Of a stretch of DNA of 64,000 nucleotides, positions 1-64,000 are shown piece after piece. Numbering within the stretch: the stretch's first letter is position 1; every line of letters begins with the position of its first letter. The notes beneath the pieces were generated by a model, which was not told the origin of the DNA, ran no database searches, and was given only the letters and a program-made list of their open reading frames with translations. The position numbers were made by a program, and so were the translations under genes. The stretch is from Anaerococcus murdochii (GTDB taxonomy: Bacteria; Bacillota; Clostridia; Tissierellales; Peptoniphilaceae). The stretch covers positions 2,079,001-2,143,000 of the forward strand of contig NZ_JAIPME010000002.1 of NCBI RefSeq assembly GCF_019957155.1. The letters are read 5' to 3'.

Positions 1-216
1 TTCTTCATCTGTTAGTTCTTCTGCATTTTCTATAAGGCTTTCTAAGATTGCTCCTCTTGTTATTAGCCTATGGGTTCTTTCTTTTCTTCTTTTTTCTATG
101 TCTTGTTTTAATATCTTCTTTTCTTGATTTTTTAGTTGCCTTAATCTTTCCTCTGTATCATCAATTTTATCTTTTATTTCTTTTGATTCTTGTCTTAGTT
201 GCTCTAACTTTTTCAT
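1..216 (-). CDS. DUF3847-like mobile-element protein (3' end outside window)
   Basis: The reading frame opens with ATG at 214-216 behind an AAGGAG-type site and runs off the left edge, so only the first 72 codons are visible. They are highly charged and probably coiled coil, with repeated K/E/R/Q, followed by the stretch RTHRLITRGAILESL. That stretch resembles DUF3847/TraD-like accessory proteins carried by conjugative and mobilizable elements. Those proteins are usually encoded near relaxase or transfer genes, so the DNA left of the window is probably transfer-related. The exact role is unknown and the family call rests on motif memory alone. Confidence 0.6.
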   Translation of the reverse strand, partial: MKKLEQLRQESKEIKDKIDDTEERLRQLKNQEKKILKQDIEKRRKERTHRLITRGAILESLIENAEELTDEE

Positions 217-237
217 ATATAACTCCTTTCTTGTATT

Positions 238-272
238 AAAAAAAGACGATAGATTTTTTACTTTCTATCGCC
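238..272 (-). terminator. Rho-independent terminator, copy 1 of 3
   Basis: Read on the minus strand, GGCGATAGA and TCTATCGTC form a stem with one G-U pair, closed by a T-run (A-run 238-244 on the plus strand). It lies just past the stop of the ABC permease at 312 and would end the sigma-factor/ABC transcript. Nearly the same sequence recurs at 2777-2810 and 4977-5011. Confidence 0.8.
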
Positions 273-311
273 TTTAATTCTATTATTTACTTTTTCATTA
301 TGACACTTATT

Positions 312-1067
312 TCATACTTCAAATTTTGAAAAGCAATAGTTTCCTAATAGTGTGGAAACTATTATAATCAAAACACAAGGAAGAAACATTTCTGTCAAAA
401 TATTTATATTATCAATCGGAGCAATGGCATTTATTTTCATTAGAGTAAATTTCCCAAATGCTTCTATATTTATATTTATTTTATTAAATATATTTATTAA
501 CATACTTATAATATCTTTTTCTAAGAATATAAAGGCTAATGATCCTAAAATTCCTGCTATATGATTTTTTAAACTCATTGAAAGAAATACCACAATGCTA
601 GTTAAAGCCATATATACTATTACTCCCCTCCTTATGATAAAAATAAATTTGCTAAAATCTATAGATTTACCAAGGATTACAGAAACAAAATATGAACTTA
701 GTGTATACATTAAAAATATTGTTATTGCTAACATAAGGGCAAAAATGTATCTACTAATATATATTTCTGTCCTTTTTCTTCCTGAACATATATAATGTTG
801 CCAAGTATTAAATTGATATTCTCCAGCTATAAATAAAGCTATAGCAAAAGTTACTAAAAAACCTAATCCCTTTGTATAATCTAATCCATTTAAAAGCACT
901 TCTGACAGATCTTTATAAGTTGTAAGATTTCCAAATACAGAAATTCCTATTTTATTTCCGTTTGCTACAAAAAATGTAAATATACCCGAAAATAATATAG
1001 TTATAATAAATACAACTTGTATGTGAAAACTTTTTAAAGCTCTCAATATATCTCTTTTAATTAACAT
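312..1067 (-). CDS. ABC-2 type permease of the ECF-sigma cassette
   Basis: This integral membrane protein of 251 residues has about six hydrophobic segments and a basic N-terminus (MLIKRDIL), typical of BcrB/lantibiotic-immunity-like ABC-2 permeases. The start at 1067 was chosen because a perfect GGAGG lies just upstream; an earlier in-frame codon at 1109 has no such site. The gene overlaps the 3' end of the ATPase gene by 11 bases, so the two are translationally coupled and should form one exporter or immunity transporter. The substrate is unknown; antimicrobial peptides are a reasonable guess from the family and from the sigma/anti-sigma context. Confidence 0.75.
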   Translation of the reverse strand: MLIKRDILRALKSFHIQVVFIITILFSGIFTFFVANGNKIGISVFGNLTTYKDLSEVLLNGLDYTKGLGFLVTFAIALFIAGEYQFNTWQHYICSGRKRTEIYISRYIFALMLAITIFLMYTLSSYFVSVILGKSIDFSKFIFIIRRGVIVYMALTSIVVFLSMSLKNHIAGILGSLAFIFLEKDIISMLINIFNKININIEAFGKFTLMKINAIAPIDNINILTEMFLPCVLIIIVSTLLGNYCFSKFEV

Positions 1068-1761
1068 AAGTCTTTCCTCCAGCCAAAATATCACAATAAA
1101 TTTCCTCAAGACTTCCCTTTTCTAGTTTCTCTTTACTTACATTTATTATTTTTGCTTGGTGTAAAATAGCGAAACTATCACATATTTTTTCTAATTGCTC
1201 AGTATTGTGGCTTGTTATAATAATTGTTTTGCCAAGTTCTTTTGATTCTTTTATTTTTTCTTTTAATATAACAGTTGATTCAATGTCTAGCCCATTAAAT
1301 GGTTCATCTAGTATCACTATATTAGAATTAGTTATAAAGCTAAGAGCCAATTTTAGTTTTTGAAGCATTCCTAGTGAAAGTTCATTAGCCTTCTTTCTTA
1401 ACATTGATTCTAAGGTAAAGTCCTTGATTATTTTTTCAATCTCTTTTTCTCTTTCATCTTTATTTTTATAATAAAGCATAGAATAAATACTAAGGTTATC
1501 TTTTACGCTAAGGTTCATATAACAAGATGGATTACTAATAAGTGCTGCTATATTTTCATTGTCATCTGAGATTTTAACTTTTTGATCATACATCTTTAAA
1601 GGAATAAGCTTAGTAATTATTTTTAACAAAGTAGTTTTTCCGGCTCCGTTTTTTCCAAGTAAGCCATATACTTTGCCCTTTTCAAGGCTAAAAGATACAT
1701 TATCTAAGACAAAATTATTCATGTATTTTTTTGTAATATTATTTACCGTAATACTATTCAT
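1057..1761 (-). CDS. ABC transporter ATP-binding protein, BcrA-like
   Basis: This 234-residue nucleotide-binding subunit has Walker A GLLGKNGAGKTT near residues 34-44, the variant signature LSLGMLQKLKLAL, Walker B IVILDEP and the switch histidine in TSHN. The order and the LGM-type signature fit ABC exporters of the BcrA/LanF class, which protect against bacitracin or lantibiotics. The start at 1761 follows a clear AGAGGTG. It lies between a 31-codon small membrane ORF and the permease, in an operon opened by an ECF sigma factor and its anti-sigma. Function beyond ATP-driven transport is inferred from family and neighbours. Confidence 0.85.
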   Translation of the reverse strand: MNSITVNNITKKYMNNFVLDNVSFSLEKGKVYGLLGKNGAGKTTLLKIITKLIPLKMYDQKVKISDDNENIAALISNPSCYMNLSVKDNLSIYSMLYYKNKDEREKEIEKIIKDFTLESMLRKKANELSLGMLQKLKLALSFITNSNIVILDEPFNGLDIESTVILKEKIKESKELGKTIIITSHNTEQLEKICDSFAILHQAKIINVSKEKLEKGSLEEIYCDILAGGKTYVN

Positions 1762-1774
1762 AAGAACACCTCTT

Positions 1775-1870
1775 TTACATTGCTTTAATTGCAAGAAAAC
1801 TAGAACATAATATAATTATTAGACACAAAGCTAATAATAAAAAATTTTTAATGTTACTTTTATTTTTCAT
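1775..1870 (-). CDS. 31-residue hydrophobic peptide
   Basis: This unrecognised short ORF encodes a charged head (MKNKSNIKN) followed by one membrane segment rich in L, I and C and a short KAM tail. It fills the gap between the anti-sigma and ATPase genes exactly: its GGAAG ribosome site lies in the last codons of the anti-sigma gene, and its stop is 13 bases before the ATPase start. That tight packing supports real translation. It could be a small subunit of the transporter, a membrane partner of the anti-sigma factor, or a bacteriocin-like peptide. No homolog is recognised. Confidence 0.5.
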   Translation of the reverse strand: MKNKSNIKNFLLLALCLIIILCSSFLAIKAM

Positions 1871-1874
1871 AAGA

Positions 1875-2204
1875 TTACTTCCAAACAATTTTTATACCAA
1901 CAAAAATATAAACAATTAAAAGTACTGCACCTACTATTAACAATGTAGATATAACCCCTTTAAACATAGATTTCTTTAATTTTTTATGCCATTCTTTAGA
2001 TAGGTTTCTAATAGGATCAGCCTCCGTTAAATTTAGCTCTATGTTTTCCATGGGAAGATTTTCTTTTTTCATTTGCTTTAGAGTTTCACTGCATTTGCTA
2101 CATTCTGATAAATGTTCATCTACTATTCTTCTACTTTCTTCACTACATACATCATCTATATATAGGGGAAGAAGATCTTCAATAATTTTACAAGAAATTT
2201 TCAT
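1875..2204 (-). CDS. Zinc-finger anti-sigma factor (zf-HC2/ZAS), membrane anchored
   Basis: This 109-residue protein begins with a ZAS/zf-HC2 domain: Cys5, then His31-x3-Cys35-x2-Cys38, the pattern used to bind zinc and hold ECF sigma factors. One membrane segment follows near residues 81-105, leaving only a few residues outside, so there is no real extracellular sensor domain. The sensing partner may therefore be the adjacent small peptide or ABC transporter. Its start overlaps the end of the sigma gene by 17 bases, as expected for a sigma/anti-sigma pair made in fixed ratio. Confidence 0.85.
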   Translation of the reverse strand: MKISCKIIEDLLPLYIDDVCSEESRRIVDEHLSECSKCSETLKQMKKENLPMENIELNLTEADPIRNLSKEWHKKLKKSMFKGVISTLLIVGAVLLIVYIFVGIKIVWK

Positions 2205-2682
2205 TATATTCCTCCATCAACTTATTTTTTGCCCTATAAAATACTACTCTCGCCCATCCATCGGATTTGCCAAATAATTCTCCAATTTGTTTAAAAGATA
2301 ATCCTGCAAAAATTCTCAAAGAAAAAACTTCCTTGTATGGTTCTTCTAACTTGTGTAAGAGAATATGAATTTTCATCACGTCCTCTTTCTCCTCAAATCT
2401 TAAAACAAAATCTAAATCAGATGTCATGTATTCAGAGTATTCATTTATAGATACTTTTTTCTTTTCTTTTTTATAAAAATCAGATAATGCATTTTTTGCA
2501 ATTTGACATAACCAAGTGTATAATTTGCAATCACCATTAAATGTTTCAATTTTTTCAAGAGCTTTAAAAAAAGTTTCTTGTGTGATTTCTTCAGCTATAT
2601 ATTCATCATGACTAATTGTCAAAACATATAAATATACTTTAGAAAAATATTCTTTATATATTATTTCGTAATCATAGTCTAT
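2188..2682 (-). CDS. ECF RNA polymerase sigma factor, apparent ATA start
   Basis: Region 2 (helix with AEEITQETFFKALEKI, then WLCQIAKN) and region 4 (FAGLSFKQIGELFGKSDGWARV, a helix-turn-helix) identify an ECF sigma factor. The first usual start codon in frame, TTG at 2622, would cut away the first helix of region 2. The frame stays open upstream to give DYDYEIIYKEYF, and an AAGGGTG site sits seven bases before an ATA at 2680-2682 where homologs would have ATG. I take 2682 as the start (164 residues). It heads the anti-sigma/peptide/ABC operon and probably transcribes itself from the ECF-type promoter at 2716-2741. Confidence 0.8.
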   Translation of the reverse strand: MDYDYEIIYKEYFSKVYLYVLTISHDEYIAEEITQETFFKALEKIETFNGDCKLYTWLCQIAKNALSDFYKKEKKKVSINEYSEYMTSDLDFVLRFEEKEDVMKIHILLHKLEEPYKEVFSLRIFAGLSFKQIGELFGKSDGWARVVFYRAKNKLMEEYNENFL

Positions 2683-2715
2683 AAAATCACACCCTTTCTT
2701 GTTTTCTAATAGTTA

Positions 2716-2741
2716 GACGATCAAAAAATCAAAACGTTACA
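2716..2741 (-). promoter_or_regulatory. ECF-type autoregulatory promoter
   Basis: On the minus strand TGTAAC (2736-2741) and CGTC (2716-2719) are separated by exactly 16 bases. This matches the -35 and -10 elements of Bacillus SigM/SigV/SigW-class ECF promoters. It lies about 35 bases before the sigma start, so the operon probably turns on its own expression once the anti-sigma factor lets go. Confidence 0.7.
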
Positions 2742-2776
2742 AATTTCTTGTTAATATTTTTACCCGCATTTCATAT

Positions 2777-2810
2777 AAAAAAGACGATAGAGTTTTTAAT
2801 TTCTATCGCC
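2777..2810 (-). terminator. Rho-independent terminator, copy 2 of 3
   Basis: Minus-strand stem GGCGATAGA / TCTATCGTC with a T-run, nearly identical to the hairpins at 238 and 4977. It follows the GntR/ABC operon that ends at 2972, after about 160 bases without a recognisable gene, and lies just upstream of the ECF promoter, so it isolates the two cassettes. Confidence 0.8.
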
Positions 2811-2971
2811 TAAAATATCCACTTTTTAATATTTTCTAATTCAATAAGTTTTTATATCCTTACCACAAGACCATATTTTAGTTTCAGCAACTCTGAATCT
2901 TAATATAATCACTCATTACATTTATTAAGTCTATCTTTAACATATAATATATGATATATCCATCATTCATC

Positions 2972-3616
2972 CTAAACATCTAATTTCAAATTTTCCATTT
3001 TCTTTGAGTTCAATGCAAAAGACATTGAAAATATTACCAAGTATATTATAAAAAGTACAATATTCCCATCTGACTTAGAAAATCCAAGCCTATTTAATGC
3101 AAATATTTCTATTGATACTAGCACTATAGACCCAATCAATCCTAAAACCATCCATAAATCACCTTTCTCTAAATCAATAAAGTACATGGCTAAGTAGAAG
3201 ATTGATACTAATTGTAATATAAGACCTAATAGAACATTTAACAAAGATATTAAGTCTGAATATCCATAATCAAAATAATGCTTACCAAGATAAATTGATA
3301 TATAATTCAAAATAATCAACATCAATATAGAGAAGAGAATAATAACTACTTGACTTACATATTTTGATAGTATTATATTTTTACTTTTTATTGGTAGCAT
3401 GAATTCATATTTATATAATTTTAAATCATAATCTTTTCTTTGAGATAAAAGAAGCAACAAACTGTTAGCGAAAATTACTACTGCAAAATACGCAAAAACA
3501 ACCATTTGTATGTCAGCAAATAAATTTATTAGAATCCATACTAAAATTAAAAATGCATTCATTATAAAAATATTTTTAATATTTTTGTAATATATTTCCA
3601 ACAATAAACCTTTCAT
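2972..3616 (-). CDS. ABC-2 type permease of the YtrA-type cassette
   Basis: This 214-residue membrane protein has about six hydrophobic segments and ends in a short charged tail. It lies three bases after the partner ATPase gene, and a GntR repressor heads the operon. This layout matches the YtrABCDEF and PmtR-PmtABCD families, which respond to cell-wall-active antibiotics or export amphipathic peptides. No extracellular binding protein or large loop is visible. The substrate cannot be told from the sequence. Confidence 0.75.
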   Translation of the reverse strand: MKGLLLEIYYKNIKNIFIMNAFLILVWILINLFADIQMVVFAYFAVVIFANSLLLLLSQRKDYDLKLYKYEFMLPIKSKNIILSKYVSQVVIILFSILMLIILNYISIYLGKHYFDYGYSDLISLLNVLLGLILQLVSIFYLAMYFIDLEKGDLWMVLGLIGSIVLVSIEIFALNRLGFSKSDGNIVLFIIYLVIFSMSFALNSKKMENLKLDV

Positions 3617-3619
3617 ATA

Positions 3620-4498
3620 TTAGTCCTCCTTCCCTGTTAATATTAATAACATTTCATCAAAATTTGGTTTATTCACAACAAATTCTTTATACTTATTCTT
3701 TATCTTAGATATATCTTTTACTAAAATATCTACCCTTCCAAATTCCTTTCTATATGAAATGATGTCGGTTTTTTCCACCTTTTCTAGTTCTGTATCAGTA
3801 CAACGAAGTATCCCATAATTATATAATAATTCATCCTTTTCTTCACTCAACACAACTTTACCATTATCAATAAAAACTATATAGTCAGCTATTTTTTCCA
3901 AATCTGTTGTAATATGTGATGATATATACACGGAGTTTTCTGGGTTTTCTATAAATTCCAACAATATACCCAGTATTTCATCTCTACTTACTGGGTCTAA
4001 CCCTGAAGTAATTTCATCTAATATGAGAAGTTTTGTTTCATGAGACAATGCTATAGCCAACGATAACTTTTTTTTCATTCCAAATGAAAATTGCTTAGTT
4101 TTCTTATCTATTGGCAAATTAAATCGATTCAAATAATTTTTAAAAATATCTTCTTCCCAATTACTATAATTAAATTTCATTACCTCATTTATCTCATTAG
4201 GTGTTAATAATAATGAATAGTTTGGGTCATCTAAAACAACTCCTATGTATTTTTTAATATCTATTTGATTACAATATTCAGTACCAAATATCTCTACTTT
4301 TCCCTCATCTTTTTGAAACATTCCAAGTATACAAGAAATAGTAGTACTTTTCCCCGCTCCATTTCTTCCTATATTTCCTACAATAGATCCATAAGGTACT
4401 TCAATATTTATATTTTTCAAAGAAAAATCATTTGTTTTATTCTTTTTATTTAATCCAGATACCCTTAATGCTAATTCATTTTCATACGAATCCATCAT
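3620..4498 (-). CDS. ABC transporter ATP-binding protein, YtrB-like
   Basis: This 292-residue ATPase carries Walker A GNIGRNGAGKST near residue 43, a Q-loop in which the usual Gln is replaced (VVLDDPN), the atypical signature FSFGMKKKLSLA, Walker B LLILDEITSGLD and the switch His in SSHI. The C-terminal 80 residues beyond the ATPase core fit the longer YtrB/BcrA type. It starts at 4498 behind GAGGAGGGG, overlapping the GntR stop by four bases. With the downstream permease it should form a drug- or peptide-responsive ABC exporter. Confidence 0.85.
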   Translation of the reverse strand: MMDSYENELALRVSGLNKKNKTNDFSLKNINIEVPYGSIVGNIGRNGAGKSTTISCILGMFQKDEGKVEIFGTEYCNQIDIKKYIGVVLDDPNYSLLLTPNEINEVMKFNYSNWEEDIFKNYLNRFNLPIDKKTKQFSFGMKKKLSLAIALSHETKLLILDEITSGLDPVSRDEILGILLEFIENPENSVYISSHITTDLEKIADYIVFIDNGKVVLSEEKDELLYNYGILRCTDTELEKVEKTDIISYRKEFGRVDILVKDISKIKNKYKEFVVNKPNFDEMLLILTGKED

Positions 4499-4872
4499 TG
4501 CCCCTCCTCATATATCTTTTTTATTAAATCGATTAAGTCATCTATTGAAATAGAACTTGATTGTATGCTCTTGACAATTTTCTTAGCTAAATCTTCCACT
4601 TCTTTATATGTTTCTATTTTTTGTAATTCAATATTTCTTGCTGATATAAAACTGCCTTTGCCATGAATAGTTTCAATAAATCCATCTTTTTGTAAATTTT
4701 CATAAGCTTTTTGAACTGTAATTACAGCTACCTTAAGATTTCTAGCCAATACTCTCATAGATGGTATAGAATCTCCAGTTTTCAAATCTTCACTCATAAT
4801 TTGTTTTTTTATCTGATTTTCGATTTGTTCATAAATCGGTTCGCTAGAATCGGTATTTATAATAATATTTAT
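4495..4872 (-). CDS. GntR-family (YtrA subfamily) repressor, apparent ATA/ATT start
   Basis: The winged-helix domain is clear (EPIYEQIENQIKKQI, then GDSIPSMRVLARNLKVA, then AYENLQKDGFI and HGKGSFI), followed by a short helical tail typical of the 125-residue YtrA subfamily. The first ATG in frame (4797) lies inside the first helix and would delete the start of the DNA-binding domain. The frame is open further up: a strong GGAGGTG site precedes ATA at 4870-4872, with ATT one codon earlier, so initiation is probably at one of these. It should repress this operon through the repeat at 4892-4911. Confidence 0.8.
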   Translation of the reverse strand: MNIIINTDSSEPIYEQIENQIKKQIMSEDLKTGDSIPSMRVLARNLKVAVITVQKAYENLQKDGFIETIHGKGSFISARNIELQKIETYKEVEDLAKKIVKSIQSSSISIDDLIDLIKKIYEEGQ

Positions 4873-4891
4873 AATGCACCTCCTGCTCCAG

Positions 4892-4911
4892 AAGTGTACT
4901 TATGTGTACTT
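4892..4911 (-). promoter_or_regulatory. Probable GntR/YtrA operator
   Basis: Two copies of GTGTACTT are separated by AT, giving a near-palindromic site of 20 bases just upstream of the GntR ribosome binding site. YtrA-subfamily repressors bind such GT-AC palindromes in their own promoters. The position fits autoregulation. Confidence 0.5.
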
Positions 4912-4976
4912 GTCGATTTAATAATACCACCAACAAAAAGTTTTTTCAACCCCCTTAATTTCCTAATTTTTAATAT

Positions 4977-5011
4977 AAAAAAAGACGATAGAGTTTTTAA
5001 TTTCTATCGCC
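4977..5011 (-). terminator. Rho-independent terminator, copy 3 of 3
   Basis: Minus-strand stem GGCGATAGA / TCTATCGTC and T-run, identical in the hairpin to the copy at 2783-2810. It follows the SAP-like gene that ends at 5061. Confidence 0.8.
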
Positions 5012-5060
5012 TAACATCTATCTGTATTAATTTTTTTTCATTCAAAAAAATAGTTTCTGT

Positions 5061-5678
5061 TTACTTGTGATAGTCTTCTATTTTATCCTCATATTTTTTT
5101 ATAAGTTCTCGTGAATAAACTTTTTTGTTTTTTGAATCTCTGACTTCTTTCCAAAGAATTGCAGCTACTTGTATTTTATTAGAGTAGTTACAACTATTTT
5201 CGTCTGCACAAAAATCCTTTAAAAATTGATTCCATTGACAAACCGAATTATCATACTTAGCATAATCTGATTTTCCATAATAAACTTTGAGCATATCTTG
5301 AATTGTAAAACTCAAATCATTTTGTCTTTTCACTTTTCTCCAAGCCGTTGCCATATCTGCAGTAAATTTGAAAGGCAAAACACCTGTTACAACAGAAAAA
5401 TATTTTCTGAATTTTGAATTAAAGGAAAATCCACACTCAAGTAAAGGCATATCTAAAGTAATATAATCAACTTGTTTCTTTATGTTTTTTATTGATGACT
5501 TTTTAATCATATCACCCTTAAAGTACTGCTGAATAATATAAGTGAGTTCTTGTTTTGTACCTCTATATTCTAATCCTAATAACTTGCATATCTGTGAAAG
5601 TTCTTCACGATACCAATAGTATTTATTAAACTCATCAAACGATGTGATTTTATCAAATTTAGGTCTACCTTCTATCAT
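5061..5678 (-). CDS. SAP-domain-like protein of unknown function
   Basis: This 205-residue soluble protein starts MIEGRPKFDKI. Near residues 25-55 it has a helix-turn-helix stretch (ELSQICKLLGLEYRGTKQELT) that resembles a SAP DNA/RNA-binding motif; the rest resembles a family of uncharacterised SAP/DUF6434 proteins with a conserved AWRKVKRQ-type helix. No catalytic motif is evident. It has its own terminator (4977-5011) and lies between the ABC cassette and the SRPBCC pseudogene. It may be a nucleic-acid-binding accessory protein; that is a weak inference. Confidence 0.6.
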   Translation of the reverse strand: MIEGRPKFDKITSFDEFNKYYWYREELSQICKLLGLEYRGTKQELTYIIQQYFKGDMIKKSSIKNIKKQVDYITLDMPLLECGFSFNSKFRKYFSVVTGVLPFKFTADMATAWRKVKRQNDLSFTIQDMLKVYYGKSDYAKYDNSVCQWNQFLKDFCADENSCNYSNKIQVAAILWKEVRDSKNKKVYSRELIKKYEDKIEDYHK

Positions 5679-5745
5679 TGTTTTATCCTTTCGAAAAGAT
5701 CTAAATATATGAATAGGCTACTCCAATTTATCTATTTCATTATTT

Positions 5746-6168
5746 TCATAACACTTGAACATGACTTGCTTCTTCACAATTAAGTGATTCCTTCAAATCT
5801 TTAAAATACAGTTTTTGTTGGTTTCTTAAATATAGTCCTACAAAAGGTTTAAATGTAAATTTTTTAGAAATAATATTTTCTGTAAAATCTAATGTTGTTT
5901 TATCTCAATTCGAATAAAATTTTCCTATCCAAGTTCCTTTTATATTTGCGTTTTCAATTTCAAAAGACCAGCATTGATGTTTCATACATTCTATAACTTT
6001 AAAATTTGTTTCTATCCCATCTTTTGTAATCTCTACAAAATTCTTATCATCAATAATTTTGATATCTTTGATATCACTCCTCCAACCAAAATCACGAAGG
6101 TCAGTAACTTTATCCCATACTTTTTCTATCGGGCAATTTAATGTAACTTTGATATTTGCAACTGCCAT
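5746..6168 (-). pseudogene. SRPBCC-family protein gene with internal TGA stop
   Basis: The first 87 codons (MAVANIKVTL, then IEKVWDKVTDL and WSFEIENANIKGTWIGKF) match the SRPBCC/polyketide-cyclase ligand-binding fold. The frame hits TGA at 5905-5907, then stays open in the same frame for 53 more codons (TTLDFTENI, then KPFVGLYLRNQQKLYF) to TGA at 5746, giving the usual 140-residue length. One base change, for example GGA to TGA, explains the break. TGA is a normal stop elsewhere in this window, so recoding is unlikely. The truncated product would lack the C-terminal helix that closes the pocket. Confidence 0.75.
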
Positions 6169-6205
6169 AAAATCCTCCTAAGTAAACTTATTTATACTTT
6201 TCTAT

Positions 6206-6724
6206 CTATAGAACTAATTTCTTCCATTTCCTAATCTTAGTCCTAAATGTTCCAAATGGTGCTACTGTGTTTACATGGATAAATTTATAAACTTCCCAAG
6301 TAGCAGTTTTGGTTGCTTCATCTGCCCATTTTCTCATATGTGGTTTAAATAATTCTTCATCTGTTAATTCATCTATCAAAAGATAAATATCTTCTATATT
6401 TTTTGTGAGTTTTTCTTTTAGTTCTTTTAACGATTTATTAGCATAGGTATCTGTAAACCATTGATATAATTCTCCAAGTTGATTCCACTTGAATTTATCT
6501 GATGGTGTTTTAACATCTATACCTTTTTTCTCATCTTCTTCCCATTTTAATACTAAAGTAGTCCAGCCCACTTGATAGGCAAGATTTTCTGCTGGTGTCC
6601 TATCAACTTCTTCTAGTCTTTTATCTTTTAGTTCTTCTGGTATATTATCAAACTCTGAAATATATTTTTCAAAAGTTTTCTTTATCTCATTTTTTAATTC
6701 TTCCTTACTTTCATAAGACCTCAT
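6206..6724 (-). CDS. ClbS/DfsB-family four-helix-bundle protein
   Basis: At 172 residues this is full length for the ClbS/DfsB (DUF1706) family. Recognisable features are the NIPEELKDKR start, DRTPAENLAYQVGW and the tail VNTVAPFGTFRTKIRKWKK. Family members form a DinB-like four-helix bundle; ClbS of the colibactin island hydrolyses the colibactin warhead and protects DNA. Many relatives have unknown substrates. It has its own ribosome site at 6730 and lies among mobile cargo, so it may be a resistance-type gene. Confidence 0.8.
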   Translation of the reverse strand: MRSYESKEELKNEIKKTFEKYISEFDNIPEELKDKRLEEVDRTPAENLAYQVGWTTLVLKWEEDEKKGIDVKTPSDKFKWNQLGELYQWFTDTYANKSLKELKEKLTKNIEDIYLLIDELTDEELFKPHMRKWADEATKTATWEVYKFIHVNTVAPFGTFRTKIRKWKKLVL

Positions 6725-6787
6725 ATGCCTACCTCCATGGTTTATATATAGATATTATCCTACCATTCTTTATATTGAGCCTATTTT

Positions 6788-6856
6788 CTAATTGATACCT
6801 TGCAAGAAAGGAATAATAGCTGTTCCTATACCAAGTAGGAATGTAATAAATGCAGA
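6788..6856 (-). pseudogene. Remnant of a membrane-protein C-terminus
   Basis: On the minus strand 22 codons ending in TAG read as a hydrophobic tail (SAFITFLLGIGTAIIPF). There is no start codon or ribosome site. It looks like the last piece of a membrane protein gene left between ClbS and the methyltransferase fragment. Confidence 0.3.
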
Positions 6857-6879
6857 AAGTCATATGCTGCCATTCTTTT

Positions 6880-7210
6880 CTATTCAATCATTTTGAAGTG
6901 TCTCAAGGCATCCATAATGGCTTCTTCTTTTTCAGGTGTACACTGTGGAATAATTTGTTTCTCCTTTTTAGACTTGTTGTAATGTTCTCGTAATTCTATT
7001 CCACATTTCCTTTTTATCTGTGCAATATATAATGTTGGAACTTTTAATTGAAATTTATTCCAAACATATTCTTTGATTTGAGCATATGTTGCCTTACTTT
7101 CAGCACTTGTCAAATCAAGCTCATCCAGCTCAATTTCAATATTTATATGCTTATCGACATCAAGTTTGGACAAAAGTGCTACCGTCTCGACATGCGTTGT
7201 CTTTTGCTTG
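6880..7210 (-). pseudogene. Displaced 3' end of an rlmD/rumA-type methyltransferase gene
   Basis: From about 7210 the frame reads TTHVETVALLSKLDV, which matches the end of RlmD (the chromosomal copy has TMHVETIALIQKM). About 95 residues follow of an extension (ELDLTSAESKATYAQIKEYV, then LYIAQIKRKCGIE and EKEEAIMDALRHFKMI) that I recall as a frequent tail of such methyltransferases in Clostridia. The N-terminal nine-tenths of the enzyme are missing. A weak ATG frame extends upstream to 7278, but those codons belong to the recombinase frame. I read this as the piece of the target gene pushed aside when the island integrated. Confidence 0.6.
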
Positions 7211-8926
7211 GGAACATAATTTTTTATCCTCGTCATTCTTGTAGGAGCACAATTTATTAATGTCATTGTCTTTGGCATTTTTTCTTTTATCTTTAAAGTT
7301 ATTAGAATCTTGACTATCTTTAACTCCTGTTTTGAAATAGAATGTTAAGTCATATGGATGAACTGTTCCGTCTTTGTCAATTCTACCCACCACGACTTTA
7401 TCAACTATGCTTTCAAATACTGTTCTATTAAATCCCTCTATAATTTCTTTGTTTTCTAAGACCTTTTTAAATTGCTTTAGTCTTTCTTTAATAGAATTTT
7501 CATCTTTTATTGTTAGCTCTAGGGTTTTCTTTTCATCAAGTAATTCTTCTTTTTGTTTTGTAAGTTTTTTATACTTTTTAGTATAAACTTCTTCATCTAT
7601 ACTGTCTTCCAGATGAAGGTCAAATAACTTTCTTTCTTGACTAATGATTCTGTTTAATTGGTTTTCTATCTTCTTCAAATCTTTGACTAAAGTATTATCA
7701 TTTATTTCTTCTTCTACAATTTTTAAAAAATCATCTATTACTGTTGAATCTGCATGGCATAATTGCCTATAGCTTTCAACAAATGCTTTTTCTATTGCTG
7801 CTTCTTGTATTCCTTTTGAATGAGGGCAATATTTTTTACCTTTTTTTGTTGACTTTACACATTGCCAGTTAATTTTTTTATAAATTGAACTAGTGTGCCA
7901 TGTTCTTCTTGAAAGTATTTCACCACAAAATCCACATTCCAGCATACTTGAAAAAGCGTATTGTCTTGATAGTTTTTCTCTCTTCCTATCCTTGTTAGCA
8001 ATGGTGTTTCTATTCTGTGCTCTCCTGAGTCTAATCTCCTGTGCCTTTTCAAAGTCTTCTCTTGATATAATTGGCTCGTGATGATTTTCAATATGATATT
8101 TATCAGATTCACCAAAGTTTGCTAGTCTTCTTTTTGTTATGGGATCAACTGTGAAGGTCTTTCCCATTAGTATATCTCCAATATACTTTTCATTTTTAAT
8201 TATTCCTAACACTGTAGTATCAGACCATTTTGTTTTACCTCTCGGGGTGAGATATCCTTGCTCTTCTAGTTCCCTGCCAATGACCGAGCCACCATTGCCC
8301 TCTAAATATCTTTTAAAGATGTATCTGACAATTTTGGCTTCTTCTTCATTTATAGAGATACTTTTTGTTGTAGGGTCATAGTCGTATCCAAGACAACCTT
8401 GAAAACCAATAAGTTCCCCTTTTTCCATTTTCATTTTCAGTCCTTTTTTCACATGGGCTGAGGTATTTTCTACTTCTTGTTGAGCTACTGAACTTAATAT
8501 TGTTAATAATAGCTCTCCATCCATTGTCAAAGTATCTATATTTTCTTCTTCAAATACTACACCAACATTGTTTTCCTTTAGCAGTCTTACATATTTCGAA
8601 GTATCTAATGTATTTCTTGCAAATCTTGATATAGATTTAGTAATTATCATGTCTATATCTCCATTTTGGCAATCACTTATTAGCCTCATGAAATCTGCTC
8701 TTTTAGTAGCAGTTGTTCCTGTGGTTGCTTCATCTGCATATATACCAGCCAGAGTCCAGTTCTTATTATTTTTTATTAGATTTGTATAATAATCAACTTG
8801 CGATTTATATGATTCAAGTTGGTCTTTACTATCAGTGCTAACTCGACAATATGCTGCAACTCGTTTTAAATCTAAATGTAGTGCATTTCTATTCTTGCTC
8901 CTGTATTTGAAGCTTTTATTACTTAT
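7160..8926 (-). CDS. Large serine recombinase of the island, probably frameshifted at its start
   Basis: The resolvase domain includes AAYCRVSTD with the catalytic serine, IITKSISRFARNTLD and a recombinase domain (GFQGCLGYDYDP, then WSDTTVLGIIKNEKYIGD). A zinc ribbon (CGFCGE and later Cys) and a long coiled coil follow. The first ATG in frame (8689) misses the catalytic serine, yet the frame is open to ATA at 8924-8926. A well-placed GGGAAGGATG site instead serves ATG at 8938-8940, whose frame stops after five codons; restoring one A (GTAATAAGT) would join them. The C-terminus runs into the rlmD fragment, as expected at an attachment site. Confidence 0.8.
   Translation of the reverse strand: MSNKSFKYRSKNRNALHLDLKRVAAYCRVSTDSKDQLESYKSQVDYYTNLIKNNKNWTLAGIYADEATTGTTATKRADFMRLISDCQNGDIDMIITKSISRFARNTLDTSKYVRLLKENNVGVVFEEENIDTLTMDGELLLTILSSVAQQEVENTSAHVKKGLKMKMEKGELIGFQGCLGYDYDPTTKSISINEEEAKIVRYIFKRYLEGNGGSVIGRELEEQGYLTPRGKTKWSDTTVLGIIKNEKYIGDILMGKTFTVDPITKRRLANFGESDKYHIENHHEPIISREDFEKAQEIRLRRAQNRNTIANKDRKREKLSRQYAFSSMLECGFCGEILSRRTWHTSSIYKKINWQCVKSTKKGKKYCPHSKGIQEAAIEKAFVESYRQLCHADSTVIDDFLKIVEEEINDNTLVKDLKKIENQLNRIISQERKLFDLHLEDSIDEEVYTKKYKKLTKQKEELLDEKKTLELTIKDENSIKERLKQFKKVLENKEIIEGFNRTVFESIVDKVVVGRIDKDGTVHPYDLTFYFKTGVKDSQDSNNFKDKRKNAKDNDINKLCSYKNDEDKKLCSQAKDNACRDGSTFVQT
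7190..7202. repeat. Left attachment-site candidate of the 20.5-kb island
   Basis: The 13-mer ACATGCGTTGTCT agrees at 12 of 13 positions with 27721-27733, in the same orientation. Both copies lie in the HVET codons of rlmD-type sequence. It marks the recombinase end of the island. Confidence 0.55.
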
Positions 8927-8995
8927 ACTTTAGTATTCATCTTACATCCTTCCCATTTTGTGTCTTTCTACAGTATTATTTTATCACAAGCTTAA

Positions 8996-9133
8996 TTACT
9001 TTCTATTCATCTTCTTATAATCATTTTCTAACCTGTTCTTAATTTTTGTATATTCCTTATCATTAATTAATTTAAGATCATAAAGTCTACATAACATAGC
9101 AACTCTCATACTATAAATCTTTATTGCTTGCAT
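8996..9133 (-). CDS. SHOCT-like 45-residue protein
   Basis: This small protein (MQAIKIYSMRVAMLCRLYDL, then INDKEYTKIKNRL) has the L-x3-G/K-LI-x-EEY-x3-K pattern of SHOCT-type short helical domains. A strong AGGAGG precedes ATG at 9131. It ends about 55 bases before the recombinase start, and I recall similar small ORFs directly upstream of serine recombinases in Clostridial integrative elements. The function is unknown; a role as recombination directionality or regulatory factor is only a guess. Confidence 0.6.
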   Translation of the reverse strand: MQAIKIYSMRVAMLCRLYDLKLINDKEYTKIKNRLENDYKKMNRK

Positions 9134-9359
9134 TTTAACCTCCTATGTAAGTTTTTTTTTACCTTGATAAGTGGATTAAATTTAAAATATACTAATCTCA
9201 CATAAGCAATTTCAAGAATCTTCACACTTCAAAGTATTTTGATTTTTATAAAAAGATGACAAAATACCCCTCACCTTATATAGTGAAATTTGCCCTCTTT
9301 GGTAACCTGAATTTTTATTTTTTATAGTATTTTTGAGTTTTAATGATTAATTTGAGCAT
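9134..9359. other. AT-rich intergenic region
   Basis: Between the SHOCT-like gene and the MATE-pump terminator I see only AT-rich sequence, with the minus-strand leader of the SHOCT-like gene at its left edge. There is no ORF with a ribosome site and no clear repeat. Confidence 0.4.
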
Positions 9360-9397
9360 AAAAAAATGAGGACTTATGCTACTAGGCATAAATCCTC
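9360..9397 (-). terminator. Rho-independent terminator after the MATE gene
   Basis: Minus-strand GAGGATTTATGC and GCATAAGTCCTC pair around a six-base loop and are followed by seven T residues. It ends the long TetR-to-MATE cluster. Confidence 0.9.
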
Positions 9398-9433
9398 TAA
9401 AATGAAAGAAACTCTTTCGATTGTTATTTGTAT

Positions 9434-10786
9434 TTAGTTTTTCAAACCAATTTTATCCATCCTATTTAATTCCCCAAACATCATTACTACACCAGCTATT
9501 ATCATAATTAAATCTACAAAGGGTTCTGCAAACCATACTGCTTTAACTCCAAATATCATTGGTAAAATAATCATGGCAGGTACGAATAAAAATAACTGTC
9601 TTAGCATTACTATTATGCCGGCTTTTTTAGCGTTTCCTATTGATTGGAAGAATGTTATAGTCATTACCATTACTCCATATAGGATAAAGATAGAATAAAA
9701 TAGTCTAAAGTTTCCTATTCCCTGAGTTATAATACTTTCTTCTACTCCAAATAAAGACAGAATATTCTTTGAAAATGCTAATGCTGGTATCCAAAATATT
9801 GATGCAAGAACTAATCCTCCGATAGAAAATACTTTCATAGCTTCTTTTACTCTGTCGTATTTTTTCGCTCCAAAATTTGTACCAACTACAGGTTGTAAAC
9901 CTTGACTCATTCCCCAAAGTGGAATGAATGAAAAGGCATATATTCTAAGTGTTGCTGCCATCAAGATAGCATTTGTATCTCCGCCATATTTAAATGACAT
10001 TTTATATAGCATTGTTTGTTGAATCATAAATAAAATTTGCATCATCATAGCAGATGACCCTACGCCAAACATTTCTTTTTTTATTTCCTGATCAGGTTTG
10101 ATTTTATTTATTTTTACTGCTTTACTTTTATATTTGAAGTAATGGAGTGTTATTATCGCTTGAACAAATTGTGCTGTAATAGTTGCAAGTGCAGCCCCTT
10201 CTATTGCGTATTTTCCCATTAATTTCATTAGAATTGGATCAAGAATTATGTTTAAAAAAGCTCCTAGCCCCATAATGAGCATTGCTTTTTTCATTAATCC
10301 TTCTCCACGCATAACCATGTTTGCTGATTGAGTAAAGTTTACAAATAAAGAACCAATAAAAATTACTCGTAAATATCTGATACCATATTCTTTAATTTCT
10401 CCACTTGCTCCAACCATATCTAAAAAATGTGGTGCAAGTAAAATTCCGCCTATTGTAATAATTGATGAGAATAGAATAACCCAAAAGATTAAATTCCCCA
10501 TAATTTTATCAACTGTTTTTTTGTCGCCCTTTCCTATAGCTCTTGATAAAACCGATGCTGAACCTACACCAATAAGTGTAGATACACCACTATTGAAAAA
10601 TGTAAGTGGCATAGCTACACCACAAGCTGTCATTGCTGTTTGTCCTATAATATTTCCTGCAAAAATTCCATCCATTAGTGGATAAAGACCTATTACTATC
10701 ATTCCTATTACAGCAGGGACAGATAATTGAAAAAGTAAATCTATGGGTCTTTTTGTTAATAATTGTTCTTTCATATCTTGTTTCAT
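9434..10786 (-). CDS. MATE-family multidrug efflux pump
   Basis: This 450-residue protein has about 12 membrane segments in two halves of six, with the MATE hallmarks VPAVIGMIVIGLYPLMDGIF near the start and the internal repeat beginning VGSSAMMMQ. Such pumps use Na+ or H+ gradients to export cationic drugs or metabolites. The start at 10786 follows GGAGGATG. It is the last gene of the TetR/ECF/ABC cluster and probably exports a product handled by that cluster, though separate drug export is possible. Confidence 0.85.
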   Translation of the reverse strand: MKQDMKEQLLTKRPIDLLFQLSVPAVIGMIVIGLYPLMDGIFAGNIIGQTAMTACGVAMPLTFFNSGVSTLIGVGSASVLSRAIGKGDKKTVDKIMGNLIFWVILFSSIITIGGILLAPHFLDMVGASGEIKEYGIRYLRVIFIGSLFVNFTQSANMVMRGEGLMKKAMLIMGLGAFLNIILDPILMKLMGKYAIEGAALATITAQFVQAIITLHYFKYKSKAVKINKIKPDQEIKKEMFGVGSSAMMMQILFMIQQTMLYKMSFKYGGDTNAILMAATLRIYAFSFIPLWGMSQGLQPVVGTNFGAKKYDRVKEAMKVFSIGGLVLASIFWIPALAFSKNILSLFGVEESIITQGIGNFRLFYSIFILYGVMVMTITFFQSIGNAKKAGIIVMLRQLFLFVPAMIILPMIFGVKAVWFAEPFVDLIMIIAGVVMMFGELNRMDKIGLKN

Positions 10787-10790
10787 AAAA

Positions 10791-10877
10791 TCATCCTCCT
10801 TTTTTCATATTCTTAAAATCCAAACCACTTGTAGGTTCGTCAAAAATTAAGATTGATCTATTACTCAAATTTAAATC
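10791..10877 (-). pseudogene. Remnant of an ABC ATPase (Walker B and D-loop)
   Basis: On the minus strand about 28 codons read as SNRSILIFDEPTSGLDFKNMKK before TGA. This is the Walker B and D-loop of an ABC ATPase and is close to the second half of the ECF ATPase in this cluster (IIILDEPTSGLDYTNM). There is no start and the rest of the gene is absent. It sits between the ABC half-transporter and the MATE gene, so a further ATPase gene has been deleted here, or a partial duplication occurred. Confidence 0.6.
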
Positions 10878-12613
10878 TTCCACTTTTCAGATTGTTTTCT
10901 GATTTCAATAAAATCCTTATATATTCCATGTTTAGATGCAAGTTCACTATGTGTTCCTACTTGTTTTATAACACCATCTTTTAAAACAACTATCTGATCT
11001 GCATTTTTTACAGTAGAAAGCTTGTGTGCAATTACAATAACAGTTTTGCCTTTTAATAAGTTTTTCAAAGCAATCAATAATTCTTTTTCATTTTCTGGAT
11101 CTACGCTTGAAGTTGCCTCATCAAGAACTACAAACCTACTCGGTTTTAACATGGCTCTTGCAATAGAAATTCGTTGACGCTCACCACCCGATAGATTTGA
11201 ACCCCCTTCTTGCAAAACAGTATCATAAGCTTGTGGCAATTTCATAATAAAATCATGGCACTGAGCTTTTTTGGCAATATCTATCATTTCTTCATCTGTT
11301 GCATTTGGATTACCAAACTTAATATTGTTTTTTATGGTATCATCAAAAAGATACACGTCTTGAAAAACAAAGCTAAAATTTGAAAGCAATTCATCATACT
11401 TGTACTGTTTAATATTTAGATTTCCAACTTTTACTTCGCCAGAATTTACATCCCAAAACCTCGCCATTAAATTGCAAAGTGTTGTTTTACCACTTCCTGA
11501 AAATCCAACAAGAGCAGTAGTTTTCCCATCTGGAACAAGCATACTTAGATTATTGAAAAGATTTTCTTTTCCATAAGAAAATGAAATATTGTTCATTGAT
11601 ATTTCTGCTTTATCTACTTCTGTCATTTCACCTTCTTCAATTACAGGCAAATTTCTTAAATTTATAACAGTATTAAGATTTCGTACAGCAACACCCTTAA
11701 TACTCTGCATACTTCCTGCCAATTCAAATCCTGAAAAAACAACAAAACTCATAACAATTAATATAATAGCTTTAGTAACTTCAATATCCCCTGATAAATA
11801 TCTTATGATAGAACTAAAAATTATTACACAAATACCAAGTTTAAATACTAACAAGAATAAAAACTGTGTTGGAACTAAAATTTTTTCTACAGCAAGGAAG
11901 CCTTTGCGACTTTTTGTAATACTTTCGTTTAGTTCCTTGACTGTATTTTGATCTTTTCCAAATGCTTTAGTTATTCCTATCCCATTTACATACTCAAGCA
12001 TTTTTTCACTTAAATCCAATTTAAGTCCTAACAATCTCTCTGTTAGTTGATCTGTGCTTTTTTGTGTGAATAAGTTTACTAAGGTTCCAACAATCAAAGT
12101 CAACAATATAATTATAGCTGTTGCAAAATCATAAGGTAGTATGAAAATAACCATAATTAGTGTCTGTATTGTACCTACAAGCATTTGCTCAATAATAAAA
12201 ACTCCTATTGTTTCAAGTTCACCTATAACAGTTGACAATGCTCCTGCTATATTCCCTAAAGAATTTGTGCTGAAATATCCCATGTTTACATTTTTTAAAC
12301 GATCACCAATATATAATCTATTTTCTGCTCCTAAATTGTACGAAGCAATATATTTGTTTTTATCAGCCAGATATCCAAATATAATTTTTCCCACCACACT
12401 TATAGCTGCAATAATAAAAACAATATACACATCTTTCATTAAAATGCTTTGGTTCGTGAATATATTTTCACAAATTTTGGTCAAACATAATAGAATTGCA
12501 CCTAAAGAAACTCCTTCAAATACTCCCTTAAATACATCAAAAATAAGCATTTTTGTTATTTTATTTGAATATGACCCTGACACCTCATATAAAGTTTTTA
12601 TCAATTCTCTCAC
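10871..12613 (-). CDS. ABC half-transporter (type I exporter fold), second subunit
   Basis: This 580-residue protein has six membrane segments (residues 1-310), then an ATPase domain with Walker A GFSGSGKTT, signature LSGGERQRISIA, Walker B FVVLDEATSSVDPENE and the switch His in IAHKLS. The GTG start at 12613 has GAGGTG upstream and lies two bases after the first subunit gene, so they should form a heterodimer. The pairing with ECF-type import subunits and the DP-ENE extension recall YbtPQ/IrtAB, exporters by fold that import siderophores. Import versus export cannot be decided from the sequence. Confidence 0.85.
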   Translation of the reverse strand: MRELIKTLYEVSGSYSNKITKMLIFDVFKGVFEGVSLGAILLCLTKICENIFTNQSILMKDVYIVFIIAAISVVGKIIFGYLADKNKYIASYNLGAENRLYIGDRLKNVNMGYFSTNSLGNIAGALSTVIGELETIGVFIIEQMLVGTIQTLIMVIFILPYDFATAIIILLTLIVGTLVNLFTQKSTDQLTERLLGLKLDLSEKMLEYVNGIGITKAFGKDQNTVKELNESITKSRKGFLAVEKILVPTQFLFLLVFKLGICVIIFSSIIRYLSGDIEVTKAIILIVMSFVVFSGFELAGSMQSIKGVAVRNLNTVINLRNLPVIEEGEMTEVDKAEISMNNISFSYGKENLFNNLSMLVPDGKTTALVGFSGSGKTTLCNLMARFWDVNSGEVKVGNLNIKQYKYDELLSNFSFVFQDVYLFDDTIKNNIKFGNPNATDEEMIDIAKKAQCHDFIMKLPQAYDTVLQEGGSNLSGGERQRISIARAMLKPSRFVVLDEATSSVDPENEKELLIALKNLLKGKTVIVIAHKLSTVKNADQIVVLKDGVIKQVGTHSELASKHGIYKDFIEIRKQSEKWKI

Positions 12614-12614
12614 T

Positions 12615-14327
12615 TTATATCACCTCGATTTCTTTAGATTCTGTATATACATCCCACATTTTTTTGTATCTCCCATTCAACTCTAGTAATTGTTTATGAG
12701 TGCCTTCTTCAATTACTTCTCCATTATCCACCACAATTATTTTATTTGCATTTACAATTGTAGATAACCTGTGAGCTACCATAATCACTGTTTTATCTTT
12801 AATTAACTTATCAATAGACTGTTGAATAACTGATTCATTGTCAGGATCAGAATATGCTGTTGCTTCATCAAGTAGTACAATAGGACTATTCTTTAAAAAA
12901 CACCTAGCTATTGCAATTCTTTGCTTTTCTCCTCCAGAAAGATTTGCTCCTCCCTTTCCTACAATAGTTTCATATCCATTTGGTAGGCTCTTTATAAAAT
13001 TATAGCAACTCGCTTTTTCACAAGCCTCTTTAATTTCATCCATACTCGCATCTTCCTTCGCCATCTTTAAATTTTCTAATATTGTTTTATTAAAAAGAAA
13101 GTTTTCTTGCGACACATAGCTAACAAGCTCCATATTCTGTTTTAAAGGTAATTCGTTCAAATTTGTTTTTCCAATTAAAATTTCTCCATTAGAAACATTC
13201 CAAAATCCTGCGATTAGTTTTGTAATAGTAGACTTTCCACTACCTGAATTTCCAACGATTGCAGTTAACTCATTTTCATTTGCTTTAAACGAAATATTAT
13301 TTAATACATTCTTTGACTCTTCATATGCAAATGTAACATCTTTAAACTCTACATCATAAGATTTTATATCTCTTACTTCTTCTCCTCTTTTTAAGTTAGG
13401 AATTTCCATTATTTTTTTTATTTCTTCAAATACAACTTTTATATTTGCTATTGTTTCCATATGACTCATAGCTTTTATTAATGGTTTATATGAAGCATAT
13501 GATAGCAATATACACGTGATAAGAGTCCCTACTTCAACACTACCCTTCATAAAGAAATACAAGGAAGCTGGTAAAACGAATACCATAGTTGACGGGATAG
13601 TTTCCATAGTTGCTGTCATTGAAAAACAAACACTCAAATACCAATCAAGCATTGCGTTCTTATTCTCTTCAACAGTCTTTCTAAATTTCCCAAATGATGA
13701 TGCTGATTTATTAAATGCTTTTATAACTTTAATACCATTTACATATTCAACCATTGTCGTATTCATAGCTTTAGCTGCTTCTTGGTATCTTTTAGATTTT
13801 TCTTCATAACCTCGCATCATTAACATTGAGAACAATAATCCCAATGGAATTGTAAGTAAATTTGCAATTCCTATTCTCCAGTCCATTATAAAAATTGTTA
13901 TGATCAATACTATAGGAATGAATATATTAGCAATAACTTCTGGAATCACATGAGCAATCGGTTTTTCCATTTTATCAAGTGTTTCCACCATAAATTGAGA
14001 CCACTGTCCGCTGCTTTTTCTTTCAACTTCTCCCATAGAAATTTTACTTAATTTGTCAGCTAATAACTTTCTTTTATCTTCAATAATCCTGTAGGCAAGA
14101 TTATGAGAAATAATAGTAGATATTTCATGAAATAATATACTTGCCAAAAATCCCAAAAATACAGCAAAAATATATGGATAATAATTATTTAAATTTGTAT
14201 TTTTTGCAACCAAGTTATTAATAATGGCTGCTACAGAAAAATAAGGTATTACACCAAATCCTACTCCTATTATCGCAATGAATACAGCTGCGAAAATCTT
14301 GCTTTTATGTCCCTTTAAGATATCCAT
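12615..14327 (-). CDS. ABC half-transporter (type I exporter fold), first subunit
   Basis: At 570 residues it has six membrane helices followed by an ATPase domain with Walker A GNSGSGKST, signature LSGGEKQRIAIA and Walker B IVLLDEATAYSDPDNE. The DEATA-x-x-DP-(E/D)NE form is the one I associate with the IrtA/YbtP/YbtQ siderophore-importer branch rather than drug exporters (DEATSALD). It starts at 14327, three bases after the ECF ATPase stop, and partners the next gene. The likely substrate is an iron chelate or other small metabolite; this is an inference from motif and context. Confidence 0.85.
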   Translation of the reverse strand: MDILKGHKSKIFAAVFIAIIGVGFGVIPYFSVAAIINNLVAKNTNLNNYYPYIFAVFLGFLASILFHEISTIISHNLAYRIIEDKRKLLADKLSKISMGEVERKSSGQWSQFMVETLDKMEKPIAHVIPEVIANIFIPIVLIITIFIMDWRIGIANLLTIPLGLLFSMLMMRGYEEKSKRYQEAAKAMNTTMVEYVNGIKVIKAFNKSASSFGKFRKTVEENKNAMLDWYLSVCFSMTATMETIPSTMVFVLPASLYFFMKGSVEVGTLITCILLSYASYKPLIKAMSHMETIANIKVVFEEIKKIMEIPNLKRGEEVRDIKSYDVEFKDVTFAYEESKNVLNNISFKANENELTAIVGNSGSGKSTITKLIAGFWNVSNGEILIGKTNLNELPLKQNMELVSYVSQENFLFNKTILENLKMAKEDASMDEIKEACEKASCYNFIKSLPNGYETIVGKGGANLSGGEKQRIAIARCFLKNSPIVLLDEATAYSDPDNESVIQQSIDKLIKDKTVIMVAHRLSTIVNANKIIVVDNGEVIEEGTHKQLLELNGRYKKMWDVYTESKEIEVI

Positions 14328-14330
14328 CTT

Positions 14331-15746
14331 TTACCTTCTTTCATAAAATCTTTTTATTCTGCCATCGCAAATCTCCAATAATTTATTACATGTACTATCA
14401 ATCAATTCATTATCATGCGTAACAATAAATATAATTTTATTATTTGAAAATTCTTTAATGACTTTGCTTATTTCGAGCATATTTGTATAATCAAGTCCAC
14501 TCGTTGGTTCGTCCAAAATAATAATTTCTCTATCCATTAACATCCCCAATGCTACAGAAAGTCTCTGCATTTGACCTCCTGATAAGCACATAGGATGACG
14601 ATTATCTAATTTTTTAAGATCTAATTTTTCTAGAATATTATCTATTTGCTTTTCATCTATTTTAGAATCAAATAAACTAAATTCATCTCTTACAGATTCC
14701 GAAAAAAACTGATGAATTACATCTTGCATAACCATATAACAAAGTTTTCTTCGTTTTTTATATTTTATGGGACTTCCTTTATAGCTTATTTTTCCTTCGT
14801 TTTCTTTCAACAGTCCACACAAAATTCTCATTAATGTTGTTTTTCCTTGACCATTTTTACCTGTTATTGCAATAATATCTCCCTTGTTTCCGGAAATATT
14901 TATCTTATCTAAAATTTTTTGTTTCTTATTTTCATATTCTAAATTTGAAACTACAAAGTCATCAGATTCACAAAATGTGACAGGATTTGCAAAATCATCA
15001 TTTTTCTTTCTTACAAAAGTTCTAAGTCCCAGTTTCTTTCGTGATTCGTCAGTAATTGAAGAAAATTCCACATTTGAAAAAACATATTTTATTTTTCCGT
15101 CTTGTAAATAAATAGCTCTATCAATTAAATCCATTAAATAATAGAGTCTATGTTCAGAAATAATAATTGTCTTGCCCTGAGCTTTAAGATTTATAAGCAT
15201 CTCTCTTATTCTTTCAATACCATACTCATCAATATTTGCAGAAGGTTCATCAAACACATATACATCTGGATTGGTAGCATAAATAGATGCAATAGCAAGT
15301 AATTGCTTTTCTCCACCTGACATCATAAAAACATTTCTGTTTTTTAATCTTTCAATTTCCAAATCACGTACCACTTTAAAAACTTGTCTTTTTATTTTAT
15401 CAGGGTTTTCACCTAAATTTTCTAATCCAAATGTTAGTTCACTATCTGAATCTAAATTAAAAAACTGTGTTTTGGGGTTTTGAAAAATTGTTCCCACTTT
15501 TTCAGAAATTTCATATATCTTCATTTGTTTTGTGTTTATCCCATTTATAAAAATATTTCCTAATAAATTTCCCTCTAAAAAATGAGGAATCAATCCATTG
15601 ATTAATTTTGTTATAGTTGTTTTCCCAGAACCAGATTTTCCGCATAATAAGATAACTTCTCCTTGATTAATCTTTATTGAAATTTTCTTTAACTGTTCTT
15701 CTAAGCTTCTCTTATAGGAATATGAAGCTTCATTTATATTAATCAT
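14331..15746 (-). CDS. ECF-type double ATPase (EcfA1-EcfA2 fusion, CbiO-like)
   Basis: This 471-residue protein carries two ATPase domains in one chain. The first has Walker A GKSGSGKTT, signature MMSGGEKQLLAIA and Walker B VYVFDEPSANID; the second has GKNGQGKTT, CLSGGQMQRLSVA and IIILDEPTSGLD. Both also have the switch His (SEHR and THDN). Fused energizing ATPases of this size pair with an EcfT and a TIGR02185-type S-component in many Firmicutes. The T and S genes are directly upstream, so all three should form one energy-coupling-factor importer in the membrane. Confidence 0.85.
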   Translation of the reverse strand: MININEASYSYKRSLEEQLKKISIKINQGEVILLCGKSGSGKTTITKLINGLIPHFLEGNLLGNIFINGINTKQMKIYEISEKVGTIFQNPKTQFFNLDSDSELTFGLENLGENPDKIKRQVFKVVRDLEIERLKNRNVFMMSGGEKQLLAIASIYATNPDVYVFDEPSANIDEYGIERIREMLINLKAQGKTIIISEHRLYYLMDLIDRAIYLQDGKIKYVFSNVEFSSITDESRKKLGLRTFVRKKNDDFANPVTFCESDDFVVSNLEYENKKQKILDKINISGNKGDIIAITGKNGQGKTTLMRILCGLLKENEGKISYKGSPIKYKKRRKLCYMVMQDVIHQFFSESVRDEFSLFDSKIDEKQIDNILEKLDLKKLDNRHPMCLSGGQMQRLSVALGMLMDREIIILDEPTSGLDYTNMLEISKVIKEFSNNKIIFIVTHDNELIDSTCNKLLEICDGRIKRFYERR

Positions 15747-15758
15747 GTTTCGTACCTC

Positions 15759-16445
15759 TTATAAAAATAACTTGAACTTTACATTAAAGAACATCAGAAT
15801 ACATAATAGAATAATTATTAGATCCCAAATGTTAAATCCTGCATCATCCATAAAAGTCTTTCTTGCAGGATTTTCTATCCCTCTTACTGTAATAGCTTGA
15901 GCTAATTCATCTGCGGTATTAGAAGCTGTAACTATTAAAGATATTAGTCCTAATTGTATCTTTTTAAATCCAGTCACGCCTCTTATTTTAATTGCATCTG
16001 AGATTAATATTTTTTCTTCTCTTAAAGATGGAAAATATCTTATGCCTATTGCTAGAGAAATAATTAGGCTTTTTGGAAAATGCATCATTTTTAAGGCATA
16101 CATAATATTTCGTATAGGATTAGTTTTTACAAGAATTTGACCAACTAAAAAAATCGGTATTAACTTAGGAGCATGAATCACCAATAATCCAAAATGTGCT
16201 GATATGACATCTGGTAGAATCGGCAAAACAAAATATTTCAATCCCTGTAATAATACAAACATAGATAATGCCTTTAAAGATATTTTAACAAGTCCCATAA
16301 ATAACGCTATAATAGCAACCATTAAAAGAATAAAAAAATCTAATTTTAAGCTATTATTTGCAAAGCTAATAATACTAACTGAAATCAAAAAAATGATTTC
16401 AGTTAGTGGATTTAGCTTTATAATGCCTCTTACAATACCCTCCAT
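15759..16445 (-). CDS. ECF transporter T component (EcfT/CbiQ-like)
   Basis: This 228-residue membrane protein has four to five hydrophobic segments and the conserved cytoplasmic coupling region with an A-R-G motif (AIKIRGVTG and again ITVRGIENPA). These motifs touch the ATPases in CbiQ/EcfT proteins. The gene directly follows the S-component (adjacent stop and start) and precedes the double ATPase, the usual S-T-A order. It transmits ATP-driven movement to the substrate-binding S-component. Confidence 0.85.
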   Translation of the reverse strand: MEGIVRGIIKLNPLTEIIFLISVSIISFANNSLKLDFFILLMVAIIALFMGLVKISLKALSMFVLLQGLKYFVLPILPDVISAHFGLLVIHAPKLIPIFLVGQILVKTNPIRNIMYALKMMHFPKSLIISLAIGIRYFPSLREEKILISDAIKIRGVTGFKKIQLGLISLIVTASNTADELAQAITVRGIENPARKTFMDDAGFNIWDLIIILLCILMFFNVKFKLFL

Positions 16446-17039
16446 TTACATAATTCCAGCTTTCTCAAAACGTTTTTTGAACATTGCTTTACCTATATAT
16501 GCACCAATGACTCCTCCAATAAATGCAGTAATGATCATCCCGATAAGTGTTGGAATTGAAATTAAAGTTTGTAATTTATTTACATATTCTGGACTCATTC
16601 CCATTTTAATAATAGATTTCATATAAGATTCTTGGAACAACCACATAGGCAATGGTGAGCCAATCAACCCAATGCAAATCAATCCTGAAGATACTATTAC
16701 GCTTTTTTGACTTTTATATCCCAAAATTTTTCTAGTAATTTCTGCTAAAACTCCTGCAATAACGCAAGTTATGACAATTGTAAAAGTGCATTCTCCTATA
16801 GCAAAATATATAATCCCTGTAATTGCTATCAAAAGTAAAGCCGTTCCTGGTTTTGGCACCTTAGAGACCAACAACATGTAAATAAAATTACATATTATGC
16901 CTGTCATTGCTGGCCATAATAACCAAAGTATCGGTGAAAGTATTGGAATAATCATTACCGCCATGGATAGTGCCATATAAATCACTGAAAAAATGCCGAT
17001 GTTAACTAAATCTTTTGTTTTTAATTTTGTTTCATTCAT
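16446..17039 (-). CDS. ECF transporter S component (TIGR02185/Trep_Strep family)
   Basis: This substrate-binding membrane protein of 197 residues has about six hydrophobic segments and is typical in length and tone (KTKDLVNIGIFSVIYMAL) for the TIGR02185 S-component family. The start at 17039 was preferred because GGAGG precedes it; a longer frame to 17084 has none. The family substrate is not established. Its coupling to YbtPQ-like half-transporters and a MATE pump hints at a siderophore or small metal chelate. Confidence 0.8.
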   Translation of the reverse strand: MNETKLKTKDLVNIGIFSVIYMALSMAVMIIPILSPILWLLWPAMTGIICNFIYMLLVSKVPKPGTALLLIAITGIIYFAIGECTFTIVITCVIAGVLAEITRKILGYKSQKSVIVSSGLICIGLIGSPLPMWLFQESYMKSIIKMGMSPEYVNKLQTLISIPTLIGMIITAFIGGVIGAYIGKAMFKKRFEKAGIM

Positions 17040-17070
17040 TTGAATACCTCCTTTTAAATTTTTATATTTA

Positions 17071-17117
17071 TTTACCAGTTGCAATATGATTGATTCAAAA
17101 TAATCTTTACTGGTAAA
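17071..17117 (-). promoter_or_regulatory. Inverted repeat TTTACCAGT/ACTGGTAAA upstream of the ECF operon
   Basis: A perfect 9-bp inverted repeat (17071-17079 and 17109-17117) is separated by 29 bases. It lies between the TetR terminator and the S-component start, where the operon promoter must be. The spacing would suit two bound repressor dimers or a looped dimer pair, so it is a candidate TetR operator. Confidence 0.45.
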
Positions 17118-17156
17118 TGTTTCTTATTTTTGTTTACTTTCCATAAAACGCAGAAA

Positions 17157-17175
17157 ATCGGGATTAACCCGATTT
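17157..17175 (-). terminator. Short hairpin terminator after tetR
   Basis: Minus-strand AATCGGG and CCCGATT pair around a five-base loop and are followed by TTTTC. It ends the TetR message shortly after its stop at 17210 and leaves the ECF operon dependent on its own promoter. The T-run is short, so termination may be partial. Confidence 0.6.
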
Positions 17176-17209
17176 CAAAATTTATTATTTTTAATTTTAT
17201 ATTATGTTT

Positions 17210-17821
17210 TCATTTAATAATCCTCCTCCAACCAAAATTCATTGCTGCCTCCATCATATCGATAAAATTTAAGGCTTCATTATATGGATACCTATGTGTG
17301 ATTACCTCAAATAAAGGCGTACATGCCATTGTATAAAGAACATGAAGTTCATCATCATTCAAATCATTTACTTCTATTTTTTTTTCTTTAAGAACCTCAA
17401 TTAATTTCTTAGCACCCTGCACTTCGAGATTCACTAAATCATGACGAATTGATTCAAATTCCGTACCCTGAGAACAGTTAAACAGAAGATTAACTATAGG
17501 ATCGTTTTGGTAAATAAATTCCAATAATTCCCTATTACTATCATCAGATTTTTCTCCAAAAGCTTGTAAACCATTTACTTTAATTTCTTCAATCGCTTGA
17601 TTTGTCAATTCTTTACTTCTTCTGTATAAGTGATTAAGTATAGGACTTACAAGTACCTTAAAAATATCTTCTTTAGATTTAAAATGCTTATATATTGCAC
17701 CAGGTGTAATTCCTGCATTTTTAGCAATAGTGCGAATAGAAGCATCTTCGAATCCATACTCTGTAAACTCGCTTTTTGCACTTTTTAATATTTTCTTTAT
17801 TGTAACATCTTTGTCTCTCAG
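17210..17821 (-). CDS. TetR-family transcriptional regulator, apparent CTG start
   Basis: The N-terminal helix-turn-helix is classic TetR (ILKSAKSEFTEYGFEDASI, then IAKNAGITPGAIYKHFKSKE), followed by a helical ligand-binding domain, for 203 residues in total. The first conventional start (TTG at 17608) falls after the DNA-binding domain. The only long-frame option is CTG at 17819-17821, nine bases after GGAGG and just below an in-frame TGA, with TTA as the codon before. It is the first gene of the cluster and is likely the repressor of the ECF/ABC/MATE operon. Confidence 0.8.
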   Translation of the reverse strand: MRDKDVTIKKILKSAKSEFTEYGFEDASIRTIAKNAGITPGAIYKHFKSKEDIFKVLVSPILNHLYRRSKELTNQAIEEIKVNGLQAFGEKSDDSNRELLEFIYQNDPIVNLLFNCSQGTEFESIRHDLVNLEVQGAKKLIEVLKEKKIEVNDLNDDELHVLYTMACTPLFEVITHRYPYNEALNFIDMMEAAMNFGWRRIIK

Positions 17822-17931
17822 TAAGTTTCACCTCCCAAATTAAGATAACACCGTTTACTTTATTTTAGCATAAAGAAACTAATGAAGTCAATAATCGCTA
17901 TCAAATATATTTTTTTATGATAACATTTTAT

Positions 17932-18054
17932 TTAATTCTCTATAAATTGTCTTGTTAGGTCTGCTACTAATCTCCTTTCTAGATCAACCATACAATCATG
18001 ACACACATTGTCTAAAACAACTATTTTAGATTTATACAACTTATCTGATTCCAT
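17932..18054 (-). CDS. Unrecognised 40-residue ORF
   Basis: This ATG-initiated frame (MESDKLYKSKIVVLD, then a CHDC pair and DLERRLVADLTRQF) lies in the 514-base gap between tetR and the IS110 transposase. The composition looks protein-like but there is no clear ribosome site. It may be a truncated gene. The rest of this gap (17822-17931 and 18055-18290) holds the tetR leader and AT-rich sequence in which I see nothing else. Confidence 0.25.
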   Translation of the reverse strand: MESDKLYKSKIVVLDNVCHDCMVDLERRLVADLTRQFIEN

Positions 18055-18335
18055 TACTGATTAGCAGAATAAACAATTGTCATTTTTAGAATATATTGTT
18101 AGTATTGAAATATTCCTTGAAATCTATTCTATGTTGTTTATTAGCTTCGATAAGTGCGGTATAATTAACAGAACTGAATAAACGCTTAACGCTTATAACT
18201 TTAATAGACCAACTAAGGAAGTCAATAGTTATTTTAAAAATTTTTTTGAAAAATTTTTAAGTCACAAAACTTAAAAATGTGCATAGCAAATAAGCCTCAT
18301 ACACTTTCATTTTTTGAGGCAACACTTTTAAAAGT

Positions 18336-19613
18336 TTATGCGACTAACTTACTCTTTTCTCGAATTAGTTTTTGATGTTCTTCGGGTGTTCTTAATTCAA
18401 ATGATTTTTGGTTTCTGAGAACAGCAAAAATAATTTGAACCATCTTTCGCATAATTGCACACATTACAACTTTGTATGGTTTTTCAGCTATCTTCTTTTC
18501 AAAATAAGCACGCATAACAGGATTTAAATACTCTCGGTTGCGATTTGGATACACATTAGATTTAGCCAGCATATGGAGAATTGAGCGAACATGAGGTGAT
18601 CCTCTTTTAGAGATTTTATTGTTTTTCCTATTGTATGTTCCACTTTGAGTTACTCCTGGATCCAATCCAAAGAAGGCAACTAATTCTTTCGGTTTCGAGA
18701 AATTGGATATATCTCCAAGCTCTGATAAAACAACATATGCTGTATACTCTCCAACTCCTGGAATACTTTGTAAAAGCACTATTTCTTTATGAAACTTTTC
18801 ATCTAAAAGAGATAGTCTTTTGATTTCATCATCGATTGCTTTCAAAGCTTCCTGTAAACTGAAAATAACCCTTACAGTTGTTTGAATAAGTACTGCTGAA
18901 CTAAGGCTTACTATACAAACTTCAATAGATTTTTCAGCAGCTTTCAATAGTTTTTCATATTTTACTTCGGCATAGGAGCTGCTTTTATGTGAATTTTCTT
19001 TTATCAGTTGAATAATATCTTGCTTATTTTCAGGAGATAATACTTCCTGTATAGTAGGATATTTTTCAAGCAAAGACAAAGGTGTTTTCCCTTGCAAATC
19101 CGTAAATACTTTCTTGAAATCTGGAAAGGAAATATCTAAAAAAGCGATTAATCGGTTGATGTGTTCCACAATTTCATCCGTCAATCCTTTATGCTGTCTG
19201 CAAAGCTTTTTGATACTGTTAACGGTATCTGAGTGTGTAATTGTTTCGTTGTAATTCTTAATACGATATAGCAACGCTATATTATATGCATCTGTTTTAT
19301 CTGATTTAATTTTTCGGATATTGATATTTTTCAATGCTCCACTTTGAATCGGATTAATTACAATGACTTCGTAATTATGCTTACGGAAAAAATTAGCTAA
19401 AATTTGATGATAGTGTGCAGTAGCTTCCATGATAATTACTGCTGTGTCTTTGTACTCATCTTCTACCTTTTCAAGTACATAGATGAGCGACTTCATACCA
19501 GTAATATCATTAGAAATTTTAAGTCTTTTGATGATGTCATTATTAGGTGATAGAATACAGATATCACTGAAAGCTTTACTCACATCAATTCCTACAACAA
19601 TTTTTTCTGACAT
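18336..19613 (-). CDS. IS110-family transposase (DEDD)
   Basis: This 425-residue protein has the N-terminal DEDD_Tnp_IS110 domain, with acidic residues in VVGIDVSKA (Asp10 region), IIMEATAHYH and KSDKTDAYNIALLY. The C-terminal Transposase_20 domain has LQSIPGVGEYTAYVVLSELG, FFGLDPGVTQSG and the catalytic serine region KRGSPHVRS. The length is normal and the gene looks intact. IS110 enzymes are recombinases guided by a bridge RNA made from the element end. The start at 19613 has an AGGAGG site. Confidence 0.92.
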   Translation of the reverse strand: MSEKIVVGIDVSKAFSDICILSPNNDIIKRLKISNDITGMKSLIYVLEKVEDEYKDTAVIIMEATAHYHQILANFFRKHNYEVIVINPIQSGALKNINIRKIKSDKTDAYNIALLYRIKNYNETITHSDTVNSIKKLCRQHKGLTDEIVEHINRLIAFLDISFPDFKKVFTDLQGKTPLSLLEKYPTIQEVLSPENKQDIIQLIKENSHKSSSYAEVKYEKLLKAAEKSIEVCIVSLSSAVLIQTTVRVIFSLQEALKAIDDEIKRLSLLDEKFHKEIVLLQSIPGVGEYTAYVVLSELGDISNFSKPKELVAFFGLDPGVTQSGTYNRKNNKISKRGSPHVRSILHMLAKSNVYPNRNREYLNPVMRAYFEKKIAEKPYKVVMCAIMRKMVQIIFAVLRNQKSFELRTPEEHQKLIREKSKLVA

Positions 19614-19689
19614 AATATACCTCCTATAATTTGGGATGCCCTGTTAATCCAAAACCACAACAGGCTCACGAGTTATACAGGTAATCAAT

Positions 19690-19845
19690 AAATGAACCTA
19701 ACCAACCGAAAAGATGAAAGGCAATGGAATGAGGGTGGAGTCTACCAAATGAGTAATTCCTAAATTGGAAACCCAGCAAGCACATAAAACAATCCCATTT
19801 CATCCCTAATATCTATAATTTTATCATAGATGATTAGGTTCATTT
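19690..19845 (-). ncRNA. Candidate IS110 bridge RNA
   Basis: The non-coding region upstream of the transposase is bounded by a perfect 12-bp inverted repeat (AAATGAACCTAA at 19690-19701 and TTAGGTTCATTT at 19834-19845). Inside, GATGAAA (19713-19719) pairs with TTTCATC (19798-19804), with nearby CAATGG facing CCATT. This places a large structured RNA where IS110-group elements encode the bridge RNA that binds target and donor DNA. The guide loops cannot be assigned without the target site. Confidence 0.5.
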
Positions 19846-19898
19846 TTAAGAACTATGCTTAAAGCTGTTCTTATACTATTAGTATATGAGCAAGCACA

Positions 19899-19994
19899 GT
19901 AAGTGAGTACCCACTTACGAAAAATTGATGAAGCAGAACCTTTATGGACTGCTTCTTTTTTTTATCAATTTTACCTTGTTAGGGAGAACCCTAA
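19899..19994 (+). other. Candidate origin of transfer (oriT) region
   Basis: Three nested palindromes lie just before mobC. They are GTAAGTG/CACTTAC (19899-19918), a compound stem AAAATTGAT-GAAGCAG paired with CTGCTTC-T8-ATCAATTTT (19921-19972), and TTAGGG/CCCTAA (19979-19994). Relaxase operons usually have oriT directly upstream, with a nic site beside such repeats. The GAAGCAG stem with eight T residues could also act as a terminator. The nic position is not identified. Confidence 0.5.
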
Positions 19995-20026
19995 GACCCC
20001 AATAATTTATGATAAGGAGATATACT

Positions 20027-20383
20027 ATGGATAATAGAAAAAGAAATAATCAACTAAAAATATATTTAACAGATGAAGAAAAAGAAGTTTTTGAAAAGAA
20101 AATGAAACTTGCTAATTGCAAAACTATGTCCCATTTTCTTAGAAAATGTGTATTGGAAAAAGAGATTTATGTTGTTGATTTAGAACCATTTAGAAACCTA
20201 CAATGGCTACTTTCGAATGCAACAAATAATATAAATCAGATTGCAAAAGCTACTAATACAACTGGTGTGATTTACAAAAATGAAATTGAATCTATGAATA
20301 ATCAGATAGAAAAATTATCAAAAGAAATATGGCAGATCTATTCCCTACTTCTTAATAAATCAAAAGAAAGTTCTGGTGATTAG
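20027..20383 (+). CDS. mobC: MobC-like relaxosome accessory protein
   Basis: This 118-residue protein begins with a ribbon-helix-helix-like segment (KIYLTDEEKEVFEKKMKLA, then MSHFLRKCVLEKEIYV). The MobC-type LLSNATNNINQIAKATN motif follows, ending in a coiled coil. MobC proteins bind oriT and help the relaxase open it. The ATG at 20027 has AAGGAGA upstream; a longer start at 20009 contains that site and is rejected. It ends two bases before the relaxase ATG, so the two are co-translated. It is on the plus strand, opposite to its neighbours. Confidence 0.85.
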   Translation: MDNRKRNNQLKIYLTDEEKEVFEKKMKLANCKTMSHFLRKCVLEKEIYVVDLEPFRNLQWLLSNATNNINQIAKATNTTGVIYKNEIESMNNQIEKLSKEIWQIYSLLLNKSKESSGD

Positions 20384-20384
20384 T

Positions 20385-21716
20385 ATGGCAATTACAAAAA
20401 TACATCCTATAAAATCAACTTTAAATTTGGCAATAGATTATATAACTAAGAGTGAAAAAACTGATGAAAAAATCTTGGTATCTTCCTTCAAATGCCATCC
20501 ATCTACTGCTCATATTCAATTTATGAAAACACGAGAAGACAATGATACTAAGGGTACAGTTTTGGCTAGACATTTGATTCAATCTTTTCTACCAGGCGAG
20601 GTTGATCCTATAAAAGCTCACGAAATAGGAATGGAATTATGTAAGAAAATTTTAAAAGAAGATTATGAATTTGTTCTTGCAACTCATATAGATAGAGGGC
20701 ATATCCACAACCATGTTATTTTTAATAACGTTAATTACAAGACTGGTAAATGCTACCAATCTAATAAAAAATCTTACCATAAAATCAGGTATCAAAGTGA
20801 CGAATTATGTAAAGAAAATAAGCTTTCAGTCATTGATGAATATTATGAAGCTTACAAAAGAAAATATAAAACTGCTGGTAAATCTTGGTATGAATTTGAC
20901 CAAAGTAAGAAAGGAAGTTCCTGGAAATCTAAACTGCAATTTGATATAGATAGAATGATTAATAAGTCTAAATCGTGGGAAGAGTTTTTAGAAAATATGA
21001 AATCTCTTGATTATGAAATTAAATTTGGTAAACACATTGCTTTTCGTCATAAAGATAAGCAAAGATTTACAAGAGCAAAGACTATCGGAGAAGATTATAC
21101 TGAGGAAAAAATCAAAGAAAGAATAGATTTAGCTATCAAAAACAAAGCTAATCCTACTAAAAAGCGTGTAGGAAATGTTATTGATATATCTACTAATAAA
21201 AAAGCTCAATCCTCAAAAGGTTATGAAGTTTGGGCAAGAAAACATAATATCAAAACAATGGCTGATTCAATAATTAAATTAAGAGAACAAGGAATTAATT
21301 CAATTACTCAACTCGATGATCTAATCAAAAAATCTGCAGATGATAGACAAGATTTGTTAGATAAAATAAAGAAAATTGAAACTGAAATGAAGTGTTTGTC
21401 TCAAGATATGGAAAATATAAATACTATAAATAAGCATCGTGAAATCTATAAATACCACAAGAAAAATCCTGATGATAAACAATTTGCAGAAGAATATTAT
21501 AGTGAGCTTTCCATCTACAAAATAGCTGCTAAAGAAATCTTAGAAAACTATAAAAAACTACCAAACACAAAAGAAATACTATCAAACCTCGATAAATTGC
21601 AAGAAAAAAAGAACACCCTTATGCAAGAGTATTCTTTGAATAAAGAACAATTTTCTGACCTTGTTCTGTATAGAAAAAACTATGAAAATTATTATGGGAA
21701 AGAGGTGGAGAGGTAA
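20385..21716 (+). CDS. mobA: MOBP-type relaxase
   Basis: The 443-residue protein starts MAITKIHPIKSTLNLAIDYI, has a tyrosine-bearing N-terminus and shows the metal-binding histidine triad HIDRGHIHNHVIFNNV of PF03432 relaxases. A long coiled coil makes up the last 150 residues. It nicks oriT and leads single-stranded DNA transfer. There is no coupling protein or type IV secretion gene in the window, so the unit is mobilizable and needs a helper element. The start at 20385 was preferred over GTG at 20376. Confidence 0.9.
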   Translation: MAITKIHPIKSTLNLAIDYITKSEKTDEKILVSSFKCHPSTAHIQFMKTREDNDTKGTVLARHLIQSFLPGEVDPIKAHEIGMELCKKILKEDYEFVLATHIDRGHIHNHVIFNNVNYKTGKCYQSNKKSYHKIRYQSDELCKENKLSVIDEYYEAYKRKYKTAGKSWYEFDQSKKGSSWKSKLQFDIDRMINKSKSWEEFLENMKSLDYEIKFGKHIAFRHKDKQRFTRAKTIGEDYTEEKIKERIDLAIKNKANPTKKRVGNVIDISTNKKAQSSKGYEVWARKHNIKTMADSIIKLREQGINSITQLDDLIKKSADDRQDLLDKIKKIETEMKCLSQDMENINTINKHREIYKYHKKNPDDKQFAEEYYSELSIYKIAAKEILENYKKLPNTKEILSNLDKLQEKKNTLMQEYSLNKEQFSDLVLYRKNYENYYGKEVER

Positions 21717-21737
21717 AATACTCCACTTTAATTACTA

Positions 21738-24311
21738 TCATTCCCATTCAAATAGAGTGTTAAGTTCCTTATATTCTTCTTCGTATTTATCTTGATTTAT
21801 AGAGGCTCTTAATTTTTCATCATCAATTCCTATAATTTCACCTATTTCACTTTTAATAAATAGATCAGGATATTTATCTAATAAAAATATTGCCATGGTT
21901 CTTGAAAATCCTAAATTTTGTATATCGATTATTTTTGGATTAGTAGTTCCATAATCAATATACTCTTCCCAATCACACTCAAGATCTAAATCGCATGAAC
22001 GTAATATTGATTGATAATTACCTACATAGGTTTTAATCTTATATTTAATATTATTCTCTAAATTTTTAATCAAGTTATTAATAAGCGTATTAATATGAAG
22101 AGAGTTATTTTTATCAAACTTTACGTTATACATATTTCCATCTTTACGTAAACTTATATATTTATTTTCTCCAGAATTGTAATAATAGCTAATCGTTTTT
22201 TGAATTAAATATTTTAAAGGTTTAGAATTTATCCAACCTTCCATTAATGTAGCATAATAAGTTAGTTGTTCTTTGCTTCTTATCAGTGGATTATTTCCCT
22301 TGTTTTCAGTTCTTAGCCAATCGTATTCTTTACATAATATTTTTAATACTTCATAGCAACCTTCATAAGTAGTTTCTATAGGTAATAATTCTTTATTTCC
22401 ATTAAAAACCTTATTTTGAATCTCAATATTTATATCTATACCTTCTGCTAAAATATTTCCAGGTATAGAGTTTTCATTCCTAATTTTTTTCAAAATATCT
22501 AACGAGTTATTTCCTGAATCTATAAATCTATCTTTTAAAATAGAATCGCTATTAACTGTATCATGATATAATAAAATATTACCATACATTTCTATGATTT
22601 TTTTGTCATCTTCAGATAAACTTTTGTTAGTGTACTCATTCTTTGTATAGTAGTTGGCTATATTCTTATATAAATTCTTGTTATTTTTCATTAATATAAT
22701 TGGCTCAACTTCTTTAATATTTTTATTCCTAAGAATTTGAACTTTTTTTTCATCTTTCCAATAACCTTCTTGATTATAAAGATTAACACAAAATATATTA
22801 CCCGATAAATCTTTACTTAGTCTCCCTGCCCTACCCGCTAAATTCCAAAAATCAACATTGGTCATATTTGATAATCCAATTTTTTCACTTAAAATAAAGA
22901 TATTTTTTGCGGGTAGATTTACTCCTTCTAAGAGTGTTGAAGTACAAAAAATAATTTTTATAAATCCTAATTTATATAGCTCTTCAACTTTTATTTTTAT
23001 TTCTTCAGGAATTCCACCAAAATGATATGCAATGCCTTTTTTCAAGCAATATTTAAGATAATACTGCTCATGAACTTTTTCGTTTATTATATCAACTAGT
23101 TTATCTATATAATCATTTTTTACTTCTTCTAAAGTTTTTGCATATTCGAATGCTGTTGATATTGTCTTTTCTATAGTATTACAATAAACTATACTTTGTC
23201 TACCACTAGAAAAAGTCTTTAATATAGTGCCCAAATCTGTAATAACATTACCAGAAAAATTTAATTTAGGAAATAATATATTATCTCCATAATCACTAAT
23301 TAAATAACTAGAGTCTGTATGACAATTAATAAAAAATCTATTTTGTGATACTGATTCAACTTTAACTGCATAACTTTCGTCGGGAGTATTATTTACCAAT
23401 TCTAAAAATACTGATGGATTAGGAATATTTGGAGATGCAAAAAATATGTTTATACTTTTTCTTTTTGCCATAACTAATGCGTGGTACATTAATGGTGTTC
23501 TAGTATCTTTTATACTCAATAACTTGTGAGCTTCATCTACAAATAAATAATCTATTTTAGGATTAGTCCCATCTAAAAAGTAAGAAATTAACCTTTCTGG
23601 TGTAAAAACAAAAATATATTTTCCATCTTTTTTCTTTAAAATTTTAGGTATTTCTGGAGAATTGATGACCTTATAACTGTATGATTTAACTAGATTTCTA
23701 ATCTTATAAGAAACTTGGTTTATGAGTGCTTTAGTCGGAACAATAAAAGCTATATTATCTGACTGATTATGTTCTTCTATTAAGTATTTAGTAAAAGCTT
23801 CAAAAATAAATGATTTTCCAAATGACGTACTTCCAGAAAAACTAAAGTGATTATTATCTTTTAATTCATTAAATATTTTAAGTTGCTCATCTGTAAAAAT
23901 TTCTTGAATTGGTGATTTGTTATATAATCTTTTAATTATTAAATCCAAATCAATTTCATCAATTCCAGTATTCTCAAATTTATTCCAAATTAGATTAATA
24001 GAAGGAAAATTTCCTAATTTGGTTAGCACATTCATAATGCTTAATTTTATAAACTGATTTTGTAAAAGTTCTTTAAACTCATATACAAGGCTTACTATTT
24101 TTAATGATAAATTTTTATGTTCAGCTTCAGACGATCTACATAGTATATCGGCAAATCTCATTAAATCAAACAATTCTTTGTCTGATAACTTAATTATAAA
24201 CTCTTCATCTAATAATTTATTACAATAATTTTTTTCTAAATTGTATATTAAATTGATCAAATATTCGTCTTTAAATGCTTTTTCTGAAAGTTCAGCAATA
24301 AGATTATTCAT
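21738..24311 (-). CDS. hamB: Hachiman defence helicase HamB
   Basis: This 857-residue superfamily 2 helicase carries motif I SGSTSFGKSFIFEAF (about residue 157), motif Ia IVPTKALINQV, DEAH box FVDEAHKLL, motif V STLLEGVNLPAKNIFI and motif VI NLAGRAGRLS. A long C-terminal region follows. It overlaps the DUF1837 gene by four bases, the HamA-HamB order of Hachiman, in which the helicase senses phage-altered DNA and controls the HamA nuclease. The gene faces the relaxase gene tail to tail with 20 bases between. All motifs appear intact. Confidence 0.88.
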   Translation of the reverse strand: MNNLIAELSEKAFKDEYLINLIYNLEKNYCNKLLDEEFIIKLSDKELFDLMRFADILCRSSEAEHKNLSLKIVSLVYEFKELLQNQFIKLSIMNVLTKLGNFPSINLIWNKFENTGIDEIDLDLIIKRLYNKSPIQEIFTDEQLKIFNELKDNNHFSFSGSTSFGKSFIFEAFTKYLIEEHNQSDNIAFIVPTKALINQVSYKIRNLVKSYSYKVINSPEIPKILKKKDGKYIFVFTPERLISYFLDGTNPKIDYLFVDEAHKLLSIKDTRTPLMYHALVMAKRKSINIFFASPNIPNPSVFLELVNNTPDESYAVKVESVSQNRFFINCHTDSSYLISDYGDNILFPKLNFSGNVITDLGTILKTFSSGRQSIVYCNTIEKTISTAFEYAKTLEEVKNDYIDKLVDIINEKVHEQYYLKYCLKKGIAYHFGGIPEEIKIKVEELYKLGFIKIIFCTSTLLEGVNLPAKNIFILSEKIGLSNMTNVDFWNLAGRAGRLSKDLSGNIFCVNLYNQEGYWKDEKKVQILRNKNIKEVEPIILMKNNKNLYKNIANYYTKNEYTNKSLSEDDKKIIEMYGNILLYHDTVNSDSILKDRFIDSGNNSLDILKKIRNENSIPGNILAEGIDINIEIQNKVFNGNKELLPIETTYEGCYEVLKILCKEYDWLRTENKGNNPLIRSKEQLTYYATLMEGWINSKPLKYLIQKTISYYYNSGENKYISLRKDGNMYNVKFDKNNSLHINTLINNLIKNLENNIKYKIKTYVGNYQSILRSCDLDLECDWEEYIDYGTTNPKIIDIQNLGFSRTMAIFLLDKYPDLFIKSEIGEIIGIDDEKLRASINQDKYEEEYKELNTLFEWE

Positions 24312-25222
24312 GTTAAAATATCCTCTAAAATTTTTCTTCTTGTATTATCTATATCAGTGAATGGAACAATGTAGACAAAAAAAGTATGCCCTAATAAATT
24401 GTTGTCATTAATTTTTTTATATACCTTATTTTCAAAAGAATCTAATTCCAAGAGAATTTTTTTCTTAACTTCATCAATAAAATCACTGCTAGTACATTTC
24501 TTCGTCTCTTCTGATATATCTATTTCATAACCAATAAAAATAGAAAAAGCATCGTCTATGTGCAATTTTTTCTCATTTTTAGATGGATATATTATAAATT
24601 CTAATATAGCCTTATCCTCATCACTCAACTCAAAATTATCAATATTTGATGATATTAAATCTTTTTCATAATTTATACCACTTTTATTTTCTCCACTAGT
24701 ATTTATCTCATTAATAAAATCATTTATAGATTTAAATGCTTCATATAAAGCATCTGATATATTTTTATATAACTTAGATTCCCCAAATATAAGTTTATAT
24801 GTTCCGTCACAATTACTCAAAAGATGCACTCCATCTGATCCATTGACATACATTTTGTTAGATGTTTTCATCTCCATTTTTGTTAAAATTTTAGGGGCAT
24901 TTAAATGACCCTCTAAAAAACAATATAAAAGCAATTCACCTAATTCACCTGTATTATTCAAGTATTCTTTAAACTTTTTACGTGCAATTTGTGATAATCT
25001 TCCAGGCTTATTTTGATATTTTGTTATATTTTTCTTGGATATAGCATAATCAATTACAGAATCTACTAATACTAAGGAAATTTGATTATAATCAAATTTC
25101 CTAGCATTTATTGGACACATAAAAATATTTAAATTCCCGTCATCTAAATTTGTACTTATAGGTATATCTTTTATATTTTGAAATATCTTAATTACATCTT
25201 TTGAATTTTGACTTACTATCAA
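24308..25222 (-). CDS. hamA: Hachiman defence protein HamA (DUF1837 nuclease)
   Basis: This 304-residue DUF1837 protein has the order expected for the HamA PD-(D/E)xK-like nuclease core: GELGELLLYCFLEG with the first acidic residues, VNGSDGVHLL and LIFGESKLYKNI with E-x-K, all near residues 92-160. HamA degrades DNA when HamB is activated. The stop overlaps the hamB start, so the two subunits are translationally coupled. The start at 25222 is the first in frame. Its placement beside a relaxase shows a defence system travelling on a mobilizable island. Confidence 0.85.
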   Translation of the reverse strand: MIVSQNSKDVIKIFQNIKDIPISTNLDDGNLNIFMCPINARKFDYNQISLVLVDSVIDYAISKKNITKYQNKPGRLSQIARKKFKEYLNNTGELGELLLYCFLEGHLNAPKILTKMEMKTSNKMYVNGSDGVHLLSNCDGTYKLIFGESKLYKNISDALYEAFKSINDFINEINTSGENKSGINYEKDLISSNIDNFELSDEDKAILEFIIYPSKNEKKLHIDDAFSIFIGYEIDISEETKKCTSSDFIDEVKKKILLELDSFENKVYKKINDNNLLGHTFFVYIVPFTDIDNTRRKILEDILT

Positions 25223-25309
25223 ATTATCACCTCCCCTTGAAACACCTCTTGTTTATATCCATAGCAACCAACTCCTGCTGATGAAAATAAAGAAATATAG
25301 GTAAGAGTA

Positions 25310-25531
25310 TTATTTATCATTTATCTTAACTCCATTTTTATATTCAATAATATCTCCAATATCACATTGAAAATACTCACAAATCTTTCCTAATGTTTCC
25401 AAACTTACATTTTCATCTCTTCCCATCTTGGCTATTGTCTTAGGAGTTGTTGCTATTGCACATTGTAAGTCTGTTTTTTTCATATTTTTATCTATTAATA
25501 ACTTCCATAATTTATTATATGAAAATCCCAT
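25310..25531 (-). CDS. Small XRE/Cro-type DNA-binding protein
   Basis: This 73-residue one-domain helix-turn-helix protein reads MGFSYNKLWKLLIDKNMKKT, then TPKTIAKMGRDENVSLETL and CQCDIGDIIEY-like endings of the HTH_26 family. The start at 25531 follows GGAGAATGAT; a start four codons upstream is less likely. It lies just upstream of hamAB on the same strand, about 90 bases away, and may regulate the defence operon or maintenance of the island. Confidence 0.8.
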   Translation of the reverse strand: MGFSYNKLWKLLIDKNMKKTDLQCAIATTPKTIAKMGRDENVSLETLGKICEYFQCDIGDIIEYKNGVKINDK

Positions 25532-25559
25532 ATCATTCTCCAATTCTATATTTTACCTT

Positions 25560-25960
25560 TCTATATGTATAGATTAACTACCTAATTATAGCATATAACA
25601 CAGATTCCTTTCAATTGTACGGTTCACTGCGTTAAATCAAATAAAAAATAAAGACAGTCCGAAGGCTGCCGATATTTACCACTCTTCACCTTTGCTATGG
25701 TCTATCTTACTTGACTTAGCTTTATCATCCGTCTTAAAGCTTTTTATTTGCCCTAATATGGACTTTTTATCTTTTCTTGACTTTTTTTACTTGTTCTTTT
25801 GCTTTTAAGAGCTTAGAAGACAAAATATGAACATTCCTATGTATTTATAAGGTTCTCAATTATTGTTTTACTTTTCCCAAAATTTCACAGTATCTCCTTG
25901 TTTTAAATATTCTAAATCTTTTCTCCTATCTATAATTTGCCAGACAGTGTCTGTTAAATT
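25560..25960 (-). pseudogene. Decayed coding remnants next to the XRE gene
   Basis: Two C-terminal pieces can be read on the minus strand. One ends in DRRKDLEYLKQGDTVKFWEK before a stop near 25876. The other ends SILGQIKSFKTDDKAKSSKI, then GEEW, before TAA near 25678, and resembles the basic tail of large mobile-element proteins. Neither has a start, and the frames between are broken. I see no intact gene in this stretch. An AT-rich hairpin near 25655-25670 might be an old terminator. Confidence 0.4.
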
Positions 25961-25976
25961 ACATCTCGTTAATTCT

Positions 25977-26290
25977 ATTTGATAAAATTATAACTACATC
26001 AACAACTTTATCAAACTTCAGATCTCCAATGTACTTATTTTCACTAAGATATACTTCCCACAAGGATCTTAGGTATGAATCTTCTTTTATGTCCTCGATT
26101 ATTTCCTCATAGTCTTTCATTATCTCCTGACTTCCTCTTTTCTTTTAGGCTCTTTCTATTGCTTTTTTTAAAGTTTCATAGTTTATCTCATCTTTTTTTA
26201 GTTTGTAGAGGGTGTATAGGGCGTAAAAGTCTCTCATTCGTGTCGTTGCTATATTTCTTCTACAACTTCATATTATATTAGCCAATATCC
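25977..26290 (-). pseudogene. C-terminal remnant of an AbiEii-type toxin gene
   Basis: From about 26270 the frame reads RRNIATTRMRDFYALYTLYK, the R-x-RMRDFYD hallmark of AbiEii nucleotidyltransferase toxins. It meets TAA near 26148, then continues in frame with KKRGSQEIMKDYEEIIEDI and LRSLWEVYL to TAG at 25977. The catalytic N-terminal half is missing. It lies 100 bases beyond the chimeric ORF that follows abiEi, so it is the tail of the toxin gene originally paired with that antitoxin. Confidence 0.6.
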
Positions 26291-26311
26291 CATCATTGAT
26301 TTCCTGAAATC

Positions 26312-26345
26312 AAAAAAGCACCTATCATTTTGTAAAATAGGTGCC
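26312..26345 (-). terminator. Rho-independent terminator after the AbiE operon
   Basis: Minus-strand GGCACCTAT and ATAGGTGC pair around a short loop and are followed by six T residues. It lies six bases past the chimeric ORF and cuts it off from the AbiEii remnant. Confidence 0.85.
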
Positions 26346-26350
26346 AAAAT

Positions 26351-26599
26351 TTATTTTTTAACTTTTAACTTCTTAATAACCAATAATCCAATTACAACCG
26401 TTAACCAATAACAAACCTCACATAGAAATAATATTAATAATATTTCTTTTGTATGAGTCTTATTTATATCATATTTCAAAAAATAAGAAACACCAAAAAT
26501 AAAAAGCCCAAATATGTTATACAGAAAGGCTTTTAAGAACGTATTTTTCTTCTCTGCCAGACTTCTTATCTTGCCCTTTATACTCTCGATATTAATCAC
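26351..26599 (-). CDS. Chimeric ORF: AbiEii N-terminus joined to a membrane segment
   Basis: The first 18 or so residues (MINIESIKGKIRSLAEKKN) match the conserved N-terminus of AbiEii toxins, and the GTG start overlaps the abiEi stop as in intact operons. After that the protein changes to two strong membrane helices (FLYNIFGLFIFGVSYFL and VCYWLTVVIGLLVI) and ends with KKLKVKK. No nucleotidyltransferase motif remains. It looks like a deletion or insertion joined the toxin start to the end of a membrane-protein gene. The 82-residue product may be expressed but should not be an AbiE toxin. Confidence 0.55.
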   Translation of the reverse strand: MINIESIKGKIRSLAEKKNTFLKAFLYNIFGLFIFGVSYFLKYDINKTHTKEILLILFLCEVCYWLTVVIGLLVIKKLKVKK

Positions 26600-27183
26600 G
26601 ATAATACCTCCATGTATTTTCTAATTTCATTTTCTATTTTAAATAATTTACTGTATTTTATGAGTCGTCTTAGATTTTTATTTTCTGATTTAAAGTATCT
26701 TTTTATGGCTTCTGTAAAAATTTGCTTATCTATTTTTTCTCTGTCGATTATGATATCGCAAATTGTTCGATCTATATCGTAAACTGGAATAAGGTTGCCT
26801 TGCGGTGATTTTATTTCTGTCTTTCCTAGTTCGTATAAGTCTTTTTTTACATAGTGAACTTGTAGATCCTCATATCTTTTTTTGATATGGCTTGCATTAT
26901 AGCCTTGGGGCACAGATATATGAAATACATTTGGAGTTCTATCTGATAGGTCGTGGAGATAGAGGGCTGTTTGATGTGAAAATATAATTCGATTACTATT
27001 TGATGATATTAAAACAAAATCGTCTATTACTTTTCCTTTTAATTGATATAGACCTGGTCTTAATCTTTCTAATTGTCCGATTTTTGTTAATTCTGATAGA
27101 TTATGCCTAGTATATCCAAGTTCTTCTGCTTCTTTGTTGGTGATTACTAAATTTTCTTGGATATATTCTTTAAGTGTATTCAT
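26596..27183 (-). CDS. abiEi: AbiEi-family antitoxin / transcriptional repressor
   Basis: This 195-residue protein has an N-terminal winged-helix domain (LVITNKEAEELGYTRHNLSE, then RLRPGLYQLKG) and an AbiEi C-terminal domain with HQTALYLHDLSDRTP and PVYDIDRTICDII. AbiEi represses its own operon and counters the AbiEii nucleotidyltransferase (type IV toxin-antitoxin, phage abortive infection). It starts at 27183 behind GAGGAGG. The matching toxin is broken, so the antitoxin is an orphan that may still act as a repressor. Confidence 0.85.
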   Translation of the reverse strand: MNTLKEYIQENLVITNKEAEELGYTRHNLSELTKIGQLERLRPGLYQLKGKVIDDFVLISSNSNRIIFSHQTALYLHDLSDRTPNVFHISVPQGYNASHIKKRYEDLQVHYVKKDLYELGKTEIKSPQGNLIPVYDIDRTICDIIIDREKIDKQIFTEAIKRYFKSENKNLRRLIKYSKLFKIENEIRKYMEVLS

Positions 27184-27203
27184 AGTCCGCCTCCTCTCGT
27201 TTA

Positions 27204-27239
27204 CGCTTTTATTATATGTTATAAAAGCGAATATGTAAA
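27204..27239 (-). promoter_or_regulatory. abiEi promoter with overlapping inverted-repeat operator
   Basis: On the minus strand TTTACA (27234-27239), a 17-base spacer and TATAAT (27211-27216) make a near-consensus vegetative promoter. A perfect 9-bp inverted repeat, CGCTTTTAT (27204-27212) and ATAAAAGCG (27221-27229), covers the -10 box. AbiEi proteins bind inverted repeats in their own promoter, so this is a likely autorepression site. Confidence 0.7.
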
Positions 27240-27347
27240 GTTACTTATGAGTTTTCCATTTTTTGAAAAAGGATGTAACGAATCCTTACTCCCTTTCTAA
27301 AATTATTCTTTCTTAACTCAATATTACTAATATTATTATAGTTACTC

Positions 27348-27435
27348 TCCGATTTTCGGATTTCTAGAAATCTGTTATTCGGAGTTCTTAAATTCCGATT
27401 TTCGGAAGTCTGGACTTCTGATTTCAGAGATCAGA
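27348..27435. repeat. Cluster of short palindromes
   Basis: Within 88 bases lie TCCGATTTTCGGA twice (27348-27360, 27394-27406), ATTTCTAGAAAT (27360-27371), AAGTCTGGACTT (27406-27417) and CTGATTTCAG (27418-27427), nearly end to end. No gene is present. They could be binding sites, a decayed recombination or replication site, or hairpins near the right end of the island. No function can be assigned. Confidence 0.5.
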
Positions 27436-27483
27436 TTTTGTATTATTAGTTATATTTAAAATTTATATACACTCACTTCTTAG

Positions 27484-27512
27484 AAAAAAAGAGCAGCCTT
27501 TTAAGCTACTCT
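27484..27512 (-). terminator. Rho-independent terminator downstream of rlmD
   Basis: Minus-strand AGAGTAGC and GCTGCTCT form a stem with one G-U pair, followed by seven T residues. It would stop transcripts from the dnaE-pfkA-pyk-rlmD operon that run past the rlmD stop. Confidence 0.75.
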
Positions 27513-27564
27513 TGTAGAAAGTATAAAATGGGTTTTATCTTATTATATTTTTCTTTGTGTCTCC

Positions 27565-27693
27565 TCATACCAGTTGCAAAACTACTCTTACGTCCATGTA
27601 GTTTTTTTGGGTCTTTTTGACGTATCCTTCTTCATCTTTATCGAAGACAAAATGCTTATAAAACTGCTTAAAATGCAGGATTTCTAAGTTTAC
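27565..27693 (-). pseudogene. C-terminal coding remnant at the right edge of the island
   Basis: An open frame with no start, running out of the rlmD 3' end, encodes a polar tail (FKQFYKHFVFDKDEEGYV, then KKTQKNYMDVRVVLQLV) and stops with TGA at 27565. The composition is protein-like. I do not recognise the family. It may be the end of an element gene or of a displaced host gene. Confidence 0.35.
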
Positions 27694-28937
27694 ATCTTTT
27701 GTATCAACGCTATAGTTTCCACATGCATTGTCTGTGGGAACATATCCACACCCTTGATTTTTTCTAGTTTATAACCTAATTTTTCAAACCTATTTATATC
27801 TCGTGCTAGGGTTTGTGGGTTGCAGGAGATGTAGATTATTTCTTTTAGGCCACTCTTGCCTATAGATTTTATTAGGTCTTTGTCTAGTCCTGCCCTTGGT
27901 GGGTCTACTATTAGGCTATCGATTTTTTCTTTTTTTATAAATTTTTCGTCAATATATTTGGCGTTTTTCGCTATGAATTTAAAGTCTTTTAGGTCGTTTA
28001 TTTCTGCGTTTATTTTGGCGTCTTGGATGGCGTTTCTGTTTATTTCTACACCTACAAGCCTATCGCCGTTGATGGCAATAGATGAGGTGGCAGATCCGCA
28101 GTAGAGGTCTAGGACTTTTTTGCCTGATCCTAAAAGTTTTTTTGCTTCCCCGTAAAGATTTTCTATTTGAAAGTCATTAACTTGATAAAAATCATTGGCA
28201 CTTATCCTGAAGGTTTTGTCAAAAATCCTATATTCCAAATGGTCCTTGCCTGAAATGTTTATATTTTCCTTACCTACAATATTTATGAAAAATTTACTGT
28301 TTTTGTATTTTTCTCTGATATAGGATATTAGCTCTTCACTATTTTCCAGATCAAGGTTTATCATCACATTTTCGCCATTGGTTCTTATGGTGATTTCCTT
28401 AATTGTACCTGGGAATTTTTCTGAAATATCCTTTGTGATTTCTTCTATTTTGTCTAAATTTTGGCTAATTTCTTCCCTGACTAAGAGGCAATCTTTTATG
28501 TAGACTAGATCATTTGAGTAAGACTTGTTATAGGCAAGACGTCCGTCTTTTTCTACTTGAAGTCTGATTTTATTCCTATATCTTAATTCTTTTGATGGGA
28601 TTATTTCAATATCTTCCAGTTTATAGGAAGTGGATTTGGCTATGGCTTGTAAAATGAGATTCTTTTTTATTTTTAGTTGTGTTTGATATTCTATATCCAT
28701 AATAGTACAAGCTCCACATTCATAAAAATATGGACATGGAGCTTGTGTTTTAACTGGGCTTTCTTTAATTGTTTTTATCTTTTTTGCATTGTAGAAATTT
28801 TTCTTTTCTTCTATGACTTCAATGTCGCAGACTTCGCCGTAGACTGCGTCTTCGATAAAAGCAACCTTATCAGGAGTTTCTCCGACTCCCCTCCCATCTA
28901 TTAGGATATCTCTTATATAGATATCTTGGTATTTCAT
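27690..28937 (-). CDS. rlmD: 23S rRNA (uracil-C5)-methyltransferase, RlmD/RumA family
   Basis: This 415-residue enzyme has an N-terminal TRAM-like domain (residues 1-60), an iron-sulfur cluster motif CPYFYECGAC with a later Cys in IKDCLL, SAM-binding LDLYCGSATSSIAI, catalytic VDPPRAGLDK and nucleophile loop ISCNPQTLARD. It methylates U1939-type uracils of 23S rRNA. The protein ends shortly after MHVETIALIQKM with no extension, unlike the displaced rlmD tail at 6880-7210. That suggests the island replaced the original 3' end. It is the last gene of the dnaE-pfkA-pyk operon. Confidence 0.88.
   Translation of the reverse strand: MKYQDIYIRDILIDGRGVGETPDKVAFIEDAVYGEVCDIEVIEEKKNFYNAKKIKTIKESPVKTQAPCPYFYECGACTIMDIEYQTQLKIKKNLILQAIAKSTSYKLEDIEIIPSKELRYRNKIRLQVEKDGRLAYNKSYSNDLVYIKDCLLVREEISQNLDKIEEITKDISEKFPGTIKEITIRTNGENVMINLDLENSEELISYIREKYKNSKFFINIVGKENINISGKDHLEYRIFDKTFRISANDFYQVNDFQIENLYGEAKKLLGSGKKVLDLYCGSATSSIAINGDRLVGVEINRNAIQDAKINAEINDLKDFKFIAKNAKYIDEKFIKKEKIDSLIVDPPRAGLDKDLIKSIGKSGLKEIIYISCNPQTLARDINRFEKLGYKLEKIKGVDMFPQTMHVETIALIQKM
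27721..27733. repeat. Right attachment-site candidate of the 20.5-kb island
   Basis: ACATGCATTGTCT, inside the last codons of rlmD, matches 12 of 13 bases of 7190-7202 in direct orientation. Both lie in the same HVET codons. It marks the presumed chromosome-island junction. Confidence 0.55.
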
Positions 28938-30709
28938 TAGATTACTTTTGTTTCTCCGTTGTAGATTACTCCGCCTATTGGGTCTACTGTTATGATTTGA
29001 CCATCTTGAACTAGGCTTTGAGCACTTACAGCTCCTACTACTGCAGGGATGCCAAAGTGTACAGCTGCTACTGCTGTATGGCTTGTTAGTCCGCCAGTTT
29101 CTGTAACTATAGCTGAAGCTTTTTCGATAAATTCTGTTATGTCAGAATCTGTAAATTTGGCTACGATTATGTCGCCCTCTTCAAATTTGCTTTCAAGTTC
29201 TTTTTTAGTTGAACCGATTACAACCTTACCTGAAACAGATTTTGCACCTATACCTGTACCTGATGTGATGATATCACCGATCACATGAACTTTAATTAGA
29301 TTTGAAGATCCGCTTACACCTAGTGGAACACCAGCTGTTACAACTGTTAGGTCGCCTTCTTCTAGGTAGCCTTCAGATAGACCACCAACTATTGCTCTTT
29401 CGATTAGCTCATCTGTTTCGTGAGCTTCTTTTATTACTAGTGGGTAAACACCCCAAACTACTGATAGTTGTCTAGCAACTATGTCTGTTGTAGTTGCTGC
29501 AATTATATTTGTTCTTGGTCTAAATTTAGATATTACTCTTGATGTATTACCGCTTGATGTACATGAAATTATCGCTCTTGCGTCTAGTTCTCTAGCTATT
29601 TGACAAGTTGATCTTGCTATTGAGTTGGTTGTATTTCTTCTAGATTCTACCTTTGTGTTGTATACTTTTTCGATGAAGTCATCTGATAATTCTGTTGTTA
29701 TACAGATGTCTCTCATTGTTTTAACAGCTTCTACTGGGTATTTACCACCTGCTGTTTCACCTGAAAGCATAACACAGTCAGTACCATCGATAATAGCGTT
29801 AGCAACGTCTGTTGTCTCTGCCCTTGTAGGTCTTGGGTTTCTAATCATAGAGTCAAGCATTTGAGTAGCAGTAATAACTGGTTTTGCAGCAGCATTACAT
29901 CTTCTGATAATGTCCTTTTGAACTCCTGGGATTAGCTCAGTTTTGATTTCTATACCTAAGTCTCCCCTTGCTACCATGATTCCGTCAGATGCTTCGATGA
30001 TTTCTTCGATATTATCAACACCTTCTTGAGATTCAATCTTAGATATGATTTTAATATCTTCACCACCGTGGTCTTCAAGGACTTTTCTTATATCATAAAC
30101 ATCTTCTTTTTTACGAACGAAAGAAGCAGCTATAAGGTCGATACCGTTTTCGATACCAAACTTAATGTCATCGACATCCTTTGGTGTGATAGATGGTAGG
30201 TTGGTTTTTGATCCTGGAAGGTTAACTCCCTTATGGTTTGAAAGTACACCATTGTTTTGAACCCTACAAACTACGTCTGTGCCGTCTTTTATCTCAATTA
30301 CTTCAAGTTGAACAAGACCATCATCTATGTAGATTTCACTACCAACTTTAACGTCTTGTGGTAATCCCTTGTGGGAAACAGAAACTATATCTTGGGTTCC
30401 CATAACGTCTCTAGTTGTTAGGGTAAAGATGTCGTCTGGTTTAAGGAAGATTTCCTTTACATTATAGTTACCAGTTCTGATTTCTGGTCCCTTTGTATCT
30501 AGCATGATTGCTATTGGTTTATTGAGTTTTCTTCTTAGTCTTCTGATTGTTTTGATTTTTTCTAAGTGTTCTTCGTGAGTTCCGTGTGAAAAGTTAAGTC
30601 TTGCTACGTTCATTCCATTTTGAATGAGTTGTTCAAGAACTTCTGGTTTTTCACTTGCTGGTCCTATTGTACAAACAATTTTGGTTTTCTTTAAAATATC
30701 TGGTTGCAT
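28937..30709 (-). CDS. pyk: Pyruvate kinase with C-terminal PEP-utilizer domain
   Basis: The 590-residue enzyme has VARLNFSHG near the start, the catalytic ARGDLGIEI segment and KPVITATQMLDSM. After the usual 470 residues it carries the extra mobile domain of Gram-positive enzymes, with GGLTSHTAVAAVHFGIPAVVG. It converts PEP and ADP to pyruvate and ATP, the last glycolytic step. It sits between pfkA and rlmD in the dnaE operon; its stop overlaps the rlmD start by one base. Confidence 0.95.
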   Translation of the reverse strand: MQPDILKKTKIVCTIGPASEKPEVLEQLIQNGMNVARLNFSHGTHEEHLEKIKTIRRLRRKLNKPIAIMLDTKGPEIRTGNYNVKEIFLKPDDIFTLTTRDVMGTQDIVSVSHKGLPQDVKVGSEIYIDDGLVQLEVIEIKDGTDVVCRVQNNGVLSNHKGVNLPGSKTNLPSITPKDVDDIKFGIENGIDLIAASFVRKKEDVYDIRKVLEDHGGEDIKIISKIESQEGVDNIEEIIEASDGIMVARGDLGIEIKTELIPGVQKDIIRRCNAAAKPVITATQMLDSMIRNPRPTRAETTDVANAIIDGTDCVMLSGETAGGKYPVEAVKTMRDICITTELSDDFIEKVYNTKVESRRNTTNSIARSTCQIARELDARAIISCTSSGNTSRVISKFRPRTNIIAATTTDIVARQLSVVWGVYPLVIKEAHETDELIERAIVGGLSEGYLEEGDLTVVTAGVPLGVSGSSNLIKVHVIGDIITSGTGIGAKSVSGKVVIGSTKKELESKFEEGDIIVAKFTDSDITEFIEKASAIVTETGGLTSHTAVAAVHFGIPAVVGAVSAQSLVQDGQIITVDPIGGVIYNGETKVI

Positions 30710-30717
30710 TTTTCCTC

Positions 30718-31677
30718 CTATCTTGATAAGCTATTTGCTAAATCATATAAACTCTCATCAAAGACTGATTTAACTGATGTAGCTTCATCTATACTAACTT
30801 CTATAATTTGTCCATTTACATAACCTATAGCAAGGCCTGTTTTCTCTTCTGATAATAATTCAACAGCCCTAGCGCCCATGGCTGAACCTAGAAGTCTGTC
30901 TACTGCAGAAGGTGAGCCACCTCTTTGAACGTGGCCTAAAACTGTTACCTTAGTTTCGATACCAGTTTTTTCTTCAAGTTCATTTGCAAGAGCATATGGA
31001 TCGCCAACGCCTTCAGCAAGAGTAATTAGGTGGTGGAGTTTTCCTCTCTTCCTACCATGTTCCATCTTGGCAATTATTTCATTAATAGAAAACTTATGCT
31101 CAGGCACGATAATGGATTCAGCACCTCCAGCAAGACCTGAATATAAAGCAAGATCACCGCAATGACGGCCCATTACCTCTATAACAACAGCCCTACCGTG
31201 AGAGCTTGATGTATCTCTTAATTTACCTATGGCATCTGCTACAGTTTCTATAGCTGTAAAAAATCCTATAGTGTAGTCTGTATAACCCATGTCATTATCT
31301 ATAGTACCAGGAATGCCGATGGTTTTGATTCCTAAATCTGAAAGAGCCTTAGCTCCCTTGAATGATCCGTCACCACCAACTACAATTAGCCCTTCTATGC
31401 CATAGTCAGCAAGGATTTCTGCCCCTCTTTTTTGACCTTCTGGTGTTTCGAATTCAAGACTTCTTGCAGTACCAAGGATAGTACCACCCTTGTGGATGAT
31501 GTCTGCTACAGAAGAAATATTCATTTCATAAATATCACCCTTCATAAGACCATCGTAACCATTTCTGACGCCCTTAATTCTCATAGATTTATTTATTGCG
31601 GTTCTAACAGCACCTCTAATGGCAGAGTTCATGCCTGGTGCGTCGCCACCGCTAGTAAGTATACCTATTGTTTTCAT
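30718..31677 (-). CDS. pfkA: ATP-dependent 6-phosphofructokinase
   Basis: The 319-residue protein contains ILTSGGDAPGMNSAIRG, VVGGDGSFKGA, the catalytic GIPGTIDNDM loop and LGHVQRGGSPSAVDR, all in the expected order for bacterial PfkA. It phosphorylates fructose 6-phosphate and is the key glycolytic control enzyme. It follows dnaE by nine bases and precedes pyk, the usual Firmicutes order. Confidence 0.96.
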   Translation of the reverse strand: MKTIGILTSGGDAPGMNSAIRGAVRTAINKSMRIKGVRNGYDGLMKGDIYEMNISSVADIIHKGGTILGTARSLEFETPEGQKRGAEILADYGIEGLIVVGGDGSFKGAKALSDLGIKTIGIPGTIDNDMGYTDYTIGFFTAIETVADAIGKLRDTSSSHGRAVVIEVMGRHCGDLALYSGLAGGAESIIVPEHKFSINEIIAKMEHGRKRGKLHHLITLAEGVGDPYALANELEEKTGIETKVTVLGHVQRGGSPSAVDRLLGSAMGARAVELLSEEKTGLAIGYVNGQIIEVSIDEATSVKSVFDESLYDLANSLSR

Positions 31678-31686
31678 TATCTCTCC

Positions 31687-34600
31687 TCATTTTGTCTTAA
31701 CATTTTCTTTGCCAAGCCTATCTTCAAATAATTTTATAGTAGAATCATTGATATCAACCCATAATTTCGAATCAAGGCCAACTAACTTTTTCTTATCTTC
31801 AAAATAAATCTTTACAGGGTTTTTGCCGAAATTTGACAAAATTAACCCTTTGACATCATTATACTCTTTATATTGCATTTTTAGATATAAAGTTTTAAGA
31901 TTTGACTTTTCTATGTCAATAAATTCTGACGCTAATAATTTTACGTCACTTTCATCACTTTGCAATCTTCCTTTAACAATCACAATATTATCATCATCGA
32001 TTAGATTTCTATACTGGCTATAAGTCTTAGGAAAGATGACCATTTCAATATTTCCATACATATCTTCAAGGGATGCAAAAGCCATCAAATCACGTTTTTT
32101 TGTTGTGAGCTCTTTTTTATTATTAATAATCCCCGCCATGGTGACAAAATTACCGTCAAGCCTTGCAATATTTTCCTCTCCGACTTCTTCCCTAAAATTT
32201 GTGGTAAAATTCACAATATTTGATAAGGCAAGGCTTCTTTCTGATAAAGGATGTTCAGAGATATAAAAACCAAGGACTTCCTTTTCTAGTTTAAGCTTAA
32301 CTTTTTTAGGATATTCGTCAATATCTGGCATATCTATATCAGTTTCTTCTTGTTTTTCTCCCATATCTAGGAGGTTCATCTGGCCGGTGACATTGATCTT
32401 ATTATTATCGTGAACTGTACTTATAGCCTTTTCAAAAATCGCCATGAGTGACGACCTGGTATAGCCAAGACTGTCAAAGGCTCCGGCCTTGATTAGGGAT
32501 TCTATTCCCTTTTTATTTAAGGCCCTAGAGTCAGTATCTTCAACTCTTTCTAGGAAATTTTTAAAATTCGTAAAGGCGCCGCCCTCTTGCCTTGCCTTGA
32601 CAATGGCTTCAATTAGGTTAAGGCCAACATTTTTAATTCCCGATAGGCCGAAGATAATTTTTTTATCTTCTACTTCAAAAGTGCCAGTAGACTTATTTAT
32701 ATCTGGTGCAAGGACTTCTATGCCAAGTCTTTTAGTCTCTGATACATAGGTATAGAGCTTGCCTGTCTGATCCATTACAGAAGAAATCAGATTTGCCATA
32801 TATTCTTCTGGATAATAGTGTTTTAGATATGCAGTTTGGACAGCCACAAGCGAATAAGCCGCAGAGTGGGACTTGTTGAAGGCGTATTTAGCAAAGGAAA
32901 TCATTTCATCATAGATAGTATTTGCAGCTTCCCTATTTACACCATTTCTGACTGCACCTGGAATTATAACTTGGCCACTCTCATCGACCTTACCATTTAT
33001 AAAAATATCCCTATTTTCTTCCATGACTGCCATTTTCTTTTTAGACATGGCACGCCTTAAATTGTCTGCTTCGCCAAGTGAATAACCAGCAAGCTGTTGA
33101 ACTATTTGCATTACCTGTTCTTGGTAGACGATTATTCCATAAGTCACACCCAGGATTGGCTTTAACTTTTCATCTAAAAAAGTGACATCTTCTGGGTTGT
33201 TTTTGTTGTGGATATATTTTGGTATTTCATCCATAGGTCCAGGTCTAAAAAGTGAGTTTGCCGCAATTAGATCATCAAAAACTGTTGGTTTAAGATTTTT
33301 TAGAAAGGCCCTCATCCCCGCTGACTCAAACTGAAAGAGTCCTATTGTCTTAGCCTGGTTAAATTGTTTTATAACGTTCGCATCATTTACGTCAATTTTT
33401 CTTATATCGACATCTAGGCCGTAATTTTTCTTAATGTCCTTGATGGTATCTTTGATGACTGTGAGATTTCTTAGACCCAAAAAGTCCATCTTCAAAAGTC
33501 CCAATTCCTCAATTTCCGTCATATCAAACTGACTAACCACCTGGTCATTTGATAGGGCAAGGGGAATTATATCTGTAAGTGGGTCTTTAGAAATAACTAC
33601 ACCTGCAGCATGGATTGAAGTATGGCGTGGTAGGGCTTCTAGTTTTTTGGCTGTGTCAATTAACCTTTTTCCCTCAGCATCTTTTTCGTATGAGGCCCTA
33701 AAGGCATCTGATTCTGCCAAAGCCTTATCTATTGTCATACCTATTGTGGCTGGGATTTGTTTTGCAATGGTATCGACCTTGCCATAGGCAATATCGAGAA
33801 CCCTACCAACATCCCTAATAGCATTTCTTGCCTGCATCCTACCAAAGGTTACTATTTGTGAAACGTGGTCCCTGCCATAGAGGTCATTGACATATTCCAC
33901 AACCTTATCCCTTAGGACGTAGTCAAAGTCTATATCAATATCTGGCATGGATACCCTTTCAGGATTTAAAAACCTCTCAAAAATAAGATTGTATTTCAAA
34001 GGGTCAATCTGGGTAATATCAAGGGCATAGGAAACAAGAGAACCCGCCGCAGAACCCCTGCCTGGTCCCACCGCTATGTCGTTTTTTCTAGAATAATTTA
34101 CAAAGTCCCAAACAATCAAGAAATAATCAACATAACCCATGGAATTTATTACGTCAATTTCCATTTTGGCTCTTTCCACTATCTCATCTGTGACTGTTTC
34201 ATATTTCTCAGAAATGCCTTCGTTTACTAATAATTTCAAATAATCTAAATTTGTAAGGCCTTCTGGGACTTTTGTGTAGTAAGGAAGGTGGGGTTGGTGG
34301 AATTTAATCTCAACATTGCAACGCTCTGCGATTTTCCCAGTATTTTCTATTGCTCTTTCGTAATCTTTGAAAATTGTTGCCATAGTTTCAGGATCTTTTA
34401 GGTAAAATTCCCTATTTGGCATCTTCATCCTATTTTCATCTTTAATCAATGAACCAGTTTGGATGCACAAGAGGACATCCTGATAATAGGAATCTTCCTT
34501 GTTTATGTAGTGGACATCGTTAGTTGCCACCATTTCTATGCCTAGTTTCCTATGAAGATAGGCCACACCTTGGTTGACCTTTTTTTGCTCAGCCATGCCA

Positions 34601-35133
34601 TGGTCTTGGATTTCAAGAAAATATGATCCCTTTCCAAAAGCATTTTCATATTTTAAGGCAGTTTCTTCTGCAGCCTTCATGTCCCCTTCCAAAATTCTTT
34701 GGTTAACTTCACCATTTAAGCAGGCAGAAAGAGCAATTAGGCCTTCTGTGTGATTTTTTATATAATCAAAGGACACCCTTGGCTTATAATAAAAACCATT
34801 AACATAGGCTTCAGATACAATTTTAACTAGGTTTTTATAGCCAGTATTATTTTCTGCAAGCAAAATTAGGTGGTAGTACCTCCTATTGGTTGGGTCTTTT
34901 ATCTTATGGTCTCTTTCTGAAACATAGACCTCACAACCAATAATAGGCTTTATACCACGTTTTTGTGCTTGTTTATAAAATTCTATGACCCCATACATCT
35001 GGCCATGGTCTGTGATGGCAACAGAATCCATTCCGAGTTCTTGACACCTATCCAAAAGTTCATCTATCCTTGTAAAACCATCAAGGAGAGAATATTCTGT
35101 ATGGAGGTGGAGGTGGGTAAATTTTGTAGTCAT
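31687..35133 (-). CDS. dnaE: DNA polymerase III alpha subunit, DnaE type
   Basis: The 1148-residue protein begins with a PHP domain (FTHLHLHTEYSLLDG), followed by the polymerase palm with PGRGSAAGSLVSY and MPDIDIDFD, and later FRPGPMDEIPKYI. A tandem helix-hairpin-helix region and an OB fold (FVTMAGIINNKKEL) complete it. There is no exonuclease domain, so it is DnaE rather than PolC. In Gram-positives it extends primers during lagging-strand synthesis. It heads the pfkA-pyk-rlmD operon. Confidence 0.95.
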   Translation of the reverse strand: MTTKFTHLHLHTEYSLLDGFTRIDELLDRCQELGMDSVAITDHGQMYGVIEFYKQAQKRGIKPIIGCEVYVSERDHKIKDPTNRRYYHLILLAENNTGYKNLVKIVSEAYVNGFYYKPRVSFDYIKNHTEGLIALSACLNGEVNQRILEGDMKAAEETALKYENAFGKGSYFLEIQDHGMAEQKKVNQGVAYLHRKLGIEMVATNDVHYINKEDSYYQDVLLCIQTGSLIKDENRMKMPNREFYLKDPETMATIFKDYERAIENTGKIAERCNVEIKFHQPHLPYYTKVPEGLTNLDYLKLLVNEGISEKYETVTDEIVERAKMEIDVINSMGYVDYFLIVWDFVNYSRKNDIAVGPGRGSAAGSLVSYALDITQIDPLKYNLIFERFLNPERVSMPDIDIDFDYVLRDKVVEYVNDLYGRDHVSQIVTFGRMQARNAIRDVGRVLDIAYGKVDTIAKQIPATIGMTIDKALAESDAFRASYEKDAEGKRLIDTAKKLEALPRHTSIHAAGVVISKDPLTDIIPLALSNDQVVSQFDMTEIEELGLLKMDFLGLRNLTVIKDTIKDIKKNYGLDVDIRKIDVNDANVIKQFNQAKTIGLFQFESAGMRAFLKNLKPTVFDDLIAANSLFRPGPMDEIPKYIHNKNNPEDVTFLDEKLKPILGVTYGIIVYQEQVMQIVQQLAGYSLGEADNLRRAMSKKKMAVMEENRDIFINGKVDESGQVIIPGAVRNGVNREAANTIYDEMISFAKYAFNKSHSAAYSLVAVQTAYLKHYYPEEYMANLISSVMDQTGKLYTYVSETKRLGIEVLAPDINKSTGTFEVEDKKIIFGLSGIKNVGLNLIEAIVKARQEGGAFTNFKNFLERVEDTDSRALNKKGIESLIKAGAFDSLGYTRSSLMAIFEKAISTVHDNNKINVTGQMNLLDMGEKQEETDIDMPDIDEYPKKVKLKLEKEVLGFYISEHPLSERSLALSNIVNFTTNFREEVGEENIARLDGNFVTMAGIINNKKELTTKKRDLMAFASLEDMYGNIEMVIFPKTYSQYRNLIDDDNIVIVKGRLQSDESDVKLLASEFIDIEKSNLKTLYLKMQYKEYNDVKGLILSNFGKNPVKIYFEDKKKLVGLDSKLWVDINDSTIKLFEDRLGKENVKTK

Positions 35134-35161
35134 AGTAACTCCTTCAAAAAAAGACTTGCTC

Positions 35162-36064
35162 TCACAAATCTTTTGCTAATTTGATAAACTTTTGCAGTCT
35201 ATAGTTAATCTTGGCTTTACTTAGAGGTGGATTTAGCATCTCGCCTAGTTCATCTAGAGATAAATATGGGTTTTCAAGACGAAGTTTTCCTATTTTTTGG
35301 CTTAATTCATCGACCTCGTCAAACCTTCCCTCGTTTATTATTTTATTAATAGCGTCTAGCTGGGCTCTTGCGGCTTTTACTGTCCTATCAATGTTGGCAT
35401 TGTCAAAGTTATTTACCCTATTGACATCATTCCTGATAGACTTCATTGCCCTCACATTTTCCAACTCAAAAAGTGACTGCATGGCGCCTATAACCACCAA
35501 AAAGTCTGAAATCTTATCAGAATCCTTAAGGTAAATTATATTGTAATCAAGCCTTTGGCTGACTTTGGCATTTAGGTTAAAGGCATCCATAGAATCTTTA
35601 ATTATCCTTGCCTCTTCCATATTTTTACCAACAATTTCAAGGTTGTAGCCCCTCTGAGGATCATTTACCGACCCCCTAAAAATAAAGGCAATCTTCAAAA
35701 AGCCTTTGATTTGATTTAGACTTACGTCCTCGATATTAGAATAATTTTCTAAAAAACTTTGGTTTCTTAAGCTAATTAATTTATCAGATACATCGGCATC
35801 TTCAATTATAACCACATAGTCTCTTTTATTTTTTTTATCAGGGTTGTCCTGGATTTCAAAGGTTGGAGAATAGCCATATAAATCTGAAATTAATTTATAA
35901 ATGTACCTGGCTTCTTGGTTGGAGTCAGTTTTAAAAATCACATTAAAACCAGCCGCAGAAATCCTAATTGACCCTATAAAATGAGCCAGAGAAAAGAGTT
36001 CACCTTCAAGGTCTATTGGTTCTTTTTTTAAGAGTTCCTTCTTGCATCTTTGGGAAAAACTCAT
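35162..36064 (-). CDS. whiA: WhiA-family DNA-binding protein
   Basis: The 300-residue protein has an N-terminal LAGLIDADG-like domain (AHFIGSIRISAAGFNV, then IAFIFRGSVNDPQRGYNLE) and a C-terminal helix-turn-helix (ENPYLSLDELGEMLNPPLSKAKINYRLQ). WhiA influences cell division and chromosome segregation in Bacillus and sporulation in Streptomyces. It is encoded with rapZ as in most Firmicutes, although here a phosphatase gene lies between and the usual yvcK gene is absent from this stretch. Confidence 0.93.
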   Translation of the reverse strand: MSFSQRCKKELLKKEPIDLEGELFSLAHFIGSIRISAAGFNVIFKTDSNQEARYIYKLISDLYGYSPTFEIQDNPDKKNKRDYVVIIEDADVSDKLISLRNQSFLENYSNIEDVSLNQIKGFLKIAFIFRGSVNDPQRGYNLEIVGKNMEEARIIKDSMDAFNLNAKVSQRLDYNIIYLKDSDKISDFLVVIGAMQSLFELENVRAMKSIRNDVNRVNNFDNANIDRTVKAARAQLDAINKIINEGRFDEVDELSQKIGKLRLENPYLSLDELGEMLNPPLSKAKINYRLQKFIKLAKDL

Positions 36065-36065
36065 A

Positions 36066-36782
36066 TTAGTCCCTAATCCTTCTCCTTAATTTTTCAATAT
36101 CTTCAGCTTCAACACCCGCATGAAGAAGATATGCTTCAAAGCTGCCATATTTTTTTATAACATAGTCATAAGCTTCTTTCATGTAATATGGGTCTGTAAT
36201 CCTAAATATTGAAAAAGGTTCGTCTTCACCATAATTTTCTATATAGCCAAGATGGGCTGAAGATGTCTCATAGTCAGCTATAATATCTCCCCTAGGCACA
36301 TCTGCAAGACCCATTATTATCATTGAAACAATACCAGTCCTATCCTTACCTTCCTGGCAATGGTAAAGAGCAGAACCTTTTGCATTAGCAAGGACACTTA
36401 CAATCTCTTTAACAGCTGGGTAGTGGTCAATTAGATTTCTATAAGACTGGCCAACTGTAATTTGCCCAGAAATAATTTTATCGATTTCTTCCTTCCTGAA
36501 TTCCTTATCTGGAGCTAGGGAAATGTGGTGGTAGTCAAAATTTTCCTTGATTTTTTTGTGGGTATCAGATTCAAAGTCAATCTCATTTTCCCTTCTAAGG
36601 TCAATTATTGTTGAAACATTCAAATCTTTTAAATCATTTATATCAACATCTTCTACATCGTCAAGGCTCGCTGCCCTGAAATATTCGTGCCACTTTGTTG
36701 ATCTGTTGTCCAAAGTAGGCACTCCACCCAGGTCTCTGGCATTTTTTATATTCTCTAAGTCTAATCGTTTTAAATATCTCAT
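36066..36782 (-). CDS. Tyrosine-protein phosphatase (Y_phosphatase3 family)
   Basis: This 238-residue enzyme has the family opening NARDLGGVPTLDNRS, IDLRRENEID and the active-site loop ALYHCQEGKDRTGI (C-x5-R). Relatives remove phosphate from protein tyrosine or from phosphoinositides. It lies one base from whiA and rapZ and shares their transcript. The substrate is unknown. In many genomes the matching position holds yvcK, so this is a lineage-specific insertion in the operon. Confidence 0.85.
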   Translation of the reverse strand: MRYLKRLDLENIKNARDLGGVPTLDNRSTKWHEYFRAASLDDVEDVDINDLKDLNVSTIIDLRRENEIDFESDTHKKIKENFDYHHISLAPDKEFRKEEIDKIISGQITVGQSYRNLIDHYPAVKEIVSVLANAKGSALYHCQEGKDRTGIVSMIIMGLADVPRGDIIADYETSSAHLGYIENYGEDEPFSIFRITDPYYMKEAYDYVIKKYGSFEAYLLHAGVEAEDIEKLRRRIRD

Positions 36783-36783
36783 C

Positions 36784-37632
36784 TTACCACTTATCCTTTT
36801 CTCTATGTTTTTTAATTAGTATATAATCGTCATCTTTCATCTTCTCATACATTTTTTCTACCATGTAAACCGACCTGTGTTGGCCACCAGTGCATCCAAA
36901 AGCAATGGTAATGATATTCTTCCCCTCTTTAGCATAGGCGGGTAGGAGGCTCTTTATAAGGCCATATACCCTATCTTCAAATTCCTCTATAATATCAAAT
37001 TGGCTAAGGTAGGCTGCTAATTTTTCGTCTGTGCCGTTTAATTTTTTAAGTTCAGGCACATAGAAGGGATTTGGAATAAATCTCATATCAAAAACAAAGT
37101 CAAAGTCAGCACTCACGCCGTACTTATAACCAAAAGATATGAGGTTTATTATCATATTATTAGTTTTATTGCTACTTGACTCTATGACTTGTCTTAGTTC
37201 AGCAATTTTGTAATTTGTAGTATCTATTAACTTATCAGAAATATCTCTGATTGGCTTAAGTAATTTCTTTTCCTTTTCAAGCCCATCTGAAACATTGCCG
37301 TATTCTCCTAATGGATGTGGCCTTCTTAGCTCGTTATATCTTTTTTGGATAATTTCATCACTAGAATAGATAAAGATTATTTCAGTATCTTCATTGGCTT
37401 TTTTTAGACTTTTTATAGATTTATAAATATCATTGTCTACTGAAAATGACCTAAAATCTATAACAACAGCCATTTTTTCTATTGGATTTTTTTGGTATTT
37501 ATTTAGTTCTATGAATTTTTCCACTAAATAGGCTGGAGCATTATCCATAGCATAGTATCCTAAATCTTCATAGGCCCTTAGGGCTGTTGTCTTGCCTGAG
37601 CCAGAAAGACCTGTAATTATCTTTAATTTCAT
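36784..37632 (-). CDS. rapZ: RNase adapter / nucleotide-binding protein RapZ
   Basis: The 282-residue P-loop protein starts LKIITGLSGSGKTTALRAYED and carries IDFRS, FIYSSDEIIQKRYNELRRPHPL and the C-terminal ITIAFGCTGGQHRSVYMVEKM. In E. coli RapZ directs RNase E to GlmZ small RNA. In Gram-positives (YvcJ) it binds nucleotides and affects competence and cell-wall precursor supply. The order whiA, phosphatase, rapZ, murB is tightly packed. Confidence 0.93.
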   Translation of the reverse strand: MKLKIITGLSGSGKTTALRAYEDLGYYAMDNAPAYLVEKFIELNKYQKNPIEKMAVVIDFRSFSVDNDIYKSIKSLKKANEDTEIIFIYSSDEIIQKRYNELRRPHPLGEYGNVSDGLEKEKKLLKPIRDISDKLIDTTNYKIAELRQVIESSSNKTNNMIINLISFGYKYGVSADFDFVFDMRFIPNPFYVPELKKLNGTDEKLAAYLSQFDIIEEFEDRVYGLIKSLLPAYAKEGKNIITIAFGCTGGQHRSVYMVEKMYEKMKDDDYILIKKHREKDKW

Positions 37633-38535
37633 CTATAATTCTCCGACTAATTTTACCTCACGCTCTAAAACAAAGCCTGTTTTCTCCCTTACAATATCTG
37701 AAACATGGTTTATGAATTTTAGCATATCCTCACAAGTAGCAGCCTCCCTATTTATAATAAAGCCGCAGTGTTTTTCACTAACTTGACAGTCGCCTTCCCT
37801 AAAACCTCTAAGGCCGCATTCGTCAATTAATTTTGATGCATAAGATCCCGTTGGTCTTTTGAAAGTTGAGCCAGCTGACTTTTTATCAAGTGGTTGTTTG
37901 GTTTGACGCCTGTTTGTAAAATCCTCATATCTTTCTCTAATCAAATCTTTATCGCCTTTTTCTAGTTTAAACTTAGCACTAACCACTATAAGATTATCAT
38001 CAAAAATTCTTGAATGTCTGTAAGAAAAATTCATTTCTTCGTTTTTAAATGTATGAAGATTTCCTTCAAAATCAAAGGCCTTAATTTCTACAGCTACGTC
38101 CTTGATCTCCCCACCATAGGCACCAGCATTCATAGCCACAGCTCCGCCAACTGAACCTGGTATACCGGAAATTTCTTCCATGCCAGCAAGACCTGCCTCT
38201 ATCGCTGCAAGACTAGCCTCATTTAAAGATGTACCAGAAAGTGCTGTGAGATAGTCGCCATCAATATCTACTTTGTCAAAATTATCACTAAGGATAATAA
38301 CACATCCCCTGATACCCTTATCGGATACCAAAAGATTTGATCCCTTGCCCATGACAAAAGTTTCTATCTTGTTTTTGTAATTAAATTTTAAAAGTTCTTC
38401 TAATTCTTCTATGGTAGTTGGCCTTGCAAGTACATCTGCCGGACCGCCTATACCAAAAGTTGTATATGTTTTTAAGTCTTTGTTAAAGTCTATTTGACCG
38501 AATTTTTTGTTATTATAAAGAGATTTGTAGTCCAT
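37633..38535 (-). CDS. murB: UDP-N-acetylenolpyruvoylglucosamine reductase
   Basis: The 300-residue flavoprotein has FAD-binding TTFGIGGPADVLARP, GIPGSVGGAVAMNAGAYGGE, the active-site serine region KKSAGSTFKRP and the C-terminal HCGFIINREAAT. It is the short type II MurB. It reduces enolpyruvyl-UDP-GlcNAc to UDP-MurNAc for peptidoglycan. It is the first gene of the murB-rapZ-phosphatase-whiA operon and is divergent from rpmB. Confidence 0.95.
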   Translation of the reverse strand: MDYKSLYNNKKFGQIDFNKDLKTYTTFGIGGPADVLARPTTIEELEELLKFNYKNKIETFVMGKGSNLLVSDKGIRGCVIILSDNFDKVDIDGDYLTALSGTSLNEASLAAIEAGLAGMEEISGIPGSVGGAVAMNAGAYGGEIKDVAVEIKAFDFEGNLHTFKNEEMNFSYRHSRIFDDNLIVVSAKFKLEKGDKDLIRERYEDFTNRRQTKQPLDKKSAGSTFKRPTGSYASKLIDECGLRGFREGDCQVSEKHCGFIINREAATCEDMLKFINHVSDIVREKTGFVLEREVKLVGEL

Positions 38536-38613
38536 AATTTCTCCTTTTTATCTATTTCTTATATACTATACCATTTTGGGATGAAAACTCTCTTAAAAAT
38601 ATTGACTAAAAAT

Positions 38614-38642
38614 TTGTAATTTTCATAAAACTTTGGTAGAAT
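38614..38642 (+). promoter_or_regulatory. rpmB promoter
   Basis: TTGTAA (38614-38619), a 17-base spacer and TAGAAT (38637-38642) form a vegetative promoter 30 bases before the rpmB start. It lies in the divergent murB-rpmB gap. Confidence 0.6.
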
Positions 38643-38672
38643 AATAAAGATGAATAAGGAGGAGGTGTAAAT

Positions 38673-38861
38673 ATGGCAAGAGCATGCGATATATGTGGCA
38701 AAGGTACAGCTTCAGGTAAGTCTGTAACATTCTCACATAGACAAATTAACAGAACTTTTAAAGCAAACGTGCACAAAATAAAAGCTATTGTTGATGGCAC
38801 TCCAAAAACTATTAACGCTTGTACAAAATGTATTAAAAGTGGAAAAGTAGAAAAAGCTTAA
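38673..38861 (+). CDS. rpmB: 50S ribosomal protein L28
   Basis: The 62-residue protein reads MARACDICGKGTASGKSVTF, then SHRQINRTFKANVHKIK, with a Zn-binding C-x2-C near the start and CTKCIKSG at the end (four-cysteine form). GGAGGAGGTG precedes the start. It is transcribed alone on the plus strand between a promoter and a terminator. Confidence 0.95.
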   Translation: MARACDICGKGTASGKSVTFSHRQINRTFKANVHKIKAIVDGTPKTINACTKCIKSGKVEKA

Positions 38862-38895
38862 GCTTTTTTAGTTTAGTACTAAATTAAAAATTTTT

Positions 38896-38920
38896 AAACT
38901 GGCCCTGTGGTCAGTTTTTT
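38896..38920 (+). terminator. rpmB terminator
   Basis: AAACTGGCC and GGTCAGTTTTTT pair around a four-base loop, followed by a T-run on the plus strand. It follows the rpmB stop by 35 bases. Confidence 0.8.
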
Positions 38921-38929
38921 AATTTAGAA

Positions 38930-38970
38930 AAAAATAAGCTGGTAGATGAGAAATCCTCATTACCAGCTTT
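38930..38970 (-). terminator. Bidirectional terminator between rpmB and rpe
   Basis: AGCTGGTA (38937-38944) and TACCAGCT (38961-38968) enclose an inner stem ATGAG/CTCAT. T-runs follow on both strands. It ends the long def-to-rpe operon on the minus strand and backs up rpmB termination on the plus strand. Confidence 0.85.
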
Positions 38971-38976
38971 TTCTTT

Positions 38977-39636
38977 TTATTCGTATTCTTTAAAAATTTC
39001 ATGATAGGCTTGTATCTGACCACCTATATCTTTTCCGAAAATATCAGAGCCTGATACAATCTCATCCACACCCAGGTCTAAAACTTCCCTTACATTGGTT
39101 GTTTTAATGCCGCCATCAACTTGGATTTTAATATCTAAGCCATTTTCATCAATATATTTTCTGTATAGAGTCATTGTGGCCTTGGTCTCTGGCATAAATT
39201 TCTGCCCACCAAAACCAGGTCTTACACTCATTACCAAAATCAAATCGATTAGATCAAAATATTCTAAAAGTAATTTTGGATCTGTTTCTGGTTTGGCTGT
39301 AAGACCAACTTCCATTCCAGAGTCTTTTATAGCTTTAAGGGTCTTTCTGAGATCTTTGCAGGCTTCATAATGAACAGTAATCCTATCTGAACCCGCTTTT
39401 TTAAAGTCATCTATATACCTAATTGGCTCTTCAATCATTAGGTGGGTATCAAAGAAATAATCATTCTTACCCCTAATGTCAGAAATCACCTTAAAGGCAA
39501 AGGAAATATTTGGCACAAAAATCCCATCCATAACATCTATATGGAGCATTTCTATGCCCAAACCCTTGGTCTTATCTAAATCGTCTTGTAGGTTTGCAAA
39601 ATTTGCTGAAAGTAATGATGGGGATAATTTTACCAT
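38977..39636 (-). CDS. rpe: Ribulose-phosphate 3-epimerase
   Basis: The 219-residue TIM barrel shows SPSLLSANFANLQDDL, the metal-binding LHIDVMDGIFVPNIS, VMSVRPGFGGQKFMP and VDGGIKTTN. It interconverts ribulose 5-phosphate and xylulose 5-phosphate in the pentose phosphate pathway. Its start overlaps the rsgA stop by seven bases, and it is the last gene of the operon. Confidence 0.95.
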   Translation of the reverse strand: MVKLSPSLLSANFANLQDDLDKTKGLGIEMLHIDVMDGIFVPNISFAFKVISDIRGKNDYFFDTHLMIEEPIRYIDDFKKAGSDRITVHYEACKDLRKTLKAIKDSGMEVGLTAKPETDPKLLLEYFDLIDLILVMSVRPGFGGQKFMPETKATMTLYRKYIDENGLDIKIQVDGGIKTTNVREVLDLGVDEIVSGSDIFGKDIGGQIQAYHEIFKEYE

Positions 39637-40499
39637 TTGTTAAGTCTCCTTTGTTTTAATTCTTCAAATAACTGTAAATAATTTTTATAACGTGACTGGG
39701 AAATTTTTCCCTCTTCTAGATCTTCTTTGACCCTGCAAGATGGCTCGTTGATGTGGTTGCAATCCTTAAATTTGCAGGCCCTATCCCTTAATTCCACAAA
39801 GGTGTTTTTAAGGTCATTTTCATCTTCCAAAAAATCAAAGTCAAAGGAATCAAAGCCCGGAGTATCGAAAATAAAAGTATCCTCACCGAGTTTAAAAATT
39901 TCTGTGTGGCGAGTGGTATTCTTTCCCCTCTTTGATTTTTGGCTTATATCTCCAATTTCAATTTCCTTATCAATTAAGTTTGATAAAAAGGTTGATTTGC
40001 CAACACCAGACGCTCCTGAAACTGCAGAAGTTTTGCCCTTTAAGATTTCTCTGATTTTTTCTTTTGGAAAATCCTTGTAATTATCAATTAAAATTACTTC
40101 ATAGCCAATATTTTTATAAATATTAGCCAGTTCTTCTATTTTTTCTTTAGAAGCCAGGTCTATTTTTGTAAGCATAATAGTCACACAAATATTTAAATAT
40201 TCACACATGGCTAAGTACTTATCAAGATTATAAAGGTTAAGGGGTGGATCGTTTATAGTTACAAAAACCAAAAGCTGGTCAATATTTGCTATATTGGGTC
40301 TTTTGATTTCATTTTTCCTAGCAAGTAATCTTGTAATATAAGCCTTAGAATCTTCTAAGACCTCTATTTCAACATTGTCTCCTACCAAAGGCTTTTTGTC
40401 CTTTACCCTAAAATTCCCCCTGGCCTTGGCCATATAAACATTGTCCTTAGTGTCTACATAATATAATTCTTTTTGACTTTTAATTATTTTTCCAATCAT
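39630..40499 (-). CDS. rsgA: Small ribosomal subunit biogenesis GTPase RsgA
   Basis: The 289-residue circularly permuted GTPase has an OB-fold start, the G4 motif TKIDL ahead of the G1 motif SGASGVGKSTFL, G3 DTPGF and a zinc motif CKFKDCNHINEPSC-like region. It helps mature the 30S subunit. It follows prkC directly (one-base overlap) as in most Gram-positive genomes. Confidence 0.95.
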   Translation of the reverse strand: MIGKIIKSQKELYYVDTKDNVYMAKARGNFRVKDKKPLVGDNVEIEVLEDSKAYITRLLARKNEIKRPNIANIDQLLVFVTINDPPLNLYNLDKYLAMCEYLNICVTIMLTKIDLASKEKIEELANIYKNIGYEVILIDNYKDFPKEKIREILKGKTSAVSGASGVGKSTFLSNLIDKEIEIGDISQKSKRGKNTTRHTEIFKLGEDTFIFDTPGFDSFDFDFLEDENDLKNTFVELRDRACKFKDCNHINEPSCRVKEDLEEGKISQSRYKNYLQLFEELKQRRLNKW

Positions 40500-42430
40500 T
40501 AATTAACCTGGTATACTCCGTAAGACTCATCATCAACTAGGACTTCAACGCTTGTTCCAGACATAGACATAAATTTAAGAACTAGGACTCCGTTCTCGTT
40601 TAAGTCACTTGCTGTATGGTAATCATTGTAAAGTAGGTCACTCCTATTGCCCTTATTATCAACCTTATAGATTTTGACATTGAAGTTTTCCTTATCAGTT
40701 GCAACATTTAACCTAATTTCAACTTCCCTATTAGGACTTGATTTCTTTTCTTCTTCCCCAAGGCTTATTACAAAATCTATTGCTGAATTTTCTGCAACCT
40801 CTGTTTCTGCACCAATTGATTGGCTAATGACATGGCCCTTGTCAATACTTGATGAATATTGATAGTCAACATTTCTTACTCTTAAGTGATTATTTCTTGC
40901 AGTTGCTATAGCATCCTTCTCAGACATACCAACATAGTTTCCAACCTTTATTATCTCTGTTGTATCTTCTTTTCCAACTGAAATCACAAGATTTATTTCA
41001 GTTCCTGATTGAACTTTGGCACCAGATGCTGGTTCCTGCCTAATTACCAAATCTTTATCAACAGTATTTGAATAATCTGTAGATGTTGTACCTATCTTAA
41101 GTCCAAGGTCTTTTAAGGTTTCTTCTGCCTGGCTTAGGTTCATATTTTTAAGCTCAGGAACACTTATTTCCCTACCCGATGATATAACAAGGTTTACAAT
41201 AGTTCCCTTCTTTGCCCTTGTGGATGCATCAGGGTCTTGACTCATGACCTTGCCTTTCTCATATTCATCGCTTTCGGCATTTCTAGCTATATTTGCCCTA
41301 AAACCACGTTTTTCAAGTTGTTCAACAGCTTGTTCTTCTGTTAGGTTTACAACTGTTGGCACTTCTATTTCATCTGTAGAATTTCTTGAACTAAAGAAAT
41401 ACACAGCTGCAACTAAGATAAAGGCAAGAAGGGCCAGTGGCCAAATTTTTATAGAAGTTTTTTTCTTTTTCTTTTTATTCTTTTCCTCACCAGTTGATAC
41501 ATAAACTGCTTCCCTATCTTCTTCAATAGGCTCTTGGTAGGATTCTTTTTTTGGAACTACAATCGGAATTCTTGCTGTATCTTCAAAAGTATCCTCACCC
41601 TTAACTAGAGATTCGTCATCAAGGGCCTCAATAAGCTCGCTTGCATTTTGAAACCTCTCAGTTGGGTCTTTCTTTAAAAGCTTCATAATTATGTAGTTTA
41701 AATGCTTAGATAGATTTGGATTTATCTCCCTTGGAGGAATTGGATCATCTTGTATATGCATAACTGCAATTCCTACAGAATTATCCGCATCGAAAGGCAC
41801 CCTACCTGTCGCCATTTCATACATGACAGCACCCAAGGAATAAAGGTCAGATTTTAAGTCTACAATCTTACCCTTTGCTTGTTCTGGGGAAATATAATGT
41901 ACTGTTCCTAAAATTGAGCTAGTATAGGTTATAGTCGCGTTTGATGACACCCTTGCTATACCAAAATCAGTTACCTTACACAAACCATACTTATCAATCA
42001 AAATATTTTGTGGTTTGATATCCCTATGAACAATGCCCGAATCATGAGCTGACTTGAGAGCTTGGGCGATTTGGGTTGAATAATCGATAATATCGTGATT
42101 TTCAAGGACCTTTTCACGGTCAATCAAATCTTTTAAAGTCTCGCCCTCAACGTATTCCATAACTATATATTGTATTAGCTTGCCATTTAGCATATCCTTG
42201 CCTATATCATAAACATTTACAATATTAATATGGGAAAGCTTAGCAGCTGATTGGGCTTCGTTATTAAATTTCTTAGAAAATTCATCATCTTCAGCGTATT
42301 GGTCTTTTAAAATCTTGATGGCAACGTACCTATCAAGAAGTCTATCTTTGGCCTTGTAAACCTTGGCCATACCCCCTACGCCTATTTCTTTTATAATCTC
42401 ATATCTACTGTCTAAAATTATTTTATCCAT
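40499..42430 (-). CDS. prkC: Serine/threonine protein kinase with PASTA repeats
   Basis: This 643-residue protein has a kinase domain at residues 1-270 (GVGGMAKVYKAKD, VAIKIL, HRDIKPQNIL, DFGIA), a basic KKKKKK stretch, one membrane segment near 330-350 and three PASTA repeats outside. A C-terminal extension of about 85 residues (REVEIRLNVATDKENFNVKIY) follows. PASTA domains sense muropeptides or lipid II, and the kinase tunes cell-wall synthesis and growth. The neighbouring PP2C phosphatase is its usual antagonist. Confidence 0.95.
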   Translation of the reverse strand: MDKIILDSRYEIIKEIGVGGMAKVYKAKDRLLDRYVAIKILKDQYAEDDEFSKKFNNEAQSAAKLSHINIVNVYDIGKDMLNGKLIQYIVMEYVEGETLKDLIDREKVLENHDIIDYSTQIAQALKSAHDSGIVHRDIKPQNILIDKYGLCKVTDFGIARVSSNATITYTSSILGTVHYISPEQAKGKIVDLKSDLYSLGAVMYEMATGRVPFDADNSVGIAVMHIQDDPIPPREINPNLSKHLNYIIMKLLKKDPTERFQNASELIEALDDESLVKGEDTFEDTARIPIVVPKKESYQEPIEEDREAVYVSTGEEKNKKKKKKTSIKIWPLALLAFILVAAVYFFSSRNSTDEIEVPTVVNLTEEQAVEQLEKRGFRANIARNAESDEYEKGKVMSQDPDASTRAKKGTIVNLVISSGREISVPELKNMNLSQAEETLKDLGLKIGTTSTDYSNTVDKDLVIRQEPASGAKVQSGTEINLVISVGKEDTTEIIKVGNYVGMSEKDAIATARNNHLRVRNVDYQYSSSIDKGHVISQSIGAETEVAENSAIDFVISLGEEEKKSSPNREVEIRLNVATDKENFNVKIYKVDNKGNRSDLLYNDYHTASDLNENGVLVLKFMSMSGTSVEVLVDDESYGVYQVN

Positions 42431-42439
42431 AATACCCTC

Positions 42440-43165
42440 TTATAGTAAAATCGTTGTAACAGTAATATTATCCCTGCCACCGTGGTCAATAGCTGCTTCT
42501 ATCAACTTTGTTGAAATTTGATAGGGATCCTTATTAGCTTTTACTATATCTTTTATCTTATCATCTGTTAATTCGTTTGTAAGCCCATCTGTAACCATCA
42601 AAACTATGTCGCCTTCTTCCATATGAAGAGACTTGCTATCAGGATTAATTTTTTCTTCTGTGCCTACAGCCCTAGTTATGGCGGACTTATTTATGAAGTT
42701 TTCTGCCTCATCTTCTGTTAAAGAACCACTATCCAAAAGGTCATTTACTAAGGAGTGGTCCCTGGTAAGCTGGCTTAAGGAGTCATTCCTGTAAATATAA
42801 GCTCTGGAATCACCCAAGTGGGTTAGGTAATAGACCTTGTTTTTATGGTCTAGGCAAAGGCAAACTACTGTTGTCCCCATTCTTATATCGCCTTCCTCTA
42901 AGGATAGCTTATAAATTTCCTCGTTAGCATAGAAAATAGCCTCTTCTTGGAGCTTTATGTATGAGTCGTAATCACTTAAGTTTGCCTCTTTTATGTATTT
43001 TATAAAGAGTTTGGCGGCAAGTTTACTAGCAAGGTCACCCTTGCTGTGGCCACCCATTCCGTCAGCGACTATGAAAAAGTCTAAATCTCCCAGGCTAATA
43101 TTTGAAAATGAGTCTTCATTCTCACTTCTAATTTTGCCAATATTTGTGATTGTGCTAAATTTCAT
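42440..43165 (-). CDS. PP2C-family serine/threonine phosphatase (Stp/PrpC)
   Basis: The 241-residue PPM-type phosphatase has NEDSF near the start, VADGMGGHSKGDLAS, the metal-binding LGDSRAYIYRNDSLSQLTRDHS, LMVTDGLTNEL and GGRDNITVT. All metal-binding aspartates are in place. It removes phosphate placed by the downstream PASTA kinase. Confidence 0.94.
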   Translation of the reverse strand: MKFSTITNIGKIRSENEDSFSNISLGDLDFFIVADGMGGHSKGDLASKLAAKLFIKYIKEANLSDYDSYIKLQEEAIFYANEEIYKLSLEEGDIRMGTTVVCLCLDHKNKVYYLTHLGDSRAYIYRNDSLSQLTRDHSLVNDLLDSGSLTEDEAENFINKSAITRAVGTEEKINPDSKSLHMEEGDIVLMVTDGLTNELTDDKIKDIVKANKDPYQISTKLIEAAIDHGGRDNITVTTILL

Positions 43166-43167
43166 CC

Positions 43168-44190
43168 TTACCTCGCGTAATTATTTCTTAGTTGGCCACA
43201 TGAAGCGTCTATATCTTGGCCCATGGACCTCCTAATTGTAGCATTTAGGCCTCTTTTTGTAAGTCTTTCCTTGAAGTCTTCAAGGGCCCTTGCACCTGGT
43301 TTTTTATGGTCAAATTCCTCTATTGGATTTAGGGGAATCAAATTTATATGGACATTTTTTCCAAAAAGCAGGTCGTGGAGGTTTTCCACGTCTTCTTTTA
43401 GGTTATTAACACCATCTATTACAACATATTCAAAAGAAACCCTACGGCCTGTCTTGTCAAAATAATAATCTGTAGCCTCTATTAGGTCCTTAATTTTATA
43501 TCTTTTGGCAACCGGCATATAAACAGCCCTTTTTTTATCGTCTGCATAATGAAGACTAAGGGCTAGATTTACGTCAAGGCCAGTGTCTGCCAAATCTTTT
43601 ATCTTTGGAGCAAGACCTGATGTAGACAAGGTTATAGACCTGTGTGATAGGTTCCTGCCCTTAGGATCTGTAATTATTTCTATAAACTTTTTAATGTTAG
43701 AAAAATTATCTAAAGGCTCGCCAATGCCCATTATTACAATATTTGAAATTGGTCCGTTAATTCTTTCTAAAAGATAAACTTCTTCGATTAGCTCTGAAGC
43801 TGTCATATTTCTAACCAATCCATTTTTTGTTGATGCACAAAAAGTACAACCCATTCTACAGCCAACTTGGCTTGAAATGCAGATTGTAGACCTATCCTTA
43901 TAATCCATGTAAACTGCTTCTACTATATTTTTATCAGCAAGTTCCAAAAGGTATTTCTTTGTTGAATCCATTTTTGATTCGAAAGTCTTAAGGACCTTTA
44001 TTTTATCAAAGTAAAAGTCAGATTTAAGGTCTTCTCGCATCTTTAGTGGCAGGTCGGTCATTTGATCAAAATCATTAATTCTATTGACATGAATTGACCT
44101 ATAAACCTGCTTTGCCCTAAATTTCTGGTAGGACTTCTCCTTAAATAAGTCTTCGATTTCACCTATTGTCTTATCATTTATACTAATCAT
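43168..44190 (-). CDS. rlmN: 23S rRNA/tRNA (adenine-C2)-methyltransferase RlmN
   Basis: The 340-residue radical SAM enzyme has the cluster motif QVGCRMGCTFCAST (C-x3-C-x2-C), GIGEPLDNF and the conserved catalytic Cys near the end (DIDASCGQL). It methylates A2503 of 23S rRNA and A37 of tRNAs. The start at 44190 (ATGATTAG overlap with the rsmB stop) gives the normal length; a frame open to 44238 lies inside rsmB and is not used. Confidence 0.95.
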   Translation of the reverse strand: MISINDKTIGEIEDLFKEKSYQKFRAKQVYRSIHVNRINDFDQMTDLPLKMREDLKSDFYFDKIKVLKTFESKMDSTKKYLLELADKNIVEAVYMDYKDRSTICISSQVGCRMGCTFCASTKNGLVRNMTASELIEEVYLLERINGPISNIVIMGIGEPLDNFSNIKKFIEIITDPKGRNLSHRSITLSTSGLAPKIKDLADTGLDVNLALSLHYADDKKRAVYMPVAKRYKIKDLIEATDYYFDKTGRRVSFEYVVIDGVNNLKEDVENLHDLLFGKNVHINLIPLNPIEEFDHKKPGARALEDFKERLTKRGLNATIRRSMGQDIDASCGQLRNNYAR

Positions 44191-45469
44191 TAATTTTCCT
44201 AAATTTACTGATGAAAAATCCATCAGTCTTATCTTCAAAACTTTTGTATTCTATAAAATCTTTGCCGTCAATTTGAACCAATTCTAGGTTTTCTTTTCCT
44301 AATAGAAATTTAAAATTATCCCTATTTTCAAGTGGACCTATAGTACAGGTTGAATAGACTAAATAACCGCCTTTTTTGACGTATTTTATAGCATTTTCTA
44401 GAATCTCTCTTTGAAGGCTTCCTAGCCTTACAATCGTTTCCTTAGTTCTATTATATCGTATTTCGGGCTTTCTTCCTACTACTCCGAGCCCAGAACAAGG
44501 AGCATCGATCAAACAATAGTCAAATTTGTTTGAAAAATCTTCTACAAAGCTTGAAGCATCAAAGTTTGTAAGCTTTATATTTTTTAGTCCCAATCTCTCG
44601 ATATTTTCTAAAATAAGCTTATTTTTAGCCTCTGAAATATCATTCGCAACAATTTCTGCTGTATTTTTTGTATATTCACCAAGGTAGGTAGTTTTTGTAC
44701 CTGGGGCTGCGCATAAATCTAAAATCCTACTATTTTCATTCGGATCTAAGACCTCAACCGCCTTCATAGATGCCTCTTGCTGGATGGTAAAAAATCCATC
44801 CTCAAAAAATCTAGACGCCGCAAGTCCAGCAGGATTTTTAACTATAAGACTATTTTCAGAAATATTTCCTTCTTCTATTTCAAATCCAGAATCTATAAGA
44901 AAATTTTTTATATCCTCTTTATTAGTCTTTAAATTATTTACCCTGATAGATAGGTCCTTGATCCTGTCAGCATCCCTCAAAAAAGCCTTGGTGTAGTCCA
45001 TTCCGTAAAAATCATAGATATATCTAGTAATTTCTTCTGGGAAAGAATACCTGATTGATAGGCTCTTTATGTCGTCTTTTTCATAAATTGTCGCAACTTC
45101 CTTTTCGTCCCTAATAAAGGCCCTTAGGATAGCATTGACGAAACCTGTTGACCTCTTATTTTTAGACTTGGTTAGGTCTACAAGTTTATCAACTGTCGCA
45201 TAGTCCTTAGTTCCTAAAAAGTGAATATTATAAATTCCTATTTCTAGGATTAAGAGCACATTTTTGTGGATTTTCTTAAGCCTGGTGTCAGACAATTTCC
45301 TAATCATGTAGTCGATATAGATTTTATTTTCCAAAACCCCATAGACTGTTTTTGTGATTAGAGGAAGGTTATTAGCCCTTCCCGCATAAGTATTTATCAT
45401 ATCTGATGACTTTTGATCTTCATAGATAACGGCTTTTAGAATATTAAAGATTATATCAAGATCAGTCAT
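44183..45469 (-). CDS. rsmB: 16S rRNA (cytosine(967)-C5)-methyltransferase RsmB
   Basis: The 428-residue enzyme carries an N-terminal NusB-like domain, the SAM motif RILDLCAAPGTKTTYLGE, the DAPCSGLGVVGRKPEI loop with one catalytic cysteine and YSTCTIGPLENRDN with the other. It modifies C967-type 16S rRNA. It overlaps fmt by eight bases and rlmN by eight. Confidence 0.95.
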   Translation of the reverse strand: MTDLDIIFNILKAVIYEDQKSSDMINTYAGRANNLPLITKTVYGVLENKIYIDYMIRKLSDTRLKKIHKNVLLILEIGIYNIHFLGTKDYATVDKLVDLTKSKNKRSTGFVNAILRAFIRDEKEVATIYEKDDIKSLSIRYSFPEEITRYIYDFYGMDYTKAFLRDADRIKDLSIRVNNLKTNKEDIKNFLIDSGFEIEEGNISENSLIVKNPAGLAASRFFEDGFFTIQQEASMKAVEVLDPNENSRILDLCAAPGTKTTYLGEYTKNTAEIVANDISEAKNKLILENIERLGLKNIKLTNFDASSFVEDFSNKFDYCLIDAPCSGLGVVGRKPEIRYNRTKETIVRLGSLQREILENAIKYVKKGGYLVYSTCTIGPLENRDNFKFLLGKENLELVQIDGKDFIEYKSFEDKTDGFFISKFRKIND

Positions 45470-46397
45470 TTTCTAATACGAAACCCACTTCTATTTCATT
45501 TCCCAAAAGGAAAGAAGCTGTATCCATGGCTTTTTTACCAGGAAATTGGATTTTTTCAATCCTAATTGATCCATCTCCTGTTCCTATGACAATTTTATCC
45601 TTTTTGTTAGCTGCAAGAATTTCCCCTGGCTTGCCTTTTAAATCTCCTAAACTTGCCTTGTGAACCTTGGCGTTTTGTCCCTTATAGTCAAAAAAGGCCA
45701 CAGGAAAACCAACCAAAGCTCTAATTTGATCTAAGATTTGGCGGCTTGTTCTATTCCAGTCAATCCTTCCCATTTCCTTATCAATTTTTGTGCAATATGT
45801 TGCTTTATCATCATCTTGAACAATCCTATTTTCATAAACTTGGTCAAAATTTAAAAGGGCATCCCTAATAGCTTCTGCACCGATTTTGCCGAGTTTATCT
45901 TCTAGGTCAAAATAATCATCACTTGGGTCAATATCCATTTCTCTTTGGATAAGGATATCCCCAGAGTCCATGGCTTTTTCAATTAACATGGCGGTTGCAG
46001 CTGTCTTTTCGTCCCCATTTAGGAGGGTAAACTGCATTGGACTTGCTCCCCTGTATAGTGGAAGAAGGGATGGGTGTAAGTTTATTATCCTATCCTTAAA
46101 ATTATCTAGAAGTATATTTTTTATTAGCTGACCAAAAGCAACTACAACAATGTAGTCGATTTCAAGGTCTTTTAGCATCTTTACAAAGTCTTCAGTATTT
46201 ACAGAATCTGGTGTTTCTACCCTAATGCCATTGTCTTCTGCGTATTTTTTAACAGGAGTTGGACTAAATTTATTTCTAGACCTCTTCTTGTCTTTTCCTG
46301 AAACGACTAACTTTAAATTTATATTTTCATCCTTATAAAGAATATCCAAAGTCTGCAAAGCAAACTTTGGATTACCCATAAAACATATATTAATCAT
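45462..46397 (-). CDS. fmt: Methionyl-tRNA formyltransferase
   Basis: The 311-residue enzyme has NICFMGNPKFALQTLD, the catalytic loop NLHPSLLPLYRGASPMQ and DSGDILIQ, followed by the C-terminal OB-type domain. It formylates initiator Met-tRNA. It overlaps def, the deformylase that removes the formyl group, by eight bases. Confidence 0.95.
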   Translation of the reverse strand: MINICFMGNPKFALQTLDILYKDENINLKLVVSGKDKKRSRNKFSPTPVKKYAEDNGIRVETPDSVNTEDFVKMLKDLEIDYIVVVAFGQLIKNILLDNFKDRIINLHPSLLPLYRGASPMQFTLLNGDEKTAATAMLIEKAMDSGDILIQREMDIDPSDDYFDLEDKLGKIGAEAIRDALLNFDQVYENRIVQDDDKATYCTKIDKEMGRIDWNRTSRQILDQIRALVGFPVAFFDYKGQNAKVHKASLGDLKGKPGEILAANKKDKIVIGTGDGSIRIEKIQFPGKKAMDTASFLLGNEIEVGFVLEND

Positions 46398-46875
46398 TGA
46401 TTTCTACCAATTCTTCTGGCTTGTACTCTTCGATATACTTATCCTTAAATAAAATACCGTCGAGATGGTCAATTTCATGGCAAAGAATTACTGCTGGAAA
46501 GCCGTGGGCGTCCCAGATCTTTTCCTCTCCATTTTCATCTAAATATTTAACTTTAACATGCTCTGGTCTTTTTACAGTCGCATTAAATTCAGGTATAGAA
46601 AGACAACCTTCTACCCCAATTTGTTCTCCGTCTTTTTCAATTATTTCTGGATTTACAAGTTTTACTAGGCTATCTTCCCCATCTCTTGGGTCCACAACAA
46701 TAACCCTTCTAAGGATACCTACTTGTGGAGCTGCAAGGCCAACCCCATCTGCGTCATACATGGTCTCTGCCATGTCATCTAAAAGGACTCTAATCCTGTC
46801 TGTAACTTGATCTACCGGTCTTGAGATCTTTCTTAAAATCGGATCTCCGTCTATTCTTATATTTCTAATTGCCAT
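46390..46875 (-). CDS. def: Peptide deformylase
   Basis: The 161-residue metalloenzyme shows motif 1 GVGLAAPQVG, motif 2 EGCLSIPEF and motif 3 HEIDHLDGILF, the Fe-binding set. It starts at 46875 after AAGGAGGAAGT; a start at 46914 lacks a ribosome site. It is the first gene of the fmt-rsmB-rlmN-PP2C-prkC-rsgA-rpe series; the priA gene often found upstream is absent, and smc is there instead. Confidence 0.95.
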   Translation of the reverse strand: MAIRNIRIDGDPILRKISRPVDQVTDRIRVLLDDMAETMYDADGVGLAAPQVGILRRVIVVDPRDGEDSLVKLVNPEIIEKDGEQIGVEGCLSIPEFNATVKRPEHVKVKYLDENGEEKIWDAHGFPAVILCHEIDHLDGILFKDKYIEEYKPEELVEIND

Positions 46876-46960
46876 ACTTCCTCCTTTGGAATAATTCCTA
46901 GAATTTATCTGCAATTTAATCTTTCTTATCCTTACTATTTTACTAGTTTTAGGCTTTTAT

Positions 46961-49900
46961 TCAATTTTCTCCAAAGCCTATGGAATAAAGCTTTGAGATA
47001 CCCTCATCATCTATGGTTACGCCGTGGATTTTCTCTGCAAGCTGCATGGTTGTCTGCCTGTGGGTAATCATGATAAATTGGGTCTTGTCTGATAGGCCCT
47101 TTAGGTATTCTATATATCTTTTGATATTAGCTTCGTCAAGGGCAGCGTCAATCTCATCAAGGATTGAAAATGGAGCTGGATTTTGCTCAAAAATAGCAAA
47201 TAAAAGGGCTACTGCTGTGAGGGCCTTTTCTCCACCTGATAATAACGAGATTGACTTTAGGGACTTGCTTGGTGGTTTTGCCTCAATTTCAACCCCTGCT
47301 GTCAGGAAGTCTTCGCTATCTAATATTAGCCTTGCATCTCCACCCATGAAAAGAATTTTGAAAATTTTAGTAAAATTCTCATTTATGATAGCAAAGTTTT
47401 TTGAAAACTCATCCTTCATTTCCTTTTCAAGTCTTACAATCATCTTTTCAATATCAGATTTTGAATTTTTCAAATCCTCGACCTGAGCTTTTATAAAATT
47501 AACTTCCTTATCGATATTATCGAAATCTTCAAGGGCAGTTTCTGTGAAAAATCCTACTTCATTTATCCTTTTTTGGATATCTATTAATTCAGATTTTGTT
47601 GGACTTATTTTCTCATCTGCCTTAAATTTCTCAGCCAAATCATCAAGGCTCATTGTTATATAAGGGCTAACCTCATCTTCCAGATTCTTATAATTTTCAT
47701 TGGCAGAATCAAGTTTATAAGAAATTTTAACCCTCTCTAGATCAAGTTTTTTTATTTCTTCCTCAAACTTTTGATTTTCTTCAATTAATTTGCTATTTTC
47801 TCCCTCTCTTTTTGATAGGCTATTCTTTAGGTCAGAAATTGTTTGTCTTAGTTTTTCAGCTTCCTCTTGATAAAGCTTGATTGATTTTTCTAGAGTTTCT
47901 GCCTTTTTCTTTGACTCTTCTAGGTCATTTTCTAGATTAGCAAATAGTTTTTCCTGGATTTTTTTGTTTTCCCTAATATCTTCCAATGAATTTTTGATAT
48001 TGGCCAAGGAATTTTCCAAAAGGCTCTTATCCCTCTTATTTATTTCAAGCTTGTTTGTAAGACTAATGATTTCTTCTTTTAAAATATCAAAAGCCTTAGA
48101 CTTTTCAGCAAGTTTAGTATTTTGACCTTCAAGGTCTTCCTTAAGGCTAATTTCTTCTGCCTTAAGTCTTTCAATATCAATATCAGATTCCCTTTCTTCA
48201 TAGTCAGGACCTGATCCATCAAGGTCTGTCCTCTGCTGGCTAAGAGATTCTATCTTTAACCTCAATCTTTCAATGTCGCTTGTAAGGTCTTTTCTCTTAT
48301 TTTCTTTATCTTCAAAATCTTGTTTTAGACCTAATAAGTCATTTTTCTTAGAGCCTAAATCTTGGTTTATTTCAGAAATTCTTTTTTCAAAATCTTTTTG
48401 TTTTACATTTAAGTTATTTATCGAATTTTCTAAATCACTTAGTTTTTTCTTCCTATTTAAAAGATTGGTTGATGAACGTTTATTTTTATTTGTTCCTGCA
48501 ACCATTGATCCCCAAGTGTTGATTATATCAAGGTTTAAACTTATTATCCTGTAACCTTTTATCTTTTTAGATAAAGAAATAGCATCATCTATATCTTTTA
48601 CAACCACAGTTGATCCCAAAAAGTGACCAATAATACTTGTTAATTTGGGATCATAGGCTACAAGCTCATAGGCCATGGCTATAACTTCAGGCTCTCTAGG
48701 TCTTTCTTTCAAGAATGAATTTATAGAATCAATTGGTAAAAAGGTTAGCCTGCCTAGCCTTTCCCTATTTACAAAATTAATTAATTCTCTGGTGTCTTCC
48801 TTTGTCCTTGTTACTATATTTTGAAGGCCTGAGCCAATCAGAGTGTCAATTATTTCCTCATAAGAATTTTTTACCGAAATCAAATTGGCAAGAGTATCTA
48901 AATAAAAACCTCCAAGCCCATTTATCTTTGTCTTCTTAAGAAAATCTTGGACTGGGTAAAAATATCCCTGGTTATTATCCAAGAGGTTCTTTTCGATTTT
49001 GTAATCAGAAAGGAGGGACTTTAGGTCTAATTTTAGATTATTTAGGTTAGAGATTGACCTATCTAATTCTTCATTTGCCTTATTTATAGCCTCAGCAAGA
49101 TTCTTTGTTTTTTCTTTTAGATCTAATATTTCACCATCAAGGATTTTCTCAGCTGACCTTAGAGACTCGTATTCTTTTTCAAGTTGAGCTATTTCTAAGT
49201 CAAGCTTTTCTATTCTTTGCCTTTTCTCTTCAAGGTCTTTTTTTCTTTTTTCATCTATGATAGCCCTTGATTTTTCAAAGACTTGATAGTCTAAAATCTT
49301 AGCCTTAACTTCTTCATAGGCTATTTTTTCCTTGAAGATTTCATCATTTAAGGATTTTATTTCCTTTTCTAATCTGTCCCTAGTTTCTTTTTTGATTTTC
49401 AAATCATTTTCGATTTCAAGGATAGATTTTTCTATTTGACCAAGGCTATCTTCCTTTTCCTCTAATTCCTTTGAATCTTTACTAAAATTAGTCTCAAGAC
49501 TTGATAAGACATCAGCAATTCTCGCCCTATCTTTTTCGTCATAATCGAGTTTTTGCTCATTTAATTTTAGGCTTGAGTGAGCCTTTTCTATATTTTTCTC
49601 ATAGGAAGAAAGGCTCGCCAAAAGATTTTCAAGCCTTTCCTTATCGAGGTCGTAGTCTTTTTTGAAGGGACTGAGCTTTTCTTTTATTTCTAAATTTTGA
49701 CTTTCTAGAGTCTTTATATTTTCATCAATATCTCTAATTTGATTTTTTAGATTATCTCTCTTTTTAATTAGGTCATAGGACTTGTTTTTTAGATAAAAAA
49801 ATGACTTTTTATTTATTTCTTCAGTCAAATCCCTGTGCTTTAGGTAATTTTCCTTGTAGGTCTTAAATAAATTGTAGTCTTTTTTCTTATATTCGAGTTC

Positions 49901-50473
49901 CTTCTCTATTATTTCAAGGTCATCATTAACAGACTCTAATTTTTTGCTAGCTTCATCACGCCTATACTTGTGCTTAGAAATACCAGAAGCTTCTTCAAAT
50001 ATAGCTCTCCTATCCTTAGGAGAAGACATAATTATCTCATCAATCCTGCCCTGGCCAATTATGGAATAGCCTTCCTTACCAACGCCGGTGTCAAAAAATA
50101 ATTCCCTAATATCCTTAAGCCTGACTCTCTTGTCATTTATTTTATATTCATTTTCCCCAGACCTATAAATCCTACGAGTGATAGCGACCTTGTCATAAGG
50201 AATGTCGAGCTTCTTATTTTCATTAGAAAAATTAAGCTTAACTTCAGCTATATTCATGGAGCTTTTTGCCCCTGTAAAGATAACATCCTTCATATTAGCC
50301 CCACGAAGGCTTTTTACGGATTGTTCTCCCAAAACCCACCTTACGGCGTCAGAAATATTAGACTTACCTGACCCATTTGGACCAACAACTGCTGTTATCT
50401 GGCTATCAAATTTTATTGTTGTTTTTTCAGCAAAGGACTTAAAACCTTTAAGCTCTATACTTTCTAGTCTAAT
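46961..50473 (-). CDS. smc: Chromosome segregation protein SMC, ATT start
   Basis: The protein is 1170 residues when read from ATT at 50471-50473. From there it encodes RLESIELKGFKSFAEKT and Walker A VVGPNGSGKSN; long coiled coils, a hinge around residues 510-680, signature SLLSGGEKALTAVALLF and Walker B FSILDEIDAALDEAN follow. The codon before ATT is a TAA stop, and the next ATG or TTG in frame comes after the P-loop, so initiation must be at ATT. GGTGGTG lies at the right distance. The start overlaps the stop of the radical SAM gene. Confidence 0.93.
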   Translation of the reverse strand: MRLESIELKGFKSFAEKTTIKFDSQITAVVGPNGSGKSNISDAVRWVLGEQSVKSLRGANMKDVIFTGAKSSMNIAEVKLNFSNENKKLDIPYDKVAITRRIYRSGENEYKINDKRVRLKDIRELFFDTGVGKEGYSIIGQGRIDEIIMSSPKDRRAIFEEASGISKHKYRRDEASKKLESVNDDLEIIEKELEYKKKDYNLFKTYKENYLKHRDLTEEINKKSFFYLKNKSYDLIKKRDNLKNQIRDIDENIKTLESQNLEIKEKLSPFKKDYDLDKERLENLLASLSSYEKNIEKAHSSLKLNEQKLDYDEKDRARIADVLSSLETNFSKDSKELEEKEDSLGQIEKSILEIENDLKIKKETRDRLEKEIKSLNDEIFKEKIAYEEVKAKILDYQVFEKSRAIIDEKRKKDLEEKRQRIEKLDLEIAQLEKEYESLRSAEKILDGEILDLKEKTKNLAEAINKANEELDRSISNLNNLKLDLKSLLSDYKIEKNLLDNNQGYFYPVQDFLKKTKINGLGGFYLDTLANLISVKNSYEEIIDTLIGSGLQNIVTRTKEDTRELINFVNRERLGRLTFLPIDSINSFLKERPREPEVIAMAYELVAYDPKLTSIIGHFLGSTVVVKDIDDAISLSKKIKGYRIISLNLDIINTWGSMVAGTNKNKRSSTNLLNRKKKLSDLENSINNLNVKQKDFEKRISEINQDLGSKKNDLLGLKQDFEDKENKRKDLTSDIERLRLKIESLSQQRTDLDGSGPDYEERESDIDIERLKAEEISLKEDLEGQNTKLAEKSKAFDILKEEIISLTNKLEINKRDKSLLENSLANIKNSLEDIRENKKIQEKLFANLENDLEESKKKAETLEKSIKLYQEEAEKLRQTISDLKNSLSKREGENSKLIEENQKFEEEIKKLDLERVKISYKLDSANENYKNLEDEVSPYITMSLDDLAEKFKADEKISPTKSELIDIQKRINEVGFFTETALEDFDNIDKEVNFIKAQVEDLKNSKSDIEKMIVRLEKEMKDEFSKNFAIINENFTKIFKILFMGGDARLILDSEDFLTAGVEIEAKPPSKSLKSISLLSGGEKALTAVALLFAIFEQNPAPFSILDEIDAALDEANIKRYIEYLKGLSDKTQFIMITHRQTTMQLAEKIHGVTIDDEGISKLYSIGFGEN

Positions 50474-51539
50474 TTAAATCACCACCGTACTTTTTTTCTA
50501 CATAGGATTTTGTAAATGCTTTTAAATCCAAATCAATTTTTTTAGATTCATTTTCCAAATAAAAATCAAGGTCATTTACAAAGGCCATTTTAATCTTGTA
50601 TTTGTCGTAAAAATATTTCTTGTTAGATTTTTTATTACCTGCTATCAAAGAAATATCCTTAGCTTTTGCATGGATAAGGACATCTCCCCTTATATTTTCA
50701 CTCTTAATAATTTCTTCAAGGTAGAGCCTATAAATATAAGCCTCCACAAGCTGCCTCATAGCGGCATGGAAAGGTCCTGCGACCACATCTCTTCCTTCAT
50801 TAATGTTTTCTGTTGGCTGAAGACCAATCCTAATTACATTAATATCCTTATATTCAAATATCATTAGGATTTCCGCAGAAATTTCTACCGCCTCCTCAAG
50901 GCTTAGAGGCTGGTAGAGACCTGCTTGGTAGAGTTTTTCAAGCTTAGTATCCTTTATAACTAGGGTTGGGTAAATCCTAGCTATATCTGGTTTTATTCTC
51001 GCTGATTCAAGAGCAGTTGCAAGAATTTTTTCCCTATCATCTTTATATAAACCCGGCATAATTTGATGGCCCAGAGTAAAGCCATAATCTTTTATGAGTT
51101 TACTTGCCATTTTTGAATCAAGGGCAGAGTGGCCCCTCTCATTTGCGCAAAGGACTTCGTCGTCAAAGGACTGGATACCAAGTTCAATCGTGTCTACCTC
51201 ATAGGCCTTTAAAGTATCTAGAATGGAATTATTTATATAATCAGGCCTGGTTGAGAGTCTGATTCTATCAATAATGCCCTTCTTTTTGTAGTCTCCTGCA
51301 ATTTTCAAATAAGAAACCATAGTTTCATAGGGAAGGCCTGTAAAAGATCCGCCATAAAAAGCAATTTCTTTTCTACTTTCTTTATCTTTAAAATAAGACA
51401 AATAATCTTCTACCTGCTTTCTAATAGAGTCATCATCCGCCTTGTCTTTGTAATTTGTAATTTTTACCTGGTTACAAAAGGCACAATCATGTGGGCAACC
51501 CAAAAAGGGTATGAAAATAGGAATAATTTGTCTAGTCAT
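50469..51539 (-). CDS. Radical SAM protein (Elp3/YhcC-like)
   Basis: The 356-residue protein has the cluster motif FLGCPHDCAFCNQ (C-x3-C-x2-C, residues 14-21), FYGGSFTGLP, IELGIQSFDDEVL and LGHQIMPGLYKDD. It belongs to the uncharacterised Elp3-like radical SAM group commonly found between rnc and smc in Clostridia. The product is unknown; tRNA modification is possible. It overlaps rnc by eight bases. Confidence 0.85.
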   Translation of the reverse strand: MTRQIIPIFIPFLGCPHDCAFCNQVKITNYKDKADDDSIRKQVEDYLSYFKDKESRKEIAFYGGSFTGLPYETMVSYLKIAGDYKKKGIIDRIRLSTRPDYINNSILDTLKAYEVDTIELGIQSFDDEVLCANERGHSALDSKMASKLIKDYGFTLGHQIMPGLYKDDREKILATALESARIKPDIARIYPTLVIKDTKLEKLYQAGLYQPLSLEEAVEISAEILMIFEYKDINVIRIGLQPTENINEGRDVVAGPFHAAMRQLVEAYIYRLYLEEIIKSENIRGDVLIHAKAKDISLIAGNKKSNKKYFYDKYKIKMAFVNDLDFYLENESKKIDLDLKAFTKSYVEKKYGGDLN

Positions 51540-52245
51540 TATCGATCAACTCGCAAGCGGCCTTAGCAGCCATCTGTTCTGCTGTTTTTTTATTTTTCCC
51601 ACAACCTTGGGCTAGGGGTCTGTTTCCAAGCCTTACTTCCATGGTGAAAGTCTTATCGTGCTCTGGTCCTTCTTCCTTGATTAATTCATAAGAAAGATTC
51701 TTCTTGCTGTGGGTATTGTAATATTCCTGAAGCCTAGTTTTGTAATCTAAGAACATTGAATCATCGTTTATAATTTCTAAGACTTCTTCCCTATAATTAT
51801 CCCTAAGAAATTGAAAAAGTCTCTCATATGAAGAATCCAAATATATTGCCGCACACATAGCCTCAAAAGTGTCTGCTTTTACATGTTTTTTAAGCTTGCC
51901 GCCTTGTTTTTTCTCTCCCATGCCAAATCTTAAATATTTTGTTAGGTCAAATTTTTCGCTGGCCTTGGCAAAAGAATCTGTACACACAATCCTAGACCTA
52001 GTCCTAGTTAGCCAACCTTCAGGTTTCTCCTTGTAAGATTTGAAAAGATATTCGCTTACAACCATATCAAGGACAGTATCCCCCAAAAATTCAAGTCTTT
52101 CGTTGGATTTAGTCTTTACTCTCGCTTCATTTGTGAAGGATGAATGAGTAAAGGCTACATCTATCAATGCCTTGTCATTGAAGCTGTAGCCTATACTTTT
52201 TTCAAATTCTTCGATTTTTTCTAGTCTATCTTTTGACAAAGACAT
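51532..52245 (-). CDS. rnc: Ribonuclease III
   Basis: The 237-residue protein has the signature NERLEFLGDTVLDMVVSEYL, the second acidic site DTFEAMCAAIYLD and a C-terminal double-stranded RNA-binding domain (YKTRLQEYYNTHS to KTAEQMAAKAACELI). It cuts rRNA precursors and duplex RNAs. It is directly adjacent to acpP. Confidence 0.95.
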   Translation of the reverse strand: MSLSKDRLEKIEEFEKSIGYSFNDKALIDVAFTHSSFTNEARVKTKSNERLEFLGDTVLDMVVSEYLFKSYKEKPEGWLTRTRSRIVCTDSFAKASEKFDLTKYLRFGMGEKKQGGKLKKHVKADTFEAMCAAIYLDSSYERLFQFLRDNYREEVLEIINDDSMFLDYKTRLQEYYNTHSKKNLSYELIKEEGPEHDKTFTMEVRLGNRPLAQGCGKNKKTAEQMAAKAACELIDND

Positions 52246-52469
52246 TAGTTTTTACTTTCTATTAAACTTACTATATCTGAAAGAGTTTCGATTTCGTCGA
52301 GCTCCTCATCAGTAAATTCTATATCGAATTCTTCTTCAATAACCATGATAAAATCAACTAGGTCGATTGAATCGATATCCATATCGGAAATTTTGCCTTC
52401 AAAATCTAGGTCTGAAGTATCGATATCAAGATTTTCTTCTGCTAGTTTTACTAATTGTTCTCTAATCAT
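52245..52469 (-). CDS. acpP: Acyl carrier protein
   Basis: The 74-residue acidic protein has the phosphopantetheine serine in DIDSIDLVDFIMVIEEEF, and the DEELDEIETLSDIVSLIE ending typical of fatty-acid ACPs. The usual DSLD motif is DSID here. It lies between plsX (overlap of eight bases) and rnc. Confidence 0.93.
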   Translation of the reverse strand: MIREQLVKLAEENLDIDTSDLDFEGKISDMDIDSIDLVDFIMVIEEEFDIEFTDEELDEIETLSDIVSLIESKN

Positions 52470-53439
52470 TTAATTCTCCTTGTATTTTGTTTATAACATC
52501 CATATTTATATATTCAATGAGTCCTAAAATGGCATTTGAAATCGCTATATCGTTTGAATTGCCGTGGGCTTTATACACATAAGACTTTACCCCTAGTAGT
52601 GGGACACCACCAATATTTTGCGAGCTAAACTTGCCCATAGATTTTGATAAATCATCCTTGATAGCAAGGGCAGCAAGCTTATTCTTAAAGGACTTATAAA
52701 AAATATCCTTCATTTGGGATTTAAAGATTGAAATGACACCTTCAGCAGTTTTTATAGCAATATTTCCTGCAAAACCGTCTGCCACAATGACGTTAACCTT
52801 ACCTGTAAAAAGGTCTCTGGCCTCTACATTGCCCACAAAATTGACTTTTGAATTAGTCAAAAGCTCATAGGCTTCCTTGGTAAGCTTATCTCCCTTGTGA
52901 CTTTCTACCCCAACATTTAAGAGTCCAACCTTTGGGTTTTCAATATGGATAACATTTTCCAAAAATACCTTACCCATGATTGCAAATTCTTCAAGGTAGG
53001 CTGGCTTACAATCCATATTTGCTCCCGAATCCATTAACAAGGTTGGTTCTCCTATACTTGGAAGGGGTGCAGCGAGCGTTGGTCTATCTATGCCATCAAT
53101 TCTTTTTGAAATAAAGATTCCTCCAGCCAAGATGCCTCCAGTAGATCCTGCCGATAAAAGTCCATCGTAGCCTTCTTCCTTTAGTTTATTATAGGCTAAA
53201 ACCAGGGAAGCATCTTTCTTTCTCCTGATGGCTCTTACAGGGTCTTCATCATTTGAAATATATTCGTCAGTGTGGATTATTTCGTAATCTTTGATTTTCC
53301 CATCGATTAGCTTTTCTATTTCTTTTTCATTTCCAACAAATACAGGTATAAAATCTTTTTGTTTTAAGGCTAGGATTGCCCCATCAACAAGGACTTTACT
53401 TCCCTCATCTGCGCCAAATGTATCAATTAATATTTTCAT
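52462..53439 (-). CDS. plsX: Phosphate acyltransferase PlsX
   Basis: The 325-residue protein shows IDTFGADEGSKVLVDGA at the start, VRAIRRKKDASLV, GLLSAGSTGGILAGG and VIVADGFAGNIAIKTAEG. It makes acyl phosphate from acyl-ACP for phospholipid synthesis. The usual upstream neighbour rpmF is separated from it by an IS200-like insertion; a TATAAT-like box near 53465 could drive it. Confidence 0.94.
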   Translation of the reverse strand: MKILIDTFGADEGSKVLVDGAILALKQKDFIPVFVGNEKEIEKLIDGKIKDYEIIHTDEYISNDEDPVRAIRRKKDASLVLAYNKLKEEGYDGLLSAGSTGGILAGGIFISKRIDGIDRPTLAAPLPSIGEPTLLMDSGANMDCKPAYLEEFAIMGKVFLENVIHIENPKVGLLNVGVESHKGDKLTKEAYELLTNSKVNFVGNVEARDLFTGKVNVIVADGFAGNIAIKTAEGVISIFKSQMKDIFYKSFKNKLAALAIKDDLSKSMGKFSSQNIGGVPLLGVKSYVYKAHGNSNDIAISNAILGLIEYINMDVINKIQGELND

Positions 53440-53499
53440 AAAATTCCCCTTCTAATTTAATATATTATACTATAAGAAGTTAAATTTCCATAATCAAAA

Positions 53500-54205
53500 C
53501 TACCAGCTTAGCTGGTAGTTTGTGCAGCGCCTATAAGGCGCGAATACCGGCACGCCCCTATTGGGGCTCCGAATATTCCATCACATGCACCACTATCCCA
53601 ACTACTGCTGAAGCAGTTTTTTATTTGTTTTTATTTACTGACTCTCCCGTAAACGGGTCATGGTATTCTTTTATACTTATTTGGTCAGCATAATAATCTT
53701 CTTTTAATTGATTTTGTATATATTCTTTTATTTTCTTTTCATTTCTGCCTACAGTATCTACATAGTATCCTCTACACCAAAAATGTCTGTTTCCATATTT
53801 ATATTTTAAGTTGGCATGTCTATCGAATATTATCAGCGAACTTTTTCCTTTTAAATATCCCATTATTTGTGATATTGAATATTTTGGTGGTATTTCTACC
53901 AACATATGGACATGATCTGGGCATAACTCTGCTTCTATTATGTTTACTCCTTTTCTTGAACATAATTCTCGAAGTATGCTTCCTATATCTTTCCTTAGTT
54001 GTCTATATATTACTTGTCTTCTATATTTTGGCGCAAAAACTATATGATATTTGCATCTCCAGCTTGTATGTGATAAAGTATTTTTATCCATGATTACCTC
54101 CTTGTTTAATTGTGCATGTGACTATCACAATTATACTTTAAGGAGGTTTTCTTGGTGCTTGAAGCTAAAGCTAAATCCCTCCACCTGCATAGCAGGTGGT
54201 TTTTT
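53500..54205 (-). mobile_element. IS200/IS605-group insertion sequence (TnpA only)
   Basis: One Y1 transposase gene is flanked by subterminal hairpins rather than inverted repeats. On the tnpA 5' side CCACCTGC/GCAGGTGG is at 54180-54200. On the 3' side are GCCCC/GGGGC, GCGCC/GGCGC and ACCAGC/GCTGGT stems at 53501-53575. There is no tnpB. IS200 elements insert as single strands next to short target motifs. The ends are approximate. Confidence 0.8.
53621..54091 (-). CDS. tnpA: IS200-type Y1 (HUH) transposase TnpA
   Basis: The 156-residue protein has the opening SHTSWRCKYHIVFAPKYRRQ, the HUH pair PDHVHMLVEIPP and the nucleophilic tyrosine in the C-terminal helix (QNQLKEDYYADQ). The length is normal, so the enzyme looks active. 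ATG at 54091 follows AGGAGG. It sits between rpmF and plsX on the same strand. Confidence 0.95.
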   Translation of the reverse strand: MDKNTLSHTSWRCKYHIVFAPKYRRQVIYRQLRKDIGSILRELCSRKGVNIIEAELCPDHVHMLVEIPPKYSISQIMGYLKGKSSLIIFDRHANLKYKYGNRHFWCRGYYVDTVGRNEKKIKEYIQNQLKEDYYADQISIKEYHDPFTGESVNKNK

Positions 54206-54244
54206 GTTTCGCTCTCTTTCGTTCGCTCAACTCACTAAAGTGGA

Positions 54245-54277
54245 CAAAAAAAGAGTCTGTTGCTTGGCAACAAACTC
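54245..54277 (-). terminator. rpmF terminator
   Basis: Minus-strand GAGTTTGTTGC and GCAACAGACTC pair around a three-base loop, followed by seven T residues. It lies ten bases past the rpmF stop. Confidence 0.88.
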
Positions 54278-54286
54278 CTTTAATAA

Positions 54287-54466
54287 CTATTGTTCATCAA
54301 TTACTGCTACGCCTTTGTATTCCCCACAGGATGGGCAAACTCTGTGTGGTAATTTCATTTCGTGGCAATTTGGACACTCAACATAGTTTGATCTGTTCAA
54401 AGTATAAGCTGAGGCTCTTCTTTTATTTTTTCTTGTTTTTGATGTTCTTCTTTTTGGTACTGCCAT
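54287..54466 (-). CDS. rpmF: 50S ribosomal protein L32
   Basis: The 59-residue protein starts [18 protein letters not shown] and has four zinc-binding cysteines ([18 protein letters not shown]). The start at 54466 follows AGGAGGTG. It is normally co-transcribed with plsX; here the IS200-like element lies between them. It has its own strong promoter at 54506-54534. Confidence 0.95.
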
Positions 54467-54505
54467 CTTTGACACCTCCTCTTATCAGTTTTAGCAATCT
54501 TTAAT

Positions 54506-54534
54506 ATTATATAAGCAATTTTCTTTATTGTCAA
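54506..54534 (-). promoter_or_regulatory. rpmF promoter overlapping the ackA stop
   Basis: Minus-strand TTGACA (54529-54534), a 17-base spacer and TATAAT (54506-54511) are both consensus. The -35 box shares bases with the TGA stop of ackA. Confidence 0.85.
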
Positions 54535-55724
54535 GCTTCTACGAGAGATTTTGTATCACGAGCGATCATTAATTCTTCGTTTGTAGCTATAACCATGATT
54601 TTAACCTTAGAATCATCAGTAGAAACTACATGGCAACCACCGCGTACATTGTTCTTTTCTGGGTCGATTTTGATTCCAAATTGTTCGAAACCTTCCATGA
54701 TATCTTCTCTCATTGGAATAGAGTTTTCACCGATACCGCCTGTAAATACTATAGCATCGCATGAGCCAATTTCTGCCATGTATCCAGCAATATATCTCTT
54801 AACTCTTGTTACAAACATATCAAGGGCTGCTTGAGCTCTTTCGTTGCCTTCTTTTGCTGCACTTTCAAGGTCTCTAAAGTCGCTTGATACGCCAGAAACT
54901 CCTAGTACACCAGATTCTTTATTTAGAACATTTTCCATTTGATCTGGAGATAAGTTATCTTTTTTCATTATATAGGTTACAGCTGAAGGATCCATGTCAC
55001 CAGATCTTGTACCCATTACAAGGCCTTCAAGTGGAGTAAGTCCCATTGATGTATCATAAGATTTACCATTTTTAACTGCACATATAGATGAACCGTTACC
55101 TAGGTGGGCAGAAATTATATTTAAATCTTTTACATCCTTGCCAAGGGCTTCTGCTGTTTTATTAGTAATAAAGTTGTGGCTTGTTCCGTGGAAGCCGTAT
55201 TTTCTAATAGCGTCTTCTTCGTAGTATTTATAATCTATACCATATAGATAAGTTCTTTTTGGCATAGTTTGGTGGAAGGCTGTATCAAATACTGCTACGT
55301 TTTTAACATTTGGTAATAGTTTTTCGCACGCTTCTAGACCCATAAGGTTGGCTGGATTGTGTAGTGGAGCAAATTTTTGATATTCTACTATAGCTTCTCT
55401 TACTTCTTTGTCTATAAGAGCTGATTTTGTTATCTTTTCTCCACCGTGGACAACCCTATGTCCTACAGCATCAATTTCTTCAAGGCTTGCTATTACACCG
55501 TTGTCTTTGTCAACTAGGGCATCAAAAACATGTGAAACCGCTTCTGTATGGTCTTTCATATTTTCTTCTATTATATATTTATCATCACCCTTTTCTTGGA
55601 TAAGTTTTGAGCCTTCAATGCCGATTCTTTCAACAAGACCCTTTACCATTACTTCTTCATTATCCATATCAAACAATTGATATTTAAGTGATGATGAACC
55701 ACAGTTAATTACTAATACTTTCAT
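54531..55724 (-). CDS. ackA: Acetate kinase
   Basis: The 397-residue protein has VINCGSSSLKYQLFD, GHRVVHGGEK, VFDTAFHQTMP and the ATP-binding VFTGGIGENS. It makes ATP and acetate from acetyl phosphate, an energy step in fermentation. The start at 55724 follows GGAGGAAAA. No pta gene is adjacent. Confidence 0.96.
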   Translation of the reverse strand: MKVLVINCGSSSLKYQLFDMDNEEVMVKGLVERIGIEGSKLIQEKGDDKYIIEENMKDHTEAVSHVFDALVDKDNGVIASLEEIDAVGHRVVHGGEKITKSALIDKEVREAIVEYQKFAPLHNPANLMGLEACEKLLPNVKNVAVFDTAFHQTMPKRTYLYGIDYKYYEEDAIRKYGFHGTSHNFITNKTAEALGKDVKDLNIISAHLGNGSSICAVKNGKSYDTSMGLTPLEGLVMGTRSGDMDPSAVTYIMKKDNLSPDQMENVLNKESGVLGVSGVSSDFRDLESAAKEGNERAQAALDMFVTRVKRYIAGYMAEIGSCDAIVFTGGIGENSIPMREDIMEGFEQFGIKIDPEKNNVRGGCHVVSTDDSKVKIMVIATNEELMIARDTKSLVEA

Positions 55725-55788
55725 TTTTCCTCCAATTTATTTTCTAAATTTCTATAATCATTATACCGTAAATGTTTTTTTGGCAATC

Positions 55789-56190
55789 TTAATAAATCTT
55801 CTTATAAAGGATTTTAAGCTCCTTTTTTTCATCTTCTTTATATTTTAAAATAGCCTGGCTAATTGAGCCTTGATATTTGGCTGTTATAGATAAAACTTTT
55901 GCATTTTTTTCTTCATTAAGCTCTATTTTTGAATCTCCTCTGTCTATTTTAAAGTCTGACTTGTGTTCAAATGCCTTTATTATCTTATTATCATTTAGAT
56001 TAGTCTTTACATGCCCTTCTTCTATTAGGATGTTTAATAAGGATTCCGCCTCATACATGGCAATTTTTTTGTTATAAAGAGCCTGGCTGGTATCAAAATT
56101 TGTTTCATTTTCCTTGTAGATAAAGGTAATTGTAAGTCCAAAAAGTAAGAGAATTAGCAAAACATAGATACTTATAAAGGCCTTTTTCAT
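55789..56190 (-). CDS. Minor pilin-like / PilX-type membrane protein
   Basis: This 133-residue protein has one N-terminal hydrophobic segment (FISIYVLLILLLFGLTITFIY) and an external domain. It lacks the G/FSLIE processing motif but keeps a type IV-like start (MKKAFI). Its position as the last gene of the pilin series, overlapping the previous gene by four bases, fits a PilX or ComGG-like minor component. The family call is by context. Confidence 0.55.
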   Translation of the reverse strand: MKKAFISIYVLLILLLFGLTITFIYKENETNFDTSQALYNKKIAMYEAESLLNILIEEGHVKTNLNDNKIIKAFEHKSDFKIDRGDSKIELNEEKNAKVLSITAKYQGSISQAILKYKEDEKKELKILYKKIY

Positions 56191-56660
56191 AATTTTTTGT
56201 CTCCTACATAGATTGCCGTCTCAAAATTATACTTGTCATTTTTGCTAGATAATTCTATCTTTATTAATTTGCTAGCTTCATCATAATCAAGCTTAATCTC
56301 TCCACATTCACTTATTCTATTTGCCTTTCCATAGCTATCTTTTGCTACATCTGACCTATGGATATAAAGAAAACCGTTTTTAGAGTAAAAATAAAAACTC
56401 GTTTCTTTATTAAGATCATTATAAATATATCCAGTAAAATTTGAATCTCCATGATTTTCTTTTTTAATCTCATGGCTCATCCTTATAGTTGTATCTATGA
56501 AAGCCAAGCCTGTATAGGCTTCCTTGTATTCTTTTTCATCCGAATAAGACCTATTTAAAGTGTTAATATTAAGTGAAAACAAATTTGATAAAACAAGGAC
56601 CAAAAAAGAAATTATAGCAAGGCTTATGATAAGTTCTATTAAGCTAAATCCCTTCTTCAT
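56187..56660 (-). CDS. Type IV prepilin-like protein (PilW-like)
   Basis: At 157 residues it starts MKKGFSLIELIISLAIISFL, a class III leader with cut after Gly and Glu at +5, followed by a mainly beta-strand domain. The start at 56660 overlaps the stop region of the preceding prepilin gene. It probably assembles as a minor pilin. Confidence 0.8.
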   Translation of the reverse strand: MKKGFSLIELIISLAIISFLVLVLSNLFSLNINTLNRSYSDEKEYKEAYTGLAFIDTTIRMSHEIKKENHGDSNFTGYIYNDLNKETSFYFYSKNGFLYIHRSDVAKDSYGKANRISECGEIKLDYDEASKLIKIELSSKNDKYNFETAIYVGDKKL

Positions 56661-56988
56661 TATAGGCCTCAATCAATTCAAAACTCATGTCTCCAAAACT
56701 CGCCCTAATCTTTTTATAAGTCTTATCAAGGCCTGTGTTTTTGTATTTTTCTATGCTTATATTTATATTTTTCCCATTTATTTCTTCTATATAATTACCA
56801 ATTTTTTTATTCCTACTTGTTTCTATTGCCTCTTGCAAAACAAAAGAAGTATCAGCTGTATCTTTGGCTTTCCTTGAAAGGCCAAGATTTGTCCCTAGTG
56901 AAGGCAGTAAAAATAGGCCTATCATACTTAAAAGTAGGATAGCAAAAAGCACTTCTATTAAAGAAAAGGCCTTACTTGTTTTTTTCAC
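56644..56988 (-). CDS. Type IV prepilin-like protein (PilV-like)
   Basis: The 114-residue protein has the leader KAFSLIEVLFAILLLSMIGL, in which Ala replaces Gly before the cleavage site, an accepted variant. A short external domain with many charged residues follows. It overlaps both flanking prepilin genes, indicating coupled translation of a minor-pilin set. Confidence 0.75.
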   Translation of the reverse strand: MKKTSKAFSLIEVLFAILLLSMIGLFLLPSLGTNLGLSRKAKDTADTSFVLQEAIETSRNKKIGNYIEEINGKNINISIEKYKNTGLDKTYKKIRASFGDMSFELIEAYNEEGI

Positions 56989-57397
56989 TTAGGTAACCTC
57001 CTATAGGTTCGATGGTAAAATTCCATCTGATATTAGGATCTTTTCTAGAAACAAAATCTAAATTATATCCTTCCTTATTTTTTTTTGAGCTAACATAAGA
57101 ATTTTGAGCAAAGGTGATCGTTTCTGTATTTAAGTGCTTTATGTATTTCAAATCTCTAGTTTTTTCCTTATAACCACTTAATATGTATCCAGAATCAGTA
57201 AATTTTATAAAGTTTATAGTCCCTGATGATAGTGATAAATCTCTCAAGTAAGAATAATCATCAACAAAGGTCTGTATTTCATTTTTTGCACCAATCTTAT
57301 CAATTATCGAAAACTTTAAAGTTAAAACTCCAAAGCTAATACTAATTATTGTTAAAACCACAATTAATTCTATTAGAGTAAATCCACGTCTTTTCAT
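56972..57397 (-). CDS. Type IV prepilin-like protein (GspH/FimT-like)
   Basis: The 141-residue protein has the leader [20 protein letters not shown], a GspH-type opening. An external domain with FIKFTDSGYILSGYKEKT follows. It overlaps the prepilin peptidase gene by four bases. Probably a minor pilin starting pilus assembly. Confidence 0.8.
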   Translation of the reverse strand: MKRRGFTLIELIVVLTIISISFGVLTLKFSIIDKIGAKNEIQTFVDDYSYLRDLSLSSGTINFIKFTDSGYILSGYKEKTRDLKYIKHLNTETITFAQNSYVSSKKNKEGYNLDFVSRKDPNIRWNFTIEPIGGYLSEKNK

Positions 57398-58128
57398 AGG
57401 TAGTCCTTAAAAAATAAAACAAGTAAAAATCCGATTGAAATAGCTGGACAAAGAGCTATAGCCCCCTTCAAGGATCTCTGCCTGATGGCTTTTATAATCG
57501 CAAAGCCTGCTCCAACCCAAATTGAAAATAGGATAAAACATGGGATTAGTGAATTTTCTAAAAAACAAAATAAGCCCAAGTAAAAAAATAAATCCCCATC
57601 ACCTAGTCCGCCCTTGGAAACCCATCTAATGAGCAAAAATCCTAGGCTGAAAATAATACTATAGGCTAAAAATTTTAGGTTAACAGATAAGAATATCAAC
57701 CTATAAATGAAAGCCAAAATCAAAAGCACTTTTAGGTCCCTATCGTATATTTCCATGTATTTGTAATCTGTAAATGAAATTAAAAGACAAAGACTTAGGC
57801 CGAGTGCGATAAAAATCCCCTCAAAAAATCCATAATAAAAAAAGGCAAAAACAAAGCCGAGGCCTCCTAAAATTTCTAGTAAGACCTTGTCTATAGAAAT
57901 TTTTTCCCCACAGCACCTAGTCCTTCCCCTTAATAAAATAAAGGAAAAAACTGGAAGTAAGTCTCTTTTTAAAATTCTTTTTCCGCAATAGTCGCAAAAA
58001 GAAGGCGGGGAAAGGATTGATATTCCTTCTTCTCGCCTATAAACCAAGGCTCCTATAAAAGATCCAATAGAAGCTCCTAGCATGAATATTAAGAAAATTA
58101 TTATAATTATTTCTAATTTGATTTCCAT
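57394..58128 (-). CDS. pilD: Prepilin peptidase (A24, PilD)
   Basis: The 244-residue membrane protein has the N-terminal domain with GSFIGALVYR and two cysteine pairs (CDYCGK and RTRCCGE), followed by the aspartic protease residues in FTDYKYMEIYD and GGLGDGDLFFYLGLF. It cleaves and methylates prepilins. It lies within the pilin gene series, so it should process all five neighbours. Confidence 0.9.
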   Translation of the reverse strand: MEIKLEIIIIIFLIFMLGASIGSFIGALVYRREEGISILSPPSFCDYCGKRILKRDLLPVFSFILLRGRTRCCGEKISIDKVLLEILGGLGFVFAFFYYGFFEGIFIALGLSLCLLISFTDYKYMEIYDRDLKVLLILAFIYRLIFLSVNLKFLAYSIIFSLGFLLIRWVSKGGLGDGDLFFYLGLFCFLENSLIPCFILFSIWVGAGFAIIKAIRQRSLKGAIALCPAISIGFLLVLFFKDYL

Positions 58129-58169
58129 TTGTACTATTTTGATTTAATAAGATTTTACTTATTTAAAAC

Positions 58170-58535
58170 CTAATCAAAGGCCTCTTCATCTGGTGTTACT
58201 GTCAATTCTTTAGTTAAATGTTTATAGATGACATTATATGATGATTTATCAGTTGTCTTTAATTCTTTTGGAACATCAGGCCATTTTTCAACATAATCTA
58301 TGTGACTTTTGCTACTTTTTGCAGTATTATCAGGCCAATTAAAATCCTCATCCTTTTCTAGAATCTTCATCCTAGCTGCAGACTTCAACATCTGAACATT
58401 TGCCTTATGGGCTGTAACTGCAGCATTTAATCTTGAAACATTATATTTTGGTATAGCAATAGCCGCCAAAATTCCTAAGATGGCTATTACAATTATTAAT
58501 TCAATTAAGGTAAATCCTTGTCTTTTTTTCTTCAT
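58170..58535 (-). CDS. Major type IV pilin-like protein
   Basis: The 121-residue protein starts [20 protein letters not shown] with Gly before the cleavage site and Glu at +5, followed by [13 protein letters not shown] compact external domain comes next, with no cysteines. It follows pilC by two bases and precedes pilD. The best match to a major pilin in the set. Confidence 0.85.
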
Positions 58536-58537
58536 CT

Positions 58538-59638
58538 TTACACTCCACTTAATCCATTTATAGAATCGAACATCGGTATAGAAACAGAAAACACAACAAA
58601 AGCTACGAGTAGACCCATTATTATGATCAAAACTGGTTCAGCAAGGCTGGTTAGCCTTTTAATCTTAAATATGTATTCATTAGCAAAATATTCGTTGGCT
58701 TTTTTCATTGTGACATCAAGCTTTGAGGTCTCTTCCCCAATTTCAACCATAGAAATTAACAAAGGTGAGAAAACTCCCGCATTCTTAAAAGCCTCACTTA
58801 GGCTCACTCCCTTATTCACTTCATTTTTAATTCCAAGCAGACATTCCTTTACATAAGTATTTTTAAAGGAATCTGCCAGTATATCAAAGGAATAGATAGT
58901 TTCTATATCCCCTCTTTTTAGGATATAATAAATTGATGTCAATTGGTATTCGACTCTTAACCTATTGATTTCCCAAAATGGTCCCTTGGTAAAAATAAAT
59001 TTATCAATCATTACCCTTCTTTTATAATTTGTCCTTAATAGTAAATAAACCAAGACAAATAAGGTAATAAAAAGGAAAATCACTAGGTGGTATTCAGCAA
59101 AAAAGTTCGATATGGCTAGCATTATCCTTGTAGGAAGGGGCAAGACCATGTCAGAACTTTTAAAAATTTCAATAAAACTTGGCATGACAAATTTAATGAT
59201 TGCAATAATAACTAGGATACTTACAATGAGTACTAAGATTGGGTAGGTCATGGCTTGCTTAACTGTGGATTTATTTTTACTTTCTTCAAAAATAAAATCT
59301 GACAAATCCTTTAAAATTTTTCCCAAAGAACCTGTATTTATCCCAGTTCTAATAAAGGCAAGGACTAGGGGTGAAAAATAATCTTTTGCTTGATAAAAAG
59401 CCTCATAGGTCTCAAGTCCCCTATCAAGGCCATCTTTTATTAGCCTTACTGCTCTACCAACCCTCTTATCTGGTCTCTGCCTTAGGATAATATTTAAGCT
59501 ATCATATAAACTTATGCCTGAATTTAAAAGCAAGGATAGCTCGCTTAGAAACAAGGACATAGTCCTAGAATCTATCTTCTTAGGTCCTATGTCCTTATTT
59601 AAAATACTTACTATCCTGTTAAGATTTTCCCTATTCAA
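58538..59638 (-). CDS. pilC: Type IV pilus inner-membrane platform protein PilC
   Basis: The 366-residue protein has two T2SSF domains, each with membrane segments ([19 protein letters not shown] and [18 protein letters not shown]), and the final [21 protein letters not shown]. It anchors pilus assembly. There is no PilB or PilT ATPase in the window, so those are encoded elsewhere. It starts directly after frr, with no gap. Confidence 0.88.
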
Positions 59639-60199
59639 TTAAACATTCATTAATTCTTTGTTCTTTTTCTCAGCTAATTCTTCGATAGTTTTAATGAATT
59701 TATCGGTGATTTTTTGGATTTCATCTTCAAGTGTGTATCTATCGTCTTCTGTAACATCACCTGATTTTTCAGATTTTTTAACCTCATCCATAGAATCACG
59801 TCTTACATTTCTTACTACTATTTTTGCATCTTCTGCATAGGTGTTTACTTCTTTGGTGTATTCTTTTCTTCTTTCTTCTGTTAGGGCAGGGAAAGGAAGT
59901 CTTATGATTTCACCGTCGTTACCTGGAGTGATACCTATATTTGACTTAAGAATCGCTTTTTCAATTGGTCCAATATTATTTTTATCCCATGGCTTGATTA
60001 CAAGTAGTCTTGCTTCTGGGATTGATATTGTAGCAGCTTGGTTGATTGGTGTTTCTGTTCCATAATAAGAGAAAGTTATACCATCAAGGATTGCTTCTGT
60101 TGCTCTGCCAGCCTTGATTGTAGATATTCTTCTTTCAAAAGAATCTACAGCTTTTTTCATTCCATCATTTGCGTCTTTTTTTATTTGTTCGTATAGCAT
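59639..60199 (-). CDS. frr: Ribosome-recycling factor
   Basis: The 186-residue protein has FERRISTIKAGRATEAILD, INQAATISIPEARLLVI and LPFPALTEERRKEY. It dissociates ribosomes after termination. It lies next to pyrH and immediately upstream of pilC, so pilus genes may be co-transcribed with it. Confidence 0.95.
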   Translation of the reverse strand: MLYEQIKKDANDGMKKAVDSFERRISTIKAGRATEAILDGITFSYYGTETPINQAATISIPEARLLVIKPWDKNNIGPIEKAILKSNIGITPGNDGEIIRLPFPALTEERRKEYTKEVNTYAEDAKIVVRNVRRDSMDEVKKSEKSGDVTEDDRYTLEDEIQKITDKFIKTIEELAEKKNKELMNV

Positions 60200-60200
60200 T

Positions 60201-60914
60201 TTAAAAACTCTCCTTTACTCTTGTTCCAAGATTCTCATCTTCAAATACTCTTACCATATTTGCCGGATCATCAATTCCAAAAACAATTAATGGCATGTTG
60301 TTATCCATACAGAGTGAGGTTGCTGTTGTATCCATTATCTTTAATTCTCTTTGAAGGATTTCCTTATAGGTTAGCTTGTCAAATTTTTTGGCATCTGGGT
60401 AAACATTTGGGTCCTTATCATAGATACCATCTGTGCCGGTCTTGCCTAGCAAAATTACATCAGCACCAATTTCTAGAGCCCTAAGACTTGCTGTAGTATC
60501 AGTTGAAAAATATGGAAGACCTGTTCCTGCTGAAAATATGACAACTCTGCCCTTTTCAAGGTGCCTTACAGCCCTACGTCTAATATATGGCTCTGCAACT
60601 TCCTTCATAGAAATAGCTGTCATAAGCCTTGTATCAAGGCCGATTTCTTCAAGAGTGCCTTGGACTCTTAGACCATTCATAACTGTTCCTAGCATACCGA
60701 TATTATCAGAGCTTGCCCTATCTATGGTAGTGCCTGACCTTCCTCTCCAGAAGTTTCCTCCACCAACAACTATGGCGACTTCAATCCCTTTTTCTGTAAG
60801 GATTTTGATATTTTCGCATATTTTACTAATCATCTCATCGTCAAATCCAAATCCAGTCTTACCGGAAAGGGCTTCGCCGCTTAGTTTTAATATAATTCTT
60901 TTTGTATCCTGCAA
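60201..60914 (-). CDS. pyrH: Uridylate kinase
   Basis: The 237-residue amino-acid-kinase-fold protein has [28 protein letters not shown] and [13 protein letters not shown]. It phosphorylates UMP. A TTG start at 60914 follows AGGAGG. It is paired with frr, as in most bacteria. tsf and rpsB, the usual upstream genes, are not visible; a MATE gene is there instead. Confidence 0.95.
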
Positions 60915-60937
60915 AATATTCCTCCTACTTATTATTA

Positions 60938-60967
60938 ATTATAACCTATAAATGATAACATTTGCAA
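60938..60967 (-). promoter_or_regulatory. pyrH-frr promoter
   Basis: Minus-strand TTGCAA (60962-60967), an 18-base spacer and TATAAT (60938-60943) lie 24 bases before the pyrH start. It would serve pyrH, frr and perhaps the pilus genes. Confidence 0.6.
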
Positions 60968-61002
60968 GTCTTTATATTTTTATCTTTTTTGAATCCAAAA
61001 AG

Positions 61003-62391
61003 TTAAAATGACCCATTCATCCAATTGCCTCTGAGGTAAATAATATGGGCAATAATGCTAATCATTACATTAGAAATAGACATAGCAAGCCAAATTCCTG
61101 TAGCGGCCAAGTCTGTAAAATATTTAAAGAAAAATAATAGAGGAATTCTTATTACCCAAAGCCTTAATACATCAATAAACATTGAGTATTTGGCATTGCC
61201 TGATCCTTGGAAAAGTCCCTGGTAGATGAAAAACATATTTAACATCACAAGGGTAATTAAGGTATAAGCCATATAGGTGTCAGCTTCCTTCATTAGAGTT
61301 GAATCAAGTGGTGCGTCTATGAAAAATCTTAGGATTTGGAACCTGTAGATATAACTAATTATAGCGATTATAATTGACATAATAACTACTATAATAGATG
61401 CTTTCTTGAAGGTTTCCTTGACTCTTTTTATATTGCCAGAGCCTATATTTTGGCCAATAATACTTGTAATTGCTGATCCTATCCCTCCTGGAGGAATATT
61501 TAGTAGGCCAGAAATCCTGTTAACCATACCATAGGCCGCAACTGTGTCTGTGCCGTAAGATTGGATAAAGGAGTTTAGGATAATAAAACCTGCAGCTGTT
61601 CCCATTTGTCCAATGACTGCTGGTGTAGCTATGGTATAGATTTTCTTAACAACTTGCTTTTCCCATTTGATATAAAACAGGGATTCATAATTTAATTTAA
61701 TTAGGTCCTTGTTTGTCCTAAGGTGTATAAAACCAAATAGACACATCAAGGTCTGGGTCAAAACTGTTGCTATAGCTGCTCCCTTTACCCCAAGTCCTAG
61801 GCCTGTAAACCCAAAAATAGGGATAGTATCAAAGATAAAAAATGGATTTAAAACCATATTTAAAATTACACAAGTTGTGCTGATTATAGTTGGAATTGAG
61901 TTTTTTCCTTGGGCTTGAAAAATTGCCGCATAAATAAAATACAAAAATATAAAGGGGATCCCAAAATAAGAATATTTCAAATATTCCACAGAAAATATAT
62001 GTAAATCTCCAGTCGCTCCCATCATGGTCACAATAGCTTCGGCTGTAAAATATCCCACAACCATAAAAATTAATGAAAAATAAAGTGAGATATTTATAAT
62101 TGTGTCATTGTATTTTTGGGCAAGCTTTACATTATCCATGCCAATTAACTGGGAAATTAAGGAAATCGCCGCTATTGATAGGCCTATACCTATGGAATTA
62201 AACAAAAAAATAACAGGCCAAGTAAAGGAAGTTGCTGCAAACTCTGCAGTTCCTAGCTTACCAAGCCAGAAGGCATCAGCTAATGAATATAATTGCTGGA
62301 TAAAGTTATTTAATATAATTGGAATGGAAATTACAGCTATTGCCCTGTAAATATTTCCATTTAAAATCAATTCTCTTCGGTCTTTTTTCAT
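61003..62391 (-). CDS. MATE-family efflux transporter
   Basis: The 462-residue protein has 12 membrane segments and a MATE-like opening (IPIILNNFIQQLYSLADAFW, then LGKLGTAEFAA). It belongs to a different branch from the pump at 9434 (shorter similarity, other loops). The start at 62391 follows AAGGAGCAG. It stands alone between pyrH and thiD and is probably a Na+- or H+-coupled drug exporter. Confidence 0.88.
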   Translation of the reverse strand: MKKDRRELILNGNIYRAIAVISIPIILNNFIQQLYSLADAFWLGKLGTAEFAATSFTWPVIFLFNSIGIGLSIAAISLISQLIGMDNVKLAQKYNDTIINISLYFSLIFMVVGYFTAEAIVTMMGATGDLHIFSVEYLKYSYFGIPFIFLYFIYAAIFQAQGKNSIPTIISTTCVILNMVLNPFFIFDTIPIFGFTGLGLGVKGAAIATVLTQTLMCLFGFIHLRTNKDLIKLNYESLFYIKWEKQVVKKIYTIATPAVIGQMGTAAGFIILNSFIQSYGTDTVAAYGMVNRISGLLNIPPGGIGSAITSIIGQNIGSGNIKRVKETFKKASIIVVIMSIIIAIISYIYRFQILRFFIDAPLDSTLMKEADTYMAYTLITLVMLNMFFIYQGLFQGSGNAKYSMFIDVLRLWVIRIPLLFFFKYFTDLAATGIWLAMSISNVMISIIAHIIYLRGNWMNGSF

Positions 62392-62499
62392 ATCTGCTCC
62401 TTGCAAAATCTTATGAATATTCTACCATAGTTAGGATTAAAAATATAGATAGTTATGATTACTATTTTATTTTGCTCTCTATTTTTCTCAAAATAAAAA

Positions 62500-62526
62500 C
62501 TAGCAAGTTTTTTAATATCTTGCTAG
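62500..62526 (-). terminator. thiD terminator
   Basis: Minus-strand CTAGCAAG and CTTGCTAG pair around an 11-base loop, followed by TTTTTATTTT. It lies just past the thiD stop. Confidence 0.8.
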
Positions 62527-62536
62527 CTTATTTTTA

Positions 62537-63319
62537 TTAAATTATTTTATAATTGTGCATTAATGGACCAGATCCTTTGCCTAAGTCTAAACCCGCTCTT
62601 AGAGCTCCTGTTAGGTAGTCTTTTGCCTTTTCTATTGCCTGGTCAATGTCATAACCCTTGGCAAGATTTGCTGCAATGGCACTAGAAAGAGTGCAACCTG
62701 TGCCGTGGGTGTTTGGATTGTCAATTCTTTCAGACCTAAACCACTTAAATTTGCCATCCTTGTATAAAAGGTCATTGGCATCGTTAACCCTATGCCCTCC
62801 CTTAAGGAGAACTGCGCAATCGTATTTTTTGCCAATCTTTTCTGCAGCCTTAATCATCTCATCCTCATTTGTAATTTCCATGCCCGCTAGGATTTCCCCT
62901 TCAGGAATATTTGGTGTAATCACATCTGCAAGAGGGATTAATCTGTTAATCAAACTATCCATAGCTTCTTCTTTTAAGAGTTTTGCCCCAGATGTGGCAA
63001 CCATTACTGGGTCAAGGACAATATTTTTTGCCTGATATTTTTCAAGAGAAGCAGCTATTGCTTCTACGATTTCTGGCGAAGATACCATGCCGATTTTAAT
63101 TGCATCTGGGTAAATATCATTAAAAACTGCATCCATTTGCTCTGTGATGAATTCTGGGCTTACATCAAGGATGCCAGTCACTCCTTGGGTATTTTGTGCA
63201 GTAAGAGCTGTGATAACACTCATAGCGTAAACCCCATTGACGGTCATAGTCTTAAGGTCAGCTTGGATGCCAGCGCCTCCTGATGAGTCAGAACCTGCAA
63301 TTGTCAAACAAGTTTTCAT
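62537..63319 (-). CDS. thiD: Hydroxymethylpyrimidine (phosphate) kinase
   Basis: The 260-residue ribokinase-fold enzyme has CLTIAGSDSSGGAGIQADLKT, VLDPVMVATSGAKLL and NPNTHGTGCTLSSAIAA. It phosphorylates HMP and HMP phosphate for thiamine synthesis. It follows thiW by 14 bases and lies in the TPP-riboswitch operon. No thiC, thiE or thiM gene is in the window, so salvage is likely. Confidence 0.95.
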   Translation of the reverse strand: MKTCLTIAGSDSSGGAGIQADLKTMTVNGVYAMSVITALTAQNTQGVTGILDVSPEFITEQMDAVFNDIYPDAIKIGMVSSPEIVEAIAASLEKYQAKNIVLDPVMVATSGAKLLKEEAMDSLINRLIPLADVITPNIPEGEILAGMEITNEDEMIKAAEKIGKKYDCAVLLKGGHRVNDANDLLYKDGKFKWFRSERIDNPNTHGTGCTLSSAIAANLAKGYDIDQAIEKAKDYLTGALRAGLDLGKGSGPLMHNYKII

Positions 63320-63332
63320 ACTTTTCTCCTTT

Positions 63333-63839
63333 TTAATTATAGATTTCTTTTACAAATTTGCTGTCTTTAAGCCTAGCTAAAATTACACAAGCAATGATTG
63401 TTCCACCTGCTGTTGATGCAAAAAATGGAAGGATATAGGTGTAAAAGGCAATATCTGCGGCAGATTTGCCCATAAGTAAGACTGCAACAGGATAGGCAGC
63501 AAGACCCCCTAAGATAGATGTGCCGAAGATTTCCCCACAGGCTGTCAAACTAAGGTTTTTGGTTTTTTTGTAGATTATACCACAAAGAAGGGCGCCAAAC
63601 ATTGAACCTGGAAATGCCATTAGGCTTCCAAGGCCTGCCATATTTCTAATTAATGAGGCCACAAAGGCTATCACTATTCCATAAAAAGGACCTAGAGTAA
63701 CTGCTGCAAACATATTTACTATATGTTGGGCTGGTGCACACCTGGAAAAAAAGACAGGAAATGAAAATGTAGATCCTACTACTGCGAGCGCTACTAAAAA
63801 AGACGCTAGAACTAATTTCTTAAGTTTTGTATTATTCAT
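63333..63839 (-). CDS. thiW: ThiW-family thiazole/thiamine-precursor transporter S-component
   Basis: The 168-residue membrane protein has five to six hydrophobic segments and ThiW family features (LVASFLVALAVVGSTFSFPVF, then APAQHIVNMFAAVTLGPFYG). ThiW is an ECF S-component for a thiamine precursor. It is the first gene after the TPP riboswitch. The energizing A and T subunits are not nearby and could be shared. Confidence 0.9.
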   Translation of the reverse strand: MNNTKLKKLVLASFLVALAVVGSTFSFPVFFSRCAPAQHIVNMFAAVTLGPFYGIVIAFVASLIRNMAGLGSLMAFPGSMFGALLCGIIYKKTKNLSLTACGEIFGTSILGGLAAYPVAVLLMGKSAADIAFYTYILPFFASTAGGTIIACVILARLKDSKFVKEIYN

Positions 63840-63875
63840 AAATACTCCTTTAAAATATACTCACAGAAAAGCAAA

Positions 63876-63901
63876 TAAAAAAAGCTAACCCCAAGGTTAG
63901 C
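63876..63901 (-). terminator. Attenuator terminator of the TPP riboswitch
   Basis: Minus-strand GCTAACC and GGTTAGC pair around a four-base loop (63884-63901), followed by seven T residues. It lies between the aptamer and the thiW start, the right place for TPP-controlled premature termination. Confidence 0.88.
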
Positions 63902-63914
63902 AAAATTAAAAAAA

Positions 63915-64000
63915 GACTCCTTACGCCGGCATTATCCGTATCAAGTAAAGGGTCGAAGTCAAAACTTCCTCTCAGCTATAAGCTCCCCTGTTAAGTCTAT
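63915..64000 (-). promoter_or_regulatory. TPP (THI-box) riboswitch aptamer
   Basis: Read on the minus strand, the leader contains ACAGGGGAGC, CTGAGAGG, CGACCC, CTTGATACGGATAATGCCGG and CGTAAGGAGT in the order of the thi-box, with the P2-P5 stems recognisable. The terminator follows at 63876-63901, so TPP binding should switch off thiW-thiD. The 5' end of the leader and the promoter lie outside the window. Confidence 0.93.

What the first reader, a model, noticed from the sequence alone, without database searches (positions are those of the whole stretch)
7190..27733. A 20.5-kb island bounded by two copies of the rlmD/rumA 3' end
At the left, the large serine recombinase runs into a fragment encoding THVETVALLSKLDV plus a 95-residue tail. 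At the right lies the chromosomal rlmD gene ending MHVETIALIQKM. The 13-mer ACATGC(G/A)TTGTCT occurs directly repeated in the same codons at 7190-7202 and 27721-27733. The simplest reading is integration into the 3' end of rlmD, replacing the last codons and pushing the old tail 20 kb away. I recall rum/rumA as a known target of streptococcal and clostridial integrative elements.
Basis: partly seen in the sequence, partly recalled or inferred. Interest (0 to 1): 0.75.

Follow-up and report, generated by a model that had tools for sequence, protein, structure and literature searches.

The report
rlmD-end integration array with integrase-tail swap
The 20.5-kb island is a mobile element inserted at the end of a ribosomal-RNA methylase gene, and its supposed "old gene tail" is most likely the detachable end domain of another element's integrase, which such elements hand over to the host gene when they insert, so that arrays of them can stack up at this one site.

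Summary
In detail: a 20,531-bp serine-recombinase element (E1: relaxase, Hachiman and AbiEi-like genes, ABC/ECF/MATE transporters) lies between two att-like repeats in the 3' end of rlmD of an Anaerococcus near A. lactolyticus. Neither end is rlmD's own. IALIQK(M/I) is E1's left end; it ends 11 of 30 rlmD genes of the genus. The 95-residue tail is the left end of the next element, E2. It is 92-100% identical on methylases whose bodies share 27-69% (Streptococcus, Enterococcus, Finegoldia, Anaerococcus). At five loci it is the in-frame C-terminal domain of E2's type of serine integrase. So integration swaps 3' ends: RlmD receives the integrase tail, the integrase receives RlmD's last codons; two database proteins look like the matching products of such a swap in glycerol kinase. 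E1 and E2 head a ~158-kb array of eight same-strand junctions; 13 of 24 relatives have junctions beyond rlmD. Exchange of rumA/integrase 3' ends and tandem accretion are already described in streptococci. New: identity of the exchanged domain, its in-frame swap, dual coding of E1's end, array scale. Against: 5 of 15 RlmD-tail genomes checked lack that integrase. A switch role is untested.

The parts
27690..28937 (-). rlmD (23S rRNA uracil-5-methyltransferase), last codons supplied by element E1
   Evidence: Pfam PF05958; 3' end compared in 30 rlmD loci
27721..27733 (-). att-like core at the rlmD/E1 junction (attL of E1)
27565..27726 (-). E1 left end: codes IALIQKM* in the rlmD frame and, in the LSR frame, an open stretch of about 54 codons, the inferred C-terminus of the LSR1 integrase in the circular form
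   Evidence: open and conserved in the LSR frame in 11 of 13 copies; dN/dS 0.14 in that frame against 1.2 and 1.05 in the others, one pair of copies, dS near saturation
26596..27183 (-). AbiEi-type antitoxin/regulator gene
   Evidence: PF13338, PADLOC AbiEi 2.4e-69
24308..25222 (-). hamA (Hachiman defence)
   Evidence: PF08878, PADLOC HamA 1.6e-113
21738..24311 (-). hamB helicase (Hachiman defence)
   Evidence: PADLOC HamB 3e-294
20376..21716 (+). MobA/VirD2-type relaxase
   Evidence: PF03432 2e-37
20009..20383 (+). MobC/NikA-like mobilisation protein
   Evidence: PF21983 2.9e-13
18336..19613 (-). IS110 transposase
   Evidence: NF033542 4.4e-68
9434..17084 (-). transport cargo: ECF S component, ECF-type ATPase, two ABC exporters, MATE pump; the ORF 15759-16445 is taken as the ECF T component by position only
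7160..8689 (-). LSR1, large serine recombinase of E1; the open frame continues upstream of this ORF
   Evidence: PF00239, PF07508, PF13408; frame read; copies in relatives compared
7190..7202 (-). att-like core at the E1/E2 junction
6880..7200 (-). E2 left end: 95-residue tail, C-terminal domain of the E2-type integrase (LSR563), now orphaned and out of frame behind LSR1
   Evidence: in frame behind LSR563-type integrases in L135, L152, L165, L183, L189; fused to RlmD in many genera; dN/dS 0.17-0.22
1..7194 (.). left-end part of E2; E2 goes on outside the window to about G000:C2:2064177, where its LSR563 gene ends VECVALLSRKKDKKL*

Best explanation
The island is an integrative and mobilizable element (E1) inserted by its own serine recombinase (LSR1) at the VE codons near the 3' end of rlmD. 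It sits in front of a second element (E2) that had used the same site, at the head of a tandem array of about 158 kb. Elements of this group place attP inside, or just after, the integrase gene, so one crossover swaps 3' ends: the host gene receives the element's left end, which encodes a new C-terminus, and the integrase receives the host gene's last codons. For E2's integrase type (LSR563) the two genes are joined in the same frame, and the swapped piece is the integrase's own 95-residue C-terminal domain. For E1 the frames differ, and one stretch of DNA codes both IALIQKM* and a longer integrase C-terminus. Every insertion leaves a usable rlmD 3' end and a new junction, so elements accumulate. 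Shown by sequence: ends, junctions, fusions, purifying selection, a pair of proteins that fit the two products of one insertion in glpK. Inferred: timing, order of insertions, which integrase made each junction. Not shown: excision, and any effect of the tail on recombination direction.
For: Core repeats. In 30 rlmD loci (own + 29 of 30 same-genus genomes; G014 gave no locus) the end after HVE falls into classes: 12 IALIQ(K/R), 7 VVLMSRK, 2 MTRVAPTK, 2 tail, 7 single. Eleven IQK(M/I) copies have mean nt identity 0.76-0.79 at -300 to -12, 0.86-0.87 at -12 to +9 and 0.95 at +9 to +40. The same IQK end follows other sequences at G000 44123 and G030 3240, an LSR563 in G028, and a second methylase gene in G007, G008, G009, G027 and G029. 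Tail: methylase body 27-69% against tail 92-100% aa in 21 pairs of 7 proteins; in frame with LSR563-type integrases at 5 loci; 13 of the 120 listed hits are recombinases. Among the 120 best LSR563-body relatives, after DN..VE: 75 end within 45 residues (69 of them RlmD-like by pattern), 15 run on into other sequence (8 with a foreign Pfam domain), 8 carry the tail, 20 are under 545 aa (18 end VECVSLLEKRS), 2 are artefacts of my alignment. GlpK: P0072 = GlpK up to E277 + tail, P0247 = LSR + GlpK from E277. Array: 8 junctions in the own genome; 33 same-strand to 0 opposite-strand ends; none on either strand in window 28938-64000. Flank genes lie 10-15 kb from rlmD in A. jeddahensis, 86-95 kb in G028, 163-169 kb here.
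Against: No reads, so no excised circle or empty site was seen; no Anaerococcus genome was proved to have the unoccupied site. Of 15 genomes with a methylase-tail fusion that I searched, 10 have an LSR563 relative (one partial) and 5 have none (S. mitis, Streptococcus sp. HF-1907, Gemella haemolysans, G. sanguinis, Veillonella atypica); in 4 of those 5 no PF07508 recombinase at all was found, so the fusion outlives its integrase, or the assemblies miss it. In S. halichoeri the integrase ends VE* and has an internal stop. A GmrSD gene lies straight after the last junction, so HVESVVRLEKE* may be one more element end rather than native. Ungapped identity of IQK copies falls beyond +40 (0.86, minimum 0.37), partly from small indels. 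The junction pattern was written after seeing junctions, so only its strand bias and the upstream control are independent. Two of 13 IQK copies do not keep the LSR-frame extension (G011, G015). P0072 has no named organism, so the GlpK halves are not shown to be one event. LSR1 copies of this genome differ in N-terminal frame from relatives, so E1 may no longer move by itself.
Confidence: 0.87

Rival explanations
1. One reading: one element inserted in an rlmD that natively carried the long tail; IALIQKM is the element's replacement end.
For: Removing E1 restores an open RlmD-tail gene; A. senegalensis has exactly RlmD-tail.
Against: The tail is 92-100% identical between methylases of different orders whose bodies share 27-69%, is joined to GlpK, a phage capsid protein and integrases, and further junctions go on for 158 kb.
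Confidence: 0.04
2. The tail is an old RlmD domain that elements captured and now spread, rather than an integrase domain.
For: Most listed proteins with the tail are methylases: 107 of the 120 listed and 118 of 120 carry PF05958. Four of 15 methylase-tail genomes show no PF07508 recombinase.
Against: RlmD ends without the tail mostly stop about 10 residues after HVE; the LSR563-type body runs in frame into the tail at five loci; a methylase excess is expected because elements are mostly found integrated.
Confidence: 0.1
3. E1 and the array are static remnants assembled by homologous recombination between repeats, not by repeated site-specific integration.
For: E1 has a partly near-identical second copy in the array (99.5% over 2218 bp at the LSR end); LSR1 frame differs from relatives.
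Against: Junctions fall at the same codon in many species with different partners on each side, as a site-specific recombinase gives.
Confidence: 0.08

Closest known systems
Streptococcal ICEs/IMEs with a single serine integrase in rumA (Ambroset et al. 2016, PMC4701971, passages read; PMC5357655, passages read)
   Same: Same target gene, single serine integrase at the element end, short direct repeats in rumA and in the integrase gene, reciprocal exchange of 3' parts that alters both C-termini.
   Different: There the exchange is said to change the frame of both proteins; here LSR563/RlmD is swapped in frame and the exchanged piece is a conserved domain. Host is Anaerococcus; E1 carries Hachiman.
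Tandem accretion of ICE/IME/prophages at rumA and other sites (PMC7168690, passages read; PMC5704250, passages read)
   Same: Stacking of unlike elements at one att site; ICEs and prophages at rumA in S. suis.
   Different: Eight junctions over ~158 kb in one genome, read codon by codon.
Tn1806 / ICE10750-RD.2 family (PMC3055811, passages read)
   Same: An erm gene and a recombinase triplet occur there and in this array; that paper reports shared parts with F. magna and A. prevotii pAPRE01.
   Different: Tn1806 inserts in hsdM with three recombinases at its end; the rlmD junctions here use single integrases. No Tn1806 sequence was compared.
PDB 3guv, resolvase-family recombinase (title only)
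   Same: P0247 residues 5-161 match it at 5.2e-95, so the catalytic domain of LSR563-type integrases has a solved relative.
   Different: That chain has 167 residues and does not reach the tail.
Integrase-RDF fusions (PMC5737554, start of abstract in a listing only)
   Same: A second protein joined to a serine integrase controls direction.
   Different: Made in the laboratory; the tail here is natural and its effect unknown.

Membership tests
rumA/rlmD-targeting serine-integrase element | large serine recombinase with Resolvase and Recombinase domains at the element end | tested here: met
   LSR1: PF00239, PF07508, PF13408
rumA/rlmD-targeting serine-integrase element | short direct repeats in rumA and in the integrase gene | tested here: met
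   13-mer at 7190-7202 (inside the LSR1 ORF) and 27721-27733 (inside rlmD)
rumA/rlmD-targeting serine-integrase element | reciprocal exchange of rumA and integrase 3' ends | tested here: met
   for the E2 type; for E1 by its two junctions and the LSR-frame extension
rumA/rlmD-targeting serine-integrase element | excision and circular form | not testable with these tools
   no reads or strains; no circle-type LSR1/IQK junction in 31 genus genomes
integrative and mobilizable element (E1) | own relaxase and integrase, no conjugation channel | tested here: met
   PF03432 relaxase, MobC-like protein, LSR; none of the 14 E1 proteins scanned matched a channel ATPase or coupling protein; short ORFs of E1 were mostly not scanned
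Hachiman defence | HamA nuclease and HamB helicase side by side | tested here: met
LacI-type headpiece (tail domain) | three-helix DNA-binding headpiece | tested here: inconclusive
tandem accretion | chain of same-orientation att junctions with different elements between them | tested here: met
   8 junctions, 33 to 0 by strand

The most novel reading that the evidence does not exclude
The integrase is a state-dependent, split enzyme: only the circular element encodes the integrase with its (perhaps DNA-binding) tail, so integration itself removes the tail from the integrase and parks it on a host methylase. The insertion event would then be its own directionality switch, without a separate directionality factor or with RlmD-tail acting in trans.
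Probability: 0.3. Interest if true: 0.8.

Novelty: new variant of a known kind. Interest (0 to 1): 0.6.

Why it matters
Thousands of database proteins carry this unmodelled domain (2374 hits; 7979 scored, a capped number); by the listed samples most are RlmD-type methylases. On this evidence it belongs to mobile-element integrases, which explains an annotation puzzle and gives a one-protein marker for past occupation of the rlmD site. Host genes with the tail and integrases with host ends record past insertions letter by letter, including secondary sites such as glpK. [quoted passage not shown]

Tried and rejected
Rejected: chance repeat; tRNA-type attachment; tail as old rlmD end; tail as piece of another methylase (only HVET is shared; the window's tail had no Pfam or NCBIfam match; best Pfam E-value among 37 tail members 0.0099; best PDB sequence match E 0.32). 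PHROGs gave one family of unknown function (6.9e-07) over the tail's C-terminal part in L183 and none for the window's tail.

Led nowhere: no LSR1/IQK (circle-type) junction was found in 31 genus genomes (the 15 matches are all at rlmD or its paralogue) nor in the one IMG/VR stretch found. The full-length integrase model (A2) was never accepted; the plain Foldseek search was never accepted, so only VIA-align's second look is reported. My script classes put L132 (RlmD-fused) and L183, L135 (in-frame LSR) under 'other'; its printed tally is 44 RlmD-fused, 8 LSR-adjacent, 3 FIHTDH-like, 2 contig end, 23 other, of the best 80 of 185 loci. In one search two of the 17 'long-other' rows (P0243, P0264) are artefacts of where the alignment stopped.

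Full report
1. Observation. The window is G000:C2:2079001-2143000. The genus is Anaerococcus: relatives G002, G003, G009, G001 and G024 hold contigs of the same lengths as records titled A. lactolyticus, A. vaginalis, A. senegalensis, A. jeddahensis and Anaerococcus sp. 9403502, and rlmD is 90% identical to that of G002 and 91% to that of G019.

2. Neither 3' end is native. In 30 rlmD loci of the genus (29 of 30 relatives plus own) the codons after HVE fall into unlike classes: 12 end IALIQ(K/R).., 7 VVLMSRK, 2 MTRVAPTK, 2 with a long tail, 7 are single. In the 11 IQK(M/I) copies mean nucleotide identity is 0.76-0.79 from -300 to -12, 0.86-0.87 around the core and 0.95 at +9 to +40; it falls again further on, partly from indels. 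The IQK end also follows other sequences and a second methylase gene in five genomes. The IQRVKS variant of G002 also ends RlmD of Streptococcus pseudoporcinus.

3. The tail. It was found in 21 of 61 genomes, own included, and at 185 loci of the species collection, of which the best 80 were kept, among them Streptococcus, Gemella, Veillonella, Finegoldia and Peptoniphilus. It is fused to RlmD-type methylases in 44 of these 80 by my script, one more (L132) by eye. On seven proteins, methylase bodies share 27-69% and tails 92-100%. It also ends a truncated glycerol kinase and a capsid-family protein.

4. Whose domain it is. At five loci the tail is the in-frame C-terminus of a serine integrase related to LSR563 of this genome: L135 (partly masked, A. 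vaginalis), L152, L165, L183 and L189. LSR563 itself, at G000:C2:2064127-2065818, instead ends VECVALLSRKKDKKL*, an RlmD-like end. Among the 120 best relatives of its body, after DN..VE 75 end within 45 residues (69 RlmD-like by pattern), 15 run into other sequence (8 with a foreign Pfam domain such as MsrA/B, FGGY kinase, ABC transporter or ParA), 8 carry the tail, 20 are under 545 residues (18 end VECVSLLEKRS) and 2 are alignment artefacts. This is what a crossover at the VE codons inside the integrase gene must leave.

5. A fitting pair. P0072 is glycerol kinase up to E277 (1r59 numbering), then the tail. P0247, named by its source as a FGGY-family kinase of S. agalactiae, is the integrase followed by glycerol kinase from E277. 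These are the two products expected of one insertion in glpK, though not shown to be from one strain.

6. Results that do not fit simply. Of 15 genomes with a methylase-tail fusion, LSR563 relatives were found in 10 (one partial) and not in 5; four of those five showed no PF07508 recombinase at all. I read these as decayed elements or assembly gaps, but they are also what a captured methylase domain would give.

7. E1's end codes twice. Read in the LSR1 frame, the IQK left end is an open, conserved stretch in 11 of 13 copies. Between the copies of G002 and the window dN/dS is 0.14 in that frame and 1.2 and 1.05 in the others (46 codons, dS near saturation), so it is probably the integrase's C-terminus in the circle. 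The tail is under purifying selection too (0.17-0.22).

8. The array. Same-strand junctions lie at C2 2106725 (rlmD/IQKM), 2086194 (LSR1/tail A), 2064177 (LSR563/VECVALLSRKKDKKL), 2062777, 2042845, 2040790, 1956277 (second LSR1 copy/tail B) and 1948572 (HVESVVRLEKE*). The first two are 27725 and 7194 of the window. E1 is 20,531 bp and E2 about 22.0 kb. Between the outer junctions lie a TrbL-like and a VirB4/TraG-like gene and a MobA/MobL relaxase, eight PF07508 recombinases and an Erm(A)-type methylase. In 25 genomes (own + 24; 964 kb) a pattern for RlmD-type ends occurs 33 times on rlmD's strand and never on the other; 13 of 24 relatives have at least one beyond rlmD, 9 have two or more, and 11 have none in the 3.6 to 40 kb read. 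One more G006 junction seen is not counted.

9. Outer limit. Three genes 10-15 kb downstream of rlmD in A. jeddahensis recur at 163-169 kb here, and two of them at 86-95 kb in G028. A GmrSD gene just after the last junction leaves open whether one more element remnant is there.

10. What E1 is. Relaxase, MobC-like protein and LSR without a channel gene among the 14 proteins scanned: an IME, carrying Hachiman, an AbiEi-like gene and transporters. Both LSR1 copies of this genome differ in frame at their N-terminal end from copies in relatives, where open copies exist.

11. Mechanism and function. A serine integrase crossing over within the shared VE codons explains the junctions. The tail model (mean pLDDT 67) has three helices with weak likeness to LacI-type headpieces, so DNA binding is a guess. 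Whether its removal on integration sets recombination direction is the open, testable point.

12. Known and new. Ambroset et al. (PMC4701971, passages) already state that rumA insertions exchange the 3' parts of rumA and integrase and alter both proteins, in another frame. Tandem accretion, and rumA as a site for ICEs and prophages, are in PMC7168690 (passages), IMEs in rumA in PMC5704250 (passages). Ten searches listed no paper that by title or abstract start describes the tail as an integrase domain or such an array in Anaerococcus; most of the listed texts were not opened, and most subscription journals are missing from the library.

Noticed in passing
L068:2655-3386 (G000:C2:2041655-2042386): Erm(A)-type 23S rRNA methylase gene in a 2-kb segment between two junctions of the array (NF012222 510.5 bits, cut-off 475).
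   Followed up: partly
G000:C2:1977438-1982267: Three serine recombinases in a row beside split methylase-like genes, recalling triplet-type ICEs in hsdM; perhaps an ICE nested in the array (methylase reading by eye).
   Followed up: no
L192:4001-4312: A hypothetical ORF between spw and lsa(E) in an Enterococcus multiresistance plasmid is a 37% relative of the tail; 94 of 95 matching plasmid records are under 60% identity.
   Followed up: no
L097, L103, L107 (G024, G029, G021): The VVLMSRK end is followed by what looks by eye like one prophage family (polymerase, helicase and head-gene-like ORFs), so phages may use the same site.
   Followed up: partly
L190: S. suis phage YS162 record starts with a rum methylase gene that carries a relative of the tail (54%), so host DNA seems included in the phage record.
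   Followed up: no
window 18336-19613; G000:C2:1970284-1971561 and 1992344-1993621: Three closely similar IS110 genes in the array, each near MobC-like genes.
   Followed up: no
G000:C2:1946545-1948365: GmrSD-type restriction gene right after the last array junction.
   Followed up: no
L119/L213-L214 genome (Gemella haemolysans): Two RlmD-type genes side by side, one ending normally and one partial one carrying the tail.
   Followed up: no
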